DNA from: Desulfurivibrionaceae bacterium
GTDB taxonomy: Bacteria > Desulfobacterota > Desulfobulbia > Desulfobulbales > VMSU01
DNA: 64,000 nucleotides
Reading direction: 5' to 3'
NCBI GenBank assembly: GCA_030145275.1
Contig: JAQYVV010000002.1
Location: 62,001 to 126,000, forward strand
The translations under genes were made by a program, and so were the position numbers. Within the stretch, counting starts at the first letter, position 1. The number at the start of each line of letters is the position of its first letter. Below are positions 1 to 64,000 of the stretch, piece by piece. Below the pieces are notes generated by a model. The model made no database searches. It saw only the letters and a list, made by a program, of their open reading frames with translations, and was not told the origin of the DNA.

Positions 1-1
1 G

Positions 2-2137
2 TCTCTCACCTATCACTTGAAGGCCGGACAGTTTCATGAAATTGAGACTTTGCTGCGCCTGCATGGCATGGAGCTACTGGCCAGGAATCGCAATATCACC
101 TTAAGTGGAATTTTGAGCGCCATTCCAGAAGAGATCATGAACCAATCCGCCTGGCTCAGTCTCTATGCTGGCATGGCTGTTCTTGATCTGGATCCGGAGA
201 CCGCTTTTCCCATCCTCACTAAGTCTATGGCTATGTTTGCGGAGCAAGGTGATGAGATTGGTGAACTGTTGGCGGGCTCGCAAATACTCTATAGCCACTT
301 TTGTTTTACGGCATTATACGAGAAGGGGGCGCAGCTTCTGCCCAGAATCCAAGAACTCTATTATAAGGTTTCCGAAGAGTTACCGCTCTATGCCAAGATC
401 GTGGTGGCAAAAAATATTGCCTGGACTGCCATGATTATGAAGGGTGATATCGCCATGTCCCGACGTTTTTCCGATATTGCCCTGGAGCTCTCCCAGCGCC
501 ATCGCATCTATAACTTTACTGCTGGCACCCTTTTGTCTAGAGGATTTGACTACCTGCTCACCACCCAACTGAGCGCTGCAATAGCCACTGCTGAGCAGGC
601 CTATGATTTTATCCACCATGAGCATGTCAGCAAGATTAACCGCATGGCCTTGGCCACCTACCTTCACAACCTGGCTGACGGCCTGGGTGATGTTCACAGC
701 GTTCGCCAATATAAGGCTTTTATGTTGCAATTATTTGGGGCGGACTTTTTTTATAGGACTTTATTTGGCATCACTGTGAAAATTTGGGATATTAGCATTG
801 CTATAGCAGAAGATCGCTTAGGTGGGGCCCACGAGTTACTGCACCAGGCCGGACAACTCGGAGCCACTGCCCGCAACCCTCATATGCAAAGCCAGTTCCT
901 TCATTGGCAGGCCTACATTGCCGCTTTGGAAGGCAATGAGAACGAGGCCTGCAAGGCGGCGGAGGAGTCTCTGCGGCTGCGAAAAATTTCCGGCAGTCCG
1001 TTTTTTATAAATATCAATCTACTCATTCTTGGCGCAGCTTACACCTTGCTGGAAAGATGGCAGGAGGCAGAGGCTCTGCTCGACGAATCTATTGAATTAG
1101 GGGGGCAGCTCAAGGCCTTGGCACCGCTTGCCTTTGCCCATCTGTACCGGGGCTACCTTAAACTCCAGAAAGATGGGGTGGCAGCTGCTCGTGATGACCT
1201 AGAGCAAGGCTTATCTTTAATGCGGCAAAACAATGTCGTCTATTTCTTTAGCTGGTCACCGCAAATAATGAAACCGCTCTTGCAAACTGCAATTCGTGAA
1301 AGAATTGAAACTGATTATGCCGAAAAATTAGCACGGGAACGTCTGGATCTTAAAATCTTGGCGGATGGAGAAATACTACCGCTATTGAACATCCAAGTAT
1401 TGGGTGGTTTTACCTTGAAGCTAGGAGGCAAGGTCATCTGTCGCGGCGATGAACTCACTCCTTCACAGCGGCAGCTTTTGGCCATGCTTTTTAGCAGCCC
1501 TGATCAATGCAGCAGTCTCGATGTTATTCAGTTGAAGATTTGGCCGGATAGCCCACCCAACAAGGCTAGAAGTGCCCTTGATTCCCAAATTTCACGATTG
1601 CGAAAATTTTTGGCTGATCGCTGTCACCCATACCACCTTAAACACTATTTAGTGGTTGGCAAAGGTTTGGCTAAACTGCAAAACTGCCGGATTGATGCCC
1701 TGGATTTTATGAATCTTGCCAGAAAGGGGTTGGCCCATAGCCGTCAACAACAGTGGTGGCAGGCCAATAATTGTTTTAGCAAGGCAATGTCTTTCTGGCA
1801 GCAAGGAAGTTTCGGCAGCGAAATCTTGGGTATCGATGAGGCTTACGATTTCAGCCTCCGACTCAAGAGCCTGCTGACGGAAAGCGCTATCGCCTGGGGT
1901 GATCATTTACAAAATACTGGACGGTTAAACGAGGCCCTGCAGGTTACTGAACAGGCTTGGCATAATAATCTCGCCTCCACAGAGTTAGTCAAGGCCATTT
2001 TTAGTTTACATCTCCACAATAATGATCTGGCCCAGGCCCGCAACCTCCTTAAGCAGTACGCTGGGATTTTGGAGCGAGAGGGATACGAAGGGGAGGAGAT
2101 AGAGGAGCTTTGCAAGGATATTCGTGAGCAGGTTTGA
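2..2137 (+). CDS. MalT/SARP-like transcriptional regulator, 5' truncated by window edge
   Basis: The reading frame is open to the first base, and the first possible start (a TTG at 17) lies inside a sequence that reads on upstream, so the N-terminus, probably with an AAA/STAND ATPase domain, is outside the window. The visible ~711 residues are mostly TPR-like helical repeats typical of the MalT/LuxR family. From about residue 455 comes an OmpR-type winged helix (LLNIQVLGGFTLKLGGKV, then LTPSQRQLLAMLF and SALDSQISRLRKFL), followed by a C-terminal TPR block of the bacterial transcriptional activator domain (BTAD) type. This order is that of SARP-like activators rather than MalT itself, which ends in a LuxR HTH. 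The inducer and targets cannot be read from the sequence. The next gene on the same strand is a sensor kinase, 156 bases on. Confidence 0.8.
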   Translation, partial: SLTYHLKAGQFHEIETLLRLHGMELLARNRNITLSGILSAIPEEIMNQSAWLSLYAGMAVLDLDPETAFPILTKSMAMFAEQGDEIGELLAGSQILYSHFCFTALYEKGAQLLPRIQELYYKVSEELPLYAKIVVAKNIAWTAMIMKGDIAMSRRFSDIALELSQRHRIYNFTAGTLLSRGFDYLLTTQLSAAIATAEQAYDFIHHEHVSKINRMALATYLHNLADGLGDVHSVRQYKAFMLQLFGADFFYRTLFGITVKIWDISIAIAEDRLGGAHELLHQAGQLGATARNPHMQSQFLHWQAYIAALEGNENEACKAAEESLRLRKISGSPFFININLLILGAAYTLLERWQEAEALLDESIELGGQLKALAPLAFAHLYRGYLKLQKDGVAAARDDLEQGLSLMRQNNVVYFFSWSPQIMKPLLQTAIRERIETDYAEKLARERLDLKILADGEILPLLNIQVLGGFTLKLGGKVICRGDELTPSQRQLLAMLFSSPDQCSSLDVIQLKIWPDSPPNKARSALDSQISRLRKFLADRCHPYHLKHYLVVGKGLAKLQNCRIDALDFMNLARKGLAHSRQQQWWQANNCFSKAMSFWQQGSFGSEILGIDEAYDFSLRLKSLLTESAIAWGDHLQNTGRLNEALQVTEQAWHNNLASTELVKAIFSLHLHNNDLAQARNLLKQYAGILEREGYEGEEIEELCKDIREQV

Positions 2138-2197
2138 TTGGTGCCTTTTTCAAATTACCTTGACTCTTCTTCTTCCAATTTGAATTAAAATTATGGA

Positions 2198-2214
2198 TAG
2201 TATATCATATACTA
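2198..2214. promoter_or_regulatory. Perfect 17-bp palindrome, candidate operator
   Basis: TAGTATAT-C-ATATACTA is a perfect inverted repeat with 8-bp arms. It lies about 80 bases before the sensor kinase start at 2294 and about 60 bases after the regulator stop. The symmetry and AT-richness suit a repressor or activator site. The binding protein is unknown. Confidence 0.35.
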
Positions 2215-2234
2215 ACGTAGTGGTTACTTTACTT

Positions 2235-2266
2235 ATCATCAGATCATCAGATCATCGGATCATCGG
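2235..2266. repeat. Four tandem copies of an 8-nt unit upstream of sensor kinase
   Basis: The sequence holds ATCATCAG twice and then ATCATCGG twice, head to tail. It sits between the 2198-2214 palindrome and the ribosome-binding region of the kinase at 2294. The array is outside the coding sequence, so a change in copy number would alter promoter or leader spacing, not the reading frame. Confidence 0.7.
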
Positions 2267-2293
2267 TAATAATTAATTTGTAAAGGTTGTGAT

Positions 2294-5275
2294 ATGAAAT
2301 CACTAAGCTTGGGGTCGATAAGCAGAAATCTAGCTTTGCTGGTAATACTGGCTGTTCTGCCTGCCTTGGCTATTATTTTGTATAACGGCATGGAGCAGCG
2401 ACAGCGTTCGATAGAAAATGCCAAGCAAGATGTCTTGCTCCTGACCAATACCATGGCCGAAGCTCAGGAAGATATTGTTAACTCAGTCAGGCAAGTTCTC
2501 TCCACTTTGTCCCTGCTTCCCCAGACTCAGGCCTTGGATATCCAGGCATGCAATAAAATTATTAAAGCCGTGCTGGAGAAAAATACCGATTATCTCAATA
2601 TCGCATTAACGGATCTCAACGGTGAAGTATTAGTTTCGGGAAAGCCTATTGCGCAAGCAAATCTAGCGGATCGTAAGCATTTTCGCGATGCTCTGGAGAG
2701 GAAAGACTTCGTTGTTGGTGAGTATATCATCTCCAGGGTTGGGACGTCGGTTCCCGTATTTCCCTTTGCCTATCCAGTGCTTGACAAAAAAGGCAGGCCT
2801 CTAGCCGTTTTGACTATGGTCATCAAGCTAGATCGTTTTTCCCGCTTCCATGACGTCTTAATCCTGCCAGAGAAATCCTTTATCGCCATGACTGACCACC
2901 AGGGGGTCAGGCTGTTTTATTATCCCCCCAGCGAAGATACCAACCCCGTTGGCAAATCGATCAAAGCCAAGTCTTGGGAAATAGCAAGTAAAGCGCAGGA
3001 GCCTGGGATATTCATCGGCCAAGGCTCCGACGGTGTTCGCCGGATATTTGCCTTCGAGCAAGTTCGTCTTAGCCCCGCCGACTCTCCCTACCTCTACGTA
3101 TGGACAGGTACGCCTGAAGCCCATTTTCTTGCGCCTGCCAATGCGGCCTTAACCAGGAACCTGCTGCTCTTGCTCATGGCCACGCTATTGTCTCTCTTTA
3201 TTTCCTGGGTAATTGGAAAACACACACTCATTGGCCCCATAAAAAGACTTGTGGCCTTGACGCAAAACTTTGCCGAAGGAAACTTCGAAGCCGGTAGAGA
3301 GCAGCTCATTTCCAAAGATGAGTTTGGTACCTTGAACAAGGCCTTTCTGGATATGGCAGATGCTCTGAGCAGGAACCAAAGGACACTGCGTAACAACGAA
3401 GCACGATTCCGACTGCTGATGGACAGCCTGAATGCACTTGTTTATGTTGCTGACATGCAGACATACGAAGTCATATTTATCAACGAGTATGGAAAAAAGA
3501 CATTTGGTGACATTACCGGCAAAATTTGTTGGCAGAGTCTTCAAAAAAATAAAAGCGGGCCTTGCCACTTCTGCACTAATAAATATCTTCTGGATGAGAA
3601 CGGCCAACCAGGAGAGGTATACTCCTGGGAATTTAGCAATACCAAAACCGGACAATTTCTTTATGTGCAGGACAGGGCAATACAATGGCTTGATGACCGT
3701 ATAGTCAGGCTGGAGGTTGCCATGGATATATCGGGGGAAAAACTGGCCGAAACCAAACTGGCAGAAGAATCAGAACGTTTGGCTGTGACCTTAAGAAGCA
3801 TAGGGGATGGTGTTATTACCACCGATTTCTCAGGTGATATTGTTTTGTTGAATACGGTTGCCGAGGAACTTACGGGATGGAGCAGTGAAGAAGCTGTTGG
3901 GCGGTCTGTGGAAGAGGTTTTTCATATTATCAATGAACAGACCAGGGAAGTATGTGGAAATCCAGTCACACAAGTTATTCGCAGAGGCCAGGTTGTTGGA
4001 CTAACCAATCCTGCAGTTCTGGTGGCAAGAGATGGTCTTGAGCGGAACATTGGCCACAGAGGTGCCCCGATCCTTGATGCCAACAACAATATTATAGGGG
4101 TGGTACTCGTCTTTAGAGATATAAGTGAACAGCTTAAGGCAGAAAAAGAGCTTCTAAAAGCCCGAAAAATTGAGTCCATCGGTGTGCTGGCCGGTGGCAT
4201 TGCCCACGACTTTAACAATATTCTTGCTGCCATTTTAGGAAACATCAACCTGGCCCTTTTCGATCCAGATTTGAAAGACAAAACAAAAAAACTCTTGTCC
4301 GAGGCTGAAAAGGCATCATTCAGGGCAAAAGACCTGACTCAACAGTTGCTGACTTTTGCCAAAGGAGGAGAACCTGTTAAAGAAGCATCTTCTCTTGAAA
4401 ATGTTATTAAAGATTCAGCAAATTTTGTACTTCACGGCGATCAAGTTGCCTGTCGCTACGATATTCCTGAAGATTTATGGATTGTCGACATTGATAAAGG
4501 CCAAATAAGCCAGGTGATCCAAAATATTGTTCTTAATGCCAGTCATGCGATGCCTGGGGGGGGAACTGTCGCAATTTGCTGTGAGAATTTTCTTTCTGGT
4601 GATGATCATGCTTACCCTTTATTAAAGAAAGGTAGATTTGCAAAAATAAGTATTCAGGATAGCGGTATTGGCATGCCTGCAAATGTTGTGGAAAAAATAT
4701 TTGATCCATATTTCTCAACAAAACATGAAGGGAGCGGACTTGGCCTTGCCATAACTCAATCCATAATAAACAAGCACGGTGGTTATATCTTTGTAGAATC
4801 TTCTTCTGGTGTTGGTACTACTTTTACTCTTTATCTTCCGGCCTCAGAACAGGAAAAAGTGCAGAGTCATAAACTTGAAGACCATAGCAAAGCATCCGTG
4901 CAGGCAAAAATACTGATAATGGATGATGAAAGAATGGTCCAAGCCGTAGCTGAGGCTATGCTGGTGAAATTAGGGCACGAAGTTGTACTCTCTGCAAATG
5001 GCGAGGAGGCTATAAAATTGTATCAGGAGTCCATGACCTCAGGAAAATGTTTTGATTTGGTAATCATGGACCTAACCATTCCAGGAGGCATGGGCGGGGA
5101 AGATGCCGTGCGTGGAATTCTCGACCTTAACCCAAAGGCCAAGGTTATTGTTTCCAGTGGCTACTCAAATGACCCGATTATGGCAAATTGTGCTGATTTT
5201 GGTTTTTGCTCAGCAATTGTAAAACCATATCAGCTACAAGAACTGTCCAGAGTGGTTGGCCAGATCGTTGATTGA
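2294..5275 (+). CDS. Hybrid sensor histidine kinase (dCache-HAMP-PAS-PAS-HisKA-HATPase-REC)
   Basis: Membrane-bound sensor of 993 residues. TM1 is at about 10-30 and TM2 at about 290-308; between them is a periplasmic region of dCache type. HAMP follows (about 310-360), then two PAS domains (about 370-480 and 495-620). The first PAS carries a CHFC cysteine motif that could bind metal or sense redox state. The HisKA box GGIAHDFNN puts the phospho-acceptor at His638. The ATPase domain has the G-boxes DSGIGMP and GSGLGLA. The C-terminal receiver has acidic DDE and phospho-acceptor Asp926 (VIMDLTIP). No DNA-binding output is present, so signal must go on to another protein by phosphorelay. The ATG is preceded by AAAGG. 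No cognate regulator is adjacent; the Fe-S protein at 5413 is the next gene. Confidence 0.9.
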   Translation: MKSLSLGSISRNLALLVILAVLPALAIILYNGMEQRQRSIENAKQDVLLLTNTMAEAQEDIVNSVRQVLSTLSLLPQTQALDIQACNKIIKAVLEKNTDYLNIALTDLNGEVLVSGKPIAQANLADRKHFRDALERKDFVVGEYIISRVGTSVPVFPFAYPVLDKKGRPLAVLTMVIKLDRFSRFHDVLILPEKSFIAMTDHQGVRLFYYPPSEDTNPVGKSIKAKSWEIASKAQEPGIFIGQGSDGVRRIFAFEQVRLSPADSPYLYVWTGTPEAHFLAPANAALTRNLLLLLMATLLSLFISWVIGKHTLIGPIKRLVALTQNFAEGNFEAGREQLISKDEFGTLNKAFLDMADALSRNQRTLRNNEARFRLLMDSLNALVYVADMQTYEVIFINEYGKKTFGDITGKICWQSLQKNKSGPCHFCTNKYLLDENGQPGEVYSWEFSNTKTGQFLYVQDRAIQWLDDRIVRLEVAMDISGEKLAETKLAEESERLAVTLRSIGDGVITTDFSGDIVLLNTVAEELTGWSSEEAVGRSVEEVFHIINEQTREVCGNPVTQVIRRGQVVGLTNPAVLVARDGLERNIGHRGAPILDANNNIIGVVLVFRDISEQLKAEKELLKARKIESIGVLAGGIAHDFNNILAAILGNINLALFDPDLKDKTKKLLSEAEKASFRAKDLTQQLLTFAKGGEPVKEASSLENVIKDSANFVLHGDQVACRYDIPEDLWIVDIDKGQISQVIQNIVLNASHAMPGGGTVAICCENFLSGDDHAYPLLKKGRFAKISIQDSGIGMPANVVEKIFDPYFSTKHEGSGLGLAITQSIINKHGGYIFVESSSGVGTTFTLYLPASEQEKVQSHKLEDHSKASVQAKILIMDDERMVQAVAEAMLVKLGHEVVLSANGEEAIKLYQESMTSGKCFDLVIMDLTIPGGMGGEDAVRGILDLNPKAKVIVSSGYSNDPIMANCADFGFCSAIVKPYQLQELSRVVGQIVD

Positions 5276-5341
5276 CGCTAATATTCATGTCTTCCCCAGC
5301 GTTTTAATCTCGTGGCAGCAATTAAGTAAGATACATTTTTT

Positions 5342-5400
5342 GTAACTATTCAGGTAGAGCCCCAAAACGGGCATAACCACCGAATTGTAACTATTCAGGG
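5342..5400 (+). repeat. Intergenic repeat, GTAACTATTCAGG family, short copy
   Basis: GTAACTATTCAGG occurs twice here in direct orientation, about 45 bases apart. The stretch between them is almost the same as 31897-31956 after thiF (both contain GCATAACCACCGAATTGTAA). The copy ends about 12 bases before the GTG start of the Fe-S protein, and its terminal GGGAG may serve as that gene's ribosome-binding site. Confidence 0.75.
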
Positions 5401-5412
5401 AGCATTAGGACA

Positions 5413-6228
5413 GTGTGTGAATTTTGTACCAAACATGGCGATGGGCAGATCTGGTTTAAAAATGCGGCAAATTATGGCAATGACCTGATGGCTGATCTCA
5501 ATCGGCGTCGCTATATCAAAGATTTTTTCAATAACACTATTGAGGAGGGGATCGTCACCATCGGGCGGCTCGAAACCATCTATCAGAAAAAGAAAAGTCT
5601 GCCGGATCGCTTGGTTCGTCAAATGGTAGATAAGGCCGGGGAGGAGCATTTCGGCCAGGTTGTGACTATCGAGGATATCAGGGAAATTGTCGGAAGGGCG
5701 GCAACCGTTGTCAGAATACCCTGCGCTTGCCGCTGGGCGGCGCTGAAGAAAGAGGCCCGCTGCTGTTACAGTGTTAGCTATACCCCTGAAACTTGGTACC
5801 AGGACCTTGATATGAGCTATTTCGGCACCGCTCCGGACATGGGGTTGGAGAGCGTCAGCCCGGAGACCGCAATCGGTCAGATGGAGGCGTTGGAGAAAGA
5901 TGGGGCCGTCCATACTATCTGGACCATGATCACTCCCTTTATTGGTGCCATCTGTAATTGCCAGCCCGGTGATTGTCTTGGCCTGCGGACCCTTGCCATT
6001 GACGTAGAAACAATGTATCGCGGTGAAGAGATGGCTGTGGTCGATACCTCGCTATGCAATGGTTGCGGTTTATGTCAGGAAGTCTGTCATTTTAACGCCA
6101 TAAGCAGCAACGGGTCGGGCGAAAAATGTCGGGCGGATATCAATTCTGAAAAATGTTTCGGCTGCGGTTTATGCCGCAACAGTTGCCCCCAGGATGCACT
6201 CAGCATGATGACTCGTAGCTTGCGGTAA
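5413..6228 (+). CDS. Cysteine-rich protein with C-terminal 2x[4Fe-4S] ferredoxin domain
   Basis: 271 residues, GTG start (reads MCEFCTKHG) with GGGAG about ten bases upstream. The C-terminal ~60 residues are a classical two-cluster ferredoxin: CNGCGLCQEVCHF and CFGCGLCRNSCPQ. The N-terminal two thirds carries additional cysteine groups (MCEFC, PCACRW, RCCYS, CNCQPGDC) that could hold another cofactor. No signal peptide or membrane segment is seen, so it is probably cytoplasmic. It appears monocistronic between a sensor kinase and a convergent protease. The family is not one I can name beyond 4Fe-4S binding protein; a role in electron transfer or redox sensing is inferred from the clusters only. 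Confidence 0.75.
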   Translation: MCEFCTKHGDGQIWFKNAANYGNDLMADLNRRRYIKDFFNNTIEEGIVTIGRLETIYQKKKSLPDRLVRQMVDKAGEEHFGQVVTIEDIREIVGRAATVVRIPCACRWAALKKEARCCYSVSYTPETWYQDLDMSYFGTAPDMGLESVSPETAIGQMEALEKDGAVHTIWTMITPFIGAICNCQPGDCLGLRTLAIDVETMYRGEEMAVVDTSLCNGCGLCQEVCHFNAISSNGSGEKCRADINSEKCFGCGLCRNSCPQDALSMMTRSLR

Positions 6229-6374
6229 GGAGGTCTCCAGGGCTGCTAGTGCAGTTCATCTGTAGCGGTTCCGTGGGACATTACTTGGGCCAATTATGGC
6301 AATATGCCGATTTTCAGATTTATGCCTCCAGGTAGAGGTCGCAGCATAGAATTATCCCAATCAGTTTTTCGGGT

Positions 6375-8603
6375 CTAAGGAACCTCAATGGAATTGCTTG
6401 CAGTCGGATTCGCCTCAGGGTCATAAGTCCAGCCCAGGCCTTCAACATCAGTCACATTGAAGGTAAAGGTGGTCCCTGCTGCGGCGTTCTTTACTTCATC
6501 AGACTCCAAGGTTATGGCGCCGGCTATGTCGGTTAGCCCCAGATCGGCATCAGTGGTGGCGCTGCTCCAGGAGCCGTACACCGTCACTCCGTCTACTGGT
6601 GCGCCGTTGGCATTCTCAATGGTGATGGTTGCATAGGCCTTTATGAATGCATTTCTACCTGCTTGCTTGGTGCTGAGCCCCATCACGATGCTTCCCACAT
6701 ACAACTCTGAAGCGATCACTTCCTCTGTAACGGTCACTATTGCCGTATCTGTATCTGTCAGGCCGCCATTATCCGTGACTGTTAAGATGGCTGTATAGCT
6801 TCCCGCAGCTTGGTAAGCATGGGTAACAACAACGCCGCTGCCTGTAGATCCATCGCCGAAGTCCCAGCTGTATGCAGCGATGCCGTCATTAAAGTCGTTG
6901 TCGTACGAGTCCGAAGCATCAAAGTCCACAGAATCACCTTCCTGTACCGTCCAGTCCGGCCCGGCATCCGCCACAGGAGGATCATTAACCTCCTCAATAA
7001 AAGCGGTAGTCTGTACCGGAGAGGAATCCACTCTGCCGTCATTAACAATAAGAGTCACCGTATACTCTCCGCCGGCTGTGTACGTATGGGTAGGTGTTGG
7101 GCCCGCCCCGCTTGCACCGTCGCCGAAATCCCACCTGTAGGTCAGCGTGTCATTGTCCGGGTCAAAGGAGCCGGAACCATCAAGTGACACCGCAATATCT
7201 TCTGTGCCATAATAAGGGCCATTGATTTCTGCCTCTGGAGGCTCATTAGGCTCCGGTTCATAATTCAAGGCCGCGGCGGCATCGACTATGCCATAGCCAT
7301 AGGCTGGATCCCAGCCTTCCCCCCCCTTGTCTTCTGCCGTGGACTGTAACACTTCCCGTATCGCATCCGGAGTTGTTGCAACATCATGGGCTATCAGCAG
7401 GGCTGCCACACCGCTTACATGGGGCGCGGCCATGGAAGTCCCCTGGTAAAACCAGTAGCCGAAATCAGTAGGACTGTCGCCAAAAGTCTGCTGGAGCACT
7501 CCGTCAACGTACCCGTCAACGTTCTGGTCAACACCCGTGTCGCCGCCAGGGGCTGTCAGGTCCAGAGAATCACCCCCGTTGGAATAATACGTCACTTCTT
7601 CATCATACCTGGTGGCTCCGACTGCTATACAATAGGCATTATAGGCGGCGGGATAACCTACCACAGTTGCAGAGCCGTCATTTCCAGAGGAACAAACGAT
7701 GCTAACGCCTTTACCATGGGCGTAGGCAACGGCTGCCTCCAAGGTATCCGACCCGGCGGCGCCGCCTAAACTCATATTGATAACATCGGCGCTATTATCA
7801 GCAGCAAAATATATGCCGTTGGCAATATCGTAATGAGTACCAGAACCTCTGCTGTCCAGTACTTTTACCGGCATAATGGAGGCATTGAAAGCGATCCCAG
7901 CTGTACCCTCGCCATTATTGGTGCTTTGAGCAATGGTTCCTGACACATGAGTGCCGTGGCCTTCATCGTCATTGGGATGTGCATCATCATTCACAAAGTC
8001 ATAGCCAGCCACAAAACTGGTTGATGCCAGGTCAGGGGCCTGTTGATACGTGATAGAGGTGTATTTTCCGCTCCGCCCAATCGGGACGCCAATATCTTGA
8101 TAATCTTCATATGCCACCCCGGTGTCTATCACTGCAACGACAACACCATCGCCCTGGGAAATATCCCACGCCGTTTCCATATTGATCCCACCATAATCAG
8201 GATTATCCATATGCCACTGAAGATCGTAGTGCTCATCGCTTGGAAGCATGGACGCAGACGCAATAAAGTTGGGCTCGGCATATTCTACATTGGGATTTCT
8301 TTTGTAAATTTCCACCATCTCTGCGACCGTTTTTCCCTTGGGGATCTTAAGTCTCTTGAGACCAGTAAAACGGCTGGCGGAGAGCACAGAGGCCCCGTGT
8401 CGCACATTTATTTCAGCAACGACACTACCGCTGACTCCGGGCTTGAACTTGATCAGGATCTCGCCCGGGACCCATCCCGGTCCCTGGGTGGTTCTCACCC
8501 CGTCTTTCACAAAAAAATCCTGCCCAAAACTTATACCGGCAAAACCAAGAAGCAAAAGTATCGCAAATGCCATTGTTAGGTTTTTGTTTAACGTTTTCAT
8601 CAT
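6375..8603 (-). CDS. Secreted subtilisin-like serine protease (S8) with two PKD domains
   Basis: 742 residues. A signal peptide (about 1-27, hydrophobic AFAILLLLGFAGISFG) is followed by a fervidolysin/I9-like propeptide with GEILIKFKPGV. The S8 catalytic domain (about 130-460) has the full triad motifs: VVAVIDTGVAYED (Asp), GHGTHVSGTIA (His) and GTSMAAPHVSG (Ser). Two PKD domains follow (about 465-640, marked by YRWDFGDGAS and YSWDFGDGST), then a C-terminal beta-rich domain of about 110 residues. PKD domains in extracellular peptidases usually aid adhesion or substrate access. The start MMKTLNK has GAGGATAAG directly upstream. It is convergent with the Fe-S protein gene. Its likely role is extracellular protein breakdown, which would feed the amino acid catabolic genes further on; that link is inference. 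Confidence 0.92.
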   Translation of the reverse strand: MMKTLNKNLTMAFAILLLLGFAGISFGQDFFVKDGVRTTQGPGWVPGEILIKFKPGVSGSVVAEINVRHGASVLSASRFTGLKRLKIPKGKTVAEMVEIYKRNPNVEYAEPNFIASASMLPSDEHYDLQWHMDNPDYGGINMETAWDISQGDGVVVAVIDTGVAYEDYQDIGVPIGRSGKYTSITYQQAPDLASTSFVAGYDFVNDDAHPNDDEGHGTHVSGTIAQSTNNGEGTAGIAFNASIMPVKVLDSRGSGTHYDIANGIYFAADNSADVINMSLGGAAGSDTLEAAVAYAHGKGVSIVCSSGNDGSATVVGYPAAYNAYCIAVGATRYDEEVTYYSNGGDSLDLTAPGGDTGVDQNVDGYVDGVLQQTFGDSPTDFGYWFYQGTSMAAPHVSGVAALLIAHDVATTPDAIREVLQSTAEDKGGEGWDPAYGYGIVDAAAALNYEPEPNEPPEAEINGPYYGTEDIAVSLDGSGSFDPDNDTLTYRWDFGDGASGAGPTPTHTYTAGGEYTVTLIVNDGRVDSSPVQTTAFIEEVNDPPVADAGPDWTVQEGDSVDFDASDSYDNDFNDGIAAYSWDFGDGSTGSGVVVTHAYQAAGSYTAILTVTDNGGLTDTDTAIVTVTEEVIASELYVGSIVMGLSTKQAGRNAFIKAYATITIENANGAPVDGVTVYGSWSSATTDADLGLTDIAGAITLESDEVKNAAAGTTFTFNVTDVEGLGWTYDPEANPTASNSIEVP

Positions 8604-8744
8604 CTTATCCTCATTTTAGGTAATAAAGTGTTTTTTTGAGAGTTCATAAAATAAATATAATGATTTTGAGCTTCATCAATTGAATATAAGAACAAAAAAG
8701 ATGCAAAATTTACACCGGCATGGGCACAAAACTATAATCCCTAA

Positions 8745-8981
8745 TACTGGCGGGTTTTATGGCTAACAATACCAGGCGTTGTTATTGTCATTGTTGACCC
8801 AAAATTACTGGAATTGCGGAAAAAAGTTCGGGAGGCCGGAAAAAATAGGAGGTTTGCGGGAGGGCAAGATGAGATTTCTGAGCTTACGGAAATTGATGGT
8901 TTCCCTTACTTAAGGTTTATCAAGCCGATGATCACCAAGCCTGATATGCCAATCATCATTTGCACAGGTTTCAGTGCTTGA
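8745..8981 (+). pseudogene. Degenerate fragment of a sensor kinase
   Basis: This frame reads a hydrophobic segment (LWLTIPGVVIVIV), a linker of the type found before or in HAMP-like regions (RRFAGGQDEISELTEI), and then jumps to KPDMPIIICTGFSA before a stop. The last part nearly matches the receiver domain of the intact kinase at 9324-12101 (RPDMPIILCTGFSA). A membrane segment joined directly to a receiver tail, with no start codon and nothing between, looks like an internally deleted kinase gene. Nothing recognisable was seen from 8982 to 9323, apart from AT-rich spacer before the convergent kinase. Confidence 0.5.
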
Positions 8982-9323
8982 CCGCTAGTATTATCTGACC
9001 CACTTGTGCTAAGCGGACATGGGTGGCTTTATTAGGGCGGTCAGTGACAACCATGGGCAATTCAAGGCAAAGCTTTGAATTATCTTGTAAGTCAGCATCT
9101 ATTGAACTCATTTTTCTTTCAATAGAATACAGGGATGAGCTTACTTATTAATCCCTCAAGGATGCTGCAATTATTCATCAACAGGATAACACACCATATA
9201 AACAGGTAATTTTCACGTTAACATTGCCACATCCAATCTCAGTATTTTTTAATTTAAGTGCTGTTACCTGGGCGTTTTAAATGTAGTGGCAAGGGCTTTC
9301 AATTTAGAAAGTCCTTCAACAGT

Positions 9324-12101
9324 TTATGATTCACTCGCATCCAACACCTTCCGAACTACCTTCGCCAAATCTCTTTTGACCACAGGCTTCATTATGTATT
9401 CACTGATGCCGGCTGCTGCAGCTTTTTCTTTGTCTATCAACGCACTGAAACCGGTGCAAAGAATAATTGGCATATCAGGTCTGATGGCAAGGATCTGCCG
9501 ACTGATATCTATGCCTGTCATTTCTGGCATAGTCATATCTGTTATAATAAGATCGAACTCTTGAGGTGCACCTTGGAATGTCTGTAACAATTCTTTGCTG
9601 TTTGTATGGGCAAACACTTTATAACCTAAACTTTCCAACATTTGCCTTTCCATCTGCACAAGGACTTCTTCATCATCAACAATTAAGATTTTTTCTGTTC
9701 CAGTGGGATATGGAATTTTCACATCTTTTGAGGTTTCTACTTCTTGTGTTGCCGAGATTTGCGGCAGATATACGTGAAATGTCGTGCCCTTGCCCAGTTC
9801 GCTGTATACTGTGATATGTCCATTATAGGTTTTCACAATGCCATGTACCATTGCCAAGCCGAGCCCTGTCCCTTCTCCTCTTTTTTTAGTGGTGAAATAA
9901 GGATCAAAAATATTCTCCATTGTTTTCTGGTCCATGCCACAACCGGTATCGCTTACCTCAAGCTTCACATAGTAGCCAGGAGTTAAGCAAGAGCCATTTA
10001 CCTTGACATCATCGTCTTCGATTTGGCAGGCAGATAAAGTTATTGCCAAAACCCCGGCGGTTTCTCGCATGGCATGATAGGCGTTGGTGCAGAGATTCAT
10101 GACAATCTGATGCAGTTGAGTAGGATCGGCGAGGACCATGCCACTCTTTGGATCAATGTTTTCTTTTATTTCAATGGTCGTCGGGATGGAAGAGTGTAAT
10201 AATTTTATGGCTTCTTTGACAACAATATGAATCGCAAGAGGTATTTGTTCCTGTTCTGATTGTCGGCTGAACGCCAAAATTTGTTTCACCAGTTCTTTTG
10301 CACGATTACCGGCTTTGACAACTTGCCCTTGCTGTGACCGGAGACCACTACCTTCTGGAAGTTCATCGAGAATCATATCCGAGTAGCCAAGGATGCATGC
10401 CAGGATATTGTTAAAGTCGTGGGCAATGCCGCCGGCTAAAGTGCCGATGGCCTCCATTTTCTGAGCTTGGCTCAATTGTTTCCTGAGCTTAATTTGATCT
10501 GTCACATCCCGCTTGACGGCGACATAGTTGGTTATTGTGCCATTTTTATTTATCACTGGCGAAATTGTGGCTTCTTCCTCGTATAAACTTCCATCTTTCT
10601 TCTTGTTGGTCAGTCTGCCATGCCAGGTATTGCCGTTGGCAAGAGTCTCCCACATTGATTTGTAAAAAGTAGTATCATGTTTTCCGCCTTGGAGTATACG
10701 AGGGTTTTGGCCTACGGCTTGTTCACGGCTATAACCAGTGGTATGTTCAAAGCAGGGGTTGACATACTGAATAGTACCGGCTTTGTCGGTAACAACAATA
10801 CTTTCACCAGTCTGTTCGATTGCAGTTGCAAGTTTTACAAGCTCTTTTTCTTTTTGTTTACGCTCTGCAACCTCTGCCTCAAGATTGTCATGAGCTTGTT
10901 GTAACGTGTTGATTTGTTGTTTAATGGTACTGGCCATTTCGTTAAAAGTTTGGCCCAGCAAACTTAATTCATCGCTCCCCTGGACACTAATCAATTTATC
11001 GAACTCTCCCTTCTGGAAGCTTCTGATCCCTTTGACTAGCGAGTTGATTGGTGCACTAATCATCTTGTTGGCTATGAAAATAAATATCGGGATAAAAATG
11101 AGGGCAGACAGAAAAAAGACTAGTGCAATAGTTTGTTGAAGTTTTCCCAGCTCAGACTCCAATATGGTTTTATCGGTGGCAAAGACAAAATAAATGCGTA
11201 ATCCGTCTGCAAGTTCAAGAAAAAGGTTTTCCAGAAAGTAACGAGAATGGTAATCAAACCGTGTTAAGTCTTCGTGCTCTGTAAAAACAGGGTGTGAAAG
11301 GCGTTGCAATTGTTGGGTAAGTTCTAGATCCACAATATTGCCAATTTTTCTCCCGTCAGGAAGAAATAATTGAAAATCTGTGCCGCTTTCCATAATGATG
11401 TCTTTGACAAATTCGTTACCCAGAAAAGTCATTGCTTTTAAGGAACCTATGGCCTTACGAGTGTTGTCAGGGAAAGTTCTGACCAAAGGTAAGTGGAGCA
11501 GCATTGCTAAATGTTTCCCAATCACTTGATAGCGAGTCGCCCCATGGCCAGTTTGAAGAATATGTCCACTTTCGGCAATGGAGTCGGGTAAGGCTGACTC
11601 TATCCAGGCATCAAGTTTTTGCGGTGTATTCTGATAAATCGCCGGCATGCCTTGACGATAGGAAACGAATCCTGCAATGAAAGCATCTTTCTCTCTTAAA
11701 CTAAAGGATATCAGCCGGTTATCTATGTCATAAGCACTAATGACGCTGATCTCTGAAATCTCGGCTTGCTTCCGCAATAACATTGCCAGGTTCTGCTTCT
11801 CGACATCAAATATGATTGGCTTATATTCTGCAATATTTTGATATTCAGAAACCATATTAACCGGTGAAATAATGTCTTCATCCTTTAAGAGCGTGTTGGC
11901 CAGGTGTGACAGATATTCATCCTTGACCTTGAGACTATTCTTGAGAATTTCATGAGCCTCCTGACTATGTTTACTTGCCTCTTGGATGTGACTCTGCCGC
12001 AAAATCTGATTAAAAATTAACCCGACCAGCAATAAAGAAAAACCAATGGCAAGAAACAGAATAAATATTGTCTTATGTTTGATACTGAAATTCATTGGCA
12101 T
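9324..12101 (-). CDS. Hybrid sensor histidine kinase paired with a periplasmic binding protein
   Basis: 925 residues. TM1 is at about 10-30, a large periplasmic region at about 31-320 (Cache-like), TM2 at about 322-345, HAMP at about 346-400, a short coiled coil, one PAS domain at about 420-540, and HisKA with His561 in GGIAHDFNN. The ATPase domain has DTGCGMD and GTGLGLA. A C-terminal receiver has Asp855 (LIITDMTMPEMTG). The start lies 15 bases after the stop of the upstream periplasmic binding protein gene on the same strand, so the two are probably co-transcribed. That arrangement recalls LuxP-LuxQ, where a binding protein presents the ligand to the kinase. The ligand is unknown. No DNA-binding regulator is adjacent. 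Confidence 0.9.
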   Translation of the reverse strand: MPMNFSIKHKTIFILFLAIGFSLLLVGLIFNQILRQSHIQEASKHSQEAHEILKNSLKVKDEYLSHLANTLLKDEDIISPVNMVSEYQNIAEYKPIIFDVEKQNLAMLLRKQAEISEISVISAYDIDNRLISFSLREKDAFIAGFVSYRQGMPAIYQNTPQKLDAWIESALPDSIAESGHILQTGHGATRYQVIGKHLAMLLHLPLVRTFPDNTRKAIGSLKAMTFLGNEFVKDIIMESGTDFQLFLPDGRKIGNIVDLELTQQLQRLSHPVFTEHEDLTRFDYHSRYFLENLFLELADGLRIYFVFATDKTILESELGKLQQTIALVFFLSALIFIPIFIFIANKMISAPINSLVKGIRSFQKGEFDKLISVQGSDELSLLGQTFNEMASTIKQQINTLQQAHDNLEAEVAERKQKEKELVKLATAIEQTGESIVVTDKAGTIQYVNPCFEHTTGYSREQAVGQNPRILQGGKHDTTFYKSMWETLANGNTWHGRLTNKKKDGSLYEEEATISPVINKNGTITNYVAVKRDVTDQIKLRKQLSQAQKMEAIGTLAGGIAHDFNNILACILGYSDMILDELPEGSGLRSQQGQVVKAGNRAKELVKQILAFSRQSEQEQIPLAIHIVVKEAIKLLHSSIPTTIEIKENIDPKSGMVLADPTQLHQIVMNLCTNAYHAMRETAGVLAITLSACQIEDDDVKVNGSCLTPGYYVKLEVSDTGCGMDQKTMENIFDPYFTTKKRGEGTGLGLAMVHGIVKTYNGHITVYSELGKGTTFHVYLPQISATQEVETSKDVKIPYPTGTEKILIVDDEEVLVQMERQMLESLGYKVFAHTNSKELLQTFQGAPQEFDLIITDMTMPEMTGIDISRQILAIRPDMPIILCTGFSALIDKEKAAAAGISEYIMKPVVKRDLAKVVRKVLDASES

Positions 12102-12116
12102 TAATAAAATCTTGGC

Positions 12117-13097
12117 TCAAAAAATAGGGTTTACGGCTTCAATATTGTCAATAGTGATCATTTGGGATTCAACCACTATTTCTCTGGGCACGCTTTTACC
12201 GTTTAAAATGCTTAAGGCCGCATTTGCCCCTTCTTTTCCGCAGGTAGGGTAAGTAAAAGATGCATCTTGCTCCCCTTGCCTAATTGCCTCCCTGGTTTCA
12301 GAGATGTAGTCGATACCAACAATAAGAAGCTGGGTGGGGTCTATACCTGCTTTTTGGAGGGCAAGGCGGGCTCCGCTGGCCATACTGTCACTCTGAGCAT
12401 AAATCGCATCAAATTTGATTCCTTCTCCAATTGTCTCTTCTATTGACCGGATTGCATCACTTCTTAGATAGTTGGCAGTTTTAATAGCAACAACCTTAAT
12501 CTCCTTGTGTTTTTTGATCTCTTCCAGGAATGCATCTGTCCGATGTATGGCTGTTGTGGACGTTGGCACACCTTTCAAAATCAAGATTTTTCCTTTGCCA
12601 TTCAGTCTCTGCGCCATATATTTTGCAGCTTTTCTGGCAATTTTTTTATTATCAGGATGGATGAATGTTGTAAATGCTTTCTCCCCCTCTACTTTCCTTG
12701 AAAGTAGAATAACAGGTATCCCCGCCTCATAAGCTTTGCTTATCACGGGAGTCATGGCCACAGCATCCCTCGGGCTGGCTATCAAAATATCAACTTTCAT
12801 AGATATTAGGTCTTCAATATCCATGATACTCTTAGAGGTCTTCCCTTTGCCGTTTGTGTAAATAAATTTAATAAAGTCATGTTTTTTTAATTCATTTTCC
12901 AGTTCTCTGACCTGAGCGACCCTCCAGTCATTAGCCATTGTATCCTGAGCAAAAGCGATTAAAAAGGTTTGCTCTTTCTGCTCCAATTGTGATCTTTCTT
13001 CAACGACTGGAGAAATTTTCTCAGCTGAAACAACAATATTGTTGTTAATGACACTCAAAAATATAAGGAGTATCAATAGGCAGTTTGTTTTGATCAT
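12117..13097 (-). CDS. Periplasmic sugar-binding-like protein (Peripla_BP type), sensor partner
   Basis: 326 residues with a signal peptide (about 1-25, LLILLIFLSVINNNIVVSA). The mature part has the two-lobed fold signature of the ribose/galactose/LuxP binding family: LIAFAQDTMANDWRVAQ, MKVDILIASPRDAVAMTPVI, GKGKILILKGVPTSTTAIHR, FDAIYAQSDSMASGARLALQ and LIVGIDYI. No ABC permease or ATPase gene is near; instead the gene is immediately upstream of a hybrid histidine kinase. A ligand-presenting role for that kinase is therefore more likely than transport. The ligand could be a sugar, autoinducer-2 or another small molecule; the sequence alone does not tell. Confidence 0.87.
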   Translation of the reverse strand: MIKTNCLLILLIFLSVINNNIVVSAEKISPVVEERSQLEQKEQTFLIAFAQDTMANDWRVAQVRELENELKKHDFIKFIYTNGKGKTSKSIMDIEDLISMKVDILIASPRDAVAMTPVISKAYEAGIPVILLSRKVEGEKAFTTFIHPDNKKIARKAAKYMAQRLNGKGKILILKGVPTSTTAIHRTDAFLEEIKKHKEIKVVAIKTANYLRSDAIRSIEETIGEGIKFDAIYAQSDSMASGARLALQKAGIDPTQLLIVGIDYISETREAIRQGEQDASFTYPTCGKEGANAALSILNGKSVPREIVVESQMITIDNIEAVNPIF

Positions 13098-13409
13098 ATG
13101 CTTTATGGACCATCTCCCTGAACGAATAGAGTTTAAAAATCTTAGAGGGTACTGTCATTACCATATGGCTTGATTATATGATAAGGAGATATTCGTTTTT
13201 TTATCAAGACCCTTGCCCTTTTAATAATGGTTTCATCGACAATTCATTGATGCCTCGATGTTATATTTGTCAGCAATTTTTGATATAATGATGCCGTCAT
13301 CTATTCTAAGAAATCATAAGACCTAGTTCTTTATAAAGCTCAAAAGCCTTCTCCCAAAAAGGCTATCACAAAAATTACTGGATGTGAAATTAAAATTCAG
13401 GCGGATGAT

Positions 13410-13623
13410 CTGGGGGGGGAACAAATCAAAACAAGGAAAAGGAGCAGGTCAACATAGCATCCGCATCAACAATCAATGGCGGATTTGTTTGGAAAGACGA
13501 CAATATTTATGATGTTGAGATTGTAGATTACCACTAATAGGAGGTAAGGCCATGGCAAAAAAATTAACATCGATTACACACACACACTCACTAAAAAATT
13601 TTCCTCCACACTATTCACCATAG
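13410..13623 (+). pseudogene. Decayed HigB-HigA toxin-antitoxin locus
   Basis: Reading frames here spell the C-terminal half of a RelE/HigB toxin: GKGAGQHSIRINNQWRIC ends near 13490, and after a frameshift VWKDDNIYDVEIVDYH runs to the stop at 13535-13537. In intact family members these two pieces are continuous. A consensus ribosome-binding site (AGGAGG) then leads to an ATG at 13552 reading MAKKLTSI, the usual HigA beginning, which stops after 23 codons at 13621. Toxin N-terminus, frame and antitoxin are all damaged, so the locus is most likely dead. The rest of the 13098-13706 gap is AT-rich with no other feature I can support. Confidence 0.7.
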
Positions 13624-13706
13624 AGAAGACTGCTTTCAGTTCATTAACCCAGTAATTATTTTTGACTTAATAAGACAAAGCCTTGCTACATCACCACGAG
13701 ACAATT

Positions 13707-14834
13707 TTAGGAAGAAGAGAGAAAGTCTGTTAATACTCTGCATGCCCCTTTAATTTGGGAGACTTCGATATGTTCTTCATTTTTATGGGCATGTTTAGGA
13801 TTACCAGGTCCCCACACAAGGCAGGTGCTTTGGCCCCGTAGTTGGGAACAGTCGCTGGGGAATGGGAGGGCAATTAAATCGTCAGTGAAGCCTTGTTGCT
13901 TCAGGCTTTGCTGGAGTTTTTGAATAAAGGGATTGTCGGGGGCTGAATTTATGCCCAGGCCTGCGAAGAGAGGAACAACTTTGCCTCTTGTGCCGATAAT
14001 ACGGGAAATGTCTGCGTGTATTTGTGCCGGATATTGAGAGGGCAGCATTCGAATGTCCACAAGAATGCGGTGTAGATTTGCAACCTTGTTTGCCGAATAG
14101 TCTCCCTTTATTTCGGTGATGGTAATATCGGCCTGGCCAAGTTGAGGATCGGTTTGCTTTTGCATCTCTTTTTTGAAGGTGGTGAGGTCAGACAGTATAT
14201 CTTTTATTAATTCTTCTCTGTTCAGGGAAGATTCTTCGGGTGGTGAAATTGTATCTGCAAAGTTCGGGAAAATACGGCAACGATAGGCACCTTTATGTTT
14301 GGAAATCGGCTGTAGGAGGCTTGGTTCCATGGCCATACAGAGGTCGTATTTTTGAGAGTACTCCCTTGCAAAGGCGGCGGCGCCCGACATAGTATTTTCT
14401 TCGTCCACGGTGCAGACCAATGTTATGTCAAAGTTCTGCCGATCCCCCTTATCTTTTATTCCCATAAGGGTCGCAAAAAGAGTGGCAAGTGAACCTTTAT
14501 CATCACAAGCGCCCCGGCCGTAAATTTCCCCCTCTTTTTCCACAGCACTGAAAGGATGCCTCATCCCCTTGGCGCTAACCGTGTCCATATGGGCTAAAAA
14601 GAGGATTTTGGGGGCATCTTGTCTGGGAAGGGAAACAATTAGGTTATGCCTGCCTGGAAGAGCTTCCTGCAGCTTGAAGTTGAGATTACTCTTCTCACAT
14701 ATTTTGGTGAGAAAAGATATGATCCCCGCCTCTGGAGGACCTTCAGTGGCAACGGGATCTGATGATTCGCTTGGTATTTGGATCAGGTCGCGGGTTAGTT
14801 GTACGGCGTTTATATAGATATCGTCAGGGTTCAT
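13707..14834 (-). CDS. M20-family metallopeptidase/deacylase (ArgE/DapE-like)
   Basis: 375 residues, cytoplasmic. Zinc-site motifs are in order: LAHMDTV (His, Asp), GRGACDDKGSLA (bridging Asp), DEEN (catalytic Glu and metal Glu), and a late His in GNPKHAHKNEEH. A dimerisation (lid) domain sits between about 180 and 290. The length suits acetylornithine deacetylase, succinyl-diaminopimelate desuccinylase or a related amidohydrolase, and motifs do not separate these. It stands alone, flanked by the dead HigBA locus and an intergenic palindrome, with no arginine or lysine pathway neighbours, so a broad deacylase or dipeptidase role is as likely as biosynthesis. Confidence 0.85.
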   Translation of the reverse strand: MNPDDIYINAVQLTRDLIQIPSESSDPVATEGPPEAGIISFLTKICEKSNLNFKLQEALPGRHNLIVSLPRQDAPKILFLAHMDTVSAKGMRHPFSAVEKEGEIYGRGACDDKGSLATLFATLMGIKDKGDRQNFDITLVCTVDEENTMSGAAAFAREYSQKYDLCMAMEPSLLQPISKHKGAYRCRIFPNFADTISPPEESSLNREELIKDILSDLTTFKKEMQKQTDPQLGQADITITEIKGDYSANKVANLHRILVDIRMLPSQYPAQIHADISRIIGTRGKVVPLFAGLGINSAPDNPFIQKLQQSLKQQGFTDDLIALPFPSDCSQLRGQSTCLVWGPGNPKHAHKNEEHIEVSQIKGACRVLTDFLSSS

Positions 14835-14888
14835 GTTTTAACTTTTACAGGCACTTGATTTGAAGATTTACAAAATGTAAAATTATAT

Positions 14889-15082
14889 GTAACTATTCAG
14901 CTGCATCTCATCTGCGCCCGATCAGGCCGGCCAGCATACTGATGTATCGAAGTCTCACTTTGTTTGCTTATCTGCTGGCCGGCCTGATCGAACACATCTA
15001 AGGCACATCCGGAGTCTGCGCTTACCTGAACAGTTACGCTTGGGAGTTTACCCATGTTATGCAATTCTCGCTGAGTAGTTAC
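14889..15082. repeat. Intergenic palindromic element, GTAACTATTCAG family
   Basis: The element begins GTAACTATTCAG and ends CTGAGTAGTTAC, an inverted pair with one mismatch. Inside, 14919-14936 and 14973-14990 form a perfect 18-bp hairpin (CGATCAGGCCGGCCAGCA and its complement). The loop holds a 25-nt expanded form of the 17-nt unit (14948-14972). A standard 17-nt unit lies at 15010-15026. It fills most of the 355-base gap between the divergent M20 peptidase and lexA genes, so it may carry or disturb both promoters. Confidence 0.8.
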
Positions 15083-15231
15083 AATTATATTTACATTTAT
15101 GCATGAATTTTTTTAAACTATAGCTACTCCTTTTGTCTGATGAGCAGCCGGCCTGGGGATGGTGCGCACTATGAAGAATGTAAAAAATAATGTCAATAAA
15201 AATCCAAGAGGTTCATGGGGTTGGTGATCTT

Positions 15232-15864
15232 ATGCGACAAAAATTAACGAATAAGCAACAGAACTTCCTGGATTATCTGGAGGAAGAGCTGAATAAGAGT
15301 GGTGCTATTCCCAGTTTACGGGTGGCGGCCGAACAACTTCATATCAGCCATGCTGCGGTGGCCCAGTTTATAAAAACCCTGGAAAGAAAGGGGTACTTGA
15401 AACGGGAGGGGCGCTACAGCAGAAATATTTACCTTTTGAACCATTTAAGGCAACCAGAGGCAAAACAGCGTTGGCGGGAGGTGCCGATTATTGGCAAAAT
15501 TACTGCCGGCATGCCTATTTACGCCCAGCAGGAGTGGGATGGTAGTGTGGTGGTGGATGGCGAGGTTTATCGGGGCCAGAATCTTTTTGCCCTTCGTGTC
15601 CATGGGGATTCGATGAAGGATGCTGGAATTCTTAACGAAGATTTGGTCATTTGTGAACCGCGCCAATACGCAGGCAACGGCGAAATTGTGGTGGCCCTTA
15701 TACAATTTGAAGAGGCCACGGTAAAACGTTTTTTTCTCCATGAAGGTGGCATAGAATTGCGCCCTGAAAATGATAACTATGAAGCCGTTCGATACCCTTT
15801 TTCAGACGTCATGGTGCAGGGCAAGGTTATTGGAGTTCAACGCGGTCCGGAACAGATTAACTGA
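15232..15864 (+). CDS. lexA: LexA-type SOS repressor
   Basis: 210 residues from the ATG at 15232 (MRQKLTNKQQNFLDYL, matching the usual LexA start); an upstream in-frame ATG at 15190 would add 14 residues. An N-terminal winged helix (about 1-65) is followed by an S24 autocleavage domain. The cleavage pair Ala92-Gly93 (ITAGMP), catalytic Ser127 (VHGDSMKDAG) and Lys165 (ATVKRF) are all present, so RecA-stimulated self-cleavage should work. The helix-turn-helix AAEQLHISHAAVAQFIKTLE differs from the E. coli form, so the operator cannot be guessed. It lies 57 bases before a primase-helicase gene on the same strand, which may be part of the same SOS unit. Confidence 0.9.
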   Translation: MRQKLTNKQQNFLDYLEEELNKSGAIPSLRVAAEQLHISHAAVAQFIKTLERKGYLKREGRYSRNIYLLNHLRQPEAKQRWREVPIIGKITAGMPIYAQQEWDGSVVVDGEVYRGQNLFALRVHGDSMKDAGILNEDLVICEPRQYAGNGEIVVALIQFEEATVKRFFLHEGGIELRPENDNYEAVRYPFSDVMVQGKVIGVQRGPEQIN

Positions 15865-15921
15865 GGGGGGAATGGAGCCAAAACGGTTGCTTTCAACTTT
15901 TCTGAAAGGAGAGATCTGCAC

Positions 15922-17694
15922 ATGGATCGAGCAGAAGAAATAAAGAAATTCTATATGAAACATGTTGTCCAGGCAATGCTTGAGGACAATATGCTTAAGG
16001 CCCCCTGCCCGTTTTGTCCGTCCAGTGAAACAGAGGAGCCAGGGGTGTTGCTTGTGTATCTTAAACCCAATAGTTTTTTCTTGGGCTATTTTAGATGCGT
16101 GAACAGATGCAGGCCAGGAGGGTTTTCTCCCTATTTTGCAAGAGTCATGGGCATAGAGCCTCAGGAAGTGCCTGGATACGATCCAGATCGTGAACCCTAT
16201 GGGCATCAGACTATTTTTCCGGCCAATAATCTTAATGCTGAGATCAAGAAGTTCAGGTCCTTTATGAGCGATACAGAGTATGCTTATTTCAAGGGATTGT
16301 GCATATCAGAGGCCGTTGTAAACGAAATGAAGATTGGCTACAACGGCAGGTATCTGAGCTATCCCTACATTTTAGATGATGGGAATTGCTATGCCACAAG
16401 GTGCGTATTGCCTGAGCAGGAAGAGGATAATTTTTGGCACGGCGATGAGACGTTCTTTTCAGGAGAGTTTCGAATATTCAATGTGCAAGAGATAGATAGA
16501 TGCGAAAATGGAACCCTATTCATCACAGACGGGGAGAACAATCTTCTTACTCTCAAAGAGCTGGGGTATCCCTGCATTTCTGTACCATCCGTTGCCGATT
16601 TGGAATCAGTGAACTTAGAAAGACTGGCTTTTGTTAATCATGTTTTTTTGATCGTGACCAATGCTCCAGAGGCCCAACTTGCAGCACGTCTTTTGGCTAG
16701 TCGATTGGGTTTTAAATCCAGGATTATGAAATGGGCGCCCAATTTGACTCGAGGTTATACCTTGTGTCACCTGGCGAGAGATAAGGGCGAGAAGTTTAGG
16801 GTTGCTGTGACCTCCATGCTAAAATCTTCGAAATCCTTCTCCCCATTTTCGTCTCCGGAGAAGGAACATCGCAGGTTCATTGATTCCCTGGAACGAGAAA
16901 AAGGTAAGACTCTTCTTGGCATGGGTTGCGGTTTTCCCAAGATGGATGATACCCTCAGCGGTATTCGCGGCATTAACATCATGGGGGGGCAGCCTAAGGC
17001 TGGAAAATCCTGCTTTTTCATCCAAGTTTCAACAGAGATGGCCAGACAGAAGATACCTGTCATATACTATGATTTCGAAAACGGTCGTCAGAAGATATAT
17101 ACAAGGACCTTGTGCCGTTTAAGCAAGCTTTCTGAAAAAGAGATAAGACAGGCAGACCTGAAGGGCGAGCCGTTAAAAAGACTGGAGAGAGCTCATCAGG
17201 ATTTGCAGGATATGCTCCCCTATTTTCGGGTTGTAACAGATAGAAAATTAAGCCCGGATGTCATGAGAGGGCAGATCGAATTTTTGCAGAACCAAACCCA
17301 AACGGATCACGCACTTGTCGTTGTGGATAGTCTCCATAAACTCCCTTTCAAAAACCTTTCAGAGCGTAGAACAGGTATTGATGAATGGCTTCGGCACATG
17401 GAGGCCATCAGGGATGAGAATAATGTATCATTTCTGGTGATCTCTGAGCTTTCTCGCAGCCAAGGGGGGAGTTATAATATGAAACCAGATCTTGGTTCGT
17501 TCAAAGAGTCGGGAGATATAGAATACAGTGCCGACAATGCCATGATACTCACTCCCAGTTGGGATCCTTTGGCCCCCATTCCATCGGAAGAGAAAAAAAG
17601 CGCCTTGTGGCTGGTGGCCAGTAGGGAAAACAGTCCTGGGAAAATAGCCGAATACCTTTTGGAATATCCTTTCTGGGGATTTATCGAGGAATGA
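15922..17694 (+). CDS. Primase-helicase-like protein (zinc finger, Toprim-like, RecA/DnaB-like ATPase)
   Basis: 590 residues, start with AAAGGAGAG nine bases upstream. The N-terminus has a four-cysteine zinc site (Cys29, Cys32, Cys59, Cys63: CPFC and RCVNRC), as in CHC2 primase fingers. A Toprim-like section follows (about 180-260, LFITDGENNLLTLKELG). The C-terminal half is a RecA-fold ATPase: Walker A GQPKAGKS at 356-363, Walker B LVVVDSLHKL, then LVISELSR, as in DnaB/RadA-type proteins. This is the layout of T7 gp4/Twinkle primase-helicases and some mobile-element replication proteins. It follows lexA by 57 bases with no terminator seen. It may be a remnant of an integrated element or an SOS-induced repair replicase; both are inference. 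Confidence 0.75.
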   Translation: MDRAEEIKKFYMKHVVQAMLEDNMLKAPCPFCPSSETEEPGVLLVYLKPNSFFLGYFRCVNRCRPGGFSPYFARVMGIEPQEVPGYDPDREPYGHQTIFPANNLNAEIKKFRSFMSDTEYAYFKGLCISEAVVNEMKIGYNGRYLSYPYILDDGNCYATRCVLPEQEEDNFWHGDETFFSGEFRIFNVQEIDRCENGTLFITDGENNLLTLKELGYPCISVPSVADLESVNLERLAFVNHVFLIVTNAPEAQLAARLLASRLGFKSRIMKWAPNLTRGYTLCHLARDKGEKFRVAVTSMLKSSKSFSPFSSPEKEHRRFIDSLEREKGKTLLGMGCGFPKMDDTLSGIRGINIMGGQPKAGKSCFFIQVSTEMARQKIPVIYYDFENGRQKIYTRTLCRLSKLSEKEIRQADLKGEPLKRLERAHQDLQDMLPYFRVVTDRKLSPDVMRGQIEFLQNQTQTDHALVVVDSLHKLPFKNLSERRTGIDEWLRHMEAIRDENNVSFLVISELSRSQGGSYNMKPDLGSFKESGDIEYSADNAMILTPSWDPLAPIPSEEKKSALWLVASRENSPGKIAEYLLEYPFWGFIEE

Positions 17695-17726
17695 CCTCAA
17701 GCCAGACAGTCCTGGGTTGAGGTCAT
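17691..17726 (+). terminator. Hairpin overlapping stop of the primase-helicase gene
   Basis: ATGACCTCAA (17691-17700) pairs with TTGAGGTCAT (17717-17726), a perfect 10-bp stem that includes the TGA stop. No strong T-tract follows directly, so termination is possible but not certain. It lies between convergent genes. Confidence 0.4.
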
Positions 17727-17778
17727 TGCAAAAGGCTGAGTTTTTATAAAAATTAGTAAGTGTTAGTGTGGAACGAGG

Positions 17779-19092
17779 TTATAAGGATCTTTTATCAATA
17801 ACCCTTTTAGCCTTCCCTTCAAAACGCTCAAGGGATTTTTCTTCAACCAGCTTGACATCCACTGAGATTCCAAGTTCTGTGGCCAGCCGTTTTTTGATTT
17901 GATCTATTAATTGCCGCTGCTTTTTCATCTGGTCAAAAAATATCGACTCCATTACTTCCACCATGACTGTTGTTTTGTCGAGGCGGCCTTCCCGTTCCAC
18001 GATAATCTGATAGTGGGGTTCAGTGCCTTCAATGTCAAAAAGCACCTCTTCTATCTGGGAGGGGAAAACATTGACGCCTTTGATGATCAGCATATCATCT
18101 GTTCTGCCGAAGACCCGGTGCATCCTTTGAAATGTCCTGCCGCATGGACAGGGCTCAGGCATTAGGCGTGTCAAGTCTCGGGTTCTGTATCTGATGACTG
18201 GGAATGCTTCTTTGGTCAGAGTTGTAATAACAAGTTCTCCGGTCTCTCCAGGCGCTACCGGTTCTAGAGTTTCAGGGTCAATAACTTCTGCCAGAAAATG
18301 ATCCTCGTTTATATGGAGACCATTGCACTCCTGGCACTCACCGGCGACACCAGGCCCCATTATTTCACTGAGTCCATAGTTGTCGGTGGCGACGATATGC
18401 AGTTTTTCCTGGATTTCCTTTCGCATCCCTTCCGACCAGGGTTCGCCGCCAAAAAGGCCATATTTAAGGGGCAGGGCATTGATGTTGATTCCCTGTTCCG
18501 CCATGGTGTCGGCAAGTAGGAGGGCATAACTGGGAGTGCAGACAAGGGCGGTTGTCTTGAAATCCTGCATGATGGTCAATTGTCTCTTGGTGTTGCCGCT
18601 GGAAATGGGAATAACAGAGGCTCCTACCCGCTCGGCACCATAATGGAGGCCGAAGCCCCCGGTAAACAGGCCATAGCCAAAAGAAATTTGCACCACATCG
18701 TCTTGGTCGACTCCTGCAGCGGTGAGTACCCGTGCGGAGAGATTTGACCAGTTTTTAATATCATTTTTTGTATAGCCTACCACGGTGGCTTGGCCTGTGG
18801 TGCCAGATGAGGAGTGGACCCGGACAACTTCGCGCAGGGGGACGGCAAAAAGCCCATATGGGTAGTTGTTGCGTAAATCATCTTTGGAGGTGAAGGGCAG
18901 TTTGCTGACGTCATTGAGAGAAGTGAATCCATCCGGATCAATATTCATCTCTTTGAATTTTTTCCGGTAAAAAGGGACATGGGTGGCAACTCGAAACAGA
19001 GTTGATTGTAAGCGTTCAAGTTGAAGCTGCTCCAGATCTTCACGAGCCATGCACTCTTTTTCTTGTTCCCAGTAAGTGGATTTGTCTGTCAT
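17779..19092 (-). CDS. paaK: Phenylacetate-CoA ligase (copy 1)
   Basis: 437 residues, the normal PaaK length. The adenylation P-loop is [17 protein letters not shown], followed by motifs [41 protein letters not shown] and [20 protein letters not shown], ending in the family C-terminal KAKRVIDKR. The reaction is ATP-dependent formation of an aryl-acetyl-CoA. GAGGAG precedes the start. It is the last gene of the minus-strand block that starts with iorA at 30638; a paralogue with many identical motifs lies at 26899-28200. With IorAB it would handle arylacetic acids from aromatic amino acid breakdown, or run in reverse to conserve ATP from arylacetyl-CoA. Confidence 0.93.
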
Positions 19093-19198
19093 AACCCTGC
19101 TCCTCTACAATTATTTGAGAAACTTGAAACTTGAAACTTGCTGGAAGCTCTAAGGCATGAAGGATCTAATTTCCAGTTTCCAGTTTCAAATTTCACTT

Positions 19199-19918
19199 TT
19201 AAACAGCTTCCCTGCCAAGGTAGGCCCTTTGCACATCATTATTTGCCAAAAGGTCTTCAGCCGGGCCTTGGACAATAATCTTGCCGGTCTCCAACACATA
19301 GCCCCTGTCCGCAATTGCAAGTGCCGCTTTGGCATTTTGTTCAACCAGCAGAACGGTGTTGCCGCTCTCTTTTAATTTTACAATAATTTCAAAAATGTTT
19401 TTGACGATTAAGGGTGCCAAGCCGGTGGAGGGCTCGTCCATCATAATCAGAGCAGGTTTGGCCATAAGCGAGCGGCCCATGGCCAACATCTGCTGTTCAC
19501 CGCCGGATAGGGTACCGGCAAGCTGGTTTTCTCGTTCCTTGAGGACTGGAAAAAGGGCAAAAATTTTATCCAGTTCCGCCAGAGCCTTTTTTTTATCTTT
19601 TTTGTAACGGACATAAGCGCCAAGAATTAGATTTTCCCTGACATTCATGGTGGCAAAGACCTGTCTTCCCTCAGGAACCAGGGAGCAGCCGAGTTTGACG
19701 ATTTTTTCAGGTGAGAGTCTGCAAAGATCATTGCCTTGCAAAACCATCTCACCAGCCCGTGGTTTGAGCAGGCCGCAAATGGTATGCAGCAGAGTAGTCT
19801 TGCCGGCCCCGTTGGCGCCGATTATGGTAACAATTTCTCCAGGATCAACATGCATGGAGATGCGGCGCAGTACCTTTAAATTACCATAGGCTGTTTCAAT
19901 GTTTTTTATCTTTAGCAT
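19199..19918 (-). CDS. livF: Branched-chain amino acid ABC transporter ATPase LivF
   Basis: 239 residues. Walker A is GANGAGKTT, the signature is LSGGEQQML, Walker B is LIMMDEPSTGLAP, and the H-loop region is VLLVEQNAKAAL. Length and signature fit LivF. It is separated from livG by 195 bases, nearly all taken by a repeat element (19920-20086). Reading along the gene's strand, the end of that element runs TAAGGCACTAAT directly into the ATG, so the only visible Shine-Dalgarno (AAGG) lies inside the repeat. The same junction occurs at thiF (31109). Confidence 0.95.
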   Translation of the reverse strand: MLKIKNIETAYGNLKVLRRISMHVDPGEIVTIIGANGAGKTTLLHTICGLLKPRAGEMVLQGNDLCRLSPEKIVKLGCSLVPEGRQVFATMNVRENLILGAYVRYKKDKKKALAELDKIFALFPVLKERENQLAGTLSGGEQQMLAMGRSLMAKPALIMMDEPSTGLAPLIVKNIFEIIVKLKESGNTVLLVEQNAKAALAIADRGYVLETGKIIVQGPAEDLLANNDVQRAYLGREAV

Positions 19919-19919
19919 A

Positions 19920-20086
19920 TTAGTGCCTTAGGGCTGGAATTCTGAAACAAAAAACAGGTAAGCAGAGACTCCGGGTAAGCGAAGACTCCGGGTAAGCAGA
20001 GACTCCGAAAAAATTAAATAAGGTCAATGCTGCTGGAAGGTTATAGCCTGCTGTTAAGGCACTTATTTCCGGTTTATCCGGATTAG
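19920..20086 (+). repeat. TTAGTGCC element, copy 1, with three 17-nt units
   Basis: It starts TTAGTGCCTTA against the livF start and ends TCCGGATTAG. An inner inverted copy (TAAGGCACTT near 20055) makes the element palindromic. In its middle lie three exact head-to-tail 17-nt units (19957-19973, 19974-19990, 19991-20007; GGTAAGCAGAGACTCCG type). It splits livF from the rest of the liv operon. Confidence 0.85.
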
Positions 20087-20113
20087 TTTTGTCGAGATGC
20101 TGGGGCGATGCCA

Positions 20114-20878
20114 TCAAGCATCGTCATCTCCAAGATATACCTTAATGACTTCAGGGTTGTTTTGAATGGCTTGAGGAACATCTTCCGCAATTTTTTTGCC
20201 AAAACTCAAAACCACGATCTCATCGGATATGTCCATTACCAAAGACATATCATGTTCCACCAGAAGAATGGTAATTCCCATGTCTCTGATTTTACAGATC
20301 AGTTTAGCCAACTCGGCAGTTTCATATATATTAAGACCGGCGGCCGGTTCATCTAGTAGCAGCAGGGTGGGGTCTGCAGCCATGGCCCTGGCTAGCTCCA
20401 CGGCCCTTTGTTGGCCAAAGGAGAGGCTGGCTCCATCGATATGTGCAAAATCAGCAATTTCAACCAACTCAAGAAGCTCCATGGAGTAATCTCTGATTTT
20501 TTTCTCCTCCTTCCAGGTCCATGGCAGGTTGAGCATGGCAGCCATAAAACCGGCATGGCTCTTGGGGTGGCGGCCCACCATGACATTTTCAAGGGCAGTC
20601 ATGCCATGAAACATTTTGATGTTCTGAAAGGTACGAGATATGCCTAAAGATGCAATTTTGTGAGGCGGACGGCGCTGAATACTCTTGCCCTGAAAGGTGA
20701 TGGTCCCGGAGTTAGCGGGGAGATTGCCAGCGATCAGGTTAAAAAGGGTGGTTTTGCCGGCGCCGTTTGGACCGATCAGGGCCTTGATGGCGCCTTGCTT
20801 GACGTCAAAGGAGACCTCGCTTACTGCCTGCAGGCCGCCGAAAGATTTATTTAATAGTTGAACATCAAGCAGAGGCAT
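20114..20878 (-). CDS. livG: Branched-chain amino acid ABC transporter ATPase LivG
   Basis: 254 residues. Walker A is GPNGAGKTTLFN, the signature is LSFGQQRAVELARAM, and Walker B is LLLLDEPAAGLN. The C-terminal extension after Walker B is that of LivG. Its ATG overlaps the stop of the upstream chemoreceptor gene by one base (TAATG), which implies translational coupling. It should pair with LivF as the ATP-hydrolysing dimer under the LivHM channel. Confidence 0.95.
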   Translation of the reverse strand: MPLLDVQLLNKSFGGLQAVSEVSFDVKQGAIKALIGPNGAGKTTLFNLIAGNLPANSGTITFQGKSIQRRPPHKIASLGISRTFQNIKMFHGMTALENVMVGRHPKSHAGFMAAMLNLPWTWKEEKKIRDYSMELLELVEIADFAHIDGASLSFGQQRAVELARAMAADPTLLLLDEPAAGLNIYETAELAKLICKIRDMGITILLVEHDMSLVMDISDEIVVLSFGKKIAEDVPQAIQNNPEVIKVYLGDDDA

Positions 20879-22656
20879 TATGAAGCAGACTCCAGTTGAA
20901 GTTTACGGGCTGCCTCGCTGTCCATAGTAGAATTATGGTCAGATGCTTTGTTTGCCGCTCCTTGGGAGGAGCAGGCCAAATTGGTCAAGGTGTCGGCTGA
21001 CTCTTTCATGACAGTAACCTGCTGGTCCAGATCGTCCACCAGTTCGGTGAGCATGGAAGCGGTATGTGAATTGTCCTGGGATGTCTGGTCAAGAGAGGAT
21101 ATTGCGGTGGCGATCTGTTCGGTGCCCAGGGCCTGCTCCTTGGAGGCATTGGCAATATTATCTACGGAGGACATCAGGTTGACAAAAGAATCATTCAGGG
21201 TTGAAAAGGTGCTGACTATCCCATCTGAGACCCCTTTGCCGGCAGTAATATCGTCTGACATTTGAAAAACCAGCTCGGAGGTGTCTTGTGCTGCTTTAGA
21301 AGAGCGTTGGGCCAGGTTTCTGACTTCATCGGCCACTACGGCAAAGCCAGCTCCGGCTTCTCCGGCCCGGGCTGCCTCAACTGCGGCATTTAAGGCCAGC
21401 AGATTGGTCTGAAAGGCAATCTGATCGATTAAGGTAACAATACCTTTTATCTCACTGCTATTGTTGTTGATCTTCTCCATGGACTCAGAGAGGGAGTGCA
21501 TGGATTCAGCAGATTCTTTATAAATATTAAGGTCGCTCTCCATCTTTTGTTTTACCTCTGTGGCTGAAGCGGCATTTTGCCTTGAGGTGGCGGAGATCTC
21601 TTCCACGGTGGCGGCGACCTCCTCAAGTGTAGAGGCTGTGGAAGAGACGCTGTCTGCTAGTTTGTGACTCTCGGTGGTTAGGTTCTCACAGGCCCGGCCC
21701 ACATCACCAGTCGTCTGGTTTTGGCTCTGGATTACTGTTACGATTGGGGTAACTATTTGTCTGGTTATAATAAGGCCCAACACCACCACGGCCAGGCCAA
21801 TGGAGGCAATAAATGACCAGATAAACTGCTTGATCACCTGGCGGTTAAATTTAAACACCTCTTTTGCAGGCATGGCAAAGTTAATCTGCCAACCTAGGTC
21901 TTTTAATTGGCGGGCTGCGGTGACCCAGCCTTGCAATTCGCCATTATTCAGATCGGTCTGTATTTTTTCAGTAACGCTGCTTGAGGCCTTTATTGGCCCG
22001 TTTTTGCCCTTGATTATACATGCCATCTTATGTGACTCCACATCGGCAAAAAGCTTGTCTAGTACTGAGTCTAGAGGCTGCTGCAGCCACAAAATGCCCT
22101 GGAGTCCTTCGGTAGTAATTAAAGGAATGGCTGATATAAGCGTTATTGAACCAGCCTCCTGCTTGATTTGATGAATTATATTGCGTCCTTGCTTAGCATC
22201 TTGCTTCTCTTCAAAATTTTGCAGGGCAGTGGCATAGTCAAAATTGTTAAATTCCTTGGTGCTCTCCCCGGAATTTAACTGAATTAGGGCCTGTTGCCGG
22301 TCTGAGAGTTGAATCAGCTCATATTGTGGTTTTATGCCGTAAATTCCCTTAAAAAAGTTGGCCAGGCCCTCCTGGGCTGTTTCGGCACCGTAATCATCAC
22401 CTAAGTCCAGTGAGATGAACAGGGTTTCAATTGCATCATGCTTCTGGATAATTGAGAGGTCGGCGTTGGTGGCGGTGGTCAGTTTGGAGAATTGCTGCTG
22501 TTTGGCGTCGGTTATACTGTTAATCCTCTCTAATGCGGTTGCTTTTAGATTGGTCGAGATCATTCTTTCAAGGATTATTGCGGATATGCCTTGGCACACA
22601 GAAAAAATCACCAAGGCAATCAAGACTATTTTACGGTTAATTTTATTGCATTTCAT
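20878..22656 (-). CDS. Methyl-accepting chemotaxis protein embedded in the liv operon
   Basis: 592 residues. TM1 is at about 9-28; a periplasmic sensor region covers about 30-275; TM2 is at about 280-303 ([20 protein letters not shown]). The cytoplasmic signalling helices contain the invariant hairpin tip ([20 protein letters not shown], then [15 protein letters not shown]). The gene lies between livM (stop 7 bases before its ATG, with AGGAG) and livG (1-base overlap), so it is truly part of the transport operon. This suggests a receptor for the transported amino acids, acting either directly or through the binding protein LivK. A classical HAMP is not obvious after TM2. Confidence 0.93.
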
Positions 22657-22663
22657 CAGCTAG

Positions 22664-23728
22664 CTATCTCCTGTCACGATTAATTATTTGACGGATTGCC
22701 TTTATGGGGCTGAGTTTAAACAGGCCGTTGGGTGCAAAGAGCATGATTAATATAAGAATGGCTCCAAAGACCGCGTCATCATAACTGCCAAACATGCCTC
22801 GAAGGGATAAAAAATTCAAAGTGGCTGCCATAGTCAGGGCGCCCCAGAAGTTTGCCATGCCGCCGATGGCAACCAGGGCCACATAACGGACCGATTTCAT
22901 GACTCCGGCTTCGGACGGGCCGATGCCGCCATTGTAATGGGTCAGCATTGCCCCGGCAACGGCAGCGAAAACGGCGCTGATCACAAAGATGTAAAGTTTG
23001 CTCCTGGCGGTATTGATCCCCATGGCCGAGGCAGCTTCTTCCGAGGCGTGAATGGCACGCAGGGCTCGGCCGGTTCGTGAGTTGATCAGATTGATAAGCA
23101 GCAGGGCTCCGATGGTTAGGATTCCCCAGGCTATATAGTAGTTAATCACCCTGTCATCCATATTGCCGTTTACTGAAAGGCCTTTAATCAGAACAAAGGC
23201 CGGAACCTCTGAGATGCCATCGGCCTCGCCGAGGGCTTCGGAGGCCAGAACTATTCGGTAGATAATCACCCCGAATCCCAAGGTTGCCATGGCCAGATAG
23301 TGGCCTTTTAGTTTTAGTACCGGAATACCGATGGCAAAGGCTATGATCGTGGTAAGCAGGATTGCGGCAGCAAAGGCGAGCCAGGGATGAAAGTTGATTA
23401 TGGTATCGCCGAACATATCCTCGGTGGTGATTATACAGCCGTATCTATTCAGCAACTGCATTACGGTCAACTCGCTGTATGATGCAAAATTATTGGTAGT
23501 TAGAGCGGCAGAGGTATAACCACCGATAGCGAAAAAACCGGCATGGCCCAGGGAGATCTGACCGGCGTAACCCATAACCATGCAGAGACCGATGACCAAG
23601 AGGCAATAGTAAGAGGTCATGGTCAACTGGGTAAGATAGAACTCCTTGCCGGAGTAACTAGTTGCCAGTTGCACTGCCACCACAATAAGCAATAACCATA
23701 AAACAGGAAGATATTTTTTGGCGCTCAT
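22664..23728 (-). CDS. livM: Branched-chain amino acid ABC transporter permease LivM
   Basis: 354 residues, strongly hydrophobic with about ten membrane helices. Family motifs are GYAGQISLGHAGFFAIGGY near the N-terminus and GRALRAIHASEEAASAMGIN, the EAA-like coupling loop for the ATPases. The loop between about 90 and 115 (NRYGCIITTEDMFGDTII) is longer than in many LivM proteins. Its ATG shares one base with the livH stop (TGATG), and the chemoreceptor gene follows after 7 bases. Inner membrane channel subunit. Confidence 0.95.
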   Translation of the reverse strand: MSAKKYLPVLWLLLIVVAVQLATSYSGKEFYLTQLTMTSYYCLLVIGLCMVMGYAGQISLGHAGFFAIGGYTSAALTTNNFASYSELTVMQLLNRYGCIITTEDMFGDTIINFHPWLAFAAAILLTTIIAFAIGIPVLKLKGHYLAMATLGFGVIIYRIVLASEALGEADGISEVPAFVLIKGLSVNGNMDDRVINYYIAWGILTIGALLLINLINSRTGRALRAIHASEEAASAMGINTARSKLYIFVISAVFAAVAGAMLTHYNGGIGPSEAGVMKSVRYVALVAIGGMANFWGALTMAATLNFLSLRGMFGSYDDAVFGAILILIMLFAPNGLFKLSPIKAIRQIINRDRR

Positions 23729-24618
23729 CAGAATTCCTTCAGGCTGGCGGTATCTTTACTGCCCAGGATGCCATGGGGCCGGATAAACAAAATGAGCAGC
23801 AGAATTGCAATTGAGATGGCGTCTTGGTAGGCCAGGGGGACTACAGAGATGCTGAATGCCTCAATAATGCCCAGCAGTAAGCCCGCTACCACAGCGGCAA
23901 AGCTGTTGCCTAGTCCTCCGAAAATTGCCACGGTAAAACCCTTAATGGCAAGCCCTGTGCCGATATCATACTGGGTGTAGGTGATGGGTGACATGACAGC
24001 GCCTGCCAGGGCACCGATGCCGGCACTCAACATGAATGATAAGGTGACCATGTTTTTGGCGTTAATGCCGCATAGGGTCGCAGCCCGGCGGTTAGATGCG
24101 CAGGCCCGCATCTCCATGCCGGTGGAGGTGTAGTGGAAAAAAAGACTTAAGATAATTACAATAATCGAGCAGAGGCCAATTACAAAGAATATCTGTGGTG
24201 AGACATTTGCTCCTAGAATATTGACTGAGGTTATTTCATTACCGTAAAAATAGGGCAGGGCTCTAACGTTTTCCCCCCAGATGTGCAGGGCAACTTCTCT
24301 AATCAGAATCGAGATGCCGATGGTAATGATAATCACTCGCAATACAGATGGGTTGTCCAGCCAGCGAATGAAAATCATCTCAATGGCGGCGCCGATCAGC
24401 ATGGTGAGCAATACCGCTAAAATGATGGCGGCCGGCAGAGGCATAAACTGATTACAGGTGATGGCGATCATACCGCCAAGCATCAGGAATTCACCCTGGG
24501 CGAAATTAATCACCCCGGTGGTATTGTAAATAATGTTAAAACCGATTGCTACAATGGCATAAATAATCCCGTAGCTGATCCCGGCAAAAAGGTATTGGGA
24601 GAAGAGTTCTAAAGACAT
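23728..24618 (-). CDS. livH: Branched-chain amino acid ABC transporter permease LivH
   Basis: 296 residues from the ATG at 24618 (MSLELFSQYLFAGISYG); an upstream TTG at 24633 is possible but lacks a better ribosome-binding site. About eight membrane helices. Family motifs are GVINFAQGEFLMLGGM near the N-terminus and TGMEMRACASNRRAATLCGIN, the coupling loop. It forms the heterodimeric channel with LivM, to which it is fused by a one-base stop/start overlap. A hairpin separates it from livK upstream. Confidence 0.94.
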   Translation of the reverse strand: MSLELFSQYLFAGISYGIIYAIVAIGFNIIYNTTGVINFAQGEFLMLGGMIAITCNQFMPLPAAIILAVLLTMLIGAAIEMIFIRWLDNPSVLRVIIITIGISILIREVALHIWGENVRALPYFYGNEITSVNILGANVSPQIFFVIGLCSIIVIILSLFFHYTSTGMEMRACASNRRAATLCGINAKNMVTLSFMLSAGIGALAGAVMSPITYTQYDIGTGLAIKGFTVAIFGGLGNSFAAVVAGLLLGIIEAFSISVVPLAYQDAISIAILLLILFIRPHGILGSKDTASLKEF

Positions 24619-24691
24619 AGATTGCAGCAGCAAGGTCAGTTCATGGCTGTTTAGGCCATGAATAAAAGTTGTGAAGTTGTGAGTGAATAAG

Positions 24692-24723
24692 CAGCTGCAG
24701 GAGTTGTGATACTCCTGCAGCTG
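24692..24723 (-). terminator. Hairpin between livK and livH
   Basis: CAGCTGCAGGAGT (24692-24704) pairs with ACTCCTGCAGCTG (24711-24723), a perfect 13-bp stem with a 6-base loop. No T-tract follows on the minus strand. Hairpins at this position in binding-protein operons usually protect the upstream mRNA, giving more binding protein than permease. Confidence 0.6.
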
Positions 24724-24735
24724 GTATGGATTGGT

Positions 24736-25896
24736 TTATTTATAAAGGACAAATTTGCCGTCTTTAACGGTCCACATGGCAAAGGCGTCGATGTCAAGAC
24801 CGTTATGGTCTGTTCTTGAAAAGTTGAAAACGCCGCCGGTACCGACAAAATTTTGCATATTTTCAATGGCGTCACGTACTTTCTCTTTGTCCGGTCCGAC
24901 TTCACCGATGGCGCGGCAGAGAATTTTAAAAGCGTCATAGGCATGGCCGCCAAAGGTGGAGACCGGCTCATTGAATTTTGACTCGTAGTCAGCTATGTAC
25001 TGGAGTAGTACCCGCTTTTGAGGATTGTCATCAGACAGGACGTCTGGAGAGAGGAGGCGACCTGCAGGAAAAATTATACCTTCGGATGCGGCGCCGCCGG
25101 CCTCAACAAACTTAATATTGCCAAAACCATGGCTCTGGAAGAGGGGAACATCCCAGCCGGCCTGACGCATATTTTTGGCTAGAATACCTTGGGCTGGAAC
25201 AATTGACCAGTTAACCACGGCCTGGATGTCCTTGTTGGCCTTCAGCTTAGCGACGACAGCACTAAGATCGGTGGATTTTTTGTCATAGGTCTCAGCAGCG
25301 GCTATTGTTATGCCGAACTTGGAAGCCGATTTTTTGAGCTGCATCTTGCCGGCCTTGCCAAAGCCCGTGTTGCCGTTTAACACAGCGATGGTTGAAATCC
25401 CCATCTCGTTCATGGTGCCAAATATTTTTGCTGCAGCATGGCTGTCTTTCTGCGGGGTCTTAAAAACGTACTTAGCAACTGGGTTGACGATTAGTTCAGC
25501 AGCTGCACAGGAGAGCAGGATCATTTTATTCTGATCACAGATTTTTTTGATCTTTAGGGTCTCGCCGCTGGTGGAAGGTCCAATAATGGCAAAGACCTTC
25601 TCTTCTTCAATAAGCTGTTTAGTAAAAGAGATAGCCTTCTCAGGATTGGCGCCGGAGTCTTTGATAATTAATTCGATTTTGTTGCCGTTGATGCCGCCCT
25701 TAGCGTTAAGTTCATCCGCAAGCATTTGAATGGTACGTGCTTCAGGACCTCCCAGGAATGAAGCGCCACCAGTTACAGCCAGAACCGCTCCAATTTTAAT
25801 GGTTTCTGCGGATGCCAATACAGGAGCCATGGTAGAAAAGGCAAGCGCCGCTCCCACTAAGAGCATCTTTTTGGACAAATTTACCAATTTTTTCAT
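24736..25896 (-). CDS. livK: Branched-chain/aromatic amino acid periplasmic binding protein (LivK-like)
   Basis: 386 residues with a signal peptide (about 1-30, LVGAALAFSTMAPVLASA, cleavage before ETIKIG). Motifs of the Peripla_BP_6 family: IKIGAVLAVTGGASFLGG, IELIIKDSGANPEKAIS, FAIIGPSTSGETL and STFGGHAYDAF. GGAGGG lies before the start. First gene of the liv operon. The pocket cannot be typed from sequence; the neighbouring ior and paaK genes favour an aromatic or branched-chain amino acid or an aryl acid as ligand. Confidence 0.93.
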   Translation of the reverse strand: MKKLVNLSKKMLLVGAALAFSTMAPVLASAETIKIGAVLAVTGGASFLGGPEARTIQMLADELNAKGGINGNKIELIIKDSGANPEKAISFTKQLIEEEKVFAIIGPSTSGETLKIKKICDQNKMILLSCAAAELIVNPVAKYVFKTPQKDSHAAAKIFGTMNEMGISTIAVLNGNTGFGKAGKMQLKKSASKFGITIAAAETYDKKSTDLSAVVAKLKANKDIQAVVNWSIVPAQGILAKNMRQAGWDVPLFQSHGFGNIKFVEAGGAASEGIIFPAGRLLSPDVLSDDNPQKRVLLQYIADYESKFNEPVSTFGGHAYDAFKILCRAIGEVGPDKEKVRDAIENMQNFVGTGGVFNFSRTDHNGLDIDAFAMWTVKDGKFVLYK

Positions 25897-26019
25897 TTTT
25901 CCCTCCAGTTAAGGTTTTTATAAAGATGTAATGATAGTCTCAATTTTGAGGCACTAATCGCTGGGATAAGTTGTTTATAGATTGTTTTTTAAAAAAACAA
26001 TAAAACTATCTGTAAGTAA

Positions 26020-26169
26020 CTAATCCGGATAAACCGGAAATAAGTGCCTTAACAGTGGTCTGCAACATATTGGGAGCATTGTTCTTTTTTTGAATTCTCG
26101 AAGACTTCGCTTATCCGAAGTCTTCGCTTATCTATTTTTTGTAACAAGATTTCAGTTATAAGGCACTAA
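26020..26169 (-). repeat. TTAGTGCC element, copy 2, with two 17-nt units
   Basis: On the minus strand it begins TTAGTGCCTTATAAC and ends CCGGATTAG. Its TTAG supplies the TAG stop codon of the ACT-domain gene (stop at 26166-26168). Two tandem 17-nt units lie at 26099-26115 and 26116-26132. The rest of the gap to livK (25897-26019) holds only AT-rich spacer and presumably the livK promoter. Confidence 0.85.
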
Positions 26170-26597
26170 ATTGCGTATACTTCTTCACCTGTCAATATTC
26201 TGATGCCTGATTTTTGAAAAGCGGTTATTGCCTCATCTATTTTTTCAAAACGGAAGATAATTAAACCGGATGTGCCGCTTTTTTGGGTGAAGGCGTACAT
26301 ATATTCAACATTCAGGTCTGCTTCTTTTATTGCTGTCAAAGAGCTGGCCAGACCGCCCGGTTTGTCTGGAACTTCCACTACCAGGACTTCAGTAGTGCCA
26401 ACGGTAAAACCATTATCTTTGAGGATGATTTTTGCCTTTTCGGTGTCATTGACAATGAGACGGAGAATGCCGAAATCAGCGGTGTCTGCCAGTGAAAGGG
26501 CTCTGATATTAATGCCGTGTTCTGCCAAGATGCTGGTGATTTCAGCCAGCCTGCCGGAACGGTTTTCCATAAAAATTGCGATTTGTTCAACCTTCAT
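26166..26597 (-). CDS. Tandem ACT-domain protein
   Basis: 143 residues from the ATG at 26597 (MKVEQIAIFMENRSGRL), preceded by AAGGAGGAG; a longer upstream reading is not needed. Two ACT domains: about 1-68 (IAIFMENRSGRLAEITSIL) and about 70-143 (VVEVPDKPGGLASSLTAI). ACT pairs bind small ligands, most often amino acids. Stand-alone proteins of this type often sit beside IOR and phenylacetate-CoA ligase genes in anaerobes, so sensing an aromatic or branched-chain amino acid is likely. The last codon is followed by a TAG that comes from a repeat element. Confidence 0.9.
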   Translation of the reverse strand: MKVEQIAIFMENRSGRLAEITSILAEHGINIRALSLADTADFGILRLIVNDTEKAKIILKDNGFTVGTTEVLVVEVPDKPGGLASSLTAIKEADLNVEYMYAFTQKSGTSGLIIFRFEKIDEAITAFQKSGIRILTGEEVYAI

Positions 26598-26767
26598 ATA
26601 CTCCTCCTTGTCAGAAGAAAGGCTCAATGCAAAGGGCCTTAATCGATCACCCCAGGTATTTACCTGTATGGAATCAGTTAGCTATAATAATAAATTATAA
26701 AAAACAAAAGAATTAGATTTTTTAAATATTTGGTTTAGCGCTGAATGCTAGCCAAAAATACTGAACT

Positions 26768-26899
26768 GTAACTGTTTGTCAACGCGCCAGAGGGAGGTGA
26801 ATGGGACGATGAGTAGATAAGCGAACAAAGTGAGACTTCGATACATCGGTATGCGAAGCGGCCCAATCGCCTTCCTCTGGTGTGTTGACGAATAGTTAC
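26768..26899. repeat. Intergenic palindromic element between ACT gene and paaK copy 2
   Basis: It begins GTAACTGTTTG and ends CGAATAGTTAC. Arms 26778-26805 and 26862-26889 pair over about 28 bases with a few mismatches (GTCAACGCGCCAGAGG against CCTCTGGTGTGTTGAC). The loop has the 25-nt expanded unit (26816-26840), and about 36 bases of this loop match the loop of the lexA-side element, although the stems differ. Its last base overlaps the paaK stop codon. Confidence 0.8.
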
Positions 26900-28200
26900 T
26901 AGATTTTTCTTTTATCGATTACCCGTACAGCCTTTCCTTCACTTCGGGCAATTGTTTTTGGCTCCACCAGGGAAATTTTGCAGTTGGAACCAATCAGGTC
27001 TTTAATCTCTGCCTGAATTGTTTTGTTTAACCTTTCCAGTTGTTTAATCTCATCGGAAAATATATTTTCGCTGACTTCAACCAGGACTTCCATTGTGTCC
27101 ATATTCCCTTTGCGGTCAACAATAATCTGGTAATGGGGTTCAACACCTTCAACGCCCATAAGGACATGTTCAATCTGGGAGGGGAACACGTTGACCCCCC
27201 TGATAATGAGCATATCATCGGTTCTTCCGGTGATTTTCGGCATCCTTCTAAAGGTTCTGCCGCATGAACAGGGGGTGTCGATCAGCCTGGAGATATCTTT
27301 GGTCCGATAGCGGATAACCGGGAAGGCCTCTTTGGTCAAGGTGGTGAAAACTAGTTCTCCGGCTTCTCCTACGGGGAGGGGCTCAAAGGTGTCCTTGTCG
27401 ACTATTTCAGGGAGGAAATGGTCTTCAAATATGTGGAGGCCTTTTTGCTCTTCAATGCATTCAGCGGCCACTCCTGGACCGATTATTTCGCTTAGTCCGT
27501 AAATGTCTATCGCTTTGATATCGAGTTGTTTTTCCAGCTCCTCGCGCATTTTTTCACTCCAAGGTTCGGCCCCGAATATGCCGATCTTAAGAGGAAGTTT
27601 TTTTGGGTCTACTCCCATTTCCGCCATGGCCTCGGCAATATTGAGGGCATAGGATGGGGTAGAGAGCAGAACTGTTGAACCAAAATCCTGCATAAGGGTG
27701 ATCTGGCGTTTGGTCTGGCCGCCGGAAATTGGGATAACCGTTGCCCCAAGAGCTTCAGCGCCGTAGTGGGCCCCAAGGCCTCCGGTAAAAAGGCCATAAC
27801 CATAGGCATTTTGAATCATGTCTTTGCTAGTCGCACCGCCGCAGCTTAATGTGCGGGCCATTAGTTCAGCCCATAACTTGATGTCTGCTTTGGTATACCC
27901 AACGACCGTTGGTTTTCCGGTTGTGCCGGATGAGGCATGGACTCGGACAACCTCATCCATAGGTACCGTGAAAAGACCGAAGGGGTAATTTTTCCGTAAA
28001 TCTTCCTTGGTGGTAAAGGGGAGTTTTTGGATATCAGCCAGGGTTTTTATGTCCGTTGGCGAGACACCCGCATCGTCCATCTTCGCCCTGTAATAAGGCA
28101 CTTTGTTGTATACTCTGGTGACAACGTCCTGAAGTCGCTTGAGCTGCAGGGATTCCAGCGTATCGCGGGACATGGTTTCTGCTTCTTTATTAAATATCAT
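26899..28200 (-). CDS. paaK: Phenylacetate-CoA ligase (copy 2)
   Basis: 433 residues. Motifs: [17 protein letters not shown] (P-loop), [62 protein letters not shown] and C-terminal [16 protein letters not shown] precedes the start. It lies 33 bases after iorB on the same strand, so it is probably expressed with iorAB. The product would activate or release arylacetates. It is clearly a paralogue of the ligase at 17779-19092, and the two bracket the transporter operon. Confidence 0.93.
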
Positions 28201-28233
28201 GGTAACTCCTTTCTGGACTACTACCTAAATCAT

Positions 28234-28821
28234 TTAGGCATTTTTTTGGGCTACCTCTCTCCCTCTTGAAAATGCCTGTAGGTTGACTTCAAGAATTTTG
28301 GCAGGCAGCCGTTTTTTCATAACTTGGATAAAAAGATCCCCGTCCACTGGCATAAAGGCGGACATTGCCCCAACCAGAACAACATTTGCGGCCCGTATTT
28401 CACCAACTTCCTTGGCAATTGCGAATCCATCAACGGAGAGGACCGGCACTTTTGAACTTAATGTGTCCAAAAGATTTGCAGGGTACTCCATTTTCCCAGT
28501 GGCCACTGAAGGGGGTGGTATTTTATGGCTGTTTGCCACAACCTGGCTGCCGCTATGCAGAAAAGGCAGGTACCTGACCGCCTCCATTGACTCGAAAGCT
28601 ATCATAATATCGACAGCGCCCGGTTCAATGAGGGGGGAGTAGACTTTTTTTCCATAGCGCAGGTGAGCGACAACCGATCCGCCCCGTTGGGCCATCCCGT
28701 GTACTTCGCTTTTTTTGACATCCATGCCGGCCTCAAGCAGGGCGTATGCCGTGATCTCACTAGCCAGAAGAATGCCCTGGCCGCCTACTCCGCTAAAAAG
28801 AATATTTCCGTTTGTTTTCAT
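28234..28821 (-). CDS. iorB: Indolepyruvate:ferredoxin oxidoreductase, beta subunit
   Basis: 195 residues, the normal IorB length. Starts ILFSGVGGQGILLASEI, the family signature of the gamma-type domain of 2-oxoacid oxidoreductases, followed by SEVHGMAQRGGSVVAHLRYG. It begins two bases after the iorA stop, with GAGGAGG inside the end of iorA. With IorA it oxidises aryl-pyruvates (from Trp, Phe, Tyr transamination) to aryl-acetyl-CoA, CO2 and reduced ferredoxin. Oxygen-sensitive, cytoplasmic. Confidence 0.95.
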   Translation of the reverse strand: MKTNGNILFSGVGGQGILLASEITAYALLEAGMDVKKSEVHGMAQRGGSVVAHLRYGKKVYSPLIEPGAVDIMIAFESMEAVRYLPFLHSGSQVVANSHKIPPPSVATGKMEYPANLLDTLSSKVPVLSVDGFAIAKEVGEIRAANVVLVGAMSAFMPVDGDLFIQVMKKRLPAKILEVNLQAFSRGREVAQKNA

Positions 28822-28823
28822 AT

Positions 28824-30638
28824 TTATGCCTCCTCTGTTCCTGCTTTGACAATGGCATCAAATTTACAGAGTTGAGCACACTCTCCGCAGCCGTTGCACA
28901 TTTCGTTGATCATTGAATGTCCTTTTTGTTTCTCTTTATATCCCAGGTCTTTGCCTTCTTCTGGCGAAACCGGAGTCCAGTTTACAGCAGGGCAACCAAT
29001 GCGAAGGCAGGATTTGCAGCCGGTACAGTTTTTGGTGTCAACGAAATAGGGTATTTTTTTACGCTTTTTCTCAGAGGGGATCAGCACACATGGAGACCGC
29101 GTAATAACAACCGATGGTCCTTGGAAAGCCAGAGCCTCTTCAAGTGCTTTTTTGGTCTCGTCCAGATTATGCGGGTCGACCGTGGTGATATGTTCAACCC
29201 CGATTGCCTGGCAGAGCTTTTCAATATCAATCACATGGGCTGGCTGATTTTGCAGAGTTGCACCGGAGGCCGGATTTTCCTGATGTCCGGTCATGGCGGT
29301 AATTCTATTGTCGAGTATAACGACGGTGGAGTTGCCTTTATTATAGACGACATTGGTGAGCCCGGTCAGGCCAGAGTGAAAAAAGGTTGAGTCACCGATG
29401 ACTGCGACGGTCTTGCCGCGACCATCTTCTCCAAGGGCCTTGTCCATGCCGTGGGCAATGCCGATGCTTGCTCCCATGCAGACACAGGTGTCCATTGCGG
29501 AAAGGGGAGGCAGGAAACCCAGAGTGTAGCAGCCGATATCTCCAGATACGAAAACCTTGAGGCGGGCTAGATTAAAAAACAGGCCCCGGTGCGGACATCC
29601 GGCGCACATGTTGGGTGGTCGAGGGGGAAGAGATTCAGGGGCGAATTGCTCCGCTGTTTCTTTCCCGAAGGCTTTCTTTAATATGTGTGAGTTTAATTCG
29701 CCAATAGCTGGAACAATCTCTTTTCCTTTACAGGTGATGCCTAACGCCTTGACGTGCAATTCAATAAAAGGGTCAAGCTCTTCGACAATATAAAGTTCCT
29801 CCACCTGGGCCGCAAAGTCCTTGATCATCTCTGCCGGAAACGGATAGACCATGCCAAGTTTGAGTACAGATGCCTCAGGGAAGGCCTCTTTTACATGGAG
29901 ATACGGAATGCCGCTGGTGATGATGCCTATTTTTTTGTCGCCCCATTCAATTCTGTTCTGCTCAAATTTTTCAGCGAAGTCCTGTAGCTTTTCGGTTCTT
30001 TCCGCAATCGCCACTCTTCTAGCTCTGGCATTGCCAGGAAGCATGACAAACTTGGCCGGCATTTTGACAAGTCCCGGCTCAACGCTTGAGGTTGTGTGGG
30101 CGCCCGTATCGACCAGTCCTTTTACATGGGCAATTCTGGTGGTGGTCCGAACCAGAACAGGGGTATCAAACTGCTCACTTATTTCAAAGGCAGTTTTTAC
30201 AAATTCTTTTGCTTCAGCCGGATCAGAAGGCTCGAGCATGGGCAATTTTGCAGCAAAGGCGTAATTGCGGTTATCCTGTTCATTTTGGGAGGAGTGCATC
30301 TCAGGATCATCGGCATTTATTATAACAAGTCCTGCCCGTACGCCGGTGTAGGAGGCAGTGAAAAGGGGGTCGGCAGCCACATTTAGCCCCACGTGTTTCA
30401 TGGTCACCAGAGCCCGAACCCCGGCAAAGGCGGAACCTATACCTACCTCTAGTCCCACTTTTTCGTTTGGAGCCCATTCTGTGTAAACTCCTTCATATTT
30501 GGAAAAATTTTCCAGGATCTCCGTGGACGGTGTGCCTGGGTAACCTGAAGCCATTTTTACACCGGCTTCAAAAGCGCCAAGGGCAATCGCCTCATTCCCG
30601 GAAAGCCATAGCCGCTCAGTTGAATTGTTTTGGCTCAT
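28824..30638 (-). CDS. iorA: Indolepyruvate:ferredoxin oxidoreductase, alpha subunit
   Basis: 604 residues. The N-terminal pyrimidine-binding domain has GNEAIALGAFEAGVKMASGYPGTPSTEI. The thiamine-diphosphate site is in the middle (FVSGDIGCYTLG, then GDSTFFHSGLTG). The C-terminus carries two [4Fe-4S] clusters: CTGCKSCLRIGCP and CNGCGECAQLC. AAAGGAG precedes the ATG. First gene of the minus-strand block ior-paaK; it is divergent from thiF. The enzyme links amino acid oxidation to ferredoxin reduction in anaerobes. Confidence 0.96.
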   Translation of the reverse strand: MSQNNSTERLWLSGNEAIALGAFEAGVKMASGYPGTPSTEILENFSKYEGVYTEWAPNEKVGLEVGIGSAFAGVRALVTMKHVGLNVAADPLFTASYTGVRAGLVIINADDPEMHSSQNEQDNRNYAFAAKLPMLEPSDPAEAKEFVKTAFEISEQFDTPVLVRTTTRIAHVKGLVDTGAHTTSSVEPGLVKMPAKFVMLPGNARARRVAIAERTEKLQDFAEKFEQNRIEWGDKKIGIITSGIPYLHVKEAFPEASVLKLGMVYPFPAEMIKDFAAQVEELYIVEELDPFIELHVKALGITCKGKEIVPAIGELNSHILKKAFGKETAEQFAPESLPPRPPNMCAGCPHRGLFFNLARLKVFVSGDIGCYTLGFLPPLSAMDTCVCMGASIGIAHGMDKALGEDGRGKTVAVIGDSTFFHSGLTGLTNVVYNKGNSTVVILDNRITAMTGHQENPASGATLQNQPAHVIDIEKLCQAIGVEHITTVDPHNLDETKKALEEALAFQGPSVVITRSPCVLIPSEKKRKKIPYFVDTKNCTGCKSCLRIGCPAVNWTPVSPEEGKDLGYKEKQKGHSMINEMCNGCGECAQLCKFDAIVKAGTEEA

Positions 30639-30957
30639 CTTATACTCCTTTTTGTGTCAAAAGATATGTGCATGCACTATGTAAGAATGGTGTAATCATG
30701 GAATGCAATTTGCCATGCTTGGGTGAGTATTTATACATAGACGCAACGAAATGGAGTTTTTACCACGGATTTTTTCTAAAGTCAAAAGGCAAACGGGGTG
30801 TTTGTGATGCAGCAGAAATTGGGCCTGCTTGAAGGGAACCCCGCTGGAGTCTTTCATGTCCAGATTTTCAAAAAAACCTACCATCCTGAGACAAGGTAAG
30901 GTATATTCCAGGGTTCATTATTTGAGGCTTATCGTTGTGGCCAATCTCATCCTAGAT
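30639..30957. other. Intergenic region upstream of iorA, no gene recognised
   Basis: About 320 bases between iorA and the repeat element. A 62-codon reading frame on the minus strand (30696-30884) matches nothing I recognise and is probably chance. GGGG and CCCC around 30794-30832 could pair, but no known riboswitch pattern is complete. It presumably contains the iorA promoter. Confidence 0.4.
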
Positions 30958-31108
30958 CTGATCCGGATAAACCGGAAATAAGTGCCTTAACAGCAGTCTG
31001 CAACATATTGAGAGCATTATGCTTTTTGAAATCCTCGAAGTCTTTGCTTATCCGGAGTCTTCGCTTACCTGCTTTTTTGAGACAGGGTTTCAGTTATAAG
31101 GCACTAAT
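30958..31108 (-). repeat. TTAGTGCC element, copy 3, with two 17-nt units, abutting thiF
   Basis: Same sequence and orientation as copy 2. It starts with CCGGATAAACCGG and ends TTATAAGGCACTAAT, directly followed by the thiF ATG at 31109, so AAGG in the element is the visible ribosome-binding sequence. Two 17-nt units are at 31036-31052 and 31053-31069. Confidence 0.85.
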
Positions 31109-31900
31109 ATGATTCGAGTAAATGAAAAACCTGTTGTCTTTCGCAAAGGGACAAAGCTGAAAGATCTGGTTGCTGCCATCAAGCCTGGCGCAGATGTTTT
31201 TATCTTAAACGGATATCCTGTTTCCCAGGAAACCTTGGTGCTGGATAATGATGAGTGCTGGTTGCTAAAACGGGGTGATGTTCCCGACGCATCTGAGATG
31301 GAACATCTTTTGTACTCACGCCATACTCCCGGGGTGCAGGAAAAAATTAAGGGTAGCACGGTTGGTATAATGGGTTTGGGCGGACTTGGTTCCGTTGTTG
31401 CTGTTGCCTTAGCCCGGGTGGGGGTCGGCACCCTTCTTCTGGCCGATTATGACGTTGTGGAACCCAGTAATTTGAATCGGCAGCAATATTTCATTGCCCA
31501 GGTTGGCTTGAAGAAAACCCAAGCCATGCAGGCGAATCTGGCCCAGGTCAACCCTTATGTCCGGGTTGAAACTTTTGATGGTGAATTGAGCGAGGAAAAT
31601 ATCCCACTTGTTTTTGGGGATGTTGATGTTCTTGTTGAGTGTTTTGATCAGGCCGAAATGAAGGCAAAAGCACTGCGAACTGCATTGCTCCATCTTCCAG
31701 GGAAAGGATATGTGGGCGCCTCGGGTATGGCCGGGTTCGGTGAAAATAATCTGATTACCACAAAGAAAATATTTCCCAATGTGTTTGTGGTAGGTGACCA
31801 TAAGGCCGAGGCGAAACCCGGCCAGGGGCTAATGGCCCCACGAGTTGGCATTGCGGCTAACCATCAGGCAAACCAGGTACTCAGGATTCTGTTGGAGTAA
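31109..31900 (+). CDS. thiF: ThiS adenylyltransferase ThiF with N-terminal ThiS-like domain
   Basis: 263 residues. Residues 1-57 resemble ThiS (MIRVNEKPVVFRKGTKLKDL) but end without the Gly-Gly tail. The E1-like domain follows: GLGGLGSVVAVALARVGVG (nucleotide site), DYDVVEPSNLNRQ, and the later VECFDQAEMK. The usual CxxC zinc pairs of MoeB/ThiF are not visible. It should adenylate the ThiS C-terminus for sulfur transfer in thiazole synthesis. Both ends are set by repeats: the ribosome-binding site by the upstream element, and the TAA stop (31898-31900) by the GTAACTATTCAGG element downstream. Confidence 0.85.
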   Translation: MIRVNEKPVVFRKGTKLKDLVAAIKPGADVFILNGYPVSQETLVLDNDECWLLKRGDVPDASEMEHLLYSRHTPGVQEKIKGSTVGIMGLGGLGSVVAVALARVGVGTLLLADYDVVEPSNLNRQQYFIAQVGLKKTQAMQANLAQVNPYVRVETFDGELSEENIPLVFGDVDVLVECFDQAEMKAKALRTALLHLPGKGYVGASGMAGFGENNLITTKKIFPNVFVVGDHKAEAKPGQGLMAPRVGIAANHQANQVLRILLE

Positions 31901-32050
31901 CTATTCAGGTAGGGCTCAAAAAACGAGCATAACCACCGAATTGTAACTGTTTAGGAGTGCTCCATATTTGTTCATTTGGGACTTCGAAGTATACTAGTGC
32001 TATTCGAGAAGGCCGAAATGGGCGAAGATGGGGTGCTCCTGAATAGTTAC
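31897..32050 (+). repeat. Composite intergenic element between thiF and thiS
   Basis: The first block (31897-31956) matches 5342-5400. The second block runs from TTGTAACTGTTTAGGAG to CTCCTGAATAGTTAC at 32050 and matches the element at 33037-33161 in inverted orientation. It has no 17-nt unit: at the homologous place GAGAAGGCC joins GAAATGG directly (about 32007-32020). It gives thiF its stop codon. Confidence 0.85.
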
Positions 32051-32063
32051 CTGTTGGAAAAAA

Positions 32064-32264
32064 ATGGAAATCATAGTTAACGGCGAAAATAAAAATATAG
32101 ATAGTGGTACCTCTGTTGAGGGGTACCTCAAAACATTGGACATAAATCTTGAGACGGTTGTGCTTGAGTGCGACGGGGGCATCCTTAAAAGGGATGAATA
32201 TCCTGTTCGTATCCTGAAGGAAGGGAGTGTTCTTGAAGTAATACGTTTCATCGGGGGCGGTTGA
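32064..32264 (+). CDS. thiS: Sulfur carrier protein ThiS
   Basis: 66 residues, the normal length, a beta-grasp protein beginning [20 protein letters not shown] and ending VIRFIGGG. The C-terminal glycines are the site of adenylation by ThiF and thiocarboxylation. The TGA stop is one base before the thiG start, so the two are translated together. Confidence 0.95.
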
Positions 32265-32265
32265 T

Positions 32266-33033
32266 ATGCTGGAAATTGCAGGAAGAAAGTTTCGTTCCCG
32301 TCTGTTTACTGGGACAGGAAAGTTTTCATCATCTGAAGTTATGCGACAGGCCCTTGAGGCCTCAAATAGCGAGATGGTAACAGTGGCATTGCGCCGGGTT
32401 GATCTAAATGATCCGGGTGATGATATTATGCAGGTGCTGGACAGGGAGAAATTTTTCTTTTTGCCCAATACCTCTGGAGCCAGGGATGCACAAGAGGCAA
32501 TTCGCCTGGCAAAACTTGCTAAAGCCTCCGGTGGTGGTAATTGGTTGAAACTTGAAGTCACTCCAGATCCGAGGACGCTGCTGCCAGACCCGATTGAAAC
32601 CCTAAAGGCAACCGAGGAACTGGTTCGGGACGGCTTTGTGGTTCTGCCATATATGAACGCCGATCCTATTTTGGCATTGCGCCTTCAGGATGTGGGGGCT
32701 GCGGCTGTTATGCCTCTGGGGGCGCCAATTGGTACTAATAAAGGGCTGTTGACCCGTGATCAGGTAGAAATTATTATTTCCCAGGCCAAGGTGCCGGTTG
32801 TGGTTGATGCGGGCCTTGGTGCTCCATCACATGCTGCACTTGCAATGGAGATGGGGGCGGATGCGGTCCTGGTGAATACTGCCATTGCTGTGGCCGGTGA
32901 TCCGGTCGCAATGGCAATTGCCTTTGCAAAGGCCGTTGAGGCAGGGCGAGAGGCATATAAAGCTGGTCTTGGCACACAGGGTAGCGAGGCCTCCGCATCA
33001 TCGCCAGAAACGGGCCTTGGCTTTTTAAGATAG
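32266..33033 (+). CDS. thiG: Thiazole synthase ThiG
   Basis: 255 residues, a TIM barrel. Motifs: [11 protein letters not shown], the Schiff-base region [17 protein letters not shown] (Lys), [18 protein letters not shown] (phosphate site), and [32 protein letters not shown]. It condenses 1-deoxyxylulose phosphate, ThiS thiocarboxylate and dehydroglycine into the thiazole. It is followed by thiH, with a repeat element between them. Confidence 0.97.
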
Positions 33034-33036
33034 ATC

Positions 33037-33161
33037 ATAACTAATCAGGAACACCCCATCTTTGCCCATTTCGGAGTCTACGCTTACCTGGTCTTCTCGA
33101 ATAACACTAGTATGCTTCGAAGTCCCAAATGAACAAATATGCGGCCTTCCTGAATAGTTAT
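33037..33161 (-). repeat. Intergenic element between thiG and thiH with one 17-nt unit
   Basis: An inverted homologue of the second block of the thiF-thiS element: read on the minus strand, both share CATATTTGTTCATTTGGGAC and an ACTAGTG core. Between GAGAAGACC and GAAATGGGC this copy has exactly 17 additional bases, one 17-nt unit (33072-33088), that the other copy lacks. It ends ATAGTTAT, overlapping the first possible thiH ATG (33160). Confidence 0.88.
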
Positions 33162-33198
33162 GATAGATATAAAATTTGCAGAGAAAGATACAAAGATC

Positions 33199-34317
33199 AT
33201 GAGTCAAGAACCACTAATTATCCCCTCCTTTCAAGAGTTACAAAACATCATGGACTCTTGTTGTTCGGAGGATGTTGAGGCGGCGCTTCATGCAGATCAT
33301 GTTGGTATAAAAGGACTGGCTGCACTCCTTTCACCTCTGGCCCATGATTATTTGGGTCAAATGGCAACCCGCTCACAGGAGATAACCTTGCGGCGTTTTG
33401 GACGCACGGTTCAGCTTTATGCCCCTGTTTATCTTTCAAATTTCTGCACAAATCGCTGTGCTTATTGTGGGTTTTCAGCGGAAAATAAAATTGACAGAAG
33501 GATCTTGACTCTCGAGGAAGTAGAACAAGAGGTCGATATCCTTTATAAGCGTGGTTTTAATCACATCCTGTTGGTTTCAGGAGAGGCGCCGAAAAAGCTT
33601 GGGGTTGACTATCTTGAAAAGGTGGCCCTGTTAATGCGGGGGAAATTTGCCGCCGTTTCCATTGAGGTGCAACCGCTTAGTACCGAGGATTATAGTCGCT
33701 TGTTTCGTGCCGGCATAACAGCCGTTGCCGTTTATCAGGAGACCTATGAACGTGGCATTTATGATCAGGTCCATTTGGCCGGGCAGAAATGTGATTATGA
33801 CTTCAGGCTGGAAACGCCTGCAAGATGCGCAGAAGCAGGTATGCGTGAAGTTGGGATTGGCGCGCTGCTGGGTCTGGCTGATTGGCGCCTTGAAGGGCTG
33901 GCTCTCGGGATTCATCTTGCCTGGCTCAGAAAACAGTATTGGCGCACTGCTTTAACGGTTTCTTTCCCGCGGCTTCGTCCTGCCGCAGGTGGGTTTGCCC
34001 CATTGCTTAATGTCAGTGAGCGAGATCTTACCCAGATGGTTTTTGCTTTGCGAATTTTTGATCAGGATGTTGGTCTGCTCATGTCCACCAGGGAAGAGGC
34101 CAGATATCGTGATGGCATGTTGGGCCTGGGGCCGACAAGATTATCGGCTGGTTCCTGCACAGCTCCTGGAGGGTACGCAAATGCAGATTCAGGCGGTGAA
34201 CAATTTTCGGTGGGAGATGAGCGGAGCTTAGTTGAGGTTTGTGCGGCTATTAGAAAAATTGGTCTTGATCCGGTTAGGAAAGATTGGGATTGCGAGTTTC
34301 AGGTAGGGAAAAGTTGA
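33199..34317 (+). CDS. thiH: 2-iminoacetate synthase ThiH (radical SAM)
   Basis: 372 residues from the ATG at 33199 (MSQEPLIIPSFQEL), preceded by AGAGAAAG; an in-frame ATG at 33160 inside the repeat would add 13 residues. The radical SAM cluster motif is CTNRCAYC (CxxxCxxC), in NFCTNRCAYCGFSAENK, with the downstream LLVSGEAPK and STREEARYRDG of ThiH. It cleaves tyrosine to give dehydroglycine for ThiG, the anaerobic route; the aerobic ThiO is absent here. It closes the thi group. Confidence 0.95.
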   Translation: MSQEPLIIPSFQELQNIMDSCCSEDVEAALHADHVGIKGLAALLSPLAHDYLGQMATRSQEITLRRFGRTVQLYAPVYLSNFCTNRCAYCGFSAENKIDRRILTLEEVEQEVDILYKRGFNHILLVSGEAPKKLGVDYLEKVALLMRGKFAAVSIEVQPLSTEDYSRLFRAGITAVAVYQETYERGIYDQVHLAGQKCDYDFRLETPARCAEAGMREVGIGALLGLADWRLEGLALGIHLAWLRKQYWRTALTVSFPRLRPAAGGFAPLLNVSERDLTQMVFALRIFDQDVGLLMSTREEARYRDGMLGLGPTRLSAGSCTAPGGYANADSGGEQFSVGDERSLVEVCAAIRKIGLDPVRKDWDCEFQVGKS

Positions 34318-34373
34318 AAGTTGCAAGCTGAAAGATTGCAGATATAGAGGGTGTTTTTCTTGCAACTTTCAAC
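34313..34373 (+). terminator. 15-bp perfect inverted repeat after thiH
   Basis: GTTGAAAGTTGCAAG (34313-34327) pairs perfectly with CTTGCAACTTTCAAC (34359-34373), loop 31 bases. It overlaps the thiH stop codon. It has no T-tract, so mRNA end protection or a repeat remnant is as likely as termination. Confidence 0.5.
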
Positions 34374-34442
34374 TACATTTTTTTCTGACATAATTTACGA
34401 CAATTTTGAATTTAGATAATATTTAAACACGGAGGATTAACA

Positions 34443-35732
34443 ATGGCTGATTTAAAAAAAATGTATACCACTATTCTTGGGGACTCATTCCCCATGGAAA
34501 TGAAGATAAGTTTTGGGGATCAGACCCTGGTTTACAAGAAAAAAACCTGGAAAATCTTCATGGATGACGGATCGGTTGATGAACGTGGTGTCCGTTATGG
34601 TGAGAACCCGGATCAGGAAGCAGCTCTGTACGAACTGGTTAATGGTAATCTGGCCCTTGGTGACTGTCAGTATATAACTCCAGGAAACGGCTTGGTGAGC
34701 AGCATAAACGTAGAAGATATGCTGCAGGTTGGTAAGCATCCCGGAAAAATTAATCTCACCGACATTGATAATGGTTTGAATATTATCAAATATATGATGG
34801 ACAAGCCGGCCGCTACCATTCTCAAGCACAACAATCCCTGCGGCGCTGCTATTGGAAGTTCTATCAGCGATGCCTACAATAAGGCCAATAGAACCGACAG
34901 GATTGCTGCTTTTGGTGGCTGCGTTATTTTGAATAGGGCCTGTGATAAAGCGACGGCTGAGGCCATCAGTGATAATTATCTGGAGGTTGTTGTGGCACCG
35001 GAATTTGAAGATGGAAGTCTTGATATCCTGAAAGGCCGCAAAAACCTGCGTGTTATAAAAATTGCCAGGATAGACCGTTTGGCTGAATTTGAAAAATTTC
35101 GTTTTGCCGACTTCAAGAGCTTGATTGATGGAGGTTTAATGGTGCAGCAGTCTGCGGTCAATTCCATTCGGACAGTTGCGGACCTGAAACCTGCGGCCAG
35201 TACTTCCAAAGGTATAGACTACAAAGTTGAGCGCGAGCCTACCCAGCGTGAAATAGACGATATGCTGTTTGGTTGGGCTGTCGAGCATGGCGTTACCTCG
35301 AACTCAGTTATTTTTGTAAAAGATGGTTGTACTGTCGGTGTCGGAACTGGAGAGCAAGACAGGGTCGGGGTCGCAGAAATTGCAGTTCATAAGGCATATG
35401 TCAAATACGCTGATATTATCTGTTACGATCAATTTGGCATTCCTTATGCCGATTTAAATCTTGAAATTGAAGCAGGGAAGCGGGATAAGGCCGATCGTGA
35501 AGCCATAGATGCAAAAACTAAAGAAGATAAAGCAGGCTTGCCTGGCTCTGTTATGATATCGGATGCTTTTTTCCCATTTAGAGACGGAGCTGACGTTGGT
35601 ATCAGGCAGGGGGCCTCAGCTATTCTACAGGCCGGTGGTTCCATGCGTGATTGTGATACGATTGTGGCTTGTAATGAGGCGAATCCTAAGGTGGCCATGA
35701 AGTTCACCGGTCAAAGGTCTTTTAAACATTAG
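34443..35732 (+). CDS. Stand-alone AICAR transformylase (PurH C-terminal domain only)
   Basis: 429 residues with GGAGG seven bases before the ATG. It holds the AICARFT domain: VRYGENPDQEAALYEL, the catalytic ILKHNNPCG (Lys-His), AAFGGCVILNR, and the C-terminal DAFFPFRDGADVGIRQGASAILQ. The MGS-like IMP cyclohydrolase domain of ordinary PurH (about the first 200 residues) is absent, so a separate enzyme must close the IMP ring. Single-domain forms occur in anaerobic Desulfobacterota. With purM 860 bases on, this is a purine group. The TAG stop is part of a TTAGTGCC element. Confidence 0.92.
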   Translation: MADLKKMYTTILGDSFPMEMKISFGDQTLVYKKKTWKIFMDDGSVDERGVRYGENPDQEAALYELVNGNLALGDCQYITPGNGLVSSINVEDMLQVGKHPGKINLTDIDNGLNIIKYMMDKPAATILKHNNPCGAAIGSSISDAYNKANRTDRIAAFGGCVILNRACDKATAEAISDNYLEVVVAPEFEDGSLDILKGRKNLRVIKIARIDRLAEFEKFRFADFKSLIDGGLMVQQSAVNSIRTVADLKPAASTSKGIDYKVEREPTQREIDDMLFGWAVEHGVTSNSVIFVKDGCTVGVGTGEQDRVGVAEIAVHKAYVKYADIICYDQFGIPYADLNLEIEAGKRDKADREAIDAKTKEDKAGLPGSVMISDAFFPFRDGADVGIRQGASAILQAGGSMRDCDTIVACNEANPKVAMKFTGQRSFKH

Positions 35733-35878
35733 TGCCTTATAACTGAAATCCTGTCACAAAAAACAGATAAGCGTAGACTTCGGATAAGTGAAGGCTTCGA
35801 GAATTCCAAAAATGAACAATGCAGCCAATATGTTGCAGATCACTGTTAAGGCACTTATTTCCGGTTTATCCGGATTAG
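35729..35878 (+). repeat. TTAGTGCC element, copy 4, with two 17-nt units
   Basis: It begins TTAGTGCCTTATAAC, giving the stop of the AICAR transformylase gene (TAG at 35730-35732), and ends TATCCGGATTAG at 35878. Two tandem 17-nt units are at 35766-35782 and 35783-35799. It is nearly the same length as copies 2 and 3 (150 bases). Confidence 0.85.
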
Positions 35879-35917
35879 AATCTGCCTTACGGCCTTAATT
35901 ATGCTCTTGGTTTTAAA

Positions 35918-36427
35918 GTGAAAGAGAAGAGAAAAGAGGCCAGTCTTGTCTCGGTCCTGGATAAGTTGTTTTGTGATCGGGATTGGCAATACCGGCTTGG
36001 CATAAACAGGGTATTTCTTTTCTGGAAAGAGGTGGTTGGAAATGAAATAAGCAATATTGCCAGCCCTGAAATTGTCAAAGGTGATGTTCTCTGGCTGAGT
36101 GTGCCTGACTCCATGTGGATGCAGCAGTTGCACCTACAGAAAGTGGATCTATTGGCAAAGATAAACCAGCGCCTTGCTGAAGAGTCTAAAAATCTTGCCG
36201 GTTCCAGCAAAATTCCTGCTCTGGCAGATATTCGCTTTCGAATTGGCAGGACGGAACGAGTTGAATCTGAAAGGTCCACTGATCTAAAGGATAGTGATAC
36301 ATTTGTGGACCCGCAGAGGGAGTCAGATTTTGATATGCTGACCCGGTCAATAAAAGACAAGGAATTGCGAGAAAGGATAAAGCGTTTGTGGTGTGGGCAG
36401 GAGAAAAGATGTGTTGACAGCAAGTAG
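35918..36427 (+). CDS. DUF721/DciA-like protein
   Basis: 169 residues, GTG start with no strong ribosome-binding site. Residues about 10-100 match the DUF721 fold (LDKLFCDRDWQYRLGINRVFLFWKEVVG, then GDVLWLSVPDSMWMQQLHLQK). DUF721 proteins include DciA, the loader of the DnaB replicative helicase in most bacteria without DnaC. The C-terminal 60 residues are charged and probably flexible. It sits between two purine genes with no replication gene beside it, so DciA function is inferred from the family only. Confidence 0.75.
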   Translation: MKEKRKEASLVSVLDKLFCDRDWQYRLGINRVFLFWKEVVGNEISNIASPEIVKGDVLWLSVPDSMWMQQLHLQKVDLLAKINQRLAEESKNLAGSSKIPALADIRFRIGRTERVESERSTDLKDSDTFVDPQRESDFDMLTRSIKDKELRERIKRLWCGQEKRCVDSK

Positions 36428-36589
36428 GGATAGTATTAAAAATCGCCCTTCCTAGTGAACCGCCATGGAAAAAAATCGTTTTTTTGTATCTATTACGATA
36501 TTTTTTTTGATATAAATAGATGGACCGTATTCGAATTGTCGGTCGGGCCATCATAAATAATCTTTAATGGCACACCTTATTGGATTGTT

Positions 36590-37642
36590 ATGACAGAAAA
36601 AAAGATTTCACGTTACGCTGAGTCCGGCGTTGATATTGACAAGGCAAATGACTTTGTTGATAAGATTAAACCCTTGGTTTCCGCTACTTTTGGGCGCGGA
36701 GTACTGACGGGTATTGGCGGTTTTGGGGGGTTGTTTGCCCTGGGTAACGATCGCTATACTGATCCGGTCCTTGTGTCTGGCACAGATGGGGTCGGCACAA
36801 AATTGAAAATTGCTCAATTGTGCAACAAGCATGATACGATAGGTATTGATCTGGTTGCCATGTGCGTTAATGATATTATCGTTTCCGGAGCAAAACCCCT
36901 TTTCTTTCTTGATTATTTCGCGGTCGGCAGCCTTGATGTTGACCAGGCCACTGATGTGGTTAAAGGCATAGCTAAGGGGTGTGAAATATCAAAATGCTCC
37001 TTGATCGGAGGGGAGACTGCAGAAATGCCTGGGCTCTACGCGCAGGGAGATTACGACCTGGCTGGCTTCACTGTCGGTATTGCCGAGCGCAATGAGATTA
37101 TTGATGGTTCGGGCATTCGGGATGGTGATAAAATAATCGGTTTAGCCTCAAGCGGAATTCACAGTAACGGTTATTCCCTGGTTCGGAAGATTTGTTTTGA
37201 GGAGTTGGGGCTCAAAGTTGAAGATTACGTTGATGAGCTAGGCTGTACTCTGGGAGAAGAACTTCTCAGACCAACGAGAATTTATACTGAAACCATATTA
37301 AATCTTGTCAAAAACTTTAATGTCAAGGGGGTTGTCCATATTACAGGCGGCGGCTTCATCGACAATATTCCCCGGGTCCTGCCAAAGGGGTGTAAGGCAA
37401 TTATCAACCAAGATAGCTGGGAAGAAATGCCAATTTTTGAGTTTCTCCGCACAAAGGGTAATGTCAGCAGCTATGAAATGCACCGGACCTTTAACTGCGG
37501 TATAGGTATGACCGTTGTGGTAGGGGCTAAAGAGGTCGATGATGTGCTTATGCAGTTGAAGGCCTTGGGTGAAACGGCGCATGTCATCGGCGAAGTTGCG
37601 GTCCGAGGTCCTGAAGACGTGGAAGGGGTGGAATTAAGATAG
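36590..37642 (+). CDS. purM: Phosphoribosylformylglycinamidine cyclo-ligase (AIR synthetase)
   Basis: 350 residues, normal length. Motifs: YAESGVDIDKANDFV at the start, SGTDGVGTKLKIA (ATP site), GGETAEMPGLYAQGDYD, and GFIDNIPRVLP. It makes aminoimidazole ribotide from FGAM with ATP, purine step five. It is followed by a strong bidirectional terminator. The 160-base leader contains a T-rich stretch with no recognised regulator site. Confidence 0.97.
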   Translation: MTEKKISRYAESGVDIDKANDFVDKIKPLVSATFGRGVLTGIGGFGGLFALGNDRYTDPVLVSGTDGVGTKLKIAQLCNKHDTIGIDLVAMCVNDIIVSGAKPLFFLDYFAVGSLDVDQATDVVKGIAKGCEISKCSLIGGETAEMPGLYAQGDYDLAGFTVGIAERNEIIDGSGIRDGDKIIGLASSGIHSNGYSLVRKICFEELGLKVEDYVDELGCTLGEELLRPTRIYTETILNLVKNFNVKGVVHITGGGFIDNIPRVLPKGCKAIINQDSWEEMPIFEFLRTKGNVSSYEMHRTFNCGIGMTVVVGAKEVDDVLMQLKALGETAHVIGEVAVRGPEDVEGVELR

Positions 37643-37680
37643 ATGTAATTGGCCAGTTACATTTTTTGAATTTTTCACCC

Positions 37681-37719
37681 AAAAAACCCGGAACAGGTGT
37701 TAACTGTTCCGGGTTTTTT
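37681..37719. terminator. Bidirectional rho-independent terminator between purM and moaB
   Basis: CCCGGAACAG (37687-37696) pairs with CTGTTCCGGG (37704-37713), flanked by six A on the left and six T on the right. It serves both convergent genes. Confidence 0.92.
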
Positions 37720-37730
37720 GTGGTGTCTGT

Positions 37731-38228
37731 CTATTCACTACCGCAATCTTTTGTGCCACCCTTTATTTTATAAACAGCGTGACTAAGTGCCGGCAGTATT
37801 ATTTCAAGGTTTTCCCGTGCAGCTTTTAGGCTCCCTGGCAGGTTGATAATCAGACATGTGCCGCGAATGCCGCTTATCCCCCTTGAGAGCATGGCGTTTG
37901 GTGTTTTTTGCATACTTGCCATGCGCATTGCCTCAGAGATGCCGGGCACCTCTTTTTCAATGATCTTTCGTGTTGCTTCAGGGGTCACATCCGTTGGACT
38001 GACCCCTGTCCCGCCCGTTGTAACGATTAAATCAATATTTTTGTTGTCAGCCCAATCCACCAGAGTATCCTGGATCAAATTCTGCTGGTCAGGGATGATC
38101 CGGCTTATTGTGGTATTTGCACCAATGCTGCTTAGCATCTCTTGGATTAAGGGGCCGCTGGTATCTTCTCTAGCGCCTATAGATCCTTTGTCACTGAGGG
38201 TTAAAACACCAATTTTTATAACTTCCAA
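37731..38228 (-). CDS. Molybdopterin adenylyltransferase (MogA/MoaB family)
   Basis: About 165 residues from the TTG at 38228, which has AGGAAGAG eight bases upstream; a TTG at 38258 is the alternative. Motifs: IGVLTLSDKGSIGAREDTSG, the MPT-binding TTGGTGVSPTDVTPEAT, and LIINLPGSLKAA. It activates molybdopterin with ATP before molybdenum insertion, so the organism should make Mo or W enzymes such as formate dehydrogenase. It begins five bases after the stop of the EF-G-like gene, so it is likely co-transcribed with it. Confidence 0.9.
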   Translation of the reverse strand: MEVIKIGVLTLSDKGSIGAREDTSGPLIQEMLSSIGANTTISRIIPDQQNLIQDTLVDWADNKNIDLIVTTGGTGVSPTDVTPEATRKIIEKEVPGISEAMRMASMQKTPNAMLSRGISGIRGTCLIINLPGSLKAARENLEIILPALSHAVYKIKGGTKDCGSE

Positions 38229-38232
38229 GACC

Positions 38233-40293
38233 CTACTCTTCCTTGGCTGCCGCAACAATTTTTTCGGTTAGGTGGGCAGGCACTTCCTGGTAGTGAGAAA
38301 ACTTTGTGGTAAAGCTTCCACGCCCACCGGTGATAGAGGTAATATCCGGTGTGTATTCGAGGATTTCTGACATGGGTACCTGGACATTTACTTCCTCGGT
38401 TTTTTCTTTTGAGTCCATTCCCATGACTTTGCCGCGCCTGCTATTGAGATCGCCAATGACGTCTCCGACACACTCCTTTGGCATGCTGACAGTCATGTCC
38501 ATAATCGGCTCAAGAAGAACCGGGGCGGCATCTTGGGCTCCTTTCTTGAACCCCATCGAGCCTGCTATCTTGAAGGCCATTTCTGAAGAATCAACGTTGT
38601 GGAAAGAGCCGTCGTAAACGGCCACTTTGATATCAACGACGGGGAAACCGGCAATAATCCCGTTGCCCATGGATTCCAGCACCCCTTTTTCAACGGCCGG
38701 AATGTAACTTTTGGGGATAACGCCGCCGACAATTCTATCTTCAAATTGAAAACCTCCACCAGGTGGCAAAGGCGAAATTTCAAGATAGTTTTCAGCATAT
38801 TGACCCCGACCACCGGATTGTTTTTTATGTTTGTACTGCACTTCCACTTTTTTCTTGATGGTCTCTTTATATGGGACTTTCGGGGTATGAAGTACCATTT
38901 CTACCCCGAATTTCCTCTTAATTTTGTCACCAATAAGCTGTAGGTGCACGGCACCGACACCGGAAATTAATATTTCATGGGTCTGTGGTTCGCGGCTCAG
39001 CTTGAGGGTAGGGTCTTCTTCCAGCATTTTGGTAATTGATGAAAACAATTTGTCTTCGTCATCCTTTTTGGCCGTGCTTACCGCATAAGACATTGAAGGT
39101 ACGACCGCCTCCATTATCTCATAAACAATGGGATCGCTGGGGGTGCAAAGAGTGTCTCCAGTGGTAGTTTCCTTTAGCTTGGCTACAGCCACGATCATGC
39201 CTGGAATAGCACTGTTGACAGGTTTTGTCTCCTTTCCCTCCATGAGAAGAAGCTGGCCGAACTTCTCATTCTTGTCTTTTGTTGAGTTGTAAAATGTGTC
39301 ATTATCCAAGGTGCCGGAAAAAACTCTAAAAATGGTCAGACGGCCAGCATACGGATCTGCCATAGTTTTAAAAACCTGGGCAGAGAAGGGTTCGTCTGCA
39401 GAGGGACCCCTTTCTATGATATCTTTATTTTTGGGATTTACTCCTGTCCTGGCTTGTGTTTCTGCCGGTGATGGCAGCAGGTCATTGATAGCATCAAGAA
39501 GAAGCTGGGTCCCTTTGTTCTCAGAGAGGGCACCTGCCAGTACCGGACAAATTTGGGCTGACTTAATCGCGTTTTTTAAACCTTGCTTCAGCTCATCGTC
39601 TGTCAGTTCACCCTCTTCAAGGAATTTTTCGATAAGTTCATCATCGGTTTCAGCAACCGCTTCCATAAGGGCCTCGCGGTAAATATAGACATCGTCGGCC
39701 ATGTCAGCAGGGATCTCTGTTTTACTAGCCTTGCCGTTGTTGTCAAACAGGTAGGCGGTGTTGCTGAGAAGGTCGATAACCCCTTGAAACTTATCTTCTG
39801 CTCCAATGGGAAGATGGACAACTGCCGCATTTTGGGGAAGATTATTTTTTATACCATTGACGGCATTTTCAAAATTGGCTCTCTCTCTATCCATTTTTGT
39901 GATGAAAATGATGGTCGGTAGGTTGTTTTCTGCAATGAACTCCGCAATTCTTTCGGTCTGGTGCTTTACGCCTAAAACAGCACCAATGGCGAAGATAGCC
40001 CCGTCTGTAATTGTCGCAGCAAAGCGTGCGTCGTTGATAAAGTTGTCGTCACCCGGGGTGTCTATCAAATAAGCGGAGTGTTTATTCCAAGAGTAATTAT
40101 TGAAGGAGGAGCTGATGGTGTTTTTACGCTGTTGCTCTTCAGGTTCGAAATCCATACAGGAGGTGCTGTCGTCAACTTTGCCGAGACGAGTTGTTTTGCC
40201 GGCTGTAAACAACATCGCTTCGGCAAGGGTCGTCTTGCCGCTTTTTCCGTGTCCAAATATTCCAAAATTTCGAATCATCTGAATATCACTCAT
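38233..40293 (-). CDS. EF-G-like translational GTPase (EF-G2 type)
   Basis: 686 residues from the ATG at 40293 (MSDIQMIRNFGI), with GGAGAAG five bases upstream; longer starts lie in the leader. G1 is FGHGKSGKTTLAEAM, G3 is DTPGDDNF, G4 is TKMDRE, followed by EF-G domains II-V (GGRGQYAENYLEISPLPPGGGFQFEDR). Unlike main FusA, the G1 has HGKSGKT and switch regions differ (SCMDFEPEEQQRKNTI), as in the EF-G2/FusA2 branch that often lacks full translocase activity. No rps or tuf genes are near. Role: probably ribosome recycling or a stress function, inferred. Confidence 0.9.
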   Translation of the reverse strand: MSDIQMIRNFGIFGHGKSGKTTLAEAMLFTAGKTTRLGKVDDSTSCMDFEPEEQQRKNTISSSFNNYSWNKHSAYLIDTPGDDNFINDARFAATITDGAIFAIGAVLGVKHQTERIAEFIAENNLPTIIFITKMDRERANFENAVNGIKNNLPQNAAVVHLPIGAEDKFQGVIDLLSNTAYLFDNNGKASKTEIPADMADDVYIYREALMEAVAETDDELIEKFLEEGELTDDELKQGLKNAIKSAQICPVLAGALSENKGTQLLLDAINDLLPSPAETQARTGVNPKNKDIIERGPSADEPFSAQVFKTMADPYAGRLTIFRVFSGTLDNDTFYNSTKDKNEKFGQLLLMEGKETKPVNSAIPGMIVAVAKLKETTTGDTLCTPSDPIVYEIMEAVVPSMSYAVSTAKKDDEDKLFSSITKMLEEDPTLKLSREPQTHEILISGVGAVHLQLIGDKIKRKFGVEMVLHTPKVPYKETIKKKVEVQYKHKKQSGGRGQYAENYLEISPLPPGGGFQFEDRIVGGVIPKSYIPAVEKGVLESMGNGIIAGFPVVDIKVAVYDGSFHNVDSSEMAFKIAGSMGFKKGAQDAAPVLLEPIMDMTVSMPKECVGDVIGDLNSRRGKVMGMDSKEKTEEVNVQVPMSEILEYTPDITSITGGRGSFTTKFSHYQEVPAHLTEKIVAAAKEE

Positions 40294-40456
40294 GCGCTTC
40301 TCCATTTGTAGTTTAAGGTGAAAATAAGCAAACATAATATGGCTAATAAAAACCAGGATTATTGTCAACCTATTCTAAAAAATACTTGTGGGTGCATACG
40401 GAATCTGGCACCTTGCATATGGTTGTAATAAATAGAGGATTTTGTAAAAAGGGGAA

Positions 40457-42061
40457 ATGGAAAAACCTTCTAAAAATACAGGGAAAATTGCCCGCTCCGC
40501 CGGAATAGTCAGCTTTGCTGTGATGTGCAGCAGAGTTTTGGGGCTAATCCGCGAACAAGTTTTTGCGGCACTCTTTGGGGCCGGTTTTGCCTACGACTCT
40601 TTTGTTGTTGCCTTTCGGATTCCAAACCTCTTAAGGGATCTGTTCGGAGAAGGTGCATTGAGTGCCGCCTTTGTGGCTGTTTTTTCTGATTATGATACCA
40701 ATAAGAGCAAGGAAGAGACCTGGCGATTGGTCAATAATGTGCTCATCTGTGTTGGTCTTATTCTAAGTGGCATAACCTTGATTGGAATTTTTTTCGCCGA
40801 GTCTCTGGTCTTGCTTATTGCACCTGATTTTGCCCAGGTTGCCGGTAAGGTGGAGATGACTAAGTGGCTTACTGTAATTATGTTTCCATTTCTTATCTTT
40901 GTCTCCTTGGCGGCTGTGGTGATGGGGGCGCTGAACGCAAAAGGAAAATTCTTTGTTCCGGCGATGGCTTCCAGTTTTTTTAATCTTGGCTCCATTGTAG
41001 GGGGGGGCAGTCTCGCTTTTATCCTGCCCAAGTTTGGTTATCCCGCGATTGTTGGCATGGCCTTTGGCACCCTGATTGGTGGAGTGTTGCAGTTTTCCGG
41101 TCAGCTTCCAGCATTGGTAAAGACAGGCTTTCGGTTTCGTCCAAGCATCAATTTTTCCGACCCTGGACTGAGACGTATATTTTTGTTGATGATACCAGCT
41201 GTTGTAGGATTAGGGGCTACGCAGATCAATATTTTTATTAATACTGGTTTTGCCGCCTCGTGTGCGGAGGGAAGCGTCTCCTGGCTTAATTACGCCTTTC
41301 GGCTGGTTCAGTTCCCCATAGGTGTCTTTGGGGTGGCGGTTTCCATTGCGGCAATGCCTGTCTTTTCAAAATGTGCGGCGATGAACGATATGGCGGGGAT
41401 TCGTGAAACCTATGTGTCATCGCTCACCTTGGCATTCTGCCTGACGATACCCGCGACGGTTGGCATGTATTTCCTGGCAGAGCCGATAATCAGAATCATA
41501 TTCGAACACGGTGCTTTTACAGCCTTAGATACCGCAAAAACGGCAGAGGCCCTCTCGTTTTACGTTCTTGGTTTGTTTGCTTATGCCTGTGTTAAAATTA
41601 CGGCACCGGTTTTTTACGCCTTAAATGACACCAAATTTCCGGTTATTGGCAGCTTTTTGGCTGTCGGGGCCAATATTGCCGCAATTTTATTGACTATTGA
41701 TGCCTTGCAGCATAAAGCCATAGCCTTGTCAACCTCCTGTGCCATGGCGGGGAATTTTCTTTTTTTAATCGTTGTTCTGTATCGAAAACTTTCCGGGTTT
41801 TCCCTTTCCTATCTCATGGTGGGGCTTATGAAAGTTCTCGCTGCCTCCTTTGTTATGGGGGGGTGGGTTGTTTTTGCTGGCGGCCAGCTGGAGGTATGGA
41901 TGCGCAATGGAATTATGAATGATATTATTGGGCTGTTTATGCTTATCGTGTCTGGAGCGTTGTTGTATGGGGGAGTGCTGTATTTACTTCGCTTAAAAGA
42001 GATGGATTTGCTGGTGGAGAAAGTAGTTGGTAAAATAAAGTTGAAAGTTGAAAAAACTTAG
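40457..42061 (+). CDS. murJ: Lipid II flippase MurJ
   Basis: 534 residues with about 14 membrane helices. Motifs: SRVLGLIREQVFAALFGAG near the N-terminus, FRIPNLLRDLFGEGALSAAF, and LNYAFRLVQFPIGVFGVAVS. It flips the peptidoglycan precursor lipid II across the inner membrane. It starts the plus-strand envelope genes (waaA, lpxK and lpxC follow at 43-46.7 kb), although rsmE on the opposite strand interrupts. Confidence 0.96.
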   Translation: MEKPSKNTGKIARSAGIVSFAVMCSRVLGLIREQVFAALFGAGFAYDSFVVAFRIPNLLRDLFGEGALSAAFVAVFSDYDTNKSKEETWRLVNNVLICVGLILSGITLIGIFFAESLVLLIAPDFAQVAGKVEMTKWLTVIMFPFLIFVSLAAVVMGALNAKGKFFVPAMASSFFNLGSIVGGGSLAFILPKFGYPAIVGMAFGTLIGGVLQFSGQLPALVKTGFRFRPSINFSDPGLRRIFLLMIPAVVGLGATQINIFINTGFAASCAEGSVSWLNYAFRLVQFPIGVFGVAVSIAAMPVFSKCAAMNDMAGIRETYVSSLTLAFCLTIPATVGMYFLAEPIIRIIFEHGAFTALDTAKTAEALSFYVLGLFAYACVKITAPVFYALNDTKFPVIGSFLAVGANIAAILLTIDALQHKAIALSTSCAMAGNFLFLIVVLYRKLSGFSLSYLMVGLMKVLAASFVMGGWVVFAGGQLEVWMRNGIMNDIIGLFMLIVSGALLYGGVLYLLRLKEMDLLVEKVVGKIKLKVEKT

Positions 42062-42092
42062 TGCGATGTTTGTTTAGTTTCAAATTTGCTGG

Positions 42093-42270
42093 ACTCGTAA
42101 AAAGTCTGGATCTGCCTCAAGATGGCTAAGCACAGATAAGCGCAGACTTCAAGGCGTGGTATTTTTTAGCGGGCTTCGGTCATACATATGGTATACCGAA
42201 GGTCGGTAAAAAATCCATTTATGCCCCTTGTGGGTACAACGCAGTAGATCGGACTTTTTGCGACGCCATC
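42093..42270. repeat. Complex palindromic element between murJ and rsmE
   Basis: Outer arms TCGTAAAAAGTC (about 42094) and GACTTTTTGCGA (about 42254) pair with one mismatch. An inner stem pairs GGCTTCGGT with ACCGAAGGT around ATGGTAT near 42190. One 17-nt unit is at 42135-42151 (GATAAGCGCAGACTTCA). It covers the space between two convergent genes and may act as terminator for both. Confidence 0.7.
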
Positions 42271-42288
42271 AAATTTCCAGCAACGATT

Positions 42289-43029
42289 TTACGGGATGCT
42301 GCGGAGAAGATTAATTTGGGCGAGGATGGCCGGGACGGCAGTGTCGACTCGTAGAATGCGAGGTCCAAGAGAAAAGGCAGAAAAGCCTTGATCTTTGAAT
42401 TTGCCAATTTCGTAGTCGATCCAACCGCCTTCCGGGCCTATGGCAAGAACTGTTTTTTTTCCGCTAATTGGCGGTTTTACTTGTTCCCAAAGGCCGTGTT
42501 TTGTGTTCGGATGTGCTAGCAAACGACATGGGTAGTCTGTCAGTTCTGGTAGATCGTCTTCAATAAAGGGCTTGAACCTTTGGTGGATACTAACCTTGGG
42601 CAGCAGAGTGTCGACGGATTGCTCGAGTCCCTGGATGAGGTAGTCACGGTACGATTCATCTTCGAGAAGTGAGGCATGAAAGAAACTTTTTTCGACTCTT
42701 TTGGCATTAACGAGAAAAATCCTGCCAACTCCAAGGGCCGTGGCCTGTGCCAAGACTCTTTTTAGCATTATCGGACGCGGCAAGGCAAGGATAAGGTCGG
42801 TCAGGGGGCGAGGCGGCGGTTCTGGATTGTTTATCTGGAGTTTAATGGTTACCGATTTGTCGCTCGTCTCTGTGATGATGCCGCTGCCGCTGCCACCATT
42901 TATGATGCCTACCCGGACGGTGTCACCTGGCGCAGATTTTAATACCTTTAGGATGTGTTCACTGCGTCGGTCATGAATAGTGATCTGGTTTGTTGCTGCC
43001 TCATGCGGCTCAAAAAGAATGATATTCAT
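42289..43029 (-). CDS. rsmE: 16S rRNA m3U1498 methyltransferase RsmE
   Basis: 246 residues. An N-terminal PUA-like domain (HILKVLKSAPGDTVRVGIING) precedes a SPOUT knot with LAIGPEGGWIDYEIGKF and FSLGPRILRVDTAVPA. It methylates U1498 of 16S rRNA with SAM. It is encoded opposite to its neighbours, and its start is about 85 bases from the divergent waaA start. Confidence 0.93.
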   Translation of the reverse strand: MNIILFEPHEAATNQITIHDRRSEHILKVLKSAPGDTVRVGIINGGSGSGIITETSDKSVTIKLQINNPEPPPRPLTDLILALPRPIMLKRVLAQATALGVGRIFLVNAKRVEKSFFHASLLEDESYRDYLIQGLEQSVDTLLPKVSIHQRFKPFIEDDLPELTDYPCRLLAHPNTKHGLWEQVKPPISGKKTVLAIGPEGGWIDYEIGKFKDQGFSAFSLGPRILRVDTAVPAILAQINLLRSIP

Positions 43030-43114
43030 TGTTGAAGTCGGATGTATTGTTTTTTATGGTTTAAACAACGGCTTTACTTTACATAAAGGTTTTATTTTTT
43101 TCTGGGGAAAAACG

Positions 43115-44398
43115 ATGTTCCTGTTGTTTTATAACATTATTCAAATCCTGGCGCTATTGCTTCTCTGGCCTATCGTTGCAGTGGTAGTTTTTTTTGTGCC
43201 AAAATATCGGGGCAGGTTTGGCAAGCGCCTGGGCTTGGGGCTGAAAAAAGTACTACTTCCCGAAGGCCGTAAGAGAATATGGATCCATGCCCTTTCGGTG
43301 GGGGAGAGTTCCTCGGCAAAGCCACTGATAGCAGCGCTAAAAAGAGAATATCCAGAGGTTGTTCTTATCTTTTCCACCACCACAAAGGGTGGGGAGAAAA
43401 TTGCTGAATCAATGAAAGGTTTTGTTGATTTCAGGGTCCCTTTTCCTGTGGACATATCGTTTGTGGTCACAGGTTTTGTACGATATTTGCGACCTGATCT
43501 GTTTATCTTGATTGAGACCGATTTCTGGCCGAATGTGTTGCACCAGTTACGGAAAAACAGGGTCCCTTGTATGTTGGCAAATGGCAGGGTTACCGAAGAA
43601 TCGTTTCAAAGATACAAGAAGTGCATGCCGTTATTTAGGCAACTTTTTGACTCTTTCGATTCTCTTTACATGCAGACTGAAAAAGATGCTGCAAATATGC
43701 TCAAGCTTGGTGTTGAGCCCTATAAGGTGGAAAATATTGGTAATCTGAAATACGATATGGCAGATATTCCTGCTGCGGTGGATTTCCAGGGAAAAACATT
43801 CAGAGATGAACTGCATATTTCGGCTGAAAAAAGATTGTTTGTTGCCGGCAGTACACATCCAGGAGAAGAAGAGATAGTATTACGGGTTTTTAATAAACTG
43901 CAAAACGAGCTTTCGGATCTTTTGTTGGTTATTGCCCCCAGAGATGTCTCCCGAGGTGAAGAGATCGTCAAGATGGCACAGAAAGAAGGCCTTGAAGCAT
44001 GGAGGAGGGCGGGGCAGTTCCGGGACAACTCCTCGGTTCTGGTACTTGATACTCTGGGTGAATTGATTCGAATATATACTCTTGCCGATATTGTTTTTAT
44101 TGGCGGTTCCATGGTTGCGGAAGGGGGGCATAATCCCCTGGAGCCTGCATTTTTTGGCAAACCGGTTGTCTATGGTGAGTGTATGACAGATTTTTCTGAA
44201 ATTATTAGGGATCTGGAAGAAGTTCATGCAGCTGAAACGATCAAGAATGAAGAGGAACTTTTCCGCGTTCTGTTTAGGATTTTGTCCGATGATGTCGAAA
44301 GGGAGCAAATGGGTGAACGAGGCTCTGTTTTGGTTAGAAAACACCGAGGTGCAGCAGGGCGCTACGTTGAACGTATTGGGCAGGTGATGCAGTTATGA
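43115..44398 (+). CDS. waaA: 3-deoxy-D-manno-octulosonic acid (Kdo) transferase
   Basis: 427 residues from the ATG at 43115 (MFLLFYNIIQILALLLLWP), preceded by GGGGAAA; an upstream in-frame start overlapping rsmE is unlikely. One N-terminal membrane anchor (about 3-25), then GT-B glycosyltransferase 30: IHALSVGESSSAKPL, FIETDFWPN-type segment ILIETDFWPNVLHQL, and VFIGGSMVAEGGHNPLEPA. It adds Kdo from CMP-Kdo to lipid IVA at the inner membrane. Its stop overlaps lpxK by four bases (ATGA). Confidence 0.95.
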   Translation: MFLLFYNIIQILALLLLWPIVAVVVFFVPKYRGRFGKRLGLGLKKVLLPEGRKRIWIHALSVGESSSAKPLIAALKREYPEVVLIFSTTTKGGEKIAESMKGFVDFRVPFPVDISFVVTGFVRYLRPDLFILIETDFWPNVLHQLRKNRVPCMLANGRVTEESFQRYKKCMPLFRQLFDSFDSLYMQTEKDAANMLKLGVEPYKVENIGNLKYDMADIPAAVDFQGKTFRDELHISAEKRLFVAGSTHPGEEEIVLRVFNKLQNELSDLLLVIAPRDVSRGEEIVKMAQKEGLEAWRRAGQFRDNSSVLVLDTLGELIRIYTLADIVFIGGSMVAEGGHNPLEPAFFGKPVVYGECMTDFSEIIRDLEEVHAAETIKNEEELFRVLFRILSDDVEREQMGERGSVLVRKHRGAAGRYVERIGQVMQL

Positions 44399-45441
44399 GA
44401 AAAAGCCATGAGTTTCTGTTCCTTTTGGGTAGGCTCTTTTCGCCGCTATATGCTCTGTTGATGCGCTTTCGTGCTTTTCTGTATCAAAAAAATTTCTTTA
44501 AGAGGACAAAACTTTCGGTGCCGGTTGTTTCGGTCGGCAATCTGACCATGGGAGGTACTGGAAAAACACCCATGGTTTTTTATATCGCCAAGCTTTTTGC
44601 TGAGCGATATAAAACGGCCCTTGTCAGTCGTGGTTATGGGGGGAGCGCCAGAAAAAAGGTTAATCTTGTCTCGGATGGTGAGGATATTTTCCTCTCTTCT
44701 AAGGAAGCCGGCGATGAGCCCCGCCTACTCGCAGAATCGCTTCCTGGAGTTCCAGTTATAACTGGTTCTCGTCGGGTGCTTACGGGGCAGTACGCAGTGG
44801 AAAAGATGGGTGCGGAACTAGTTATCATGGATGATGGCTTTCAGCATATGGCATTGTGTCGTGATTGTAATCTTGTCTTGTTTTCCGCCGCTGAACTTTT
44901 GGGGAGCGCTTGGGTTTGCCCCGGAGGGCCGTTGCGGGAAGCTTTTTCAGCGCTCCAGAGGGCAGACGCTTTTGTGATTACCGGGGTTAATGCGTCTTAT
45001 ATGGACAAGGTCGATGAGTTTACTGCAACTCTTCTGGCAAGCTTTCCGGAAAAGCCTGTTTTCTTGGGAAGCTATAAACCTGTGGGGCTGCAGGAAGCGG
45101 GTGGGCCGAACGTTGTTGCCCCGGGAAACTTTGGGGATATCTCTTTTTTAGCCTTTTGCGGGATAGCAACACCTGAATCGTTTCAGGATTCACTGGTTGG
45201 GGAAGGCCTTGCCGTCAAGGAATTTTTGTCTTTTCGGGATCACCACTCATTTGTCCAGGCAGATATAGACAAAATACAACATCGGGCCGTTCAGGCAGGA
45301 TGCGATGCCTTGGTGAGCACTGCCAAGGATTTTGTGAAACTACAATCATTTTCATTTCAAATGCCATTATGGATCCTCAAGGTTGAACTCGATATGGAGG
45401 TTGGCTTTCCAGAGTATCTTCGTAAGAAGCTTTTCTGCTGA
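44395..45441 (+). CDS. lpxK: Tetraacyldisaccharide 4'-kinase
   Basis: 348 residues. An N-terminal hydrophobic segment is followed by Walker A GNLTMGGTGKTPMV, ALVSRGYGG, and IMDDGFQHMALCRDCNLV. It phosphorylates the 4' position of lipid A precursor. It is translationally coupled to waaA (ATGA overlap). Together they finish the Kdo-lipid A core. Confidence 0.96.
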   Translation: MRKSHEFLFLLGRLFSPLYALLMRFRAFLYQKNFFKRTKLSVPVVSVGNLTMGGTGKTPMVFYIAKLFAERYKTALVSRGYGGSARKKVNLVSDGEDIFLSSKEAGDEPRLLAESLPGVPVITGSRRVLTGQYAVEKMGAELVIMDDGFQHMALCRDCNLVLFSAAELLGSAWVCPGGPLREAFSALQRADAFVITGVNASYMDKVDEFTATLLASFPEKPVFLGSYKPVGLQEAGGPNVVAPGNFGDISFLAFCGIATPESFQDSLVGEGLAVKEFLSFRDHHSFVQADIDKIQHRAVQAGCDALVSTAKDFVKLQSFSFQMPLWILKVELDMEVGFPEYLRKKLFC

Positions 45442-45539
45442 CCTTTTTTCGTCTTATTGTCCCTGCGCAAGTATGTGTCCTTTTTTCTGAAGAAACCTCT
45501 CGTAGCTAATGACTGTGTTTTTTTTGCCACAGAGGAATT

Positions 45540-45635
45540 ATGTGGTTTTTTGCCCATTTCATGGCTGTTTGCTTGGTTATGTTCGTTATCTCCCTGAAAC
45601 AGTGGGTCTTCTGGGGTTGTTGTTGTTTATGCTAA
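45540..45635 (+). CDS. Possible small hydrophobic protein (31 aa)
   Basis: In the 295-base gap before lpxC, an ATG with AGAGGAATT directly upstream opens 31 codons, reading MWFFAHFMAVCLVMFVISLK and then QWVFWGCCCLC. It would be a single membrane helix with a cysteine-rich tail. Only the ribosome-binding site and hydrophobicity support it; it could be chance. Otherwise the gap contains T-rich sequence and AAGGAG at about 45705-45710. Confidence 0.25.
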   Translation: MWFFAHFMAVCLVMFVISLKQWVFWGCCCLC

Positions 45636-45736
45636 TGCTTGTGTGTTTTGGCCCGATTGTTGCAGGTTGTAGGGAGTATTAAGTATTGTACTGAACAAAA
45701 CAATAAGGAGAAAGCGACGTAGGTCGTTATAAATAT

Positions 45737-46711
45737 ATGGAAAAACATCAGCATACTTTAAAAAGAGAAGTTAGTTTTTGCGGGGTTGGGCTTCACTCCG
45801 GTAAGCCGGTTACATTAACAGTAAAACCGGCGGTCGATGATCATGGTGTCCGTTTCAAAATAGCGGGCCAAGAGAGCTCAGTGCCTGCTTTTATGGACCG
45901 AGTTGTTGATACTAGTTTAGCTACGACAATCGCGGAAAAAGACATGGTCTTCTCGACAACTGAGCACCTTATGGCTGCTTTGGCTGGCCTGGGAATCGAC
46001 AATGCAATCGTGGAGTTGGACGGTTCTGAAGTTCCGATCATGGATGGCAGTGCCGGGCCATTTGTCCACATTCTTCGCAAAGTGAGTCGGAAGCGTCAGA
46101 AGTCCCTCAGGCGGGTAATCAAAATAACAAAACCTATAACCTACACGGAAGGCGATAAAACCGTTACAGTTAAACCCTATGATGGTTTGAAACTCACCTG
46201 TGAAATTGATTTTAATCACACCTTCCTTAAAAAACAGGAATACACGATAGAAATTTCACCCAAAAAGTTCTCAGAAGAGATTGCCTCGGCCCGGACCTTT
46301 GGTTTTATCGATCAGGTTGAACAACTCAAAGAGAGCGGCTACGCCTTGGGTGGATCCCTCGATAACGCAGTGGTTATTGATGCTGAAGGTGTCATCAACG
46401 AGGGTGGGCTAAGGTTTACGGATGAATTTGTACGCCATAAAGTGCTTGATTTGCTTGGCGATCTTGCTTTGCTCGGCTGTCCCGTCATGGGGCATGTGAT
46501 AGCCAAACGTTCCGGCCACGGCCAGCATCTTGGTCTTTTGAAGGAGATAGCGGCAAATCCCGAGTGTTGGCAGATTGTTGAACTTGAGGAGCATGGAAAG
46601 GTCGTTTTAGCGCAGTCGGCCTCACAAATTAAAGATAAGGGGGCGTCCCTACTTCCCTCTTGGCTCCAACCTGGTCCGTTTGTTAATGGGCAATGTCCAG
46701 TGATAGCTTGA
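45737..46711 (+). CDS. lpxC: UDP-3-O-acyl-N-acetylglucosamine deacetylase
   Basis: 324 residues. Motifs: FCGVGLHSGKPVTL, TEHLMAALAGLGIDNAIVEL (zinc His), VPIMDGSAGPFV, HKVLDLLGDLALLG (zinc His and Asp), and RSGHGQHLGLL (catalytic His region). First committed step of lipid A synthesis. The nearest ribosome-binding sequence is weak (TAGGTCG); no alternative in-frame start exists because a TAA lies at 45704. A strong terminator follows at 46841. Confidence 0.96.
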   Translation: MEKHQHTLKREVSFCGVGLHSGKPVTLTVKPAVDDHGVRFKIAGQESSVPAFMDRVVDTSLATTIAEKDMVFSTTEHLMAALAGLGIDNAIVELDGSEVPIMDGSAGPFVHILRKVSRKRQKSLRRVIKITKPITYTEGDKTVTVKPYDGLKLTCEIDFNHTFLKKQEYTIEISPKKFSEEIASARTFGFIDQVEQLKESGYALGGSLDNAVVIDAEGVINEGGLRFTDEFVRHKVLDLLGDLALLGCPVMGHVIAKRSGHGQHLGLLKEIAANPECWQIVELEEHGKVVLAQSASQIKDKGASLLPSWLQPGPFVNGQCPVIA

Positions 46712-46717
46712 AGGTAA

Positions 46718-46780
46718 GCCCCTGAAACGCTTACGGACTCGGAGTTATGCAATCTTGGGTGCACTTAATTGATTGCTAAC
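46718..46780 (+). repeat. Intergenic repeat GCCCCTGAAACGCTTACGGA, copy 1
   Basis: About 63 bases, closely matching 60271-60334 after aroB: both run from GCCCCTGAAACGCTTACGGA through TTATGCAA and CTTGGGTG to ACTTAATTGAT and CTAAC. It lies directly after the lpxC stop. This copy lacks the palindromic left half seen at aroB. Confidence 0.8.
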
Positions 46781-46840
46781 GCTTGAAGAATTTCTATTGA
46801 TAGTTGTTGGCAGATCTTTAGCCAAATTTTAATCGAACTA

Positions 46841-46881
46841 AATCCCTTGGAACAAATCTTTGTTCCAAGGGATTTTTTTTT
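46841..46881 (+). terminator. Rho-independent terminator after lpxC
   Basis: AATCCCTTGGAACAAA (46841-46856) pairs with TTTGTTCCAAGGGATT (46859-46874), followed by a run of T. A long stem and tiny loop, typical of a strong terminator. Confidence 0.9.
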
Positions 46882-46928
46882 GATATTTATTAATTTATTC
46901 ACTATGGTAAGGCTTCAGCATGAAGGTA

Positions 46929-47036
46929 GTAACTATTCGGCAACACTCCAGCTGCGCCCGAGCAGGCTGACTCACGTAGAACTACTACGCTTCGCCAACC
47001 TGCTCGAACACATCTGAAGCGTTGTCAAACATTTAC
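46929..47036. repeat. Palindromic element upstream of proC
   Basis: It begins GTAACTATTCGGCAAC and ends GTTGTCAAACATTTAC, an imperfect inverted pair. An inner stem pairs CGAGCAGG (near 46958) with CCTGCTCG (near 46999). It holds no 17-nt unit. The stretch GCTCGAACACATCT is shared with the lexA-side element (GATCGAACACATCT). The following 147 bases to proC hold no feature apart from GTAACTGTTTAGGAG directly before its ATG, again the end of this repeat family. Confidence 0.75.
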
Positions 47037-47182
47037 ATTTTATTGGTTATTGTTGTTTTTCAGTGTTAGTCGAATATTGACTGAAGGTATAGCGTAAAGC
47101 TAATGTTTTTGCGCTTGTACAGCCTGATGTTGGCCGCAATTTTTTCATGTTTCATTAAAAAAGTAACTGTTTAGGAGTAGCA

Positions 47183-48001
47183 ATGAAAATTGATAACCTT
47201 TTGTTTCTCGGTGGTGGAAGGATGGCTGAGGCTCTAATAAATGGTATTTTGACGTCTCGGTTGGCAGAAGGCGGCCAAATATGTGCCGTCGATCCTGACC
47301 CACAGCGAAGAGAGGTTCTATCGAGTCAGTACGGTATTAGTACAGAAGAAAACGCTCAGAATGCCTTGAGCGAAGGCACGTTAATTGTAATTGCGGTAAA
47401 GCCGCAGATTGTTGGGGCTGTTTTAGCTGATCTAAAGGAAAAACTTAATGACAGCCATCTGCTGGTCTCTATAGCTGCAGGGGTTACTCTTTCTTTTATG
47501 GAAGGAAAACTTGAGGGGAGCGGGGCGCGGGTTATCAGAGTAATGCCCAATACTCCAGCACTTATTCAGGAAGGGGCCTCGGCGCTGAGCCCAGGTAAGA
47601 ATGTAAGCAAGGAAGAGTTGAACGTAGCCTTTCACATTTTCGAAGCGGTGGGCAAGGCAGTTGTCATGGATGAGGGGTATCTCGATGCTGTGACTGGCCT
47701 GAGCGGTTCTGGACCCGCATATGTCTTTTCTTTTCTTGAGGCTTTAATTGATGCGGGAGTCAAGGTGGGGCTTGCAAGGCCAGATGCAGAAACCCTGGTT
47801 ATGCAGACCGTGCTTGGCTCTGTAAAGCTTGCAATGGCAGGAAGCGACCATCCTGCCCAGTTGAGGGCAATGGTTACCTCGCCCGGCGGCACTACCATAG
47901 CAGGATTACATGAAATGGAGCGAGCCGGTTTTCAGGGAATTATCATGGATGCAGTTGAGGCTGCAACGAATCGGTCTAAGGAGCTCGGCACATCTGAATA
48001 G
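47183..48001 (+). CDS. proC: Pyrroline-5-carboxylate reductase
   Basis: 272 residues. Rossmann start LFLGGGRMAEALINGIL, then VIRVMPNTPALIQEGASAL, GLSGSGPAYVFSFLEALIDAG and RAMVTSPGGTTIAGLHEME, all hallmark ProC motifs. It reduces P5C to proline with NADPH. The ribosome-binding AGGAG (just before 47183) lies in GTAACTGTTTAGGAG, the end sequence of the GTAACTATTCAGG family, so a repeat again seems to give the translation signal. Confidence 0.96.
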   Translation: MKIDNLLFLGGGRMAEALINGILTSRLAEGGQICAVDPDPQRREVLSSQYGISTEENAQNALSEGTLIVIAVKPQIVGAVLADLKEKLNDSHLLVSIAAGVTLSFMEGKLEGSGARVIRVMPNTPALIQEGASALSPGKNVSKEELNVAFHIFEAVGKAVVMDEGYLDAVTGLSGSGPAYVFSFLEALIDAGVKVGLARPDAETLVMQTVLGSVKLAMAGSDHPAQLRAMVTSPGGTTIAGLHEMERAGFQGIIMDAVEAATNRSKELGTSE

Positions 48002-48070
48002 ATACAGTGGGAGATACCCCCCCTCTCTCTCTCTTGTTTTTTACCCCGTTTGAATAATTACAATAAATTT

Positions 48071-48895
48071 ATGAAAGTAAAAAAGGTTGGCATAATCCTT
48101 CGAAAGGATTCAGAAGAACCGAAAGTTATCGCCAAGGAACTTGGCATCTGGTTTTCGGATCGTTCAATTGATACGGTGATTGACCAGGTCTCGGAGGATA
48201 TGGATCTTCTTGTTATTCTTGGAGGAGACGGGACCTTGCTGCATGTGGCCGAGCAGGCCAGTTGTTTTTCCATTCCTGTTGTAGGGATCAATTTAGGTGA
48301 TCTTGGTTTCTTGACAGAGGTTGCCAGTTCTGAACGGTTCGAAGCCCTTGAAGCTATTTTATCCGGGGCATTAGAGATTGAAAACAGGATGATGCTGAAG
48401 GTGCGGCTAGGCTCTGATGGGGAAGAGAGTGAATGGTTTCACGCTCTTAACGATGTGGTTATTAGTAAAGGGAGCATTGATCAGCTTATCAAGTTGGGTG
48501 CCTGGGCGGATCAGGATTACATTACCACCTACAGGGCTGACGGCTTGATTTTTTCTACACCGACAGGGGCAACAGCGTATAACCTGTCGGCGGGAGGGCC
48601 CATTGTGCACCCACATTTGGACTCGATACTGGTGACGCCAATTTGTCCATTTATGCTGGATAGTCGCCCGGTTCTTCTTTCTCCGGCGACAAAACTGAGC
48701 ACCAAACTTGTCGGGGGCTCTGACAATGTCAAAGTCATTATTGACGGGAAGGTTATTTGGGATATGCGGGAAAACGATGTGCTGGAGGTGCGGTCTGCGG
48801 AGAAGCCTCTGCAACTCTTAGGCTCGCCTCAGAAAGGTTATTTTGAGATACTAAGGAATAAGCTTAATTGGGGTGGTAGCGAGCGGCTTGGCTGA
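48071..48895 (+). CDS. nadK: NAD kinase
   Basis: 274 residues from the ATG at 48071 (MKVKKVGIILRKDS); a TTG at 48050 would add seven. No clear ribosome-binding site is seen for either. Motifs: LVILGGDGTLLHVAEQ (GGDG), GINLGDLGFLTE, and DGLIFSTPTGATAYNLSAGG. It makes NADP from NAD with ATP or polyphosphate. It is 69 bases after proC, whose product consumes NADPH. Confidence 0.94.
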   Translation: MKVKKVGIILRKDSEEPKVIAKELGIWFSDRSIDTVIDQVSEDMDLLVILGGDGTLLHVAEQASCFSIPVVGINLGDLGFLTEVASSERFEALEAILSGALEIENRMMLKVRLGSDGEESEWFHALNDVVISKGSIDQLIKLGAWADQDYITTYRADGLIFSTPTGATAYNLSAGGPIVHPHLDSILVTPICPFMLDSRPVLLSPATKLSTKLVGGSDNVKVIIDGKVIWDMRENDVLEVRSAEKPLQLLGSPQKGYFEILRNKLNWGGSERLG

Positions 48896-48951
48896 TAATT
48901 TCTCCGCCTTAAGTTAAATATCCTGTGTTAACAAGGTACTTGTTTTTTTAT

Positions 48952-50337
48952 TTATCCCTTTTTTGTGATCCCGAATTTGCGCATTTTGTACTGCAGAAGA
49001 CTTTTTGTGATGCCTAGTTGGTTGGCAGCCTTTGTCTGGATAAAATCGGTTTGCTTCAGGGCCCTTTTGACCATTTTTTCTTCAACGAGATTCATGATAT
49101 CTGGCAGGCGGGCATTGCCGGGTATAAATTGTTCAAGGTCGAAATCAAGCTCCATGGAGGGGCGGTTCTGCCCAGGCATATCAGGCTGGAGGTCTTCAGG
49201 GCAAATTGTGTCGCCGTTGCATAAGATGGTTGCGCGTTCAATGGTATTTTCAAGTTCACGAACATTTCCTTCCCATGGCAGGGTGGAGAGAAAGCGAAGT
49301 GACTCCGGTGCCATGCTCAAGTTTGGGTGGCCAAATTGCTTTGCATATTTTTTGACAAAATGACTTGTCAGCATTGGAATGTCATCTGCTCTTTCACGAA
49401 GAGGGGGGAGATGGATATGCACCACGTTGAGCCTATAGTAAAGATCTTCCCTGAAACGGTTATCCTCGACTTCTTCTTTTAAGTCTTTGTTGGTGGCCGC
49501 AAGAATCCGCACATCTGACTTGATAGTTTTGTTGCCACCAACCCTTTCAAAAGATTTTTCTTGTAGAACTCGCAGGAGTTTTGCCTGGAGCAGTACAGGC
49601 ATGTCTCCAATCTCGTCGAGAAAAATTGTGCCGTTGTCGGCGGCCTCAAATTTTCCTTTTCGCAAAGAAATAGCACCAGTAAAAGCGCCTTTTTCATGGC
49701 CGAACAGTTCACTTTCTAAAAGCGCCTCCGGCATTGCCGCGCAATTTAAAGAGATAAAAGGGCCTTTTTCTCTGGGACTATTGTAGTGGAGAGCCTTGGC
49801 TACCAGTTCCTTGCCTGTGCCAGATTCACCAGATATCAGTACAGTTGCTGGGGTTGGAGCTACTTTTCCTATGAGGGTGTAAATTTGCTGCATGGTTTTG
49901 TTTTTGCCGATTATGTTGGAAAAGCGAAATCGGCTTTGCATCTCATTGCGCAGACGGCTGTTTTCTTTTGCAAGAGCGTAATGTTCAATGGCCTTTTTGA
50001 TGCTGGCAACTAGTTCGTCATTATTGAATGGTTTGGTGAGGTAGGTGAAGGCCCCTGACTGCATAGCGTGTACCGCTTTTTCAACCTCTCCGAATGCGGT
50101 GATCATGATGACTGGTAGGTTGTTGCTTATTGCCTTTGTCTCTCTGAGGAGTGCGAAACCGTCCATTCCTGGCATTTTCATGTCGGTAATGATGAGGTCA
50201 AGGTCGGTGTGCTTGACAATTTCTAGGGCTTTCTGGCCATTTGCCGCCGTAATTGTCTCGAAACCTTCCTCTTTTAAAAGTTCAGAAATGACAATCAGAT
50301 AATTAGGTTCGTCGTCGACGATTAAGATAGTATTCAT
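48952..50337 (-). CDS. NtrC-family sigma-54 response regulator
   Basis: 461 residues. A receiver with DDE and Asp52 (LIITDMKMPGMDGF), then the sigma-54 AAA+ domain with Walker A GESGTGKELVAK, the GAFTGA loop in GHEKGAFTGAISLRKG, Walker B-type GTIFLDEIGDMP and arginine finger region FREDLYYRLNVV. A Fis-type HTH ends the protein (QLGITKSLLQYKMRKFGI). It activates sigma-54 promoters after phosphorylation. No kinase is adjacent; it could accept signal from one of the hybrid kinases in this window. Confidence 0.95.
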   Translation of the reverse strand: MNTILIVDDEPNYLIVISELLKEEGFETITAANGQKALEIVKHTDLDLIITDMKMPGMDGFALLRETKAISNNLPVIMITAFGEVEKAVHAMQSGAFTYLTKPFNNDELVASIKKAIEHYALAKENSRLRNEMQSRFRFSNIIGKNKTMQQIYTLIGKVAPTPATVLISGESGTGKELVAKALHYNSPREKGPFISLNCAAMPEALLESELFGHEKGAFTGAISLRKGKFEAADNGTIFLDEIGDMPVLLQAKLLRVLQEKSFERVGGNKTIKSDVRILAATNKDLKEEVEDNRFREDLYYRLNVVHIHLPPLRERADDIPMLTSHFVKKYAKQFGHPNLSMAPESLRFLSTLPWEGNVRELENTIERATILCNGDTICPEDLQPDMPGQNRPSMELDFDLEQFIPGNARLPDIMNLVEEKMVKRALKQTDFIQTKAANQLGITKSLLQYKMRKFGITKKG

Positions 50338-50455
50338 TAGGCCTGCTTGGAAGAGGGGTTAAGTTTGTAGTATGGTTCATGGGTGTACCCTGACAATATA
50401 AACTTTCAAGATATATTTAACAGTTTGAATCTGAAAATAAAATTGAAAAAATAGT

Positions 50456-50616
50456 GTAATTATTCGGATTGCCGCCGAAAAACAGTTAAAAGCGCTGAGC
50501 CCAGATGAACCGGAGATAAGCGTAGACTCCTATATGAAGCACATCCGGAGTCTGCGCTTACCTGAACAGTTACAGCCTGGAGTTAAGGGTAATTTCCGCC
50601 TACGCTGAATAATTAA
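50456..50616. repeat. Intergenic element between NtrC regulator and PHP gene, two 17-nt units
   Basis: Ends are GTAATTATTCGG and CTGAATAATTA. It has a 17-nt unit on the minus strand at 50515-50531 and another on the plus strand at 50546-50562, an inverted pair that could form a hairpin. The right half (TGAACAGTTACAGCCTGGAG onward) is repeated at 57413-57471, where the plus-strand unit is missing. The other part of this 334-base gap (50338-50455) shows nothing. Confidence 0.85.
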
Positions 50617-50671
50617 AATTAATCTACTTTTATCATAAAAAACACGAAGATAATTTCTAAGGTACTAATAG

Positions 50672-51523
50672 TTACTTTCTGTCTGCCAATTTTCGCTCAA
50701 GTTCTTTGTAGTCTGCCTCTGGGATGAATTTATTGGCAGCGTATAGGCCTAGGCCTGTCCGGTCGCGGTCACGACCGTGAAAGTCACTGCCGCCTGTTGC
50801 AAGCAAGTTCATTTCCCGGCATATTCTGCTAAAAAAACTGATATGCTTTTTGTTATGGACAGGATGATAGACCTCCAGCGCCTCCAGACCGTTTTTGCAT
50901 AGGTCTTCGATCAACCTGTATAGAAACGTGCAGGTTGGGTCGACGCTTGCCGGGTGGGCCAGGGCTGCGACTCCTCCAGCTTGGCGGATGATGGCTATTG
51001 CATCTTCCACTGGCAGAAATTCTCGTTCAACATATGCTTTCTTGTCTTTTTTTAAAAATCTGGCAAAAGCCTCGTTTTCGTTTCTGACAATACCTTTTTT
51101 GACCATCAGGTTCGCTATGTGCGGTCTGCCTATTTGACCTTCGGCGATGCCTTCTATCTGAGAAAGGTCAAGGGGGAAACCGAAACTCCTGAGTTTCTGA
51201 AGAATTGCAAGGTTGCGTTTTTCTCTGGCTGCTTGGATACTTTTTAATTTCTCCTGGAGAAAATGATTATTATGGTCTATCCCGTAGCCAAGTATGTGGA
51301 TGGAGCATAGGTGGTGGTGGGCACTGAGTTCTATCCCCGGAACAATTTGGGGACCATTAACTTTTTTTAGAGAGAGAAATTCATCCAGGCCGGCAGTGGT
51401 GTCATGGTCGGTTAAGGCGACGGCCTTCAAGCCAAGTTTGTGGGCTTTTTCTGCAATCTGAGTCGGGGAATGTGTCCCATCCGAAAAGGAGGAGTGGGTG
51501 TGAAGGTCAATGTGTCCTGGCAT
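50672..51523 (-). CDS. PHP-domain phosphoesterase (RNase AM / nucleoside bisphosphate phosphatase-like)
   Basis: 283 residues from the ATG at 51523 (MPGHIDLHTHSSFSDG); a start nine codons upstream is possible. Metal ligands: HIDLHTHSSFSDGTH, ALTDHDTTAGLDEF, PGIELSAHH, ALAHPAS and GGSDFHGRDRDRTGLG. This set fits the YciV/RNase AM family, which removes 5' nucleotides from RNA or hydrolyses 3',5'-nucleoside bisphosphates. Single gene, divergent from pilT. Confidence 0.9.
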   Translation of the reverse strand: MPGHIDLHTHSSFSDGTHSPTQIAEKAHKLGLKAVALTDHDTTAGLDEFLSLKKVNGPQIVPGIELSAHHHLCSIHILGYGIDHNNHFLQEKLKSIQAAREKRNLAILQKLRSFGFPLDLSQIEGIAEGQIGRPHIANLMVKKGIVRNENEAFARFLKKDKKAYVEREFLPVEDAIAIIRQAGGVAALAHPASVDPTCTFLYRLIEDLCKNGLEALEVYHPVHNKKHISFFSRICREMNLLATGGSDFHGRDRDRTGLGLYAANKFIPEADYKELERKLADRK

Positions 51524-51648
51524 GGGGTTTTTTTTCCTGGTCTGCCGCAAGAAAAATCTTTACCTTTCGCAGATCATTGCAGTATGATTTGTCTAAATTA
51601 AGATTAAAGTAATATCAGTTTCCTTGAAAAAAACAATGGAGAGTTTGC

Positions 51649-52731
51649 ATGGCCCAGATAGATGCGTTTTTTAAATTAATGAACGAGCAGGGAGCCTCTG
51701 ATCTTCACATGGTGTCAGGACAGCAGCCGATCCTGCGGATCAGGGGAGATATGGAGAGGGTGAAGTATAAAGCCCTGGAAAATGATTCTCTGAAAGCCAT
51801 GCTCTATGAAATTGTTACTGAAGAAAAAGTAAAGGAGTTTGAAGAAAGCGGTGACATGGATTTTGGCTATGAAATTCCCGGAATTGCTCGTTACCGTGGG
51901 AACCTTTTCATGCAGAAGTATGGGATTGGCGCCGTTTTTAGAGAAATTCCAAGTGATATCCTGACCTGCGAACAACTTAAACTGCCAACTATTATTGCTA
52001 AACTGTCCGCCTTGCCAAAGGGCATGGTTTTGGTCACTGGGCCGACTGGAAGTGGTAAATCTACCACCCTTGCCGCAATTGTTGATGAGGCCAATAAAAC
52101 TAGAAGCGATCATATCTTAACCGTTGAAGATCCTATAGAATTTGTTCATAAAAGTCAGAAATCTATTGTTAACCACCGCGAGGTTGGGACGCACACCAAG
52201 AGTTTTTCGGCTGCCTTGCGTGGGGCTTTGCGTGAAGATCCCGATATTATTCTGGTCGGTGAGATGCGTGACTTGGAAACAATTTCTTTGGCAATGGAAG
52301 CCGCCATGACGGGTCACTTGGTGTTTGGGACTCTGCATACGATAAATGCTGCCAAGACCGTTGACCGTGTTATTGAGATTTTTCCTGCGAATCAACAGGC
52401 CCAGGTTCGTTCCACCTTGGCGGATGCTCTTAAGGCAGTTGTTTCGCAAACTTTGTTTAAGAGAATTGATGTGAAAGGTAGATGTGCGGCTCTTGAAATC
52501 TTGATCTGTACACCTGCGGTTCGAAATCTTATCAGAGAGGGTAAAACCTTTCAGATTCCTTCTGTTATGCAGACGGGAAAGAAATTTGGCATGCAGACCT
52601 TAGATGATGCAATTCTTGAATATCTTCAGAAGGGGATGATTTCCGCAGAAGATGCTTATACAAATGCTATTGAAAAATCAAAGTTCGTGCAGTTTCTGAA
52701 ATCGCCACCAACTGACTTTACAGACGCTTAG
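51649..52731 (+). CDS. pilT: PilT-like type IV pilus retraction ATPase
   Basis: 360 residues. N-terminal PAS-like domain (SDLHMVSGQQPILRIRG), Walker A GPTGSGKSTTLAAI, Asp box EDPIEFVHKS, Walker B region REDPDIILVGEMRDLETISL, and His box TGHLVFGTLHTINAAKT. It powers pilus retraction, for twitching and DNA uptake. Other pil genes are absent here, but comEC lies next to it on the other strand, and the two proteins cooperate in natural transformation. Confidence 0.93.
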   Translation: MAQIDAFFKLMNEQGASDLHMVSGQQPILRIRGDMERVKYKALENDSLKAMLYEIVTEEKVKEFEESGDMDFGYEIPGIARYRGNLFMQKYGIGAVFREIPSDILTCEQLKLPTIIAKLSALPKGMVLVTGPTGSGKSTTLAAIVDEANKTRSDHILTVEDPIEFVHKSQKSIVNHREVGTHTKSFSAALRGALREDPDIILVGEMRDLETISLAMEAAMTGHLVFGTLHTINAAKTVDRVIEIFPANQQAQVRSTLADALKAVVSQTLFKRIDVKGRCAALEILICTPAVRNLIREGKTFQIPSVMQTGKKFGMQTLDDAILEYLQKGMISAEDAYTNAIEKSKFVQFLKSPPTDFTDA

Positions 52732-52772
52732 GGGCTTGAGTTTCAATGAGTTATTTTTACGGCCCCTGAACT

Positions 52773-55262
52773 TTAATAAAAGGTGCTTACTTCCATTTTC
52801 TCTTTTATTCTAAAGAAGATGCTGCCTGAAATTGCGGTTGTAAGGATGGTGCTTCCCGAATTCCTATATTCTTGCATTCTCTCTGCTGAAGGGAATGTTG
52901 GCTCCTGTTGCCTCGCTCCGGCTGAGATGACCACATAGTCTGCGGAAACCGCTCTGATAAATTCATCGGAACTTGATGTTTTGCTGCCGTGGTGCGGAGC
53001 AATTAGGATGTTGGCCTTTAGTTCCTCTCCCGCTTCGATGAGTTGTTGCTCCGCTTTTTTTTCAATGTCTCCAGGAAAGAGGCATGTTGTGCTGCCAATA
53101 GTGAGCTTTATGATAAGGCTTTTGTTGTTTCCATCGTCATCCTTTTTTTCAACTTCCCTCTCTTTGCCTTGAGTTTTGTCATCCCTGTGCAAGTTCCCTA
53201 TTACCCGCAAAGATATTTGCTCTTCTGCGTATATCTCTTCATCTTTGGCAGGAACTATTACTGGAATCCCGTGGTTCTGGGCTATCTCCCGTGTTTGCTT
53301 GAGTCTCGGGGCATGCATTGCGGCGCTGTTTGTCCAAATGGCTTCAGGGGCGAAGTGGTCAATTAAAAAGGGGATGCCGTTGGCATGATCCGAATCTGGG
53401 TGGCTAATGATAATTCCAGTGATTTTGTCTATTTTTTTGTCCCACAGAAAGGGGGCGATCAAGTCCCTGCCGACATTGAATCTGTTGGTCGGTCCCGCCT
53501 GTTTTTTGCCCCCGTCTATTACAAATATTTTGTCATTTGGAAGTTCAACGACTATCGCAAGGCCTTGGCCAACGTCAAGGATGGATATGGTGCTTTGATC
53601 GGAGTTTTGTTTTTTGTCCGGCCAAAAAAAAGAGAGAAGCCCTAAGATGATAATAGCCAGAAATGTTGCTGCGATTTGATGCACTTTCTTGCCTTTGAAA
53701 AACGAGATGAGCAGTTCTTTTTTTAAAAGCAGGGAAAAGAAAAGTAGTAGAAATAGGTAATAGGCAAGGATGACGGCTATCGATGGTGTTGGAAGCCAGA
53801 CGAAAGCAAAGGGTAGTTTTGCAAGGAGTTGGGTGATTGAATTTGCCGCCTGGATACCCATTCCTCCCGCTTGAAACAACCCTGTCGCGATAATTGGTAT
53901 AGGGATAAAGAGGCAGGCGAAAAGTCCTAAGATCAAGGACCAGAAGCATAAGAGAGGCTCGATCAAAAGAGTGCTTATGGGACTGATCAGGGAGATGCGA
54001 TTGAAATGGTAGGCGAGCAATGGAGCTGTGCCGAGGGAGGCGGCAAATGATATGAGAATACTTGCCAGGCAAAATGCCTTCACTTTGTTGGGGGCTGCCT
54101 GCTTTGTTTTGTCTGTGCTTTTTGTGTCCTTGTTGTTGATCTGGAATAGGGCGGAAATTTGCGGAAGGATTAAGGCTATTGAGCCAACAGCAGCAAAGGA
54201 AAGCTGAAATGATACGGTGAAAAGATCAGATGGGTTTATGGTGAGCAGTATGAGGGCTGCAAGCGCCAGATTGTTAAAGATTGATCCCTGCCGGTTCCAA
54301 ATGATGGCCCCCATGAAGATATAGGTCATTATTATGGCCCTTAATACCGGGGTGTGGAAACCGGCAATTAGGGCATATATGGCTAGGGGGGGGATTGAAA
54401 TAAGAGCTGTCGTTTTCCATACAGACCATCTAAGCAGCATGGTTTCTGAGTGTCTCAGGAGCCATGCAATGGCCACGCTGAGAAAAAGGGCCAAGAGGCC
54501 GATGTGTAGGCCAGAGATGGCAAGGAGGTGGATATTTCCCGCCGCTTTGTAATTTTCTGTGATTTCTGGGGGAATCCCTGCTCGGTCTCCAATCAGAATG
54601 GCTTTGTATATTCCAGCTGTAGATGCAGGTAAAATTTCATCAATAAAAAGACCAATGTTTTGTCGAATTTTTTCGGGAAAAGAGCGAATCTTTGTGGGGG
54701 GAGATGCGGGTTGTAAGTCGTGGATTTTGCGGAGGAAGTATGGGGATGAAAGCCAACCTGTTACCCATATTTTCTGGTTGGCCAGATACGATGCATAGTC
54801 AAAAGCACCGGGGACGCCATGATTTCTGGGGCGGGATAATCGTGTTTTGGCAATGATCTTGTCGCCTGGTTTGATCTCATTTGGGGGTGAACCGGGCATT
54901 GCAAGCAGGACTTTGCCGCTAATTGGCAGAGTTGCATTTTTCAGGCGCAATTGTTCTGTTTCGACGAGAAACCTGCTTTTGTCACTTCTTCTTTCTGGCG
55001 CTTTTGTGAGAGTGCCAGTTATAACAACTTCCCGGGGGGCCTCGATCAGATTGTATATATGTTGCGGGTTATCAGGGGGAGAAAGAAAAGGGGTTGTGTG
55101 TACTCCCCCTAGCAAGAAAAAGAGAGGGAGTATAAGATATTTGCCGAAAATGCCGGTTGGGCGTCGCAGCCCAATCAGCAGGCGTGTTGCCAGAATAATA
55201 ATAAGAATCCAGCAAAAAGAGCTGGGGATCAGAGCAACCCGAGCCCATGTGATCCCTGCCAT
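52773..55262 (-). CDS. comEC: ComEC/Rec2 DNA uptake channel
   Basis: 829 residues. An N-terminal DUF4131/OB-like part (about 30-190), the Competence domain with many membrane helices (LLAISGLHIGLLALFLSVAI), and a C-terminal metallo-beta-lactamase domain (ISILDVGQGLAIVVELPNDK, HPDSDHANGIP, IAPHHGSKTSSSDEF). The full three-part architecture suggests a working channel that moves single-stranded DNA across the inner membrane. It starts 49 bases after the sigma factor stop, so it may be transcribed from that gene's promoter. Confidence 0.95.
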   Translation of the reverse strand: MAGITWARVALIPSSFCWILIIILATRLLIGLRRPTGIFGKYLILPLFFLLGGVHTTPFLSPPDNPQHIYNLIEAPREVVITGTLTKAPERRSDKSRFLVETEQLRLKNATLPISGKVLLAMPGSPPNEIKPGDKIIAKTRLSRPRNHGVPGAFDYASYLANQKIWVTGWLSSPYFLRKIHDLQPASPPTKIRSFPEKIRQNIGLFIDEILPASTAGIYKAILIGDRAGIPPEITENYKAAGNIHLLAISGLHIGLLALFLSVAIAWLLRHSETMLLRWSVWKTTALISIPPLAIYALIAGFHTPVLRAIIMTYIFMGAIIWNRQGSIFNNLALAALILLTINPSDLFTVSFQLSFAAVGSIALILPQISALFQINNKDTKSTDKTKQAAPNKVKAFCLASILISFAASLGTAPLLAYHFNRISLISPISTLLIEPLLCFWSLILGLFACLFIPIPIIATGLFQAGGMGIQAANSITQLLAKLPFAFVWLPTPSIAVILAYYLFLLLFFSLLLKKELLISFFKGKKVHQIAATFLAIIILGLLSFFWPDKKQNSDQSTISILDVGQGLAIVVELPNDKIFVIDGGKKQAGPTNRFNVGRDLIAPFLWDKKIDKITGIIISHPDSDHANGIPFLIDHFAPEAIWTNSAAMHAPRLKQTREIAQNHGIPVIVPAKDEEIYAEEQISLRVIGNLHRDDKTQGKEREVEKKDDDGNNKSLIIKLTIGSTTCLFPGDIEKKAEQQLIEAGEELKANILIAPHHGSKTSSSDEFIRAVSADYVVISAGARQQEPTFPSAERMQEYRNSGSTILTTAISGSIFFRIKEKMEVSTFY

Positions 55263-55311
55263 ATAGGCAAGGGTAACGGGGATGAAGGAGTAGTTGACGT
55301 TAAAGATGGGA

Positions 55312-56625
55312 TTACTGATCGGTGAAAGGTCTCAGTTTTTCTCGTCTGCTCGAGTGTCTTAGACGATTTAATGCCTTTTTCTCAATCTGACGAATACGCT
55401 CTCTTGAGACGTTGAAACGCTTTCCGATCTCCTCTAGGGTGTATTCTGCGTCCTCGCCAATCCCAAATCGGAGGCGAATTATTTTCTCTTCGCGTGGGCT
55501 GAGGGTCATGAGTATGGTTTTTACCTGATCTGAAAGCTCAGAGTTTTTTACCGACTCATATGGGGAGGCGGACTCTTTGTTCTCAAGGAAGTCGCCAAGG
55601 GTGGAGTCGTCGTCGCCAACCGGAGTTTCGAGAGAAATTGGTTCTCTGGAGGCCTCTAGGATGGCTAGAATCTTGTCCATCGGCAGACCGGTCTGCTCGG
55701 AAATCTCAATAGGGGTTGGTTCTCTGCCCAGTTCTTTGAGCAGGGAGTAGAAGGCCTTAAAGAACTGACTGCGAAGTTCGAGGAAATGTACCGGAAGTCT
55801 GATGGTTCTGGTCTTGTCCAGAATGGCTCTGGTGATTGCCTGCCGGATCCACCAACTGGCATAGGTGCTGAATTTATTGCCTTTGGTGTAGTCAAAACGA
55901 AAAACAGCCCGCATGAGACCAAGGTTTCCCTCCTGGATAAGGTCAGCTAGGCTGAGGCCTTGATGCATATAGCGCTTGGCTATGCTGACCACAAGTCGGA
56001 GGTTGGCCTTTATCATGGCATCTTTAGCCCATTCTATGTTGCGGCTATAGGATTCAACTTTTTGCTGCATTAGGGTGAGAGAGGGTACCTCTTTGTATTT
56101 CACCCGGGTGGTTTTTATGGAGCGAACCATAAAATTTAGATGCTGTTTTTTTGGCTTCAGGGTTGGGTCGCGTTTTTCCCATAATGCGATGCGGTCAACC
56201 AGTATTTCCATCTCTGGAACACCGGACTCGTCTGTTCGTATCGAGTTGATAATGGCGTCAAAACCGCTGCGGATGGCTTTGCTGTAAGTCTCTTCGTCCT
56301 CTGGGGTGAGAAGGTCAAAGCGCCCCATTTCCCGGAGGTATGTAGTTGTTGTTTCCTCAGGTTCGTGCTGTTCAACTTTCCCTGCGATGACGTCGTGTTT
56401 CTGGTCTTCATCAGCACTGACATCATCATCTGCGGGGGACGCTTTCTCTTTGGCAGGCTTTTCTTCGTCGACAATTTCAATCTTGTTTTCAAAAAGAAAA
56501 TCATAGATCTGGTCGATGAAGACGGCGGTTTTCTCTTCTGGGATCAAGTCATTTAAAAATGACAGAGTAATGCAGCCATTTTTCTTCCCTGCTTTGAGCA
56601 GTCTTGCTTTTATGTTTTCAGGCAC
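55312..56625 (-). CDS. Sigma-70 family factor, RpoD-like with short non-conserved region
   Basis: 437 residues from the GTG at 56625 (reads PENIKARLLKAGKKNG after it; GGGAG upstream). An upstream ORF extension of 37 codons looks non-coding. Region 1.1-like N-terminus (about 1-50), acidic linker, region 1.2 TTTYLREMGRFDLLTPEDE, region 2 NLRLVVSIAKRYMHQGLSLA and SWWIRQAITRAI, region 3, and region 4 LEEIGKRFNVSRERIRQIEK. It is much shorter than E. coli RpoD (613) because the insert between 1.2 and 2 is small. No dnaG or rpsU is adjacent, so it may be the housekeeping factor or a second group 1/2 sigma. Confidence 0.88.
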   Translation of the reverse strand: MPENIKARLLKAGKKNGCITLSFLNDLIPEEKTAVFIDQIYDFLFENKIEIVDEEKPAKEKASPADDDVSADEDQKHDVIAGKVEQHEPEETTTTYLREMGRFDLLTPEDEETYSKAIRSGFDAIINSIRTDESGVPEMEILVDRIALWEKRDPTLKPKKQHLNFMVRSIKTTRVKYKEVPSLTLMQQKVESYSRNIEWAKDAMIKANLRLVVSIAKRYMHQGLSLADLIQEGNLGLMRAVFRFDYTKGNKFSTYASWWIRQAITRAILDKTRTIRLPVHFLELRSQFFKAFYSLLKELGREPTPIEISEQTGLPMDKILAILEASREPISLETPVGDDDSTLGDFLENKESASPYESVKNSELSDQVKTILMTLSPREEKIIRLRFGIGEDAEYTLEEIGKRFNVSRERIRQIEKKALNRLRHSSRREKLRPFTDQ

Positions 56626-56783
56626 AGATAATGCTCCCGATCGTATATTTGGCTCGTGTGAACAGCATGTGGCGTAAATGCGGCACAAATGGACACGAAA
56701 ACTATTTAGTATAAAATAAAAGATCCAGAATAACAAGAGAAATGACGAAAGAACCGATGTGTGGGTGTTTTTTTTAGGTTAAT

Positions 56784-56851
56784 CTGAAGTCTGGGCTTTC
56801 CGAAGTCTCCTCTTGTCTGAAGTCTCACCTTATTCGAAGTCTTCGCTTATC
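56784..56851 (+). repeat. Tandem array of four 17-nt units
   Basis: Four head-to-tail units with exact 17-base spacing: 56784-56800, 56801-56817, 56818-56834 and 56835-56851. The last one, CGAAGTCTTCGCTTATC, equals the consensus; the first three are degenerate. The array lies between the divergent sigma factor and fliS genes, so it may sit in both promoters. Confidence 0.85.
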
Positions 56852-56909
56852 TGATGACATCAGAATTGAAAAATTAAAGTTTGTCTGCTGTTTGTTCGAT
56901 ACGAGTGAT

Positions 56910-57392
56910 ATGGAGAACTATTCGAGTCAAAATAAGAGTGTTGCTGATGTTTATCAGACGCAGTCCGCGAAAGTCGAAGATATTCATCCGGTTAAATTGA
57001 TATATATGCTTTATGAACGCGCTATTTCCCATGTTGAGGCCGTGGAAAAAAGTATTGCCGACAACGATCTGAAGAAGCGGGGCGAGAATTTAGGCAAGGC
57101 AATTGCGATTGTAACCGAGTTGAATGCCTCGATTAGGCAAGATGATGACAGTAATGCCGCCAAGTTTTTACGCACACTATACACCGCCATTCTGACCGAG
57201 CTGCCGCGGATATCTGTTTCTGGAGAACTGCAGAATCTCCGTTTGGCTCATAGCTATTTGCAGAAATTGAAGGATATCTGGGAAGATTCTGCCATGGTTG
57301 AAATTGGTATTCAAAAGGACAAGGGGGCCGTTGCTGAGGGGGATGATGAAAAGCCTTCTCCGGAGCCGAAGACAATATCAGTGGCGGTTTGA
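56910..57392 (+). CDS. fliS: Flagellar export chaperone FliS-like
   Basis: 160 residues from the ATG at 56910 (MENYSSQNKS); TTG at 56892 would add six. The four-helix FliS pattern is clear: YQTQSAKVEDIHPVKLIYML, then YERAISHVEAVEKSI, KAIAIVTELNASI and a DI-W motif near residue 130. A 30-residue acidic tail is beyond the usual FliS length. FliS holds flagellin unfolded before export. No fliC or fliD is next to it, which is unusual; the chemoreceptor in the liv operon supports a motile cell. Confidence 0.82.
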   Translation: MENYSSQNKSVADVYQTQSAKVEDIHPVKLIYMLYERAISHVEAVEKSIADNDLKKRGENLGKAIAIVTELNASIRQDDDSNAAKFLRTLYTAILTELPRISVSGELQNLRLAHSYLQKLKDIWEDSAMVEIGIQKDKGAVAEGDDEKPSPEPKTISVAV

Positions 57393-57412
57393 TTTTTTGT
57401 CTAAATATAAAA

Positions 57413-57471
57413 CATCTGAACAGTTACAGCCTGGAGTTAAGGGTAATTTCCAGCCTACGCTGAATAATTAC
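57413..57471 (+). repeat. Intergenic repeat after fliS, unit-free copy
   Basis: It matches the right half of 50456-50616 almost base for base, except that CATC joins TGAACAG directly, without the 17-nt unit found there. It ends CTGAATAATTAC. The remaining bases to the sat promoter (57472-57558) show nothing else. Confidence 0.85.
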
Positions 57472-57558
57472 TAATATTTTATCTAAAAAAATCCTTTCCT
57501 ATTATCAAGTAGTTGCGTCAGTAAGGCCGTTTTTTTACGGATTTCCACATGTTTTCCC

Positions 57559-57587
57559 TTGACAATTCCCTTGCCCATTTTTATCTT
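57559..57587 (+). promoter_or_regulatory. Sigma-70 promoter for sat
   Basis: A perfect -35 TTGACA (57559-57564), a 17-base spacer and a -10 TATCTT (57582-57587). Predicted transcription start is about 57594, giving a leader of about 80 bases to the sat ATG. The strength of the -35 agrees with high expression of this gene. Confidence 0.6.
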
Positions 57588-57672
57588 CTCACTTTCCTTA
57601 AAATGAATGATAGTTCATTATTATAGTTTATTTTTATATATCTAACCTACAACCCAAAGGAGACTTACTCAA

Positions 57673-58950
57673 ATGTCTAAATTAGTTGCACCACACGGCG
57701 GAAAAGGATTGGTTTGTGCATTATTACACGGAAACGAGCTGGCAGCAGAGCAGGAAAAAGCAGCCGGATTGAAAAAAATCCAAATCAGTGCTCGCGCTAA
57801 AGGCGACCTTATCATGATGGGTATCGGTGGTTTCAGCCCACTTGACGGTTTCATGACCAAGGCTGACTGGAAAAGCGTTTGTGAAAACTACACCTTGGCT
57901 GATGGTACATTCTGGCCTGTTCCTGTTACTTTGGATTGCGATAAAGCAGATGCTGATGCGATCAGTGCCGGTGACGAAATTGCCCTTGAGAATGACGGCG
58001 TTATCTTTGCTACCATGAAAATCAGCGAAAAATATGAAATGACCGAAGCTGACAAAAAATGGGAATGTGAAAAAGTATTCTTAGGTGAAGGCGAGGAATC
58101 TGAAGGCGATAACTTTTGGAAAATAGCTCCAGAAGATCACCCAGGCGTTATCATGGTTCTGAACCAGAAAGAGGTAAACCTTGCTGGTACAGTTAAAGTT
58201 CTTTCCGAAGGCGAGTACCCAGAGCAGTACAAAGGTGTTTACTTGACTCCAGCTGAGACCCGTGCCATTTTTGAAGAACGCGGTTGGTCTAATGTTGCTG
58301 CCCTGCAGCTCCGTAACCCAATGCATCGTTCCCATGAGTTCCTTGCAAAAATCGCCATTGAGGTATGTGATGGTGTTTTGATTCACTCCTTGATCGGTAA
58401 TCTCAAAGCAGGCGATATCCCAGCTGATATCCGTGTTCAAGCGATTGATATCCTCATTGAGAACCACTTTGTAAAAGACAACGTTGTAAACGCCGGATAT
58501 CCTCTTGATATGCGTTATGCTGGTCCTCGCGAGGCCCTGCTGCATGCTACCTTCCGTCAGAACTACGGAATCAACAAAATGATCATTGGTCGTGACCACG
58601 CTGGTGTTGGTGACTTCTATGGTCTTTTCGAAGCTCAGACAATTTTCGATAAAATTCCTACCGATGGCGGCGAAGGCAAAGCCCTTCAGTGTGAGCCTCT
58701 GAAAATCGATTGGACCTTCTATTGCAAAGAGTGTGATGGTATGTCTTCTCTTCGAACCTGCCCACACAAGAAAGAGAGCAGAGTAATTCTTTCCGGTACC
58801 AAACTGAGAAAAGCCCTCTCTGATGGTGCTGAGATTGTCGATCATTTTGGTCGTGATGAAGTTATCACTCACCTTCGTGCCTACTATGAAGGTTTGACCG
58901 AGAAAGTTGAAGTTAAAATGCAGGGCGCCGCTTCTGGTGAATCTATGTAA
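57673..58950 (+). CDS. sat: Sulfate adenylyltransferase (dissimilatory type, homo-oligomeric)
   Basis: 425 residues with AAAGGAGA before the ATG. Motifs: [18 protein letters not shown] (QxRNPxHRxHE active site), [34 protein letters not shown], and a zinc/cysteine segment [17 protein letters not shown] then [10 protein letters not shown]. It activates sulfate to APS with ATP, the first step of sulfate respiration (or the last in sulfur disproportionation). The codon choice is visibly more restricted than in neighbours, as expected for an abundant protein. Single gene with own promoter and terminator; aprAB and qmo are not in the window. Confidence 0.97.
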
Positions 58951-58980
58951 TTTCTTTTTGAAATTACTGTTTGCATTGCA

Positions 58981-59018
58981 AAGGGATACCTGGTTGATTC
59001 AGGTGTCCCTTTTTTTTT
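58981..59018 (+). terminator. Rho-independent terminator after sat
   Basis: AAGGGATACCTG (58981-58992) pairs fully, with one U-G pair, with CAGGTGTCCCTT (59000-59011), followed by a run of T to 59018. Confidence 0.93.
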
Positions 59019-59024
59019 GTTATC

Positions 59025-59086
59025 ACGAAACACATTTATGCCCCTCGGATCGGAGTCTTCGCTTACCTTAGGGGTACGAAACACAC
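59025..59086. repeat. Short intergenic element with one 17-nt unit before aroB
   Basis: ACGAAACAC occurs at both ends in direct orientation, and CCCCT and AGGGG flank the centre as an inverted pair. The centre holds one 17-nt unit, CGGAGTCTTCGCTTACC (59051-59067). It fills the space between the sat terminator and aroB. Confidence 0.75.
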
Positions 59087-59106
59087 AAAATAACCACTAA
59101 AAAACT

Positions 59107-60177
59107 ATGAGAACACTTACTGTTGGACTGGCTGAGCGCTCGTACCCCATAATTATTAAAGAAGGACTGCTTGCTGAAATTGGCCTGGATCTGAAAGAAA
59201 GGAATATAGCCAAACGCTATGTGATAATATCTGACAGTCATGTGGCTGGATTGTATGGTGATTCCTTGCTGGGCTCTCTTCGGGAGGCTGGACTCGATGT
59301 CGATCTTGTGACCTTTCCCCGGGGAGAGTCAAGTAAACATCTTGCTACGGTTGCTGAGCTTGCCAGTAAACTTGCACGCTTGGGAGTTGATCGCAAAGAT
59401 GGGCTTGTTGCACTTGGCGGCGGGGTAACGGGTGATATTACCGGATTCCTGGCGGCAACTTATATGCGAGGGATTGCTTTTGTGCAGGTTCCAACGACTT
59501 TACTGGCCCAGGTGGACAGTTCTGTCGGTGGTAAGACTGGGGTTGATATACCTGAAGGGAAAAACCTTGTGGGGGCGTTCTACCAGCCCAAGGCAGTCTA
59601 TGTTGACTCACTTGTTCTAAATTCATTACCCGAGGAAGAACTCCTCAACGGACTCGCTGAGGTCATTAAATATGGGGTTATTTATGATGCTGCCTTCTTT
59701 AGCTTTCTTGCTGAAAACCGGCAGGACATTATTTCTTGTTCACTTTCGGTTCTAGAGGAAGTTATCAGTAGATGTTGTGCCATAAAGGCGGAAGTGGTTG
59801 CAAAGGACGAGAAAGAATCTAACTTGCGGCGAATTCTTAATTTTGGTCACACTCTTGGCCATGCTGTTGAAGCAGCCTCCAACTTTGATCTTGCCCATGG
59901 TCTCTCGGTAGCGATTGGCATGGTTGCGGCGTCACGATTGGCGCAAGCAAAAGGCCTGCTCTCTGAGGAGGACACTTCGGGGATTCAAGCTCTTATCGAG
60001 CAGTATGGTCTTCCCACTGAAATTCCGGATAATCTTGATCGCAGCAAAATAAAATTTTATCTTACCACTGATAAAAAGGCAGTTTCAGGCCGACCTTTTT
60101 ATGTTCTCCCCACAGAAATTGGCAAGGTAACAATAACCGATGATGTGGATGAGGAGTTGGTTGATCAACTGCTGTAA
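59107..60177 (+). CDS. aroB: 3-dehydroquinate synthase
   Basis: 356 residues. Motifs: FPRGESSKHLATV, ALGGGVTGDITGFLAATYMRG (NAD site), TTLLAQVDSSVGGKTGVD, EVIKYGVIYDAAFF, and zinc ligands in LNFGHTLGHAVE. It cyclises DAHP to dehydroquinate in the shikimate pathway. No SD is obvious before the ATG. It stands alone between two repeat elements. Confidence 0.97.
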   Translation: MRTLTVGLAERSYPIIIKEGLLAEIGLDLKERNIAKRYVIISDSHVAGLYGDSLLGSLREAGLDVDLVTFPRGESSKHLATVAELASKLARLGVDRKDGLVALGGGVTGDITGFLAATYMRGIAFVQVPTTLLAQVDSSVGGKTGVDIPEGKNLVGAFYQPKAVYVDSLVLNSLPEEELLNGLAEVIKYGVIYDAAFFSFLAENRQDIISCSLSVLEEVISRCCAIKAEVVAKDEKESNLRRILNFGHTLGHAVEAASNFDLAHGLSVAIGMVAASRLAQAKGLLSEEDTSGIQALIEQYGLPTEIPDNLDRSKIKFYLTTDKKAVSGRPFYVLPTEIGKVTITDDVDEELVDQLL

Positions 60178-60335
60178 GCTTAAGCGCTCCATGAACACCC
60201 CGCTGCACGTGGTCGAACCCCGTGATATACAGGGTGTATAATCGCGTGGCTCGACCACGCACATCGGGGTGCCCCTGAAACGCTTACGGACAAGGGGGTT
60301 ATGCAAACTTGGGTGTACTTAATTGATCACTAACC
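60178..60335. repeat. Palindromic element after aroB, copy 2 of the GCCCCTGAAACGCTTACGGA repeat
   Basis: Left end TAAGCGCTCCATGAACACCCCG (60182 on) faces the inverted right-hand part CGGGGTGCCCCTGAAACGCTTA (to about 60286). An inner stem pairs GTGGTCGA with TCGACCAC. The right part (60271-60334) matches 46718-46780. The inverted copy of TAAGCG suggests a mobile or hairpin-forming element; it may also end aroB transcription. Confidence 0.75.
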
Positions 60336-60398
60336 TGTAAACTATTAAAACGTAAATATTGGGAGTGAGCTAAAAAAGTTGTATAAACCGAAAAATTC

Positions 60399-60511
60399 GT
60401 AAATGTTTGGCATGGCTTCATCTTCGCACAATCAGGCTGGCGTAGCATAGTTGGCTATGTGAGACAGCCTGATCGTGCGAAGATGAAGCCATGCCGAATA
60501 TTTACATTTAA
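60399..60511. repeat. Long perfect hairpin between aroB and the SUMF1-like gene
   Basis: 60409-60429 and 60475-60495 are perfect 21-bp arms; they begin GGCATGGCTTCATC and end GATGAAGCCATGCC. The stem continues with one bulge into CAGGCTG and CAGCCTG. Flanks TAAATGTTT and AATATTTACATTTA are also inverted. It sits at the 3' ends of two convergent genes, overlapping the stop at 60508, and could work as a bidirectional terminator. Confidence 0.85.
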
Positions 60512-63468
60512 ACAGCACATCTGAATCCGATTATATTGGACCAAGTGTCAGGTTCAAGGAGGCGGTGACTGACTGAGGTCACGCCTGAGGTGCCCCAGCT
60601 TCCTCCTTTGAGGATGTATATGTTTTTTTCGGCGCCAGCAATATTGATTTTATGATGGATCGTCGAGGTCCATTCAAATACGTTGCCCAGAAGATCACAC
60701 AGGCCAAAAGGGCTGGCCGATTCTGATCCAAAATATTCCACCGGTGTTGAGTCTCCAATATATGAGGAGGCTAGATTACATAACTCATTGATCCACAAAT
60801 TTCCCCAAGGGAACAGCCGACCATCTTCACCACGTGCCGCAGCTTCCCACTCCGCCTCAGTTGGCAGTCTTTTTCCCGCCCAGGACGCAAATGCCTGGGC
60901 ATCTTCACGGCTCACTTGGACAACAGGGTGGTTCGCCTTGTTTTCAATGGTTTTACCCGGTCCATTGGGGTTTCTCCAGTTTGCTCCATCCACAGAATGG
61001 GAGGTATGTCCTTTGGATATTATAAGGGTTGATCTTCCTGTTTGTGGGTCAGTTTTTGAAACGCATTGGCCTTGATGGACTATCCCGTATCCTGCTTTTT
61101 CGGCATCAGTTTGATAGCCTGTCTCCCTCACAAAGAGATCAAATATATCGTTTGTGACAGGGTATTGGCCAAGATAAAATGTTTTAATAGGGATTTTTTG
61201 AAGCGGTTGCTCGTTAGGTTTTGGATGCGCACTGCCAATTTGGTATTCTCCTTGCGGTATTTTTATATACCTTGGGGTGAATCGATCCATCAGTTGGGCC
61301 ACCAGGCCCTCCTCAGATTCTGAAAGAAGCTCAGTTTGTTCCTTGAAAGCTTCATCTGGTTCCATGTATTTTGAGAGAACCTCTATCAGTCTATTTGGTG
61401 TTTTTTCTTCAATTTCTTCTGTGATTTCGTCGAAATCGTTGTCAACTTCGACTTCTTCAAACTCGCTTTCCTGGATTTCCTCTATATCATCGTCAATCTC
61501 GACTTCTTCTAGCTCGCCTTCTGGTATTTCTTCTATGTCATCGTCAATCTCGACTTCTTCCAGCTCACCTTCTGGTATTTCTTCTATGTCATCGTCAATC
61601 TCGACTTCTTCCAGCTCACCTTCTGGAATCTCCTCTATCTCATCGTCAATCTCGACTTCTTCCAGCTCACCTTCTGGAATCTCCTCTATCTCATCGTCAA
61701 TCTCGACTTCTTCCAGCTCACCTTCTGGAATCTCCTCTATCTCATCGTCAATCTCGACTTCTTCCAACTCACCTTCTGGGATTTCCTCTATCTCATCGTC
61801 AATCTCGACTTCTTCCAGTTCACCTTCTGGGATTTCCTCTATCTCATCGTCAATCTCGACTTCTTCCAGTTCAGCTTCTGGGATTTCCTCTATCTCATCG
61901 TCAATCTCGACTTCTTCCAGTTCACCTTCTTGAATTTCCTCTATCTCATCGTCAATCTCGACTTCTTCCAGTTCAGCTTCTTGGATTTCCTCTATCTCAT
62001 CGTCAATCTCGACTTCTTCCAGTTCAGCTTCTTGAATTTCCTCTATCTCATCGTCAATCTCGACTTCTTCCAGTTCACCTTCTGGGATTTCCTCTATCTC
62101 ATCGTCAATCTCGACTTCTTCCAGTTCACCTTCTGGGATTTCCTCTATCTCATCGTCAATCTCGACTTCTTCCAGTTCAGCTTCTTGGATTTCCTCTATC
62201 TCATCGTCAATCTCGACTTCTTCCAGCTCACCCTCTGGCATTTTCCCTACGCCGCCGTCACCTCCAACTTCTGCCAGTTCCCCTTCTGGTGTTTCCCCTA
62301 CGCCGCCGTCACCTCCAACTTCTGCCAGTCCCCCTTCTGGTGTTTCCCCTACGCCGCCGTCACCTCCAACCTCTGCCAGTTCCCCTTCTGGTGTTTCCCC
62401 TACGCCGCCGTCACCTCCAACCTCTGCCAGTTCCCCCTCTGGCATTTTCCCTACGTCGCCGTCACCCCTAACTTCTGCCAGTTCTCCTTCTGGTGTTTTC
62501 CCTACGCCGCCGTCACCTCCAACCTCTGCCAGTTCCCCCTCTGGTATTTTCCCTACGTCGCCGTCACCCCCAACTTCTGCCAGTTCCCCTTCTGGTGTTT
62601 TCCCTACGCCGCCGTCACCTCCAACCTCTGCCAGTTCCCCTTCTGGTATTTTCCCTACGCCACCGTCACCTTCAACTTCTTCTAGTTCCCCTGTCTGAAT
62701 TTCTGCTATATCATTGTCAACCTCAGCTAAAGGTCCTATGTTGCCATGATCCCCAGTTTGATCTCCCTCAGAAGTACCACTCTTAACTTTATCACTACCC
62801 GCAGACTCTTCACTCCTATCACCTAGGCCCTTACTTCCTGCACCTGCTCCCTCAATGTCACCTAGCTCCCCCCTCTTTGCTTTTTCAACGTTTTCCTTGG
62901 CCTCAAGTAACTGGGAGTTTAGTTCTCCAAGTTGCTTCTCTTGGTTTCCTAAACGAGAGTTCAGTTCGTCAATTATTTTTTTGCTATCTTCGAGGCCTTT
63001 AAGGAGTTCGTTTAATTTTTTTGCTCCATCTGTGCCGGCCAATCCAGGCAGGGCCTCTTTGAAGGCTGAGATCATCTCTGCAAAGGCGGGAACCTCTCCG
63101 CTTATGCCCCCCATCTTTTTCAAAAGTTCATTCTTATGCTCTTCTGATACTTCAAAAGTGTTTTGCCGGCCAATGATTATTCCTTCCGGGTTTAAACCAT
63201 CTTTGGCAGATTTTTTTAGGGATTTGTTCAGGGAAGATTTCAGGCCGCTTAGGTTCTTCTTCTTCTGCTTTATTTCAGCTGGATCATTAATCTGCCAGAC
63301 CTTTGCAACAAGCTCTTCAGCCGGGATAGTTGTGAGAGAATCCAGTGAATCGGTGTCCGGGGAATATTCCCTGAGAACGGCAAGCAGTTTTGCTTTTAAT
63401 GTATCTGGCTTGCAGGCAAGGTTTTTAATTGCCTGGTCTATTCCTTCTATTGATACGAAAGTTGGCAT
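60508..63468 (-). CDS. SUMF1/FGE-like protein with 26 acidic 17-residue repeats
   Basis: 986 residues in four parts. Residues 1-140: charged, helical, no family recognised. About 150-200: coiled coil (EELNSRLGNQEKQLGELNSQ is typical). About 245-690: 26 tandem 17-residue repeats, first one odd unit, then nine Gly-rich units (EVGGDGGVGKTPEGELA) and then about 16 acidic units (EVEIDDEIEEIPEGELE). About 725-986: a formylglycine-generating enzyme/SUMF1 fold with GEYQIGSAHPKPNEQP, YPVTNDIFDLFV, RLPTEAEWEAAARG, GNVFEWTS and IGFRCA. The catalytic Cys expected about 16 residues before GFRCA is absent (Ser/His there), so sulfatase activation is unlikely; a binding role is more likely. No signal peptide is seen. 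Start ATG lacks a clear ribosome-binding site. Confidence 0.85.
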   Translation of the reverse strand: MPTFVSIEGIDQAIKNLACKPDTLKAKLLAVLREYSPDTDSLDSLTTIPAEELVAKVWQINDPAEIKQKKKNLSGLKSSLNKSLKKSAKDGLNPEGIIIGRQNTFEVSEEHKNELLKKMGGISGEVPAFAEMISAFKEALPGLAGTDGAKKLNELLKGLEDSKKIIDELNSRLGNQEKQLGELNSQLLEAKENVEKAKRGELGDIEGAGAGSKGLGDRSEESAGSDKVKSGTSEGDQTGDHGNIGPLAEVDNDIAEIQTGELEEVEGDGGVGKIPEGELAEVGGDGGVGKTPEGELAEVGGDGDVGKIPEGELAEVGGDGGVGKTPEGELAEVRGDGDVGKMPEGELAEVGGDGGVGETPEGELAEVGGDGGVGETPEGGLAEVGGDGGVGETPEGELAEVGGDGGVGKMPEGELEEVEIDDEIEEIQEAELEEVEIDDEIEEIPEGELEEVEIDDEIEEIPEGELEEVEIDDEIEEIQEAELEEVEIDDEIEEIQEAELEEVEIDDEIEEIQEGELEEVEIDDEIEEIPEAELEEVEIDDEIEEIPEGELEEVEIDDEIEEIPEGELEEVEIDDEIEEIPEGELEEVEIDDEIEEIPEGELEEVEIDDEIEEIPEGELEEVEIDDDIEEIPEGELEEVEIDDDIEEIPEGELEEVEIDDDIEEIQESEFEEVEVDNDFDEITEEIEEKTPNRLIEVLSKYMEPDEAFKEQTELLSESEEGLVAQLMDRFTPRYIKIPQGEYQIGSAHPKPNEQPLQKIPIKTFYLGQYPVTNDIFDLFVRETGYQTDAEKAGYGIVHQGQCVSKTDPQTGRSTLIISKGHTSHSVDGANWRNPNGPGKTIENKANHPVVQVSREDAQAFASWAGKRLPTEAEWEAAARGEDGRLFPWGNLWINELCNLASSYIGDSTPVEYFGSESASPFGLCDLLGNVFEWTSTIHHKINIAGAEKNIYILKGGSWGTSGVTSVSHRLLEPDTWSNIIGFRCAV
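61420..62730 (-). repeat. 51-bp tandem repeat array inside the SUMF1-like gene
   Basis: About 26 units with a period of 51 bp, in two blocks: the acidic block (about 61420-62230) and the Gly-Asp block (about 62230-62680). Both blocks share the PEGEL part of the unit, which implies one ancestor that split. Unit-to-unit identity at the DNA level is very high within each block, a sign of recent expansion, so copy number is probably variable between strains. Confidence 0.92.
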
Positions 63469-63661
63469 ATGAGCTATGTGTGAAGGTTTCTTTAATCTGC
63501 GCTGAGCGATCTCCTGCTTGCTTCTACACTGGAGTGCAGATCTTCGTGGGAAAAGATATCAGGACAGGTTAAAATTGAATTTTGCTAATAATTATACTAC
63601 TGTATCATAATCGGTGTTTGTTGCTGATACCTTAATAAATTTTTTTAAAGGGAGTTCTCTC

Positions 63662-64000
63662 ATGGCTGGGCCTTTAATTGTTGTTGATTCTCATCCCAAG
63701 GGAAAGGTCTTGCTTGATTATTTTGCTCAGCAGGCTGAAGTTGTTACTGTTCAGTCGCCCCCCCTTAGCTGTTCCTATACTGAAAAGAAAGACGAAGTAG
63801 GCATTTCTCATCTTCGTTTCTTTTTTTCACCTATTACAACCCACTCACAGTTCATTGAAGCAGTAAATATTGACCCGGATCGGGAAATACTCCTTGCTTT
63901 TGAAAATGATGTCACCGGGGACTATCTGAGCTGGCTGATACAAGGGTATCTTCACGCTCAAAGAGGTGGGCTTGAAAAGGTTAAACGCCTCCAGGTTCCC
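63662..64000 (+). CDS. Divergent Toprim / type IA topoisomerase-like protein, 3' cut by window edge
   Basis: The ATG at 63662 has AGGGAG eight bases upstream and the frame is open for 113 codons to the end of the window. The start, LIVVDSHPKGKVLLDYFAQQ, matches the N-terminus of TopA (IVESPxKAKxIxxYL pattern). ILLAFENDVTGDYLSWLIQG matches the Toprim motif DxDREGExIxW in shape, but the acidic residues differ (NDVTGD), so metal binding may be altered. The rest lies outside. It is divergent from the SUMF1-like gene; the 193 bases between (63469-63661) are AT-rich and must hold both promoters. Confidence 0.6.
   Translation, partial: MAGPLIVVDSHPKGKVLLDYFAQQAEVVTVQSPPLSCSYTEKKDEVGISHLRFFFSPITTHSQFIEAVNIDPDREILLAFENDVTGDYLSWLIQGYLHAQRGGLEKVKRLQVP

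Follow-up and report, generated by a model that had tools for sequence, protein, structure and literature searches.

Can a repeat of 17 nucleotides move on its own? The question is raised by a window of 64,000 nt (the whole stretch of DNA analysed here) from a Desulfurivibrionaceae bacterium, in which one short unit with the consensus CGNAGTCTNYGCTTANC recurs between genes, singly or in short tandem arrays. How DNA this short, well below the length of the ends of any known transposon, could be mobile has been a question since small dispersed repeats (SDRs) were described in cyanobacteria.

The unit and its copies in the window

The genes in the window include sat, aroB, murJ, thiG-thiH and a lexA-like gene, and the window is therefore ordinary chromosome. 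An earlier note, made from the sequence of the window, had listed the sites of the unit, and every one of these was recovered (Table 1): there were 18 pattern matches with up to three mismatches versus 1.05 expected from shuffled sequence, and none of 100 dinucleotide shuffles equalled 18. The two 25-nt forms and the tandem spacing of exactly 17 were likewise found as described, but the sites occupy 11 intergenic gaps instead of the 12 claimed, and the fourfold array starting at 56784 does consist of four 17-nt repeats, of which only that at 56835-56851 is canonical. Base 1 of the unit is C, and base 9, which had been given as K, can be any base. The near-palindrome GAAGTCTTC, described as contained in the unit, is present only in units of the A-T type (named for bases 3 and 16, see below) with T at base 9, hence is not a conserved feature, and was rejected as functional core since base 9 is free.

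Most units are 17 nt long, with longer forms of 22-27 nt also present, and their ends share only CGR at the left and YC at the right, without terminal inverted repeats. Arrays with a single unit predominate (392), followed by 9, 5 and 2 arrays with two, three and four units, respectively. Tandem units are arranged head-to-tail with a period of exactly 17 and without spacer, some of them identical and others differing from their neighbour in pair type or loop; inverted neighbours exist (e.g. 50515/50546) and are not the rule. There was no match above the gathering score in Rfam anywhere in the window, none of six 17-mers occurred in the papers searched, and literature searches gave nothing relevant on repeats of the Desulfobulbales group.

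Table 1. Units, long forms and host elements in the window (positions are those of the window)
Feature	Position	Strand	Remark
25-nt long form CGAAGTCTCACTTTGTTTGCTTATC	14948..14972	+	at loop/3'-stem boundary of palindromic host element
17-nt unit, G-C type	15010..15026	+	pattern match; same junction found empty elsewhere
Host element A (TTAGTGCCTTA...), 3-unit copy	19920..20086	-	
Three tandem units, loops CTG, TCG, CTG	19957..20007	-	neighbours unlike
Host element A, 2-unit copy	26020..26169	+	
Two tandem units, A-T type	26099..26132	+	
25-nt long form CGAAGTCTCACTTTGTTCGCTTATC	26816..26840	-	
Host element A, 2-unit copy	30958..31107	+	
Two tandem units, A-T then G-C	31036..31069	+	each pair internally matched
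Host element of ~123 bp occupying the thiG-thiH gap	33038..33160	+	45 genome matches for query
17-nt unit within thiG-thiH-gap element	33072..33088	+	element copies without unit at same junction exist
Host element A, 2-unit copy	35729..35878	-	
Two tandem units	35766..35799	-	one of them mutated
17-nt unit, A-T type	42135..42151	-	
17-nt unit	50515..50531	-	base 1 is A, 3-16 pair G.T
17-nt unit	50546..50562	+	opposite orientation to unit at 50515
Array of four 17-nt repeats	56784..56851	+	three degenerate, last canonical (56835-56851)
17-nt unit	59051..59067	+	ATP-sulfurylase / 3-dehydroquinate synthase gene gap

Genomic placement and distribution

We expanded the count to the whole genome from which the window derives (G000; 3.09 Mb, 67 contigs, 84% complete), as the earlier note had proposed, and found 335 matches with up to two mismatches, compared with 12 for the reversed pattern as control. 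Placement was analysed in 750 kb of G000 containing 128 arrays, and although a simple gene caller marked 82% of this sample as coding, each of the 128 arrays was intergenic, with none even partly overlapping a called gene, in line with the claim that the unit lies only between genes. No single type of gap was preferred in this sample. MITE-like elements serve as hosts for the units, and since 122 of the 128 arrays were located in repeated host elements, much of the copy number may reflect passive spread with these hosts. The family of ~123 bp found in the thiG-thiH gap was present in about 40 other places in G000, with many copies in the relatives G002, G005 and G007.

Of 243 genomes in the class, 140 carried exact copies, which numbered 243 in G000 and at most 167 in its relatives; the control gave no hits. 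In the phylum outside the class, two of about 150 genomes contained one or two copies each. The record titles of the matching genomes were overwhelmingly Desulfobulbaceae, Desulfocapsa, Desulfopila, Desulforhopalus, Desulfobulbus and kin, by which we take the carrier order, and with it that of G000, to be Desulfobulbales; cultured carriers are Desulfopila, Desulfobulbus rhabdoformis, Desulforhopalus and Desulfosediminicola. Single matches in Planctomycetota, Blastocatellia, Providencia, Christensenellaceae and Omnitrophota, most of them without T at position +1, were set aside, as chance matches are expected from a collection of 257 Gb. A 331-base stretch containing a copy of a host element gave no match in plasmids, and 15 stretches with the exact G-C form were found in IMG/VR. 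One viral contig (IMGVR_UViG_3300033153_011881; L330, L334, L336) has CGGAGTCTTCGCTTACCT in at least four exact copies, all on the same strand and spread across 1 kb where measured; these may be a coding repeat or host DNA assigned to a virus by mistake.

Units are precisely inserted at a short target

The flanks of each array were aligned to the rest of the sampled G000 sequence in search of the same junction without a unit. The flank was repeated elsewhere for 122/128 arrays, the empty junction was found for 96/128, and for 84 of these it was exactly clean, whereas arbitrary 17-nt excisions 200 bases away, used as control, gave no empty junction. In one such case the empty junction consists of gatccccgataacgacat directly followed by tcggggatgacgatcgta, and the filled copy has those 36 bases split by CGGAGTCTGCGCTTACC. 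No target duplication was seen. With regard to the thiG-thiH region, no unit was present in the versions retrieved from five relatives, and the gap is ~170 bp shorter in G001 and G005, the relatives in which both genes were matched.

Variable copy number, as described in the earlier note, is seen in host element A, which contains 0, 1, 2, 3 or 4 units at one position in steps of 17 nt, its empty form being ggaattctTgttttttgtgac. Units were also found within units: in six cases from several genomes a complete unit splits an outer unit after base 13 or base 8, with insertion points that read CT↓T (the arrow marks the point of insertion) and have T at +1, as in other sites. In the example CGGAGTCTACGCT[CGAAGTCTGCGCTTATC]TACC (L236), both the outer G3-C16 and the inner A3-T16 are preserved, and outer and inner pairs were each self-consistent in five of the six cases, the exception being L085 with an outer pair A.C. 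In the L055:14254 region a partial unit, TCGCTTATC, is flanked by two complete units, and looks like a nested insertion minus the left half of the outer unit. The clean empty sites, the ladder of 0-4 copies at one site, the nesting and the many unrelated host contexts all uphold the suggestion that the unit moves or expands apart from its hosts.

In 92 separate contexts, position -1 was T in 60 and C in 18, position +1 was T in 84, and position +2 was G in 66 and C in 17, so that the target read from these alignments is Y↓T(G/C) and strand-specific. An extended tetranucleotide of the REP type was not found in the flanks of these 92 contexts. Insertion into hairpin loops was rejected as a rule, with a stem of at least six pairs in 4/92 contexts, not clearly above the 1.5% expected from shuffled flanks.

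Covariation and the predicted fold

Positions R3 and Y16 had been treated as independent, but they covary as a base pair. In the sampled genomes this pair was G-C in 101 units, A-T in 48, C-G in 24 and G.T or T.G in 6, with 4 other combinations, and the mutual information of 3-16 was 0.83-0.97 bits, whereas the position pair ranking second reached 0.125. The pair was Watson-Crick in 83/97 separate contexts, where 20,000 shuffles reached 60 at most. The sister genus G002 gave 55 matches to CGY...TAR, almost only C-G among the matches listed. Also in G002 (L185, L191, L192, L196), C-G units were paired exactly 33 bases (17 + 16) apart, for example at C1:2933 and 2966 and at C30:192 and 225, which suggests a second unit of 16 nt in between.

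Judging by their sequences, the long forms add a second covarying helix: forms of 27 nt read CTNCN-CTNYG-NTNCG, those of 25 nt mostly CTC-N-CTNYG-N'-TCG, and those of 23 nt CTC-G-TNC-C-TCG. The inner helix pairs were C-G (9), A-T (9) and G-C (1) in the 25-nt forms (n = 20), and G-C (7), A-T (4) and G.T (1) in the 27-nt forms (n = 12), while the T.C columns (G.A on the bottom strand) are nearly fixed. Nearest-neighbour folding predicted the isolated 17-mer to be without stable structure, so that one has to assume either non-canonical pairs or a protein that recognises the unit. In DNA, C(GNA)G forms a mini-hairpin loop of exceptional stability, and tandem sheared GA is an established motif. As the T.C columns turn into fixed G.A pairs and triloops of the type C(GNA)G when read on the bottom strand, we infer that it is this strand which carries the fold; it would then be 5'-GRTAAG C(GNA)G ACTYC-3', capped by a GNA triloop and including G.A pairs.

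Orientation of units and candidate enzymes

The replichores of the complete, single-contig genomes G133 and G067 were placed by GC skew, and orientations were counted by hand. The top strand of the unit ran along the leading strand in 28/36 units of G133 and 17/28 of G067, and the leading-strand orientation was also the more frequent in G000 (76:49) and in other loci (58:44). In gaps of G000 without a common transcription direction this bias was 37:13, and the coding bases of G000 are evenly split between the strands; in same-direction gaps the top strand was sense versus antisense in 42:21. The orientation bias leans towards replication-coupled single-stranded DNA, although it is modest and not decisive, as the copies are not independent.

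Neither the Y1 transposase (Y1_Tnp) nor the reverse transcriptase (RVT_1) domain was found in all unit-rich genomes. Genes of the Y1 family occur in most genomes of the class, and Y1_Tnp was not found at E ≤ 1e-8 in the unit-rich genomes G000, G136, G139 and G167, nor at E ≤ 0.1 in G167, which has 121 exact units, or in the complete genome G081. The sole candidate in G000 is a 194-aa frame (G000:C62:242011-242385, minus strand) with a very weak match (E 0.01). The presence of Y1_Tnp does not track the unit-rich genomes, and Y1_Tnp is not required now. RVT_1 was absent at E ≤ 1e-8 from 8/24 genomes, nearly all of them unit-rich and some 94-96% complete. For both domains, draft genomes may miss genes, and an enzyme of the past could since have been lost. 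The complete 3.6-Mb genome G067 had 47 RVT_1 matches, many in frames of equal length (446, 454 or 458 aa), which is a striking expansion, probably one of group II introns. An autonomous parent adjoining the units was also considered and rejected, as the neighbouring proteins form no recurrent cluster of mobile genes; the largest cluster is linked via members such as a sigma-54 response regulator and looks like ordinary regulators.

What may move the unit

The unit is probably a very small non-autonomous mobile element, a folded module of 17 nt, or 22-27 nt in its long forms, that would be copied and precisely inserted, without target duplication, at intergenic Y↓T(G/C), often into other repeats or into itself. 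Precise insertion, strand-specific target, copy ladder, nesting and base-pair covariation, all shown by sequence comparison, support this reading. If the 17-mer were instead a passive building block of mosaic repeats, comparable to BIME motifs, spreading only when its hosts are copied and changing in number by slippage, one could explain why nearly all arrays lie inside repeated host elements and why some tandem units are identical, but this is quite improbable given the many unrelated junctions with clean empty counterparts and the units found within other units; moreover, adjacent tandem units are often unlike in loop or pair type, which slippage does not yield. An immobile regulatory or protein-binding site under selection would account for strictly intergenic units and for one sequence being conserved in many families throughout the order, and is highly improbable in view of the clean empty sites, the 0-4 ladder, the nesting, the absence of a preferred gap type, and the orthologous thiG-thiH regions of five relatives without a unit.

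Within the reading as a mobile element, movement of a single-stranded DNA hairpin in trans by an HUH/Y1 enzyme (RAYT or IS200-like), as proposed for REPINs, is somewhat unlikely: a folded module with G.A pairs, the lack of target duplication, a target conserved on one side, the leading-strand bias and the occurrence of Y1-family genes in most of the genomes from the class all agree with it, whereas the absence of Y1_Tnp from unit-rich G167 and from the complete G081, the single very weak candidate in G000, the lack of correspondence between Y1_Tnp and unit-rich genomes, and flanks without an extended REP-type tetranucleotide do not. RNA-mediated retro-insertion, in which a folded transcript of the unit would enter the DNA through reverse transcription or reverse splicing, is unlikely; the compensatory pairs include G.T/T.G and sense copies outnumber antisense copies in same-direction gaps, but RVT_1 is missing from genomes nearly all rich in units, and the leading-strand bias remains where gaps have no common transcription direction. 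For the mobile module itself we propose that the bottom strand, single and folded, would be what is recognised, and that an enzyme acting in trans would insert the module; the weak leading-strand orientation bias makes it probable that this takes place during replication. In its full form, that of a self-contained 17-nt module ranking with the smallest known units of mobile DNA, served by a dedicated putative Desulfobulbales enzyme that would act on a GNA-capped, G.A-paired single-strand hairpin and insert it at Y↓T(G/C) during replication, independently of RAYT and reverse transcriptase, the proposal is tentative, and we give it somewhat less than even confidence.

Comparison with known systems

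The statement in the earlier note that the unit fits no known class was correct for CRISPR, REP/BIME and simple MITEs, but the cyanobacterial SDRs do resemble it; that note contained neither this likeness nor the base pairs, the forms with longer loops, the preference for T(G/C) as target or the order-wide range. Judged on array layout, the unit differs from CRISPR in that its tandems have no spacers and most copies are single. It shares with MITEs a non-autonomous, intergenic nature, yet has no terminal inverted repeats and makes no target duplication. BIME modules and the STAR and MIRU tandem repeats change in number at fixed sites or move as parts of mosaics; they are likewise short intergenic modules in variable number, while for the unit, clean empty sites are seen at numerous junctions unrelated to one another and within its own copies. 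REPs are palindromes of greater length that include a conserved tetranucleotide. REPs and REPINs resemble the unit in being short, intergenic, folded, of high copy number and presumably moved in trans (PMC3116915). They differ in that REPs form palindromic doublets, whereas the unit is one 17-nt module, mostly single or else head-to-tail, and is present where Y1_Tnp was not detected.

The SDRs of Nostoc reportedly are 21-27 nt long and folded with compensatory changes, and are said to lie inside minitransposons, to be nested in their own copies and to be mobile. The unit likewise measures tens of nucleotides and has compensatory changes in its predicted fold (the 3-16 pair and the inner helices), and it is inserted in minitransposons and nested in itself. 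A passage of PMC3116915 cites Elhai et al. 2008 (Genome Res 18:1484) for these SDRs. If mobile as we read it, the unit belongs with the smallest pieces of mobile DNA known and adds to the SDRs a clear second example from a different phylum, for which empty sites are exact, copies are nested, the target is defined and covariation fixes the fold. As some carriers are in culture and a genome may contain as many as hundreds of copies, a direct search for the enzyme and the donor strand is now feasible. The differences are that the hosts of the Nostoc SDRs belong to an unrelated phylum and that the unit is mainly 17 nt rather than 21-27 nt, forms one family throughout an order, and has a Y↓T(G/C) target, a predicted GNA-type mini-hairpin and a variable inner helix. 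By its anatomy, the unit would nevertheless work like an SDR, which is the closest known kind.

Follow-up and report, generated by a model that had tools for sequence, protein, structure and literature searches.

The thi operon of this Desulfurivibrionaceae bacterium contains two related elements in opposite orientation that are distinguished by a stretch of 17 nucleotides. The question that they raise is whether these 17 nt constitute a unit that is inserted into, or removed from, an existing element as a block, and what kind of unit this would be. The operon lies in the 64,000-nt stretch of DNA analysed here (the window). Its reading frames and elements follow each other in the order thiF-like, element A, thiS, thiG, element B, thiH, where gene names were assigned from sequence and gene order rather than by a family search. 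The features of the pair, derived from sequence and alignment, are as follows:

31889–31896, no strand: target duplication CTGTTGGA, left copy, of element A
31897–32050, minus strand: element A, empty MITE copy of 154 nt between thiF and thiS
32051–32058, no strand: target duplication CTGTTGGA, right copy, of element A
33037–33161, plus strand: element B, filled MITE copy between thiG and thiH
33072–33088, plus strand: 17-nt unit CGGAGTCTACGCTTACC in element B at slot 35, CATTT^TGG, placed by alignment to the family consensus

Compared with the family consensus, element B contains CGGAGTCTACGCTTACC as a single 17-nt insertion and has no other indels, while element A has none at all. This agrees with the claim of an earlier note on this DNA that the two are inverted homologues with a net difference of exactly 17 nt. 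On the strand used in that note, the empty copy (31943–32050, reversed) reads CCATTTC-GGCCTTCTCG and the filled copy (33037–33161) reads CCATTTCGGAGTCTACGCTTACCTGGTCTTCTCG. The note had the length of the unit right, but its frame was off by one base relative to the family unit at 33072–33088, and the bases CC that it placed on both sides of the insert are made up of unit and host sequence and do not represent a target duplication. The extent of 31943–32050 given to the empty element was too short: element A, with the ends GTAACTATTCAG and CTGAATAGTTAC, occupies 31897–32050 and is flanked by a perfect 8-bp target duplication. Element B is a shortened copy with GATAGAT(C/A) at either side, its flanks being GATAGATC (33029–33036) and GATAGATA (33162–33169). 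In the family frame, the base 3' of the unit is T in the filled thi copy and C in the empty one. The empty MITE also provides the stop codon of the thiF-like gene, in which CTGTTGGA is followed by GTAA (31889–31900) and the frame ends at TAA.

A genome search for the host element gave 47 matches; about 500 bases were read around 40 places, and a 108-nt core served to align 38 family copies. Length differences between the copies were nearly all due to blocks, and other indels were almost absent. Ten of the 38 copies were empty, and the others held one to four units, each 17, 23 or 24 nt long and located mostly in five fixed slots (the caret marks the junction):

Slot 25: CATCT^TCGCC
Slot 35, the slot filled in the thi pair: CATTT^TGG
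Slot 74: reverse complement TCATT^TAGGG or TCATT^TGGG
Slot 83: reverse complement CATAT^TCGTTC
Slot 96: CACATC^TGAAC

The earlier note had proposed such an alignment of all copies, and had regarded the thi pair as direct evidence for a block that is inserted or removed. The block is borne out by the family alignment. The pair by itself is weak evidence, because both elements are diverged copies. With at least ten empty copies in the genome, the empty thi element is not an exception in an otherwise filled family. In the clearest comparison of this kind, a copy with four blocks totalling 81 nt (L029) was identical in 107 of its 108 host bases to two empty copies (L039 and L042). This four-unit MITE is a repeated type, found in four copies with an identical pattern. 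In two copies (L018 and L025), a different 27-nt block, TGTGCCGCGAAGCAAATGCCCTTGGGG, was present at position 86 of the core, and GTGCCCTTGGGGTGCG-like text occurred also in L047 and L048; from its sequence, this block probably represents a second family of small insertable units. In another copy (L019), an inverted copy of a left arm had taken the place of the right half of the MITE, which points to recombination within the palindrome or to template switching there.

That the host element is a MITE follows from the 8-bp target duplications at three copies, namely element A and two further copies with perfect duplications, L033 (CATCATGA) and L014 (AATTATTT); the chance of an 8-bp duplication with at most one mismatch is ≈0.0008 per pair. 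Elements of the IS66 type have GTAA...TTAC-like ends and an 8-bp target duplication, and both were present when the host ends and duplication were tested against this type. This likeness belongs to the host element, not to the 17-nt unit. IS66 elements and related MITEs in the relatives within the order end in GTAAGCG/CGCTTAC. The window itself contains, at 60399–60505, an inverted repeat of 41 nt (GTAAATGTTTGGC...TATTTAC), whose arms are 93% complementary and enclose a loop of 25 nt and which looks, from its sequence, like another GTAA-ended MITE. It lies just 3' of a minus-strand reading frame (60508–63468) in which a 51-nt tandem array at 61441–62724 encodes acidic 17-residue repeats, EEVEIDDEIEEIPEGEL; the domain downstream of these repeats looks, in sequence, like a formylglycine-generating enzyme.

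The copies filled at slot 35 differed more in the host than in the unit. Host sequences were 9–11% diverged pairwise, while the unit was 1% (17-nt form) or 0% (24-nt form) diverged, and both forms were present in both host sublineages. Units at this slot are thus younger than the host copies or have been exchanged between them. Furthermore, the +1 base was always T in filled copies, while in empty copies it was A, C, G or T and mostly not T. This exception can be read as an insertion into a T variant, such as that of L032, followed by spreading of the filled arm between copies; alternatively, the T could have arrived together with the unit. Recombination between MITE copies is likely to have spread some units at slot 35, so the thi pair need not record an insertion of its own; it is a fair, though non-independent, example. 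The host tree was poorly resolved, and counts of gain and loss changes were left unused.

Across the family, the unit has the form CGGAGTCT-N-CGCTTACC, with 16 fixed bases. Variants have CGA..ATC ends, or a centre of 7–9 nt in place of 1. The blocks measure 17 nt with N as their centre, 23 nt with CGTNCCT and 24 nt with CGCANNCT, and 25-nt forms were found in other genomes. Unit positions 3 and 16 were linked (G..C 60, A..T 37, mixed 3 in a hand count of 100 listed rows from the window's genome, G000; p ≈ 1e-23), and likewise in two genomes from other families, G087 and G063. Such linkage would be expected of two bases that pair when a single strand folds. However, the predicted folds were weak, so the two subtypes may just be two old lineages: the 17-nt unit was predicted to be unfolded as single-stranded DNA, with no stable hairpin, and the longer forms were predicted to fold no better than shuffled sequences. 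With non-inverted ends and seamless junctions, the unit has neither the terminal inverted repeats nor the target duplication of a MITE.

At up to three mismatches, 12 matches to CGGAGTCTCCGCTTACC were found in the window (0.05 expected), and the 3.1-Mb genome contained ≈290 matches (165 + 125) to the degenerate unit at up to one mismatch, compared to 2 for a reversed control. Besides the unit in element B, the window contains the following:

15010–15026, plus strand: unit in the CACATC^TGAACAG context (slot 96 type)
19957–20007, minus strand: three tandem units in a second repeat family
26099–26132, plus strand: two tandem units (CGA..ATC subtype) in the second repeat family
31036–31069, plus strand: two tandem units, one of each subtype, in the second repeat family
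35766–35799, minus strand: two tandem units (CGA..ATC subtype) in the second repeat family
42135–42151, minus strand: unit with two mismatches to the CGA..ATC form
50515–50531, minus strand: unit with three mismatches
50546–50562, plus strand: unit in the CACATC^TGAACAG context
56783–56854, plus strand: about four degenerate tandem units
59051–59067, plus strand: unit in an apparently single spacer (CTCGGAT^TTAGGGG)

The second repeat family (19909–20088, 26018–26169, 30957–31077 and 35718–35879) carries two to three tandem 17-nt units in variable number, and related flanks were seen in other genera (L075, L098, L102 and L112). Units were depleted from genes: long reading frames make up 78% of the DNA but contained 25 of 180 units (p ≈ 1e-75). 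Many lie in repeats, and many sit in palindromes. No known RNA family was detected in the window at the gathering threshold.

The junctions of 96 non-redundant sites defined a short target. The base at −1 was T in 69% and C in 18%, the base at +1 was T in 93%, and the next base was G in 71% and C in 17%, while G was rare at −2. Filled and empty sites could be paired in 49 non-redundant contexts from many genera, and T was present at +1 in 43 of the 49 empty sites. Since this T is already there in the empty sites, the insertion is seamless at Y^TS. There was no target duplication at unit junctions, and the orientation of the unit followed the target sequence. The healed target sites showed no enrichment of hairpins (mean z −0.4, compared to −0.3 for random windows). 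The sequences that host the unit comprise several unrelated repeat families, ordinary spacers and other units, and in these the unit constitutes a precise block. Units nested in units, as CGAAGTCTACGCT[unit]TACC and equivalents, were found in three genomes (L297, L089 and L142; CGCT^TACC). Three copies in G087 (L211, L215 and L217) had the arrangement GGTAAGCGAGCT[unit]TGCGAGACTCCG, with a unit located centrally within a 24-nt unit of the opposite strand. Nesting of this kind can hardly be accounted for other than by insertion.

Different lineages use different slots: in G106 and G107, which represent another family of Desulfobulbales, the units of related MITEs occupy CCTCA^TCTTC. Together with the nested units, this favours insertion overall rather than proving the direction site by site. 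The comparison of orthologues gave no clean single-copy site that was filled in one species and empty in another. When G106 is compared with G102 and G109, a ferredoxin-like gene has 46 additional nt at its 3' end, consisting of GTAAGTGTTCACCCGCACCTCA followed by the unit, with TTTTAAG repeated at either side. Here, the MITE end and the unit either arrived jointly or remained after an internal deletion, and because the MITE end accompanies the unit, this orthologue does not isolate it. At a second orthologous locus, a MITE with units in G106 is missing from the equivalent place in G102.

The 16 fixed bases were found in 42 of 96 genomes of relatives in a first survey. Across the class, 124 of 258 genomes had them, every one belonging to a single order of sulfate-reducing bacteria, Desulfobulbales; elsewhere in the phylum, they occurred in none of 285 genomes (p ≈ 1e-49). 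Members of the order among the relatives included Desulfobulbaceae, Desulfocapsa, Desulforhopalus, Desulfogranum and Desulfobulbus. The distribution within the order was uneven. Many members had no unit, G000 had the highest count among all genomes scored, in one genus (g14) copy numbers of 107, 13 and 1 in three members contrast with none in the others sampled, and in another (g42) one member had 118 copies and two had none. The unit is present in the isolates Desulfogranum marinum DSM 2058 and Desulfobulbus rhabdoformis DSM 8777 as well as in metagenome assemblies from many studies, and we therefore rejected a sequencing or assembly artefact. Seventeen stretches in viral contigs carry the 16 fixed bases, some of which are perhaps not real members. 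One of these contigs, IMGVR_UViG_3300033153_011881, has four units within CGATTATTCGAT-type repeats (L170, L174 and L176) and could be derived from a virus of Desulfobulbales that carries units. A literature search that covered few subscription journals yielded no paper on such repeats in Desulfobulbales, and a text search for four octamers of the unit gave only unrelated matches among those listed. The units constitute an order-wide family of ultra-short insertable units that is without description in the literature searched.

On balance, we favour the explanation that the 17-nt block is a copy of an ultra-short, non-autonomous mobile unit of Desulfobulbales whose movement would not depend on its host MITEs. 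The unit would be joined in by an enzyme that acts in trans and cuts at Y^T, in the simplest case as a single strand in the manner of an HUH transposase. It would have spread further as MITE copies underwent gene conversion and as loaded MITEs were amplified. The thi pair itself consists of a filled and an empty copy of an older MITE, which has 8-bp target duplications and was moved by a different route. The parts of this explanation differ in strength. We have little doubt about the block-insertion step, and mobility of the unit independent of its hosts is likely. Gene conversion among MITE copies probably spreads units too, whereas HUH-like chemistry, proposed by analogy, is a tentative suggestion.

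Several other explanations have to be weighed against this one. The unit might have no mobility of its own, having been built anciently into a few repeats and spread by gene conversion, recombination and amplification of loaded MITEs. The similarity of the slot-35 units relative to their hosts, the shuffling of the 17- and 24-nt forms over host sublineages, the +1 T that travels with the unit at this slot, the location of many units in repeats and the single G106 insertion that contains both unit and MITE end all point in this direction. However, the 96 non-redundant flanks require insertion into unrelated sequence, and units are found in apparently single-copy spacers and nested at CGCT^TACC in three genomes, making such an origin improbable, though still to be reckoned with. 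If, instead, the filled state were ancestral and the empty copies were precise deletions of the unit, the four-unit MITE, as a repeated type of four copies with one pattern, and the fact that the direction at single slots is not directly observed would be accommodated. Such a scenario requires the unit to have been excised exactly and without a scar at five slots, from dozens of unrelated contexts and from inside other units, with no flanking repeats to guide the deletion. Many members of the order, moreover, carry no units at all, and we regard this scenario as extremely unlikely.

Two further alternatives derive the unit from known transposons. The right end of the unit, CGCTTAC(C), equals the terminus of the IS66 elements and related MITEs of the order, and the CTTACC of the G106 unit is at the outer edge of the small insertion, as would be expected if an IS66-type transposon had left the unit behind as a footprint or as a fragment of its end. 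However, there is no 8-bp duplication around units, and the left half, CGGAGTCT, is unlike any IS66 end. The DNA examined contained no convincing pair of unit halves that bounded a long element within 4 kb (six loose pairings look like chance), and G000 (84% complete), G005, G063, G084 and G254 had no IS66 transposase match; the unit is thus very unlikely to be such a fragment. The unit could also be a reduced REP that depends for its movement on a Y1 transposase of the RAYT type, since a GGAG lies close to its 5' end and its target is Y^T, comparable to TnpAREP cutting at CT. The most unit-rich genome, G000 (84% complete), had no match to the Y1 transposase (PF01797), none of 21 Y1 loci in relatives (nine RAYT-like, twelve IS200-like) had units nearby, and the unit has no stem and no strand bias relative to replication (21 versus 13 in G087 by hand count; 32 versus 42 by local GC skew, p = 0.3). 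A REP origin is therefore doubtful.

We know of no enzyme able to insert such a 17-nt block. HUH transposases are, by analogy, the nearest mechanistic counterpart, sharing seamless joining, a short target with T on its 3' side and a fixed orientation. TnpAREP cuts at CT, and the last bases of its guide tetranucleotide choose the site (PMC8266576); extrapolated to the unit, this rule would have a GGAG guide choose Y^T. IS200 and REP elements are joined without duplication (PMC8266576, PMC6006769), and REPs have a stem-loop with a fully paired basal stem of 7–20 nt (PMC6006769). Like the unit, REPs and REPINs moved by RAYTs are small, reside in spacers in many copies and are expected to have no target duplication. 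The unit differs in its lack of a stem-loop, in its GGAG in place of a GTAG/GTGG foot and in the lack of a RAYT in the most unit-rich genome. REPs are cut at CT with a preference for the lagging strand; the unit has junctions at Y^T, and a strand bias relative to replication was not detected. A Y2 transposase of the IS91/Helitron-like kind (PF04986) likewise had no match in G000, G005, G254 or G063, all of which carry units. With no matching transposase, no hairpin, no strand bias and no unit near Y1 genes, the HUH route can be considered only a weak candidate.

In its behaviour, the unit works like the small dispersed repeats (SDRs) of cyanobacteria, by analogy the nearest known kind. These were reportedly described by Elhai et al. 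in 2008. Both are ≈20 nt long, dispersed in many copies, sometimes tandem, and precisely inserted into other repeats, the unit having empty counterparts. SDR5 of Nostoc is reported to be a module of ≈20 nt inserted precisely between nucleotides 3 and 4 of the HIP1 repeat (PMC4390886, PMC2884548). The unit is not inserted inside HIP1 (GCGATCGC), its target being Y^T(G/C), and the SDRs differ from it in phylum and target (HIP1 versus Y^TS). In Porphyromonas gingivalis, a minisatellite of variable copy number is found inside a MITE (PMC4596501), comparable to the unit as a short repeat of variable number in a MITE. This minisatellite is reported from one MITE, whereas the Desulfobulbales unit is dispersed over many slots, also outside MITEs.

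At 17 nt, with no hairpin, inverted ends or target duplication, the unit may be among the smallest transposing DNAs in sequence data and may owe its movement to a novel activity that acts in trans and cuts at Y^T, with its 16 fixed bases kept alike throughout the order. For studies of the movement of 20-nt repeats, among them the SDRs of cyanobacteria, the present family offers a defined unit and target (Y^TS), dozens of filled and empty pairs, and nested copies. Furthermore, genera in which one species has >100 copies and its congeners none make the responsible enzyme searchable by genome comparison. The small spacer repeats of Desulfobulbales are layered, from the MITE to the unit and to the unit within a unit.
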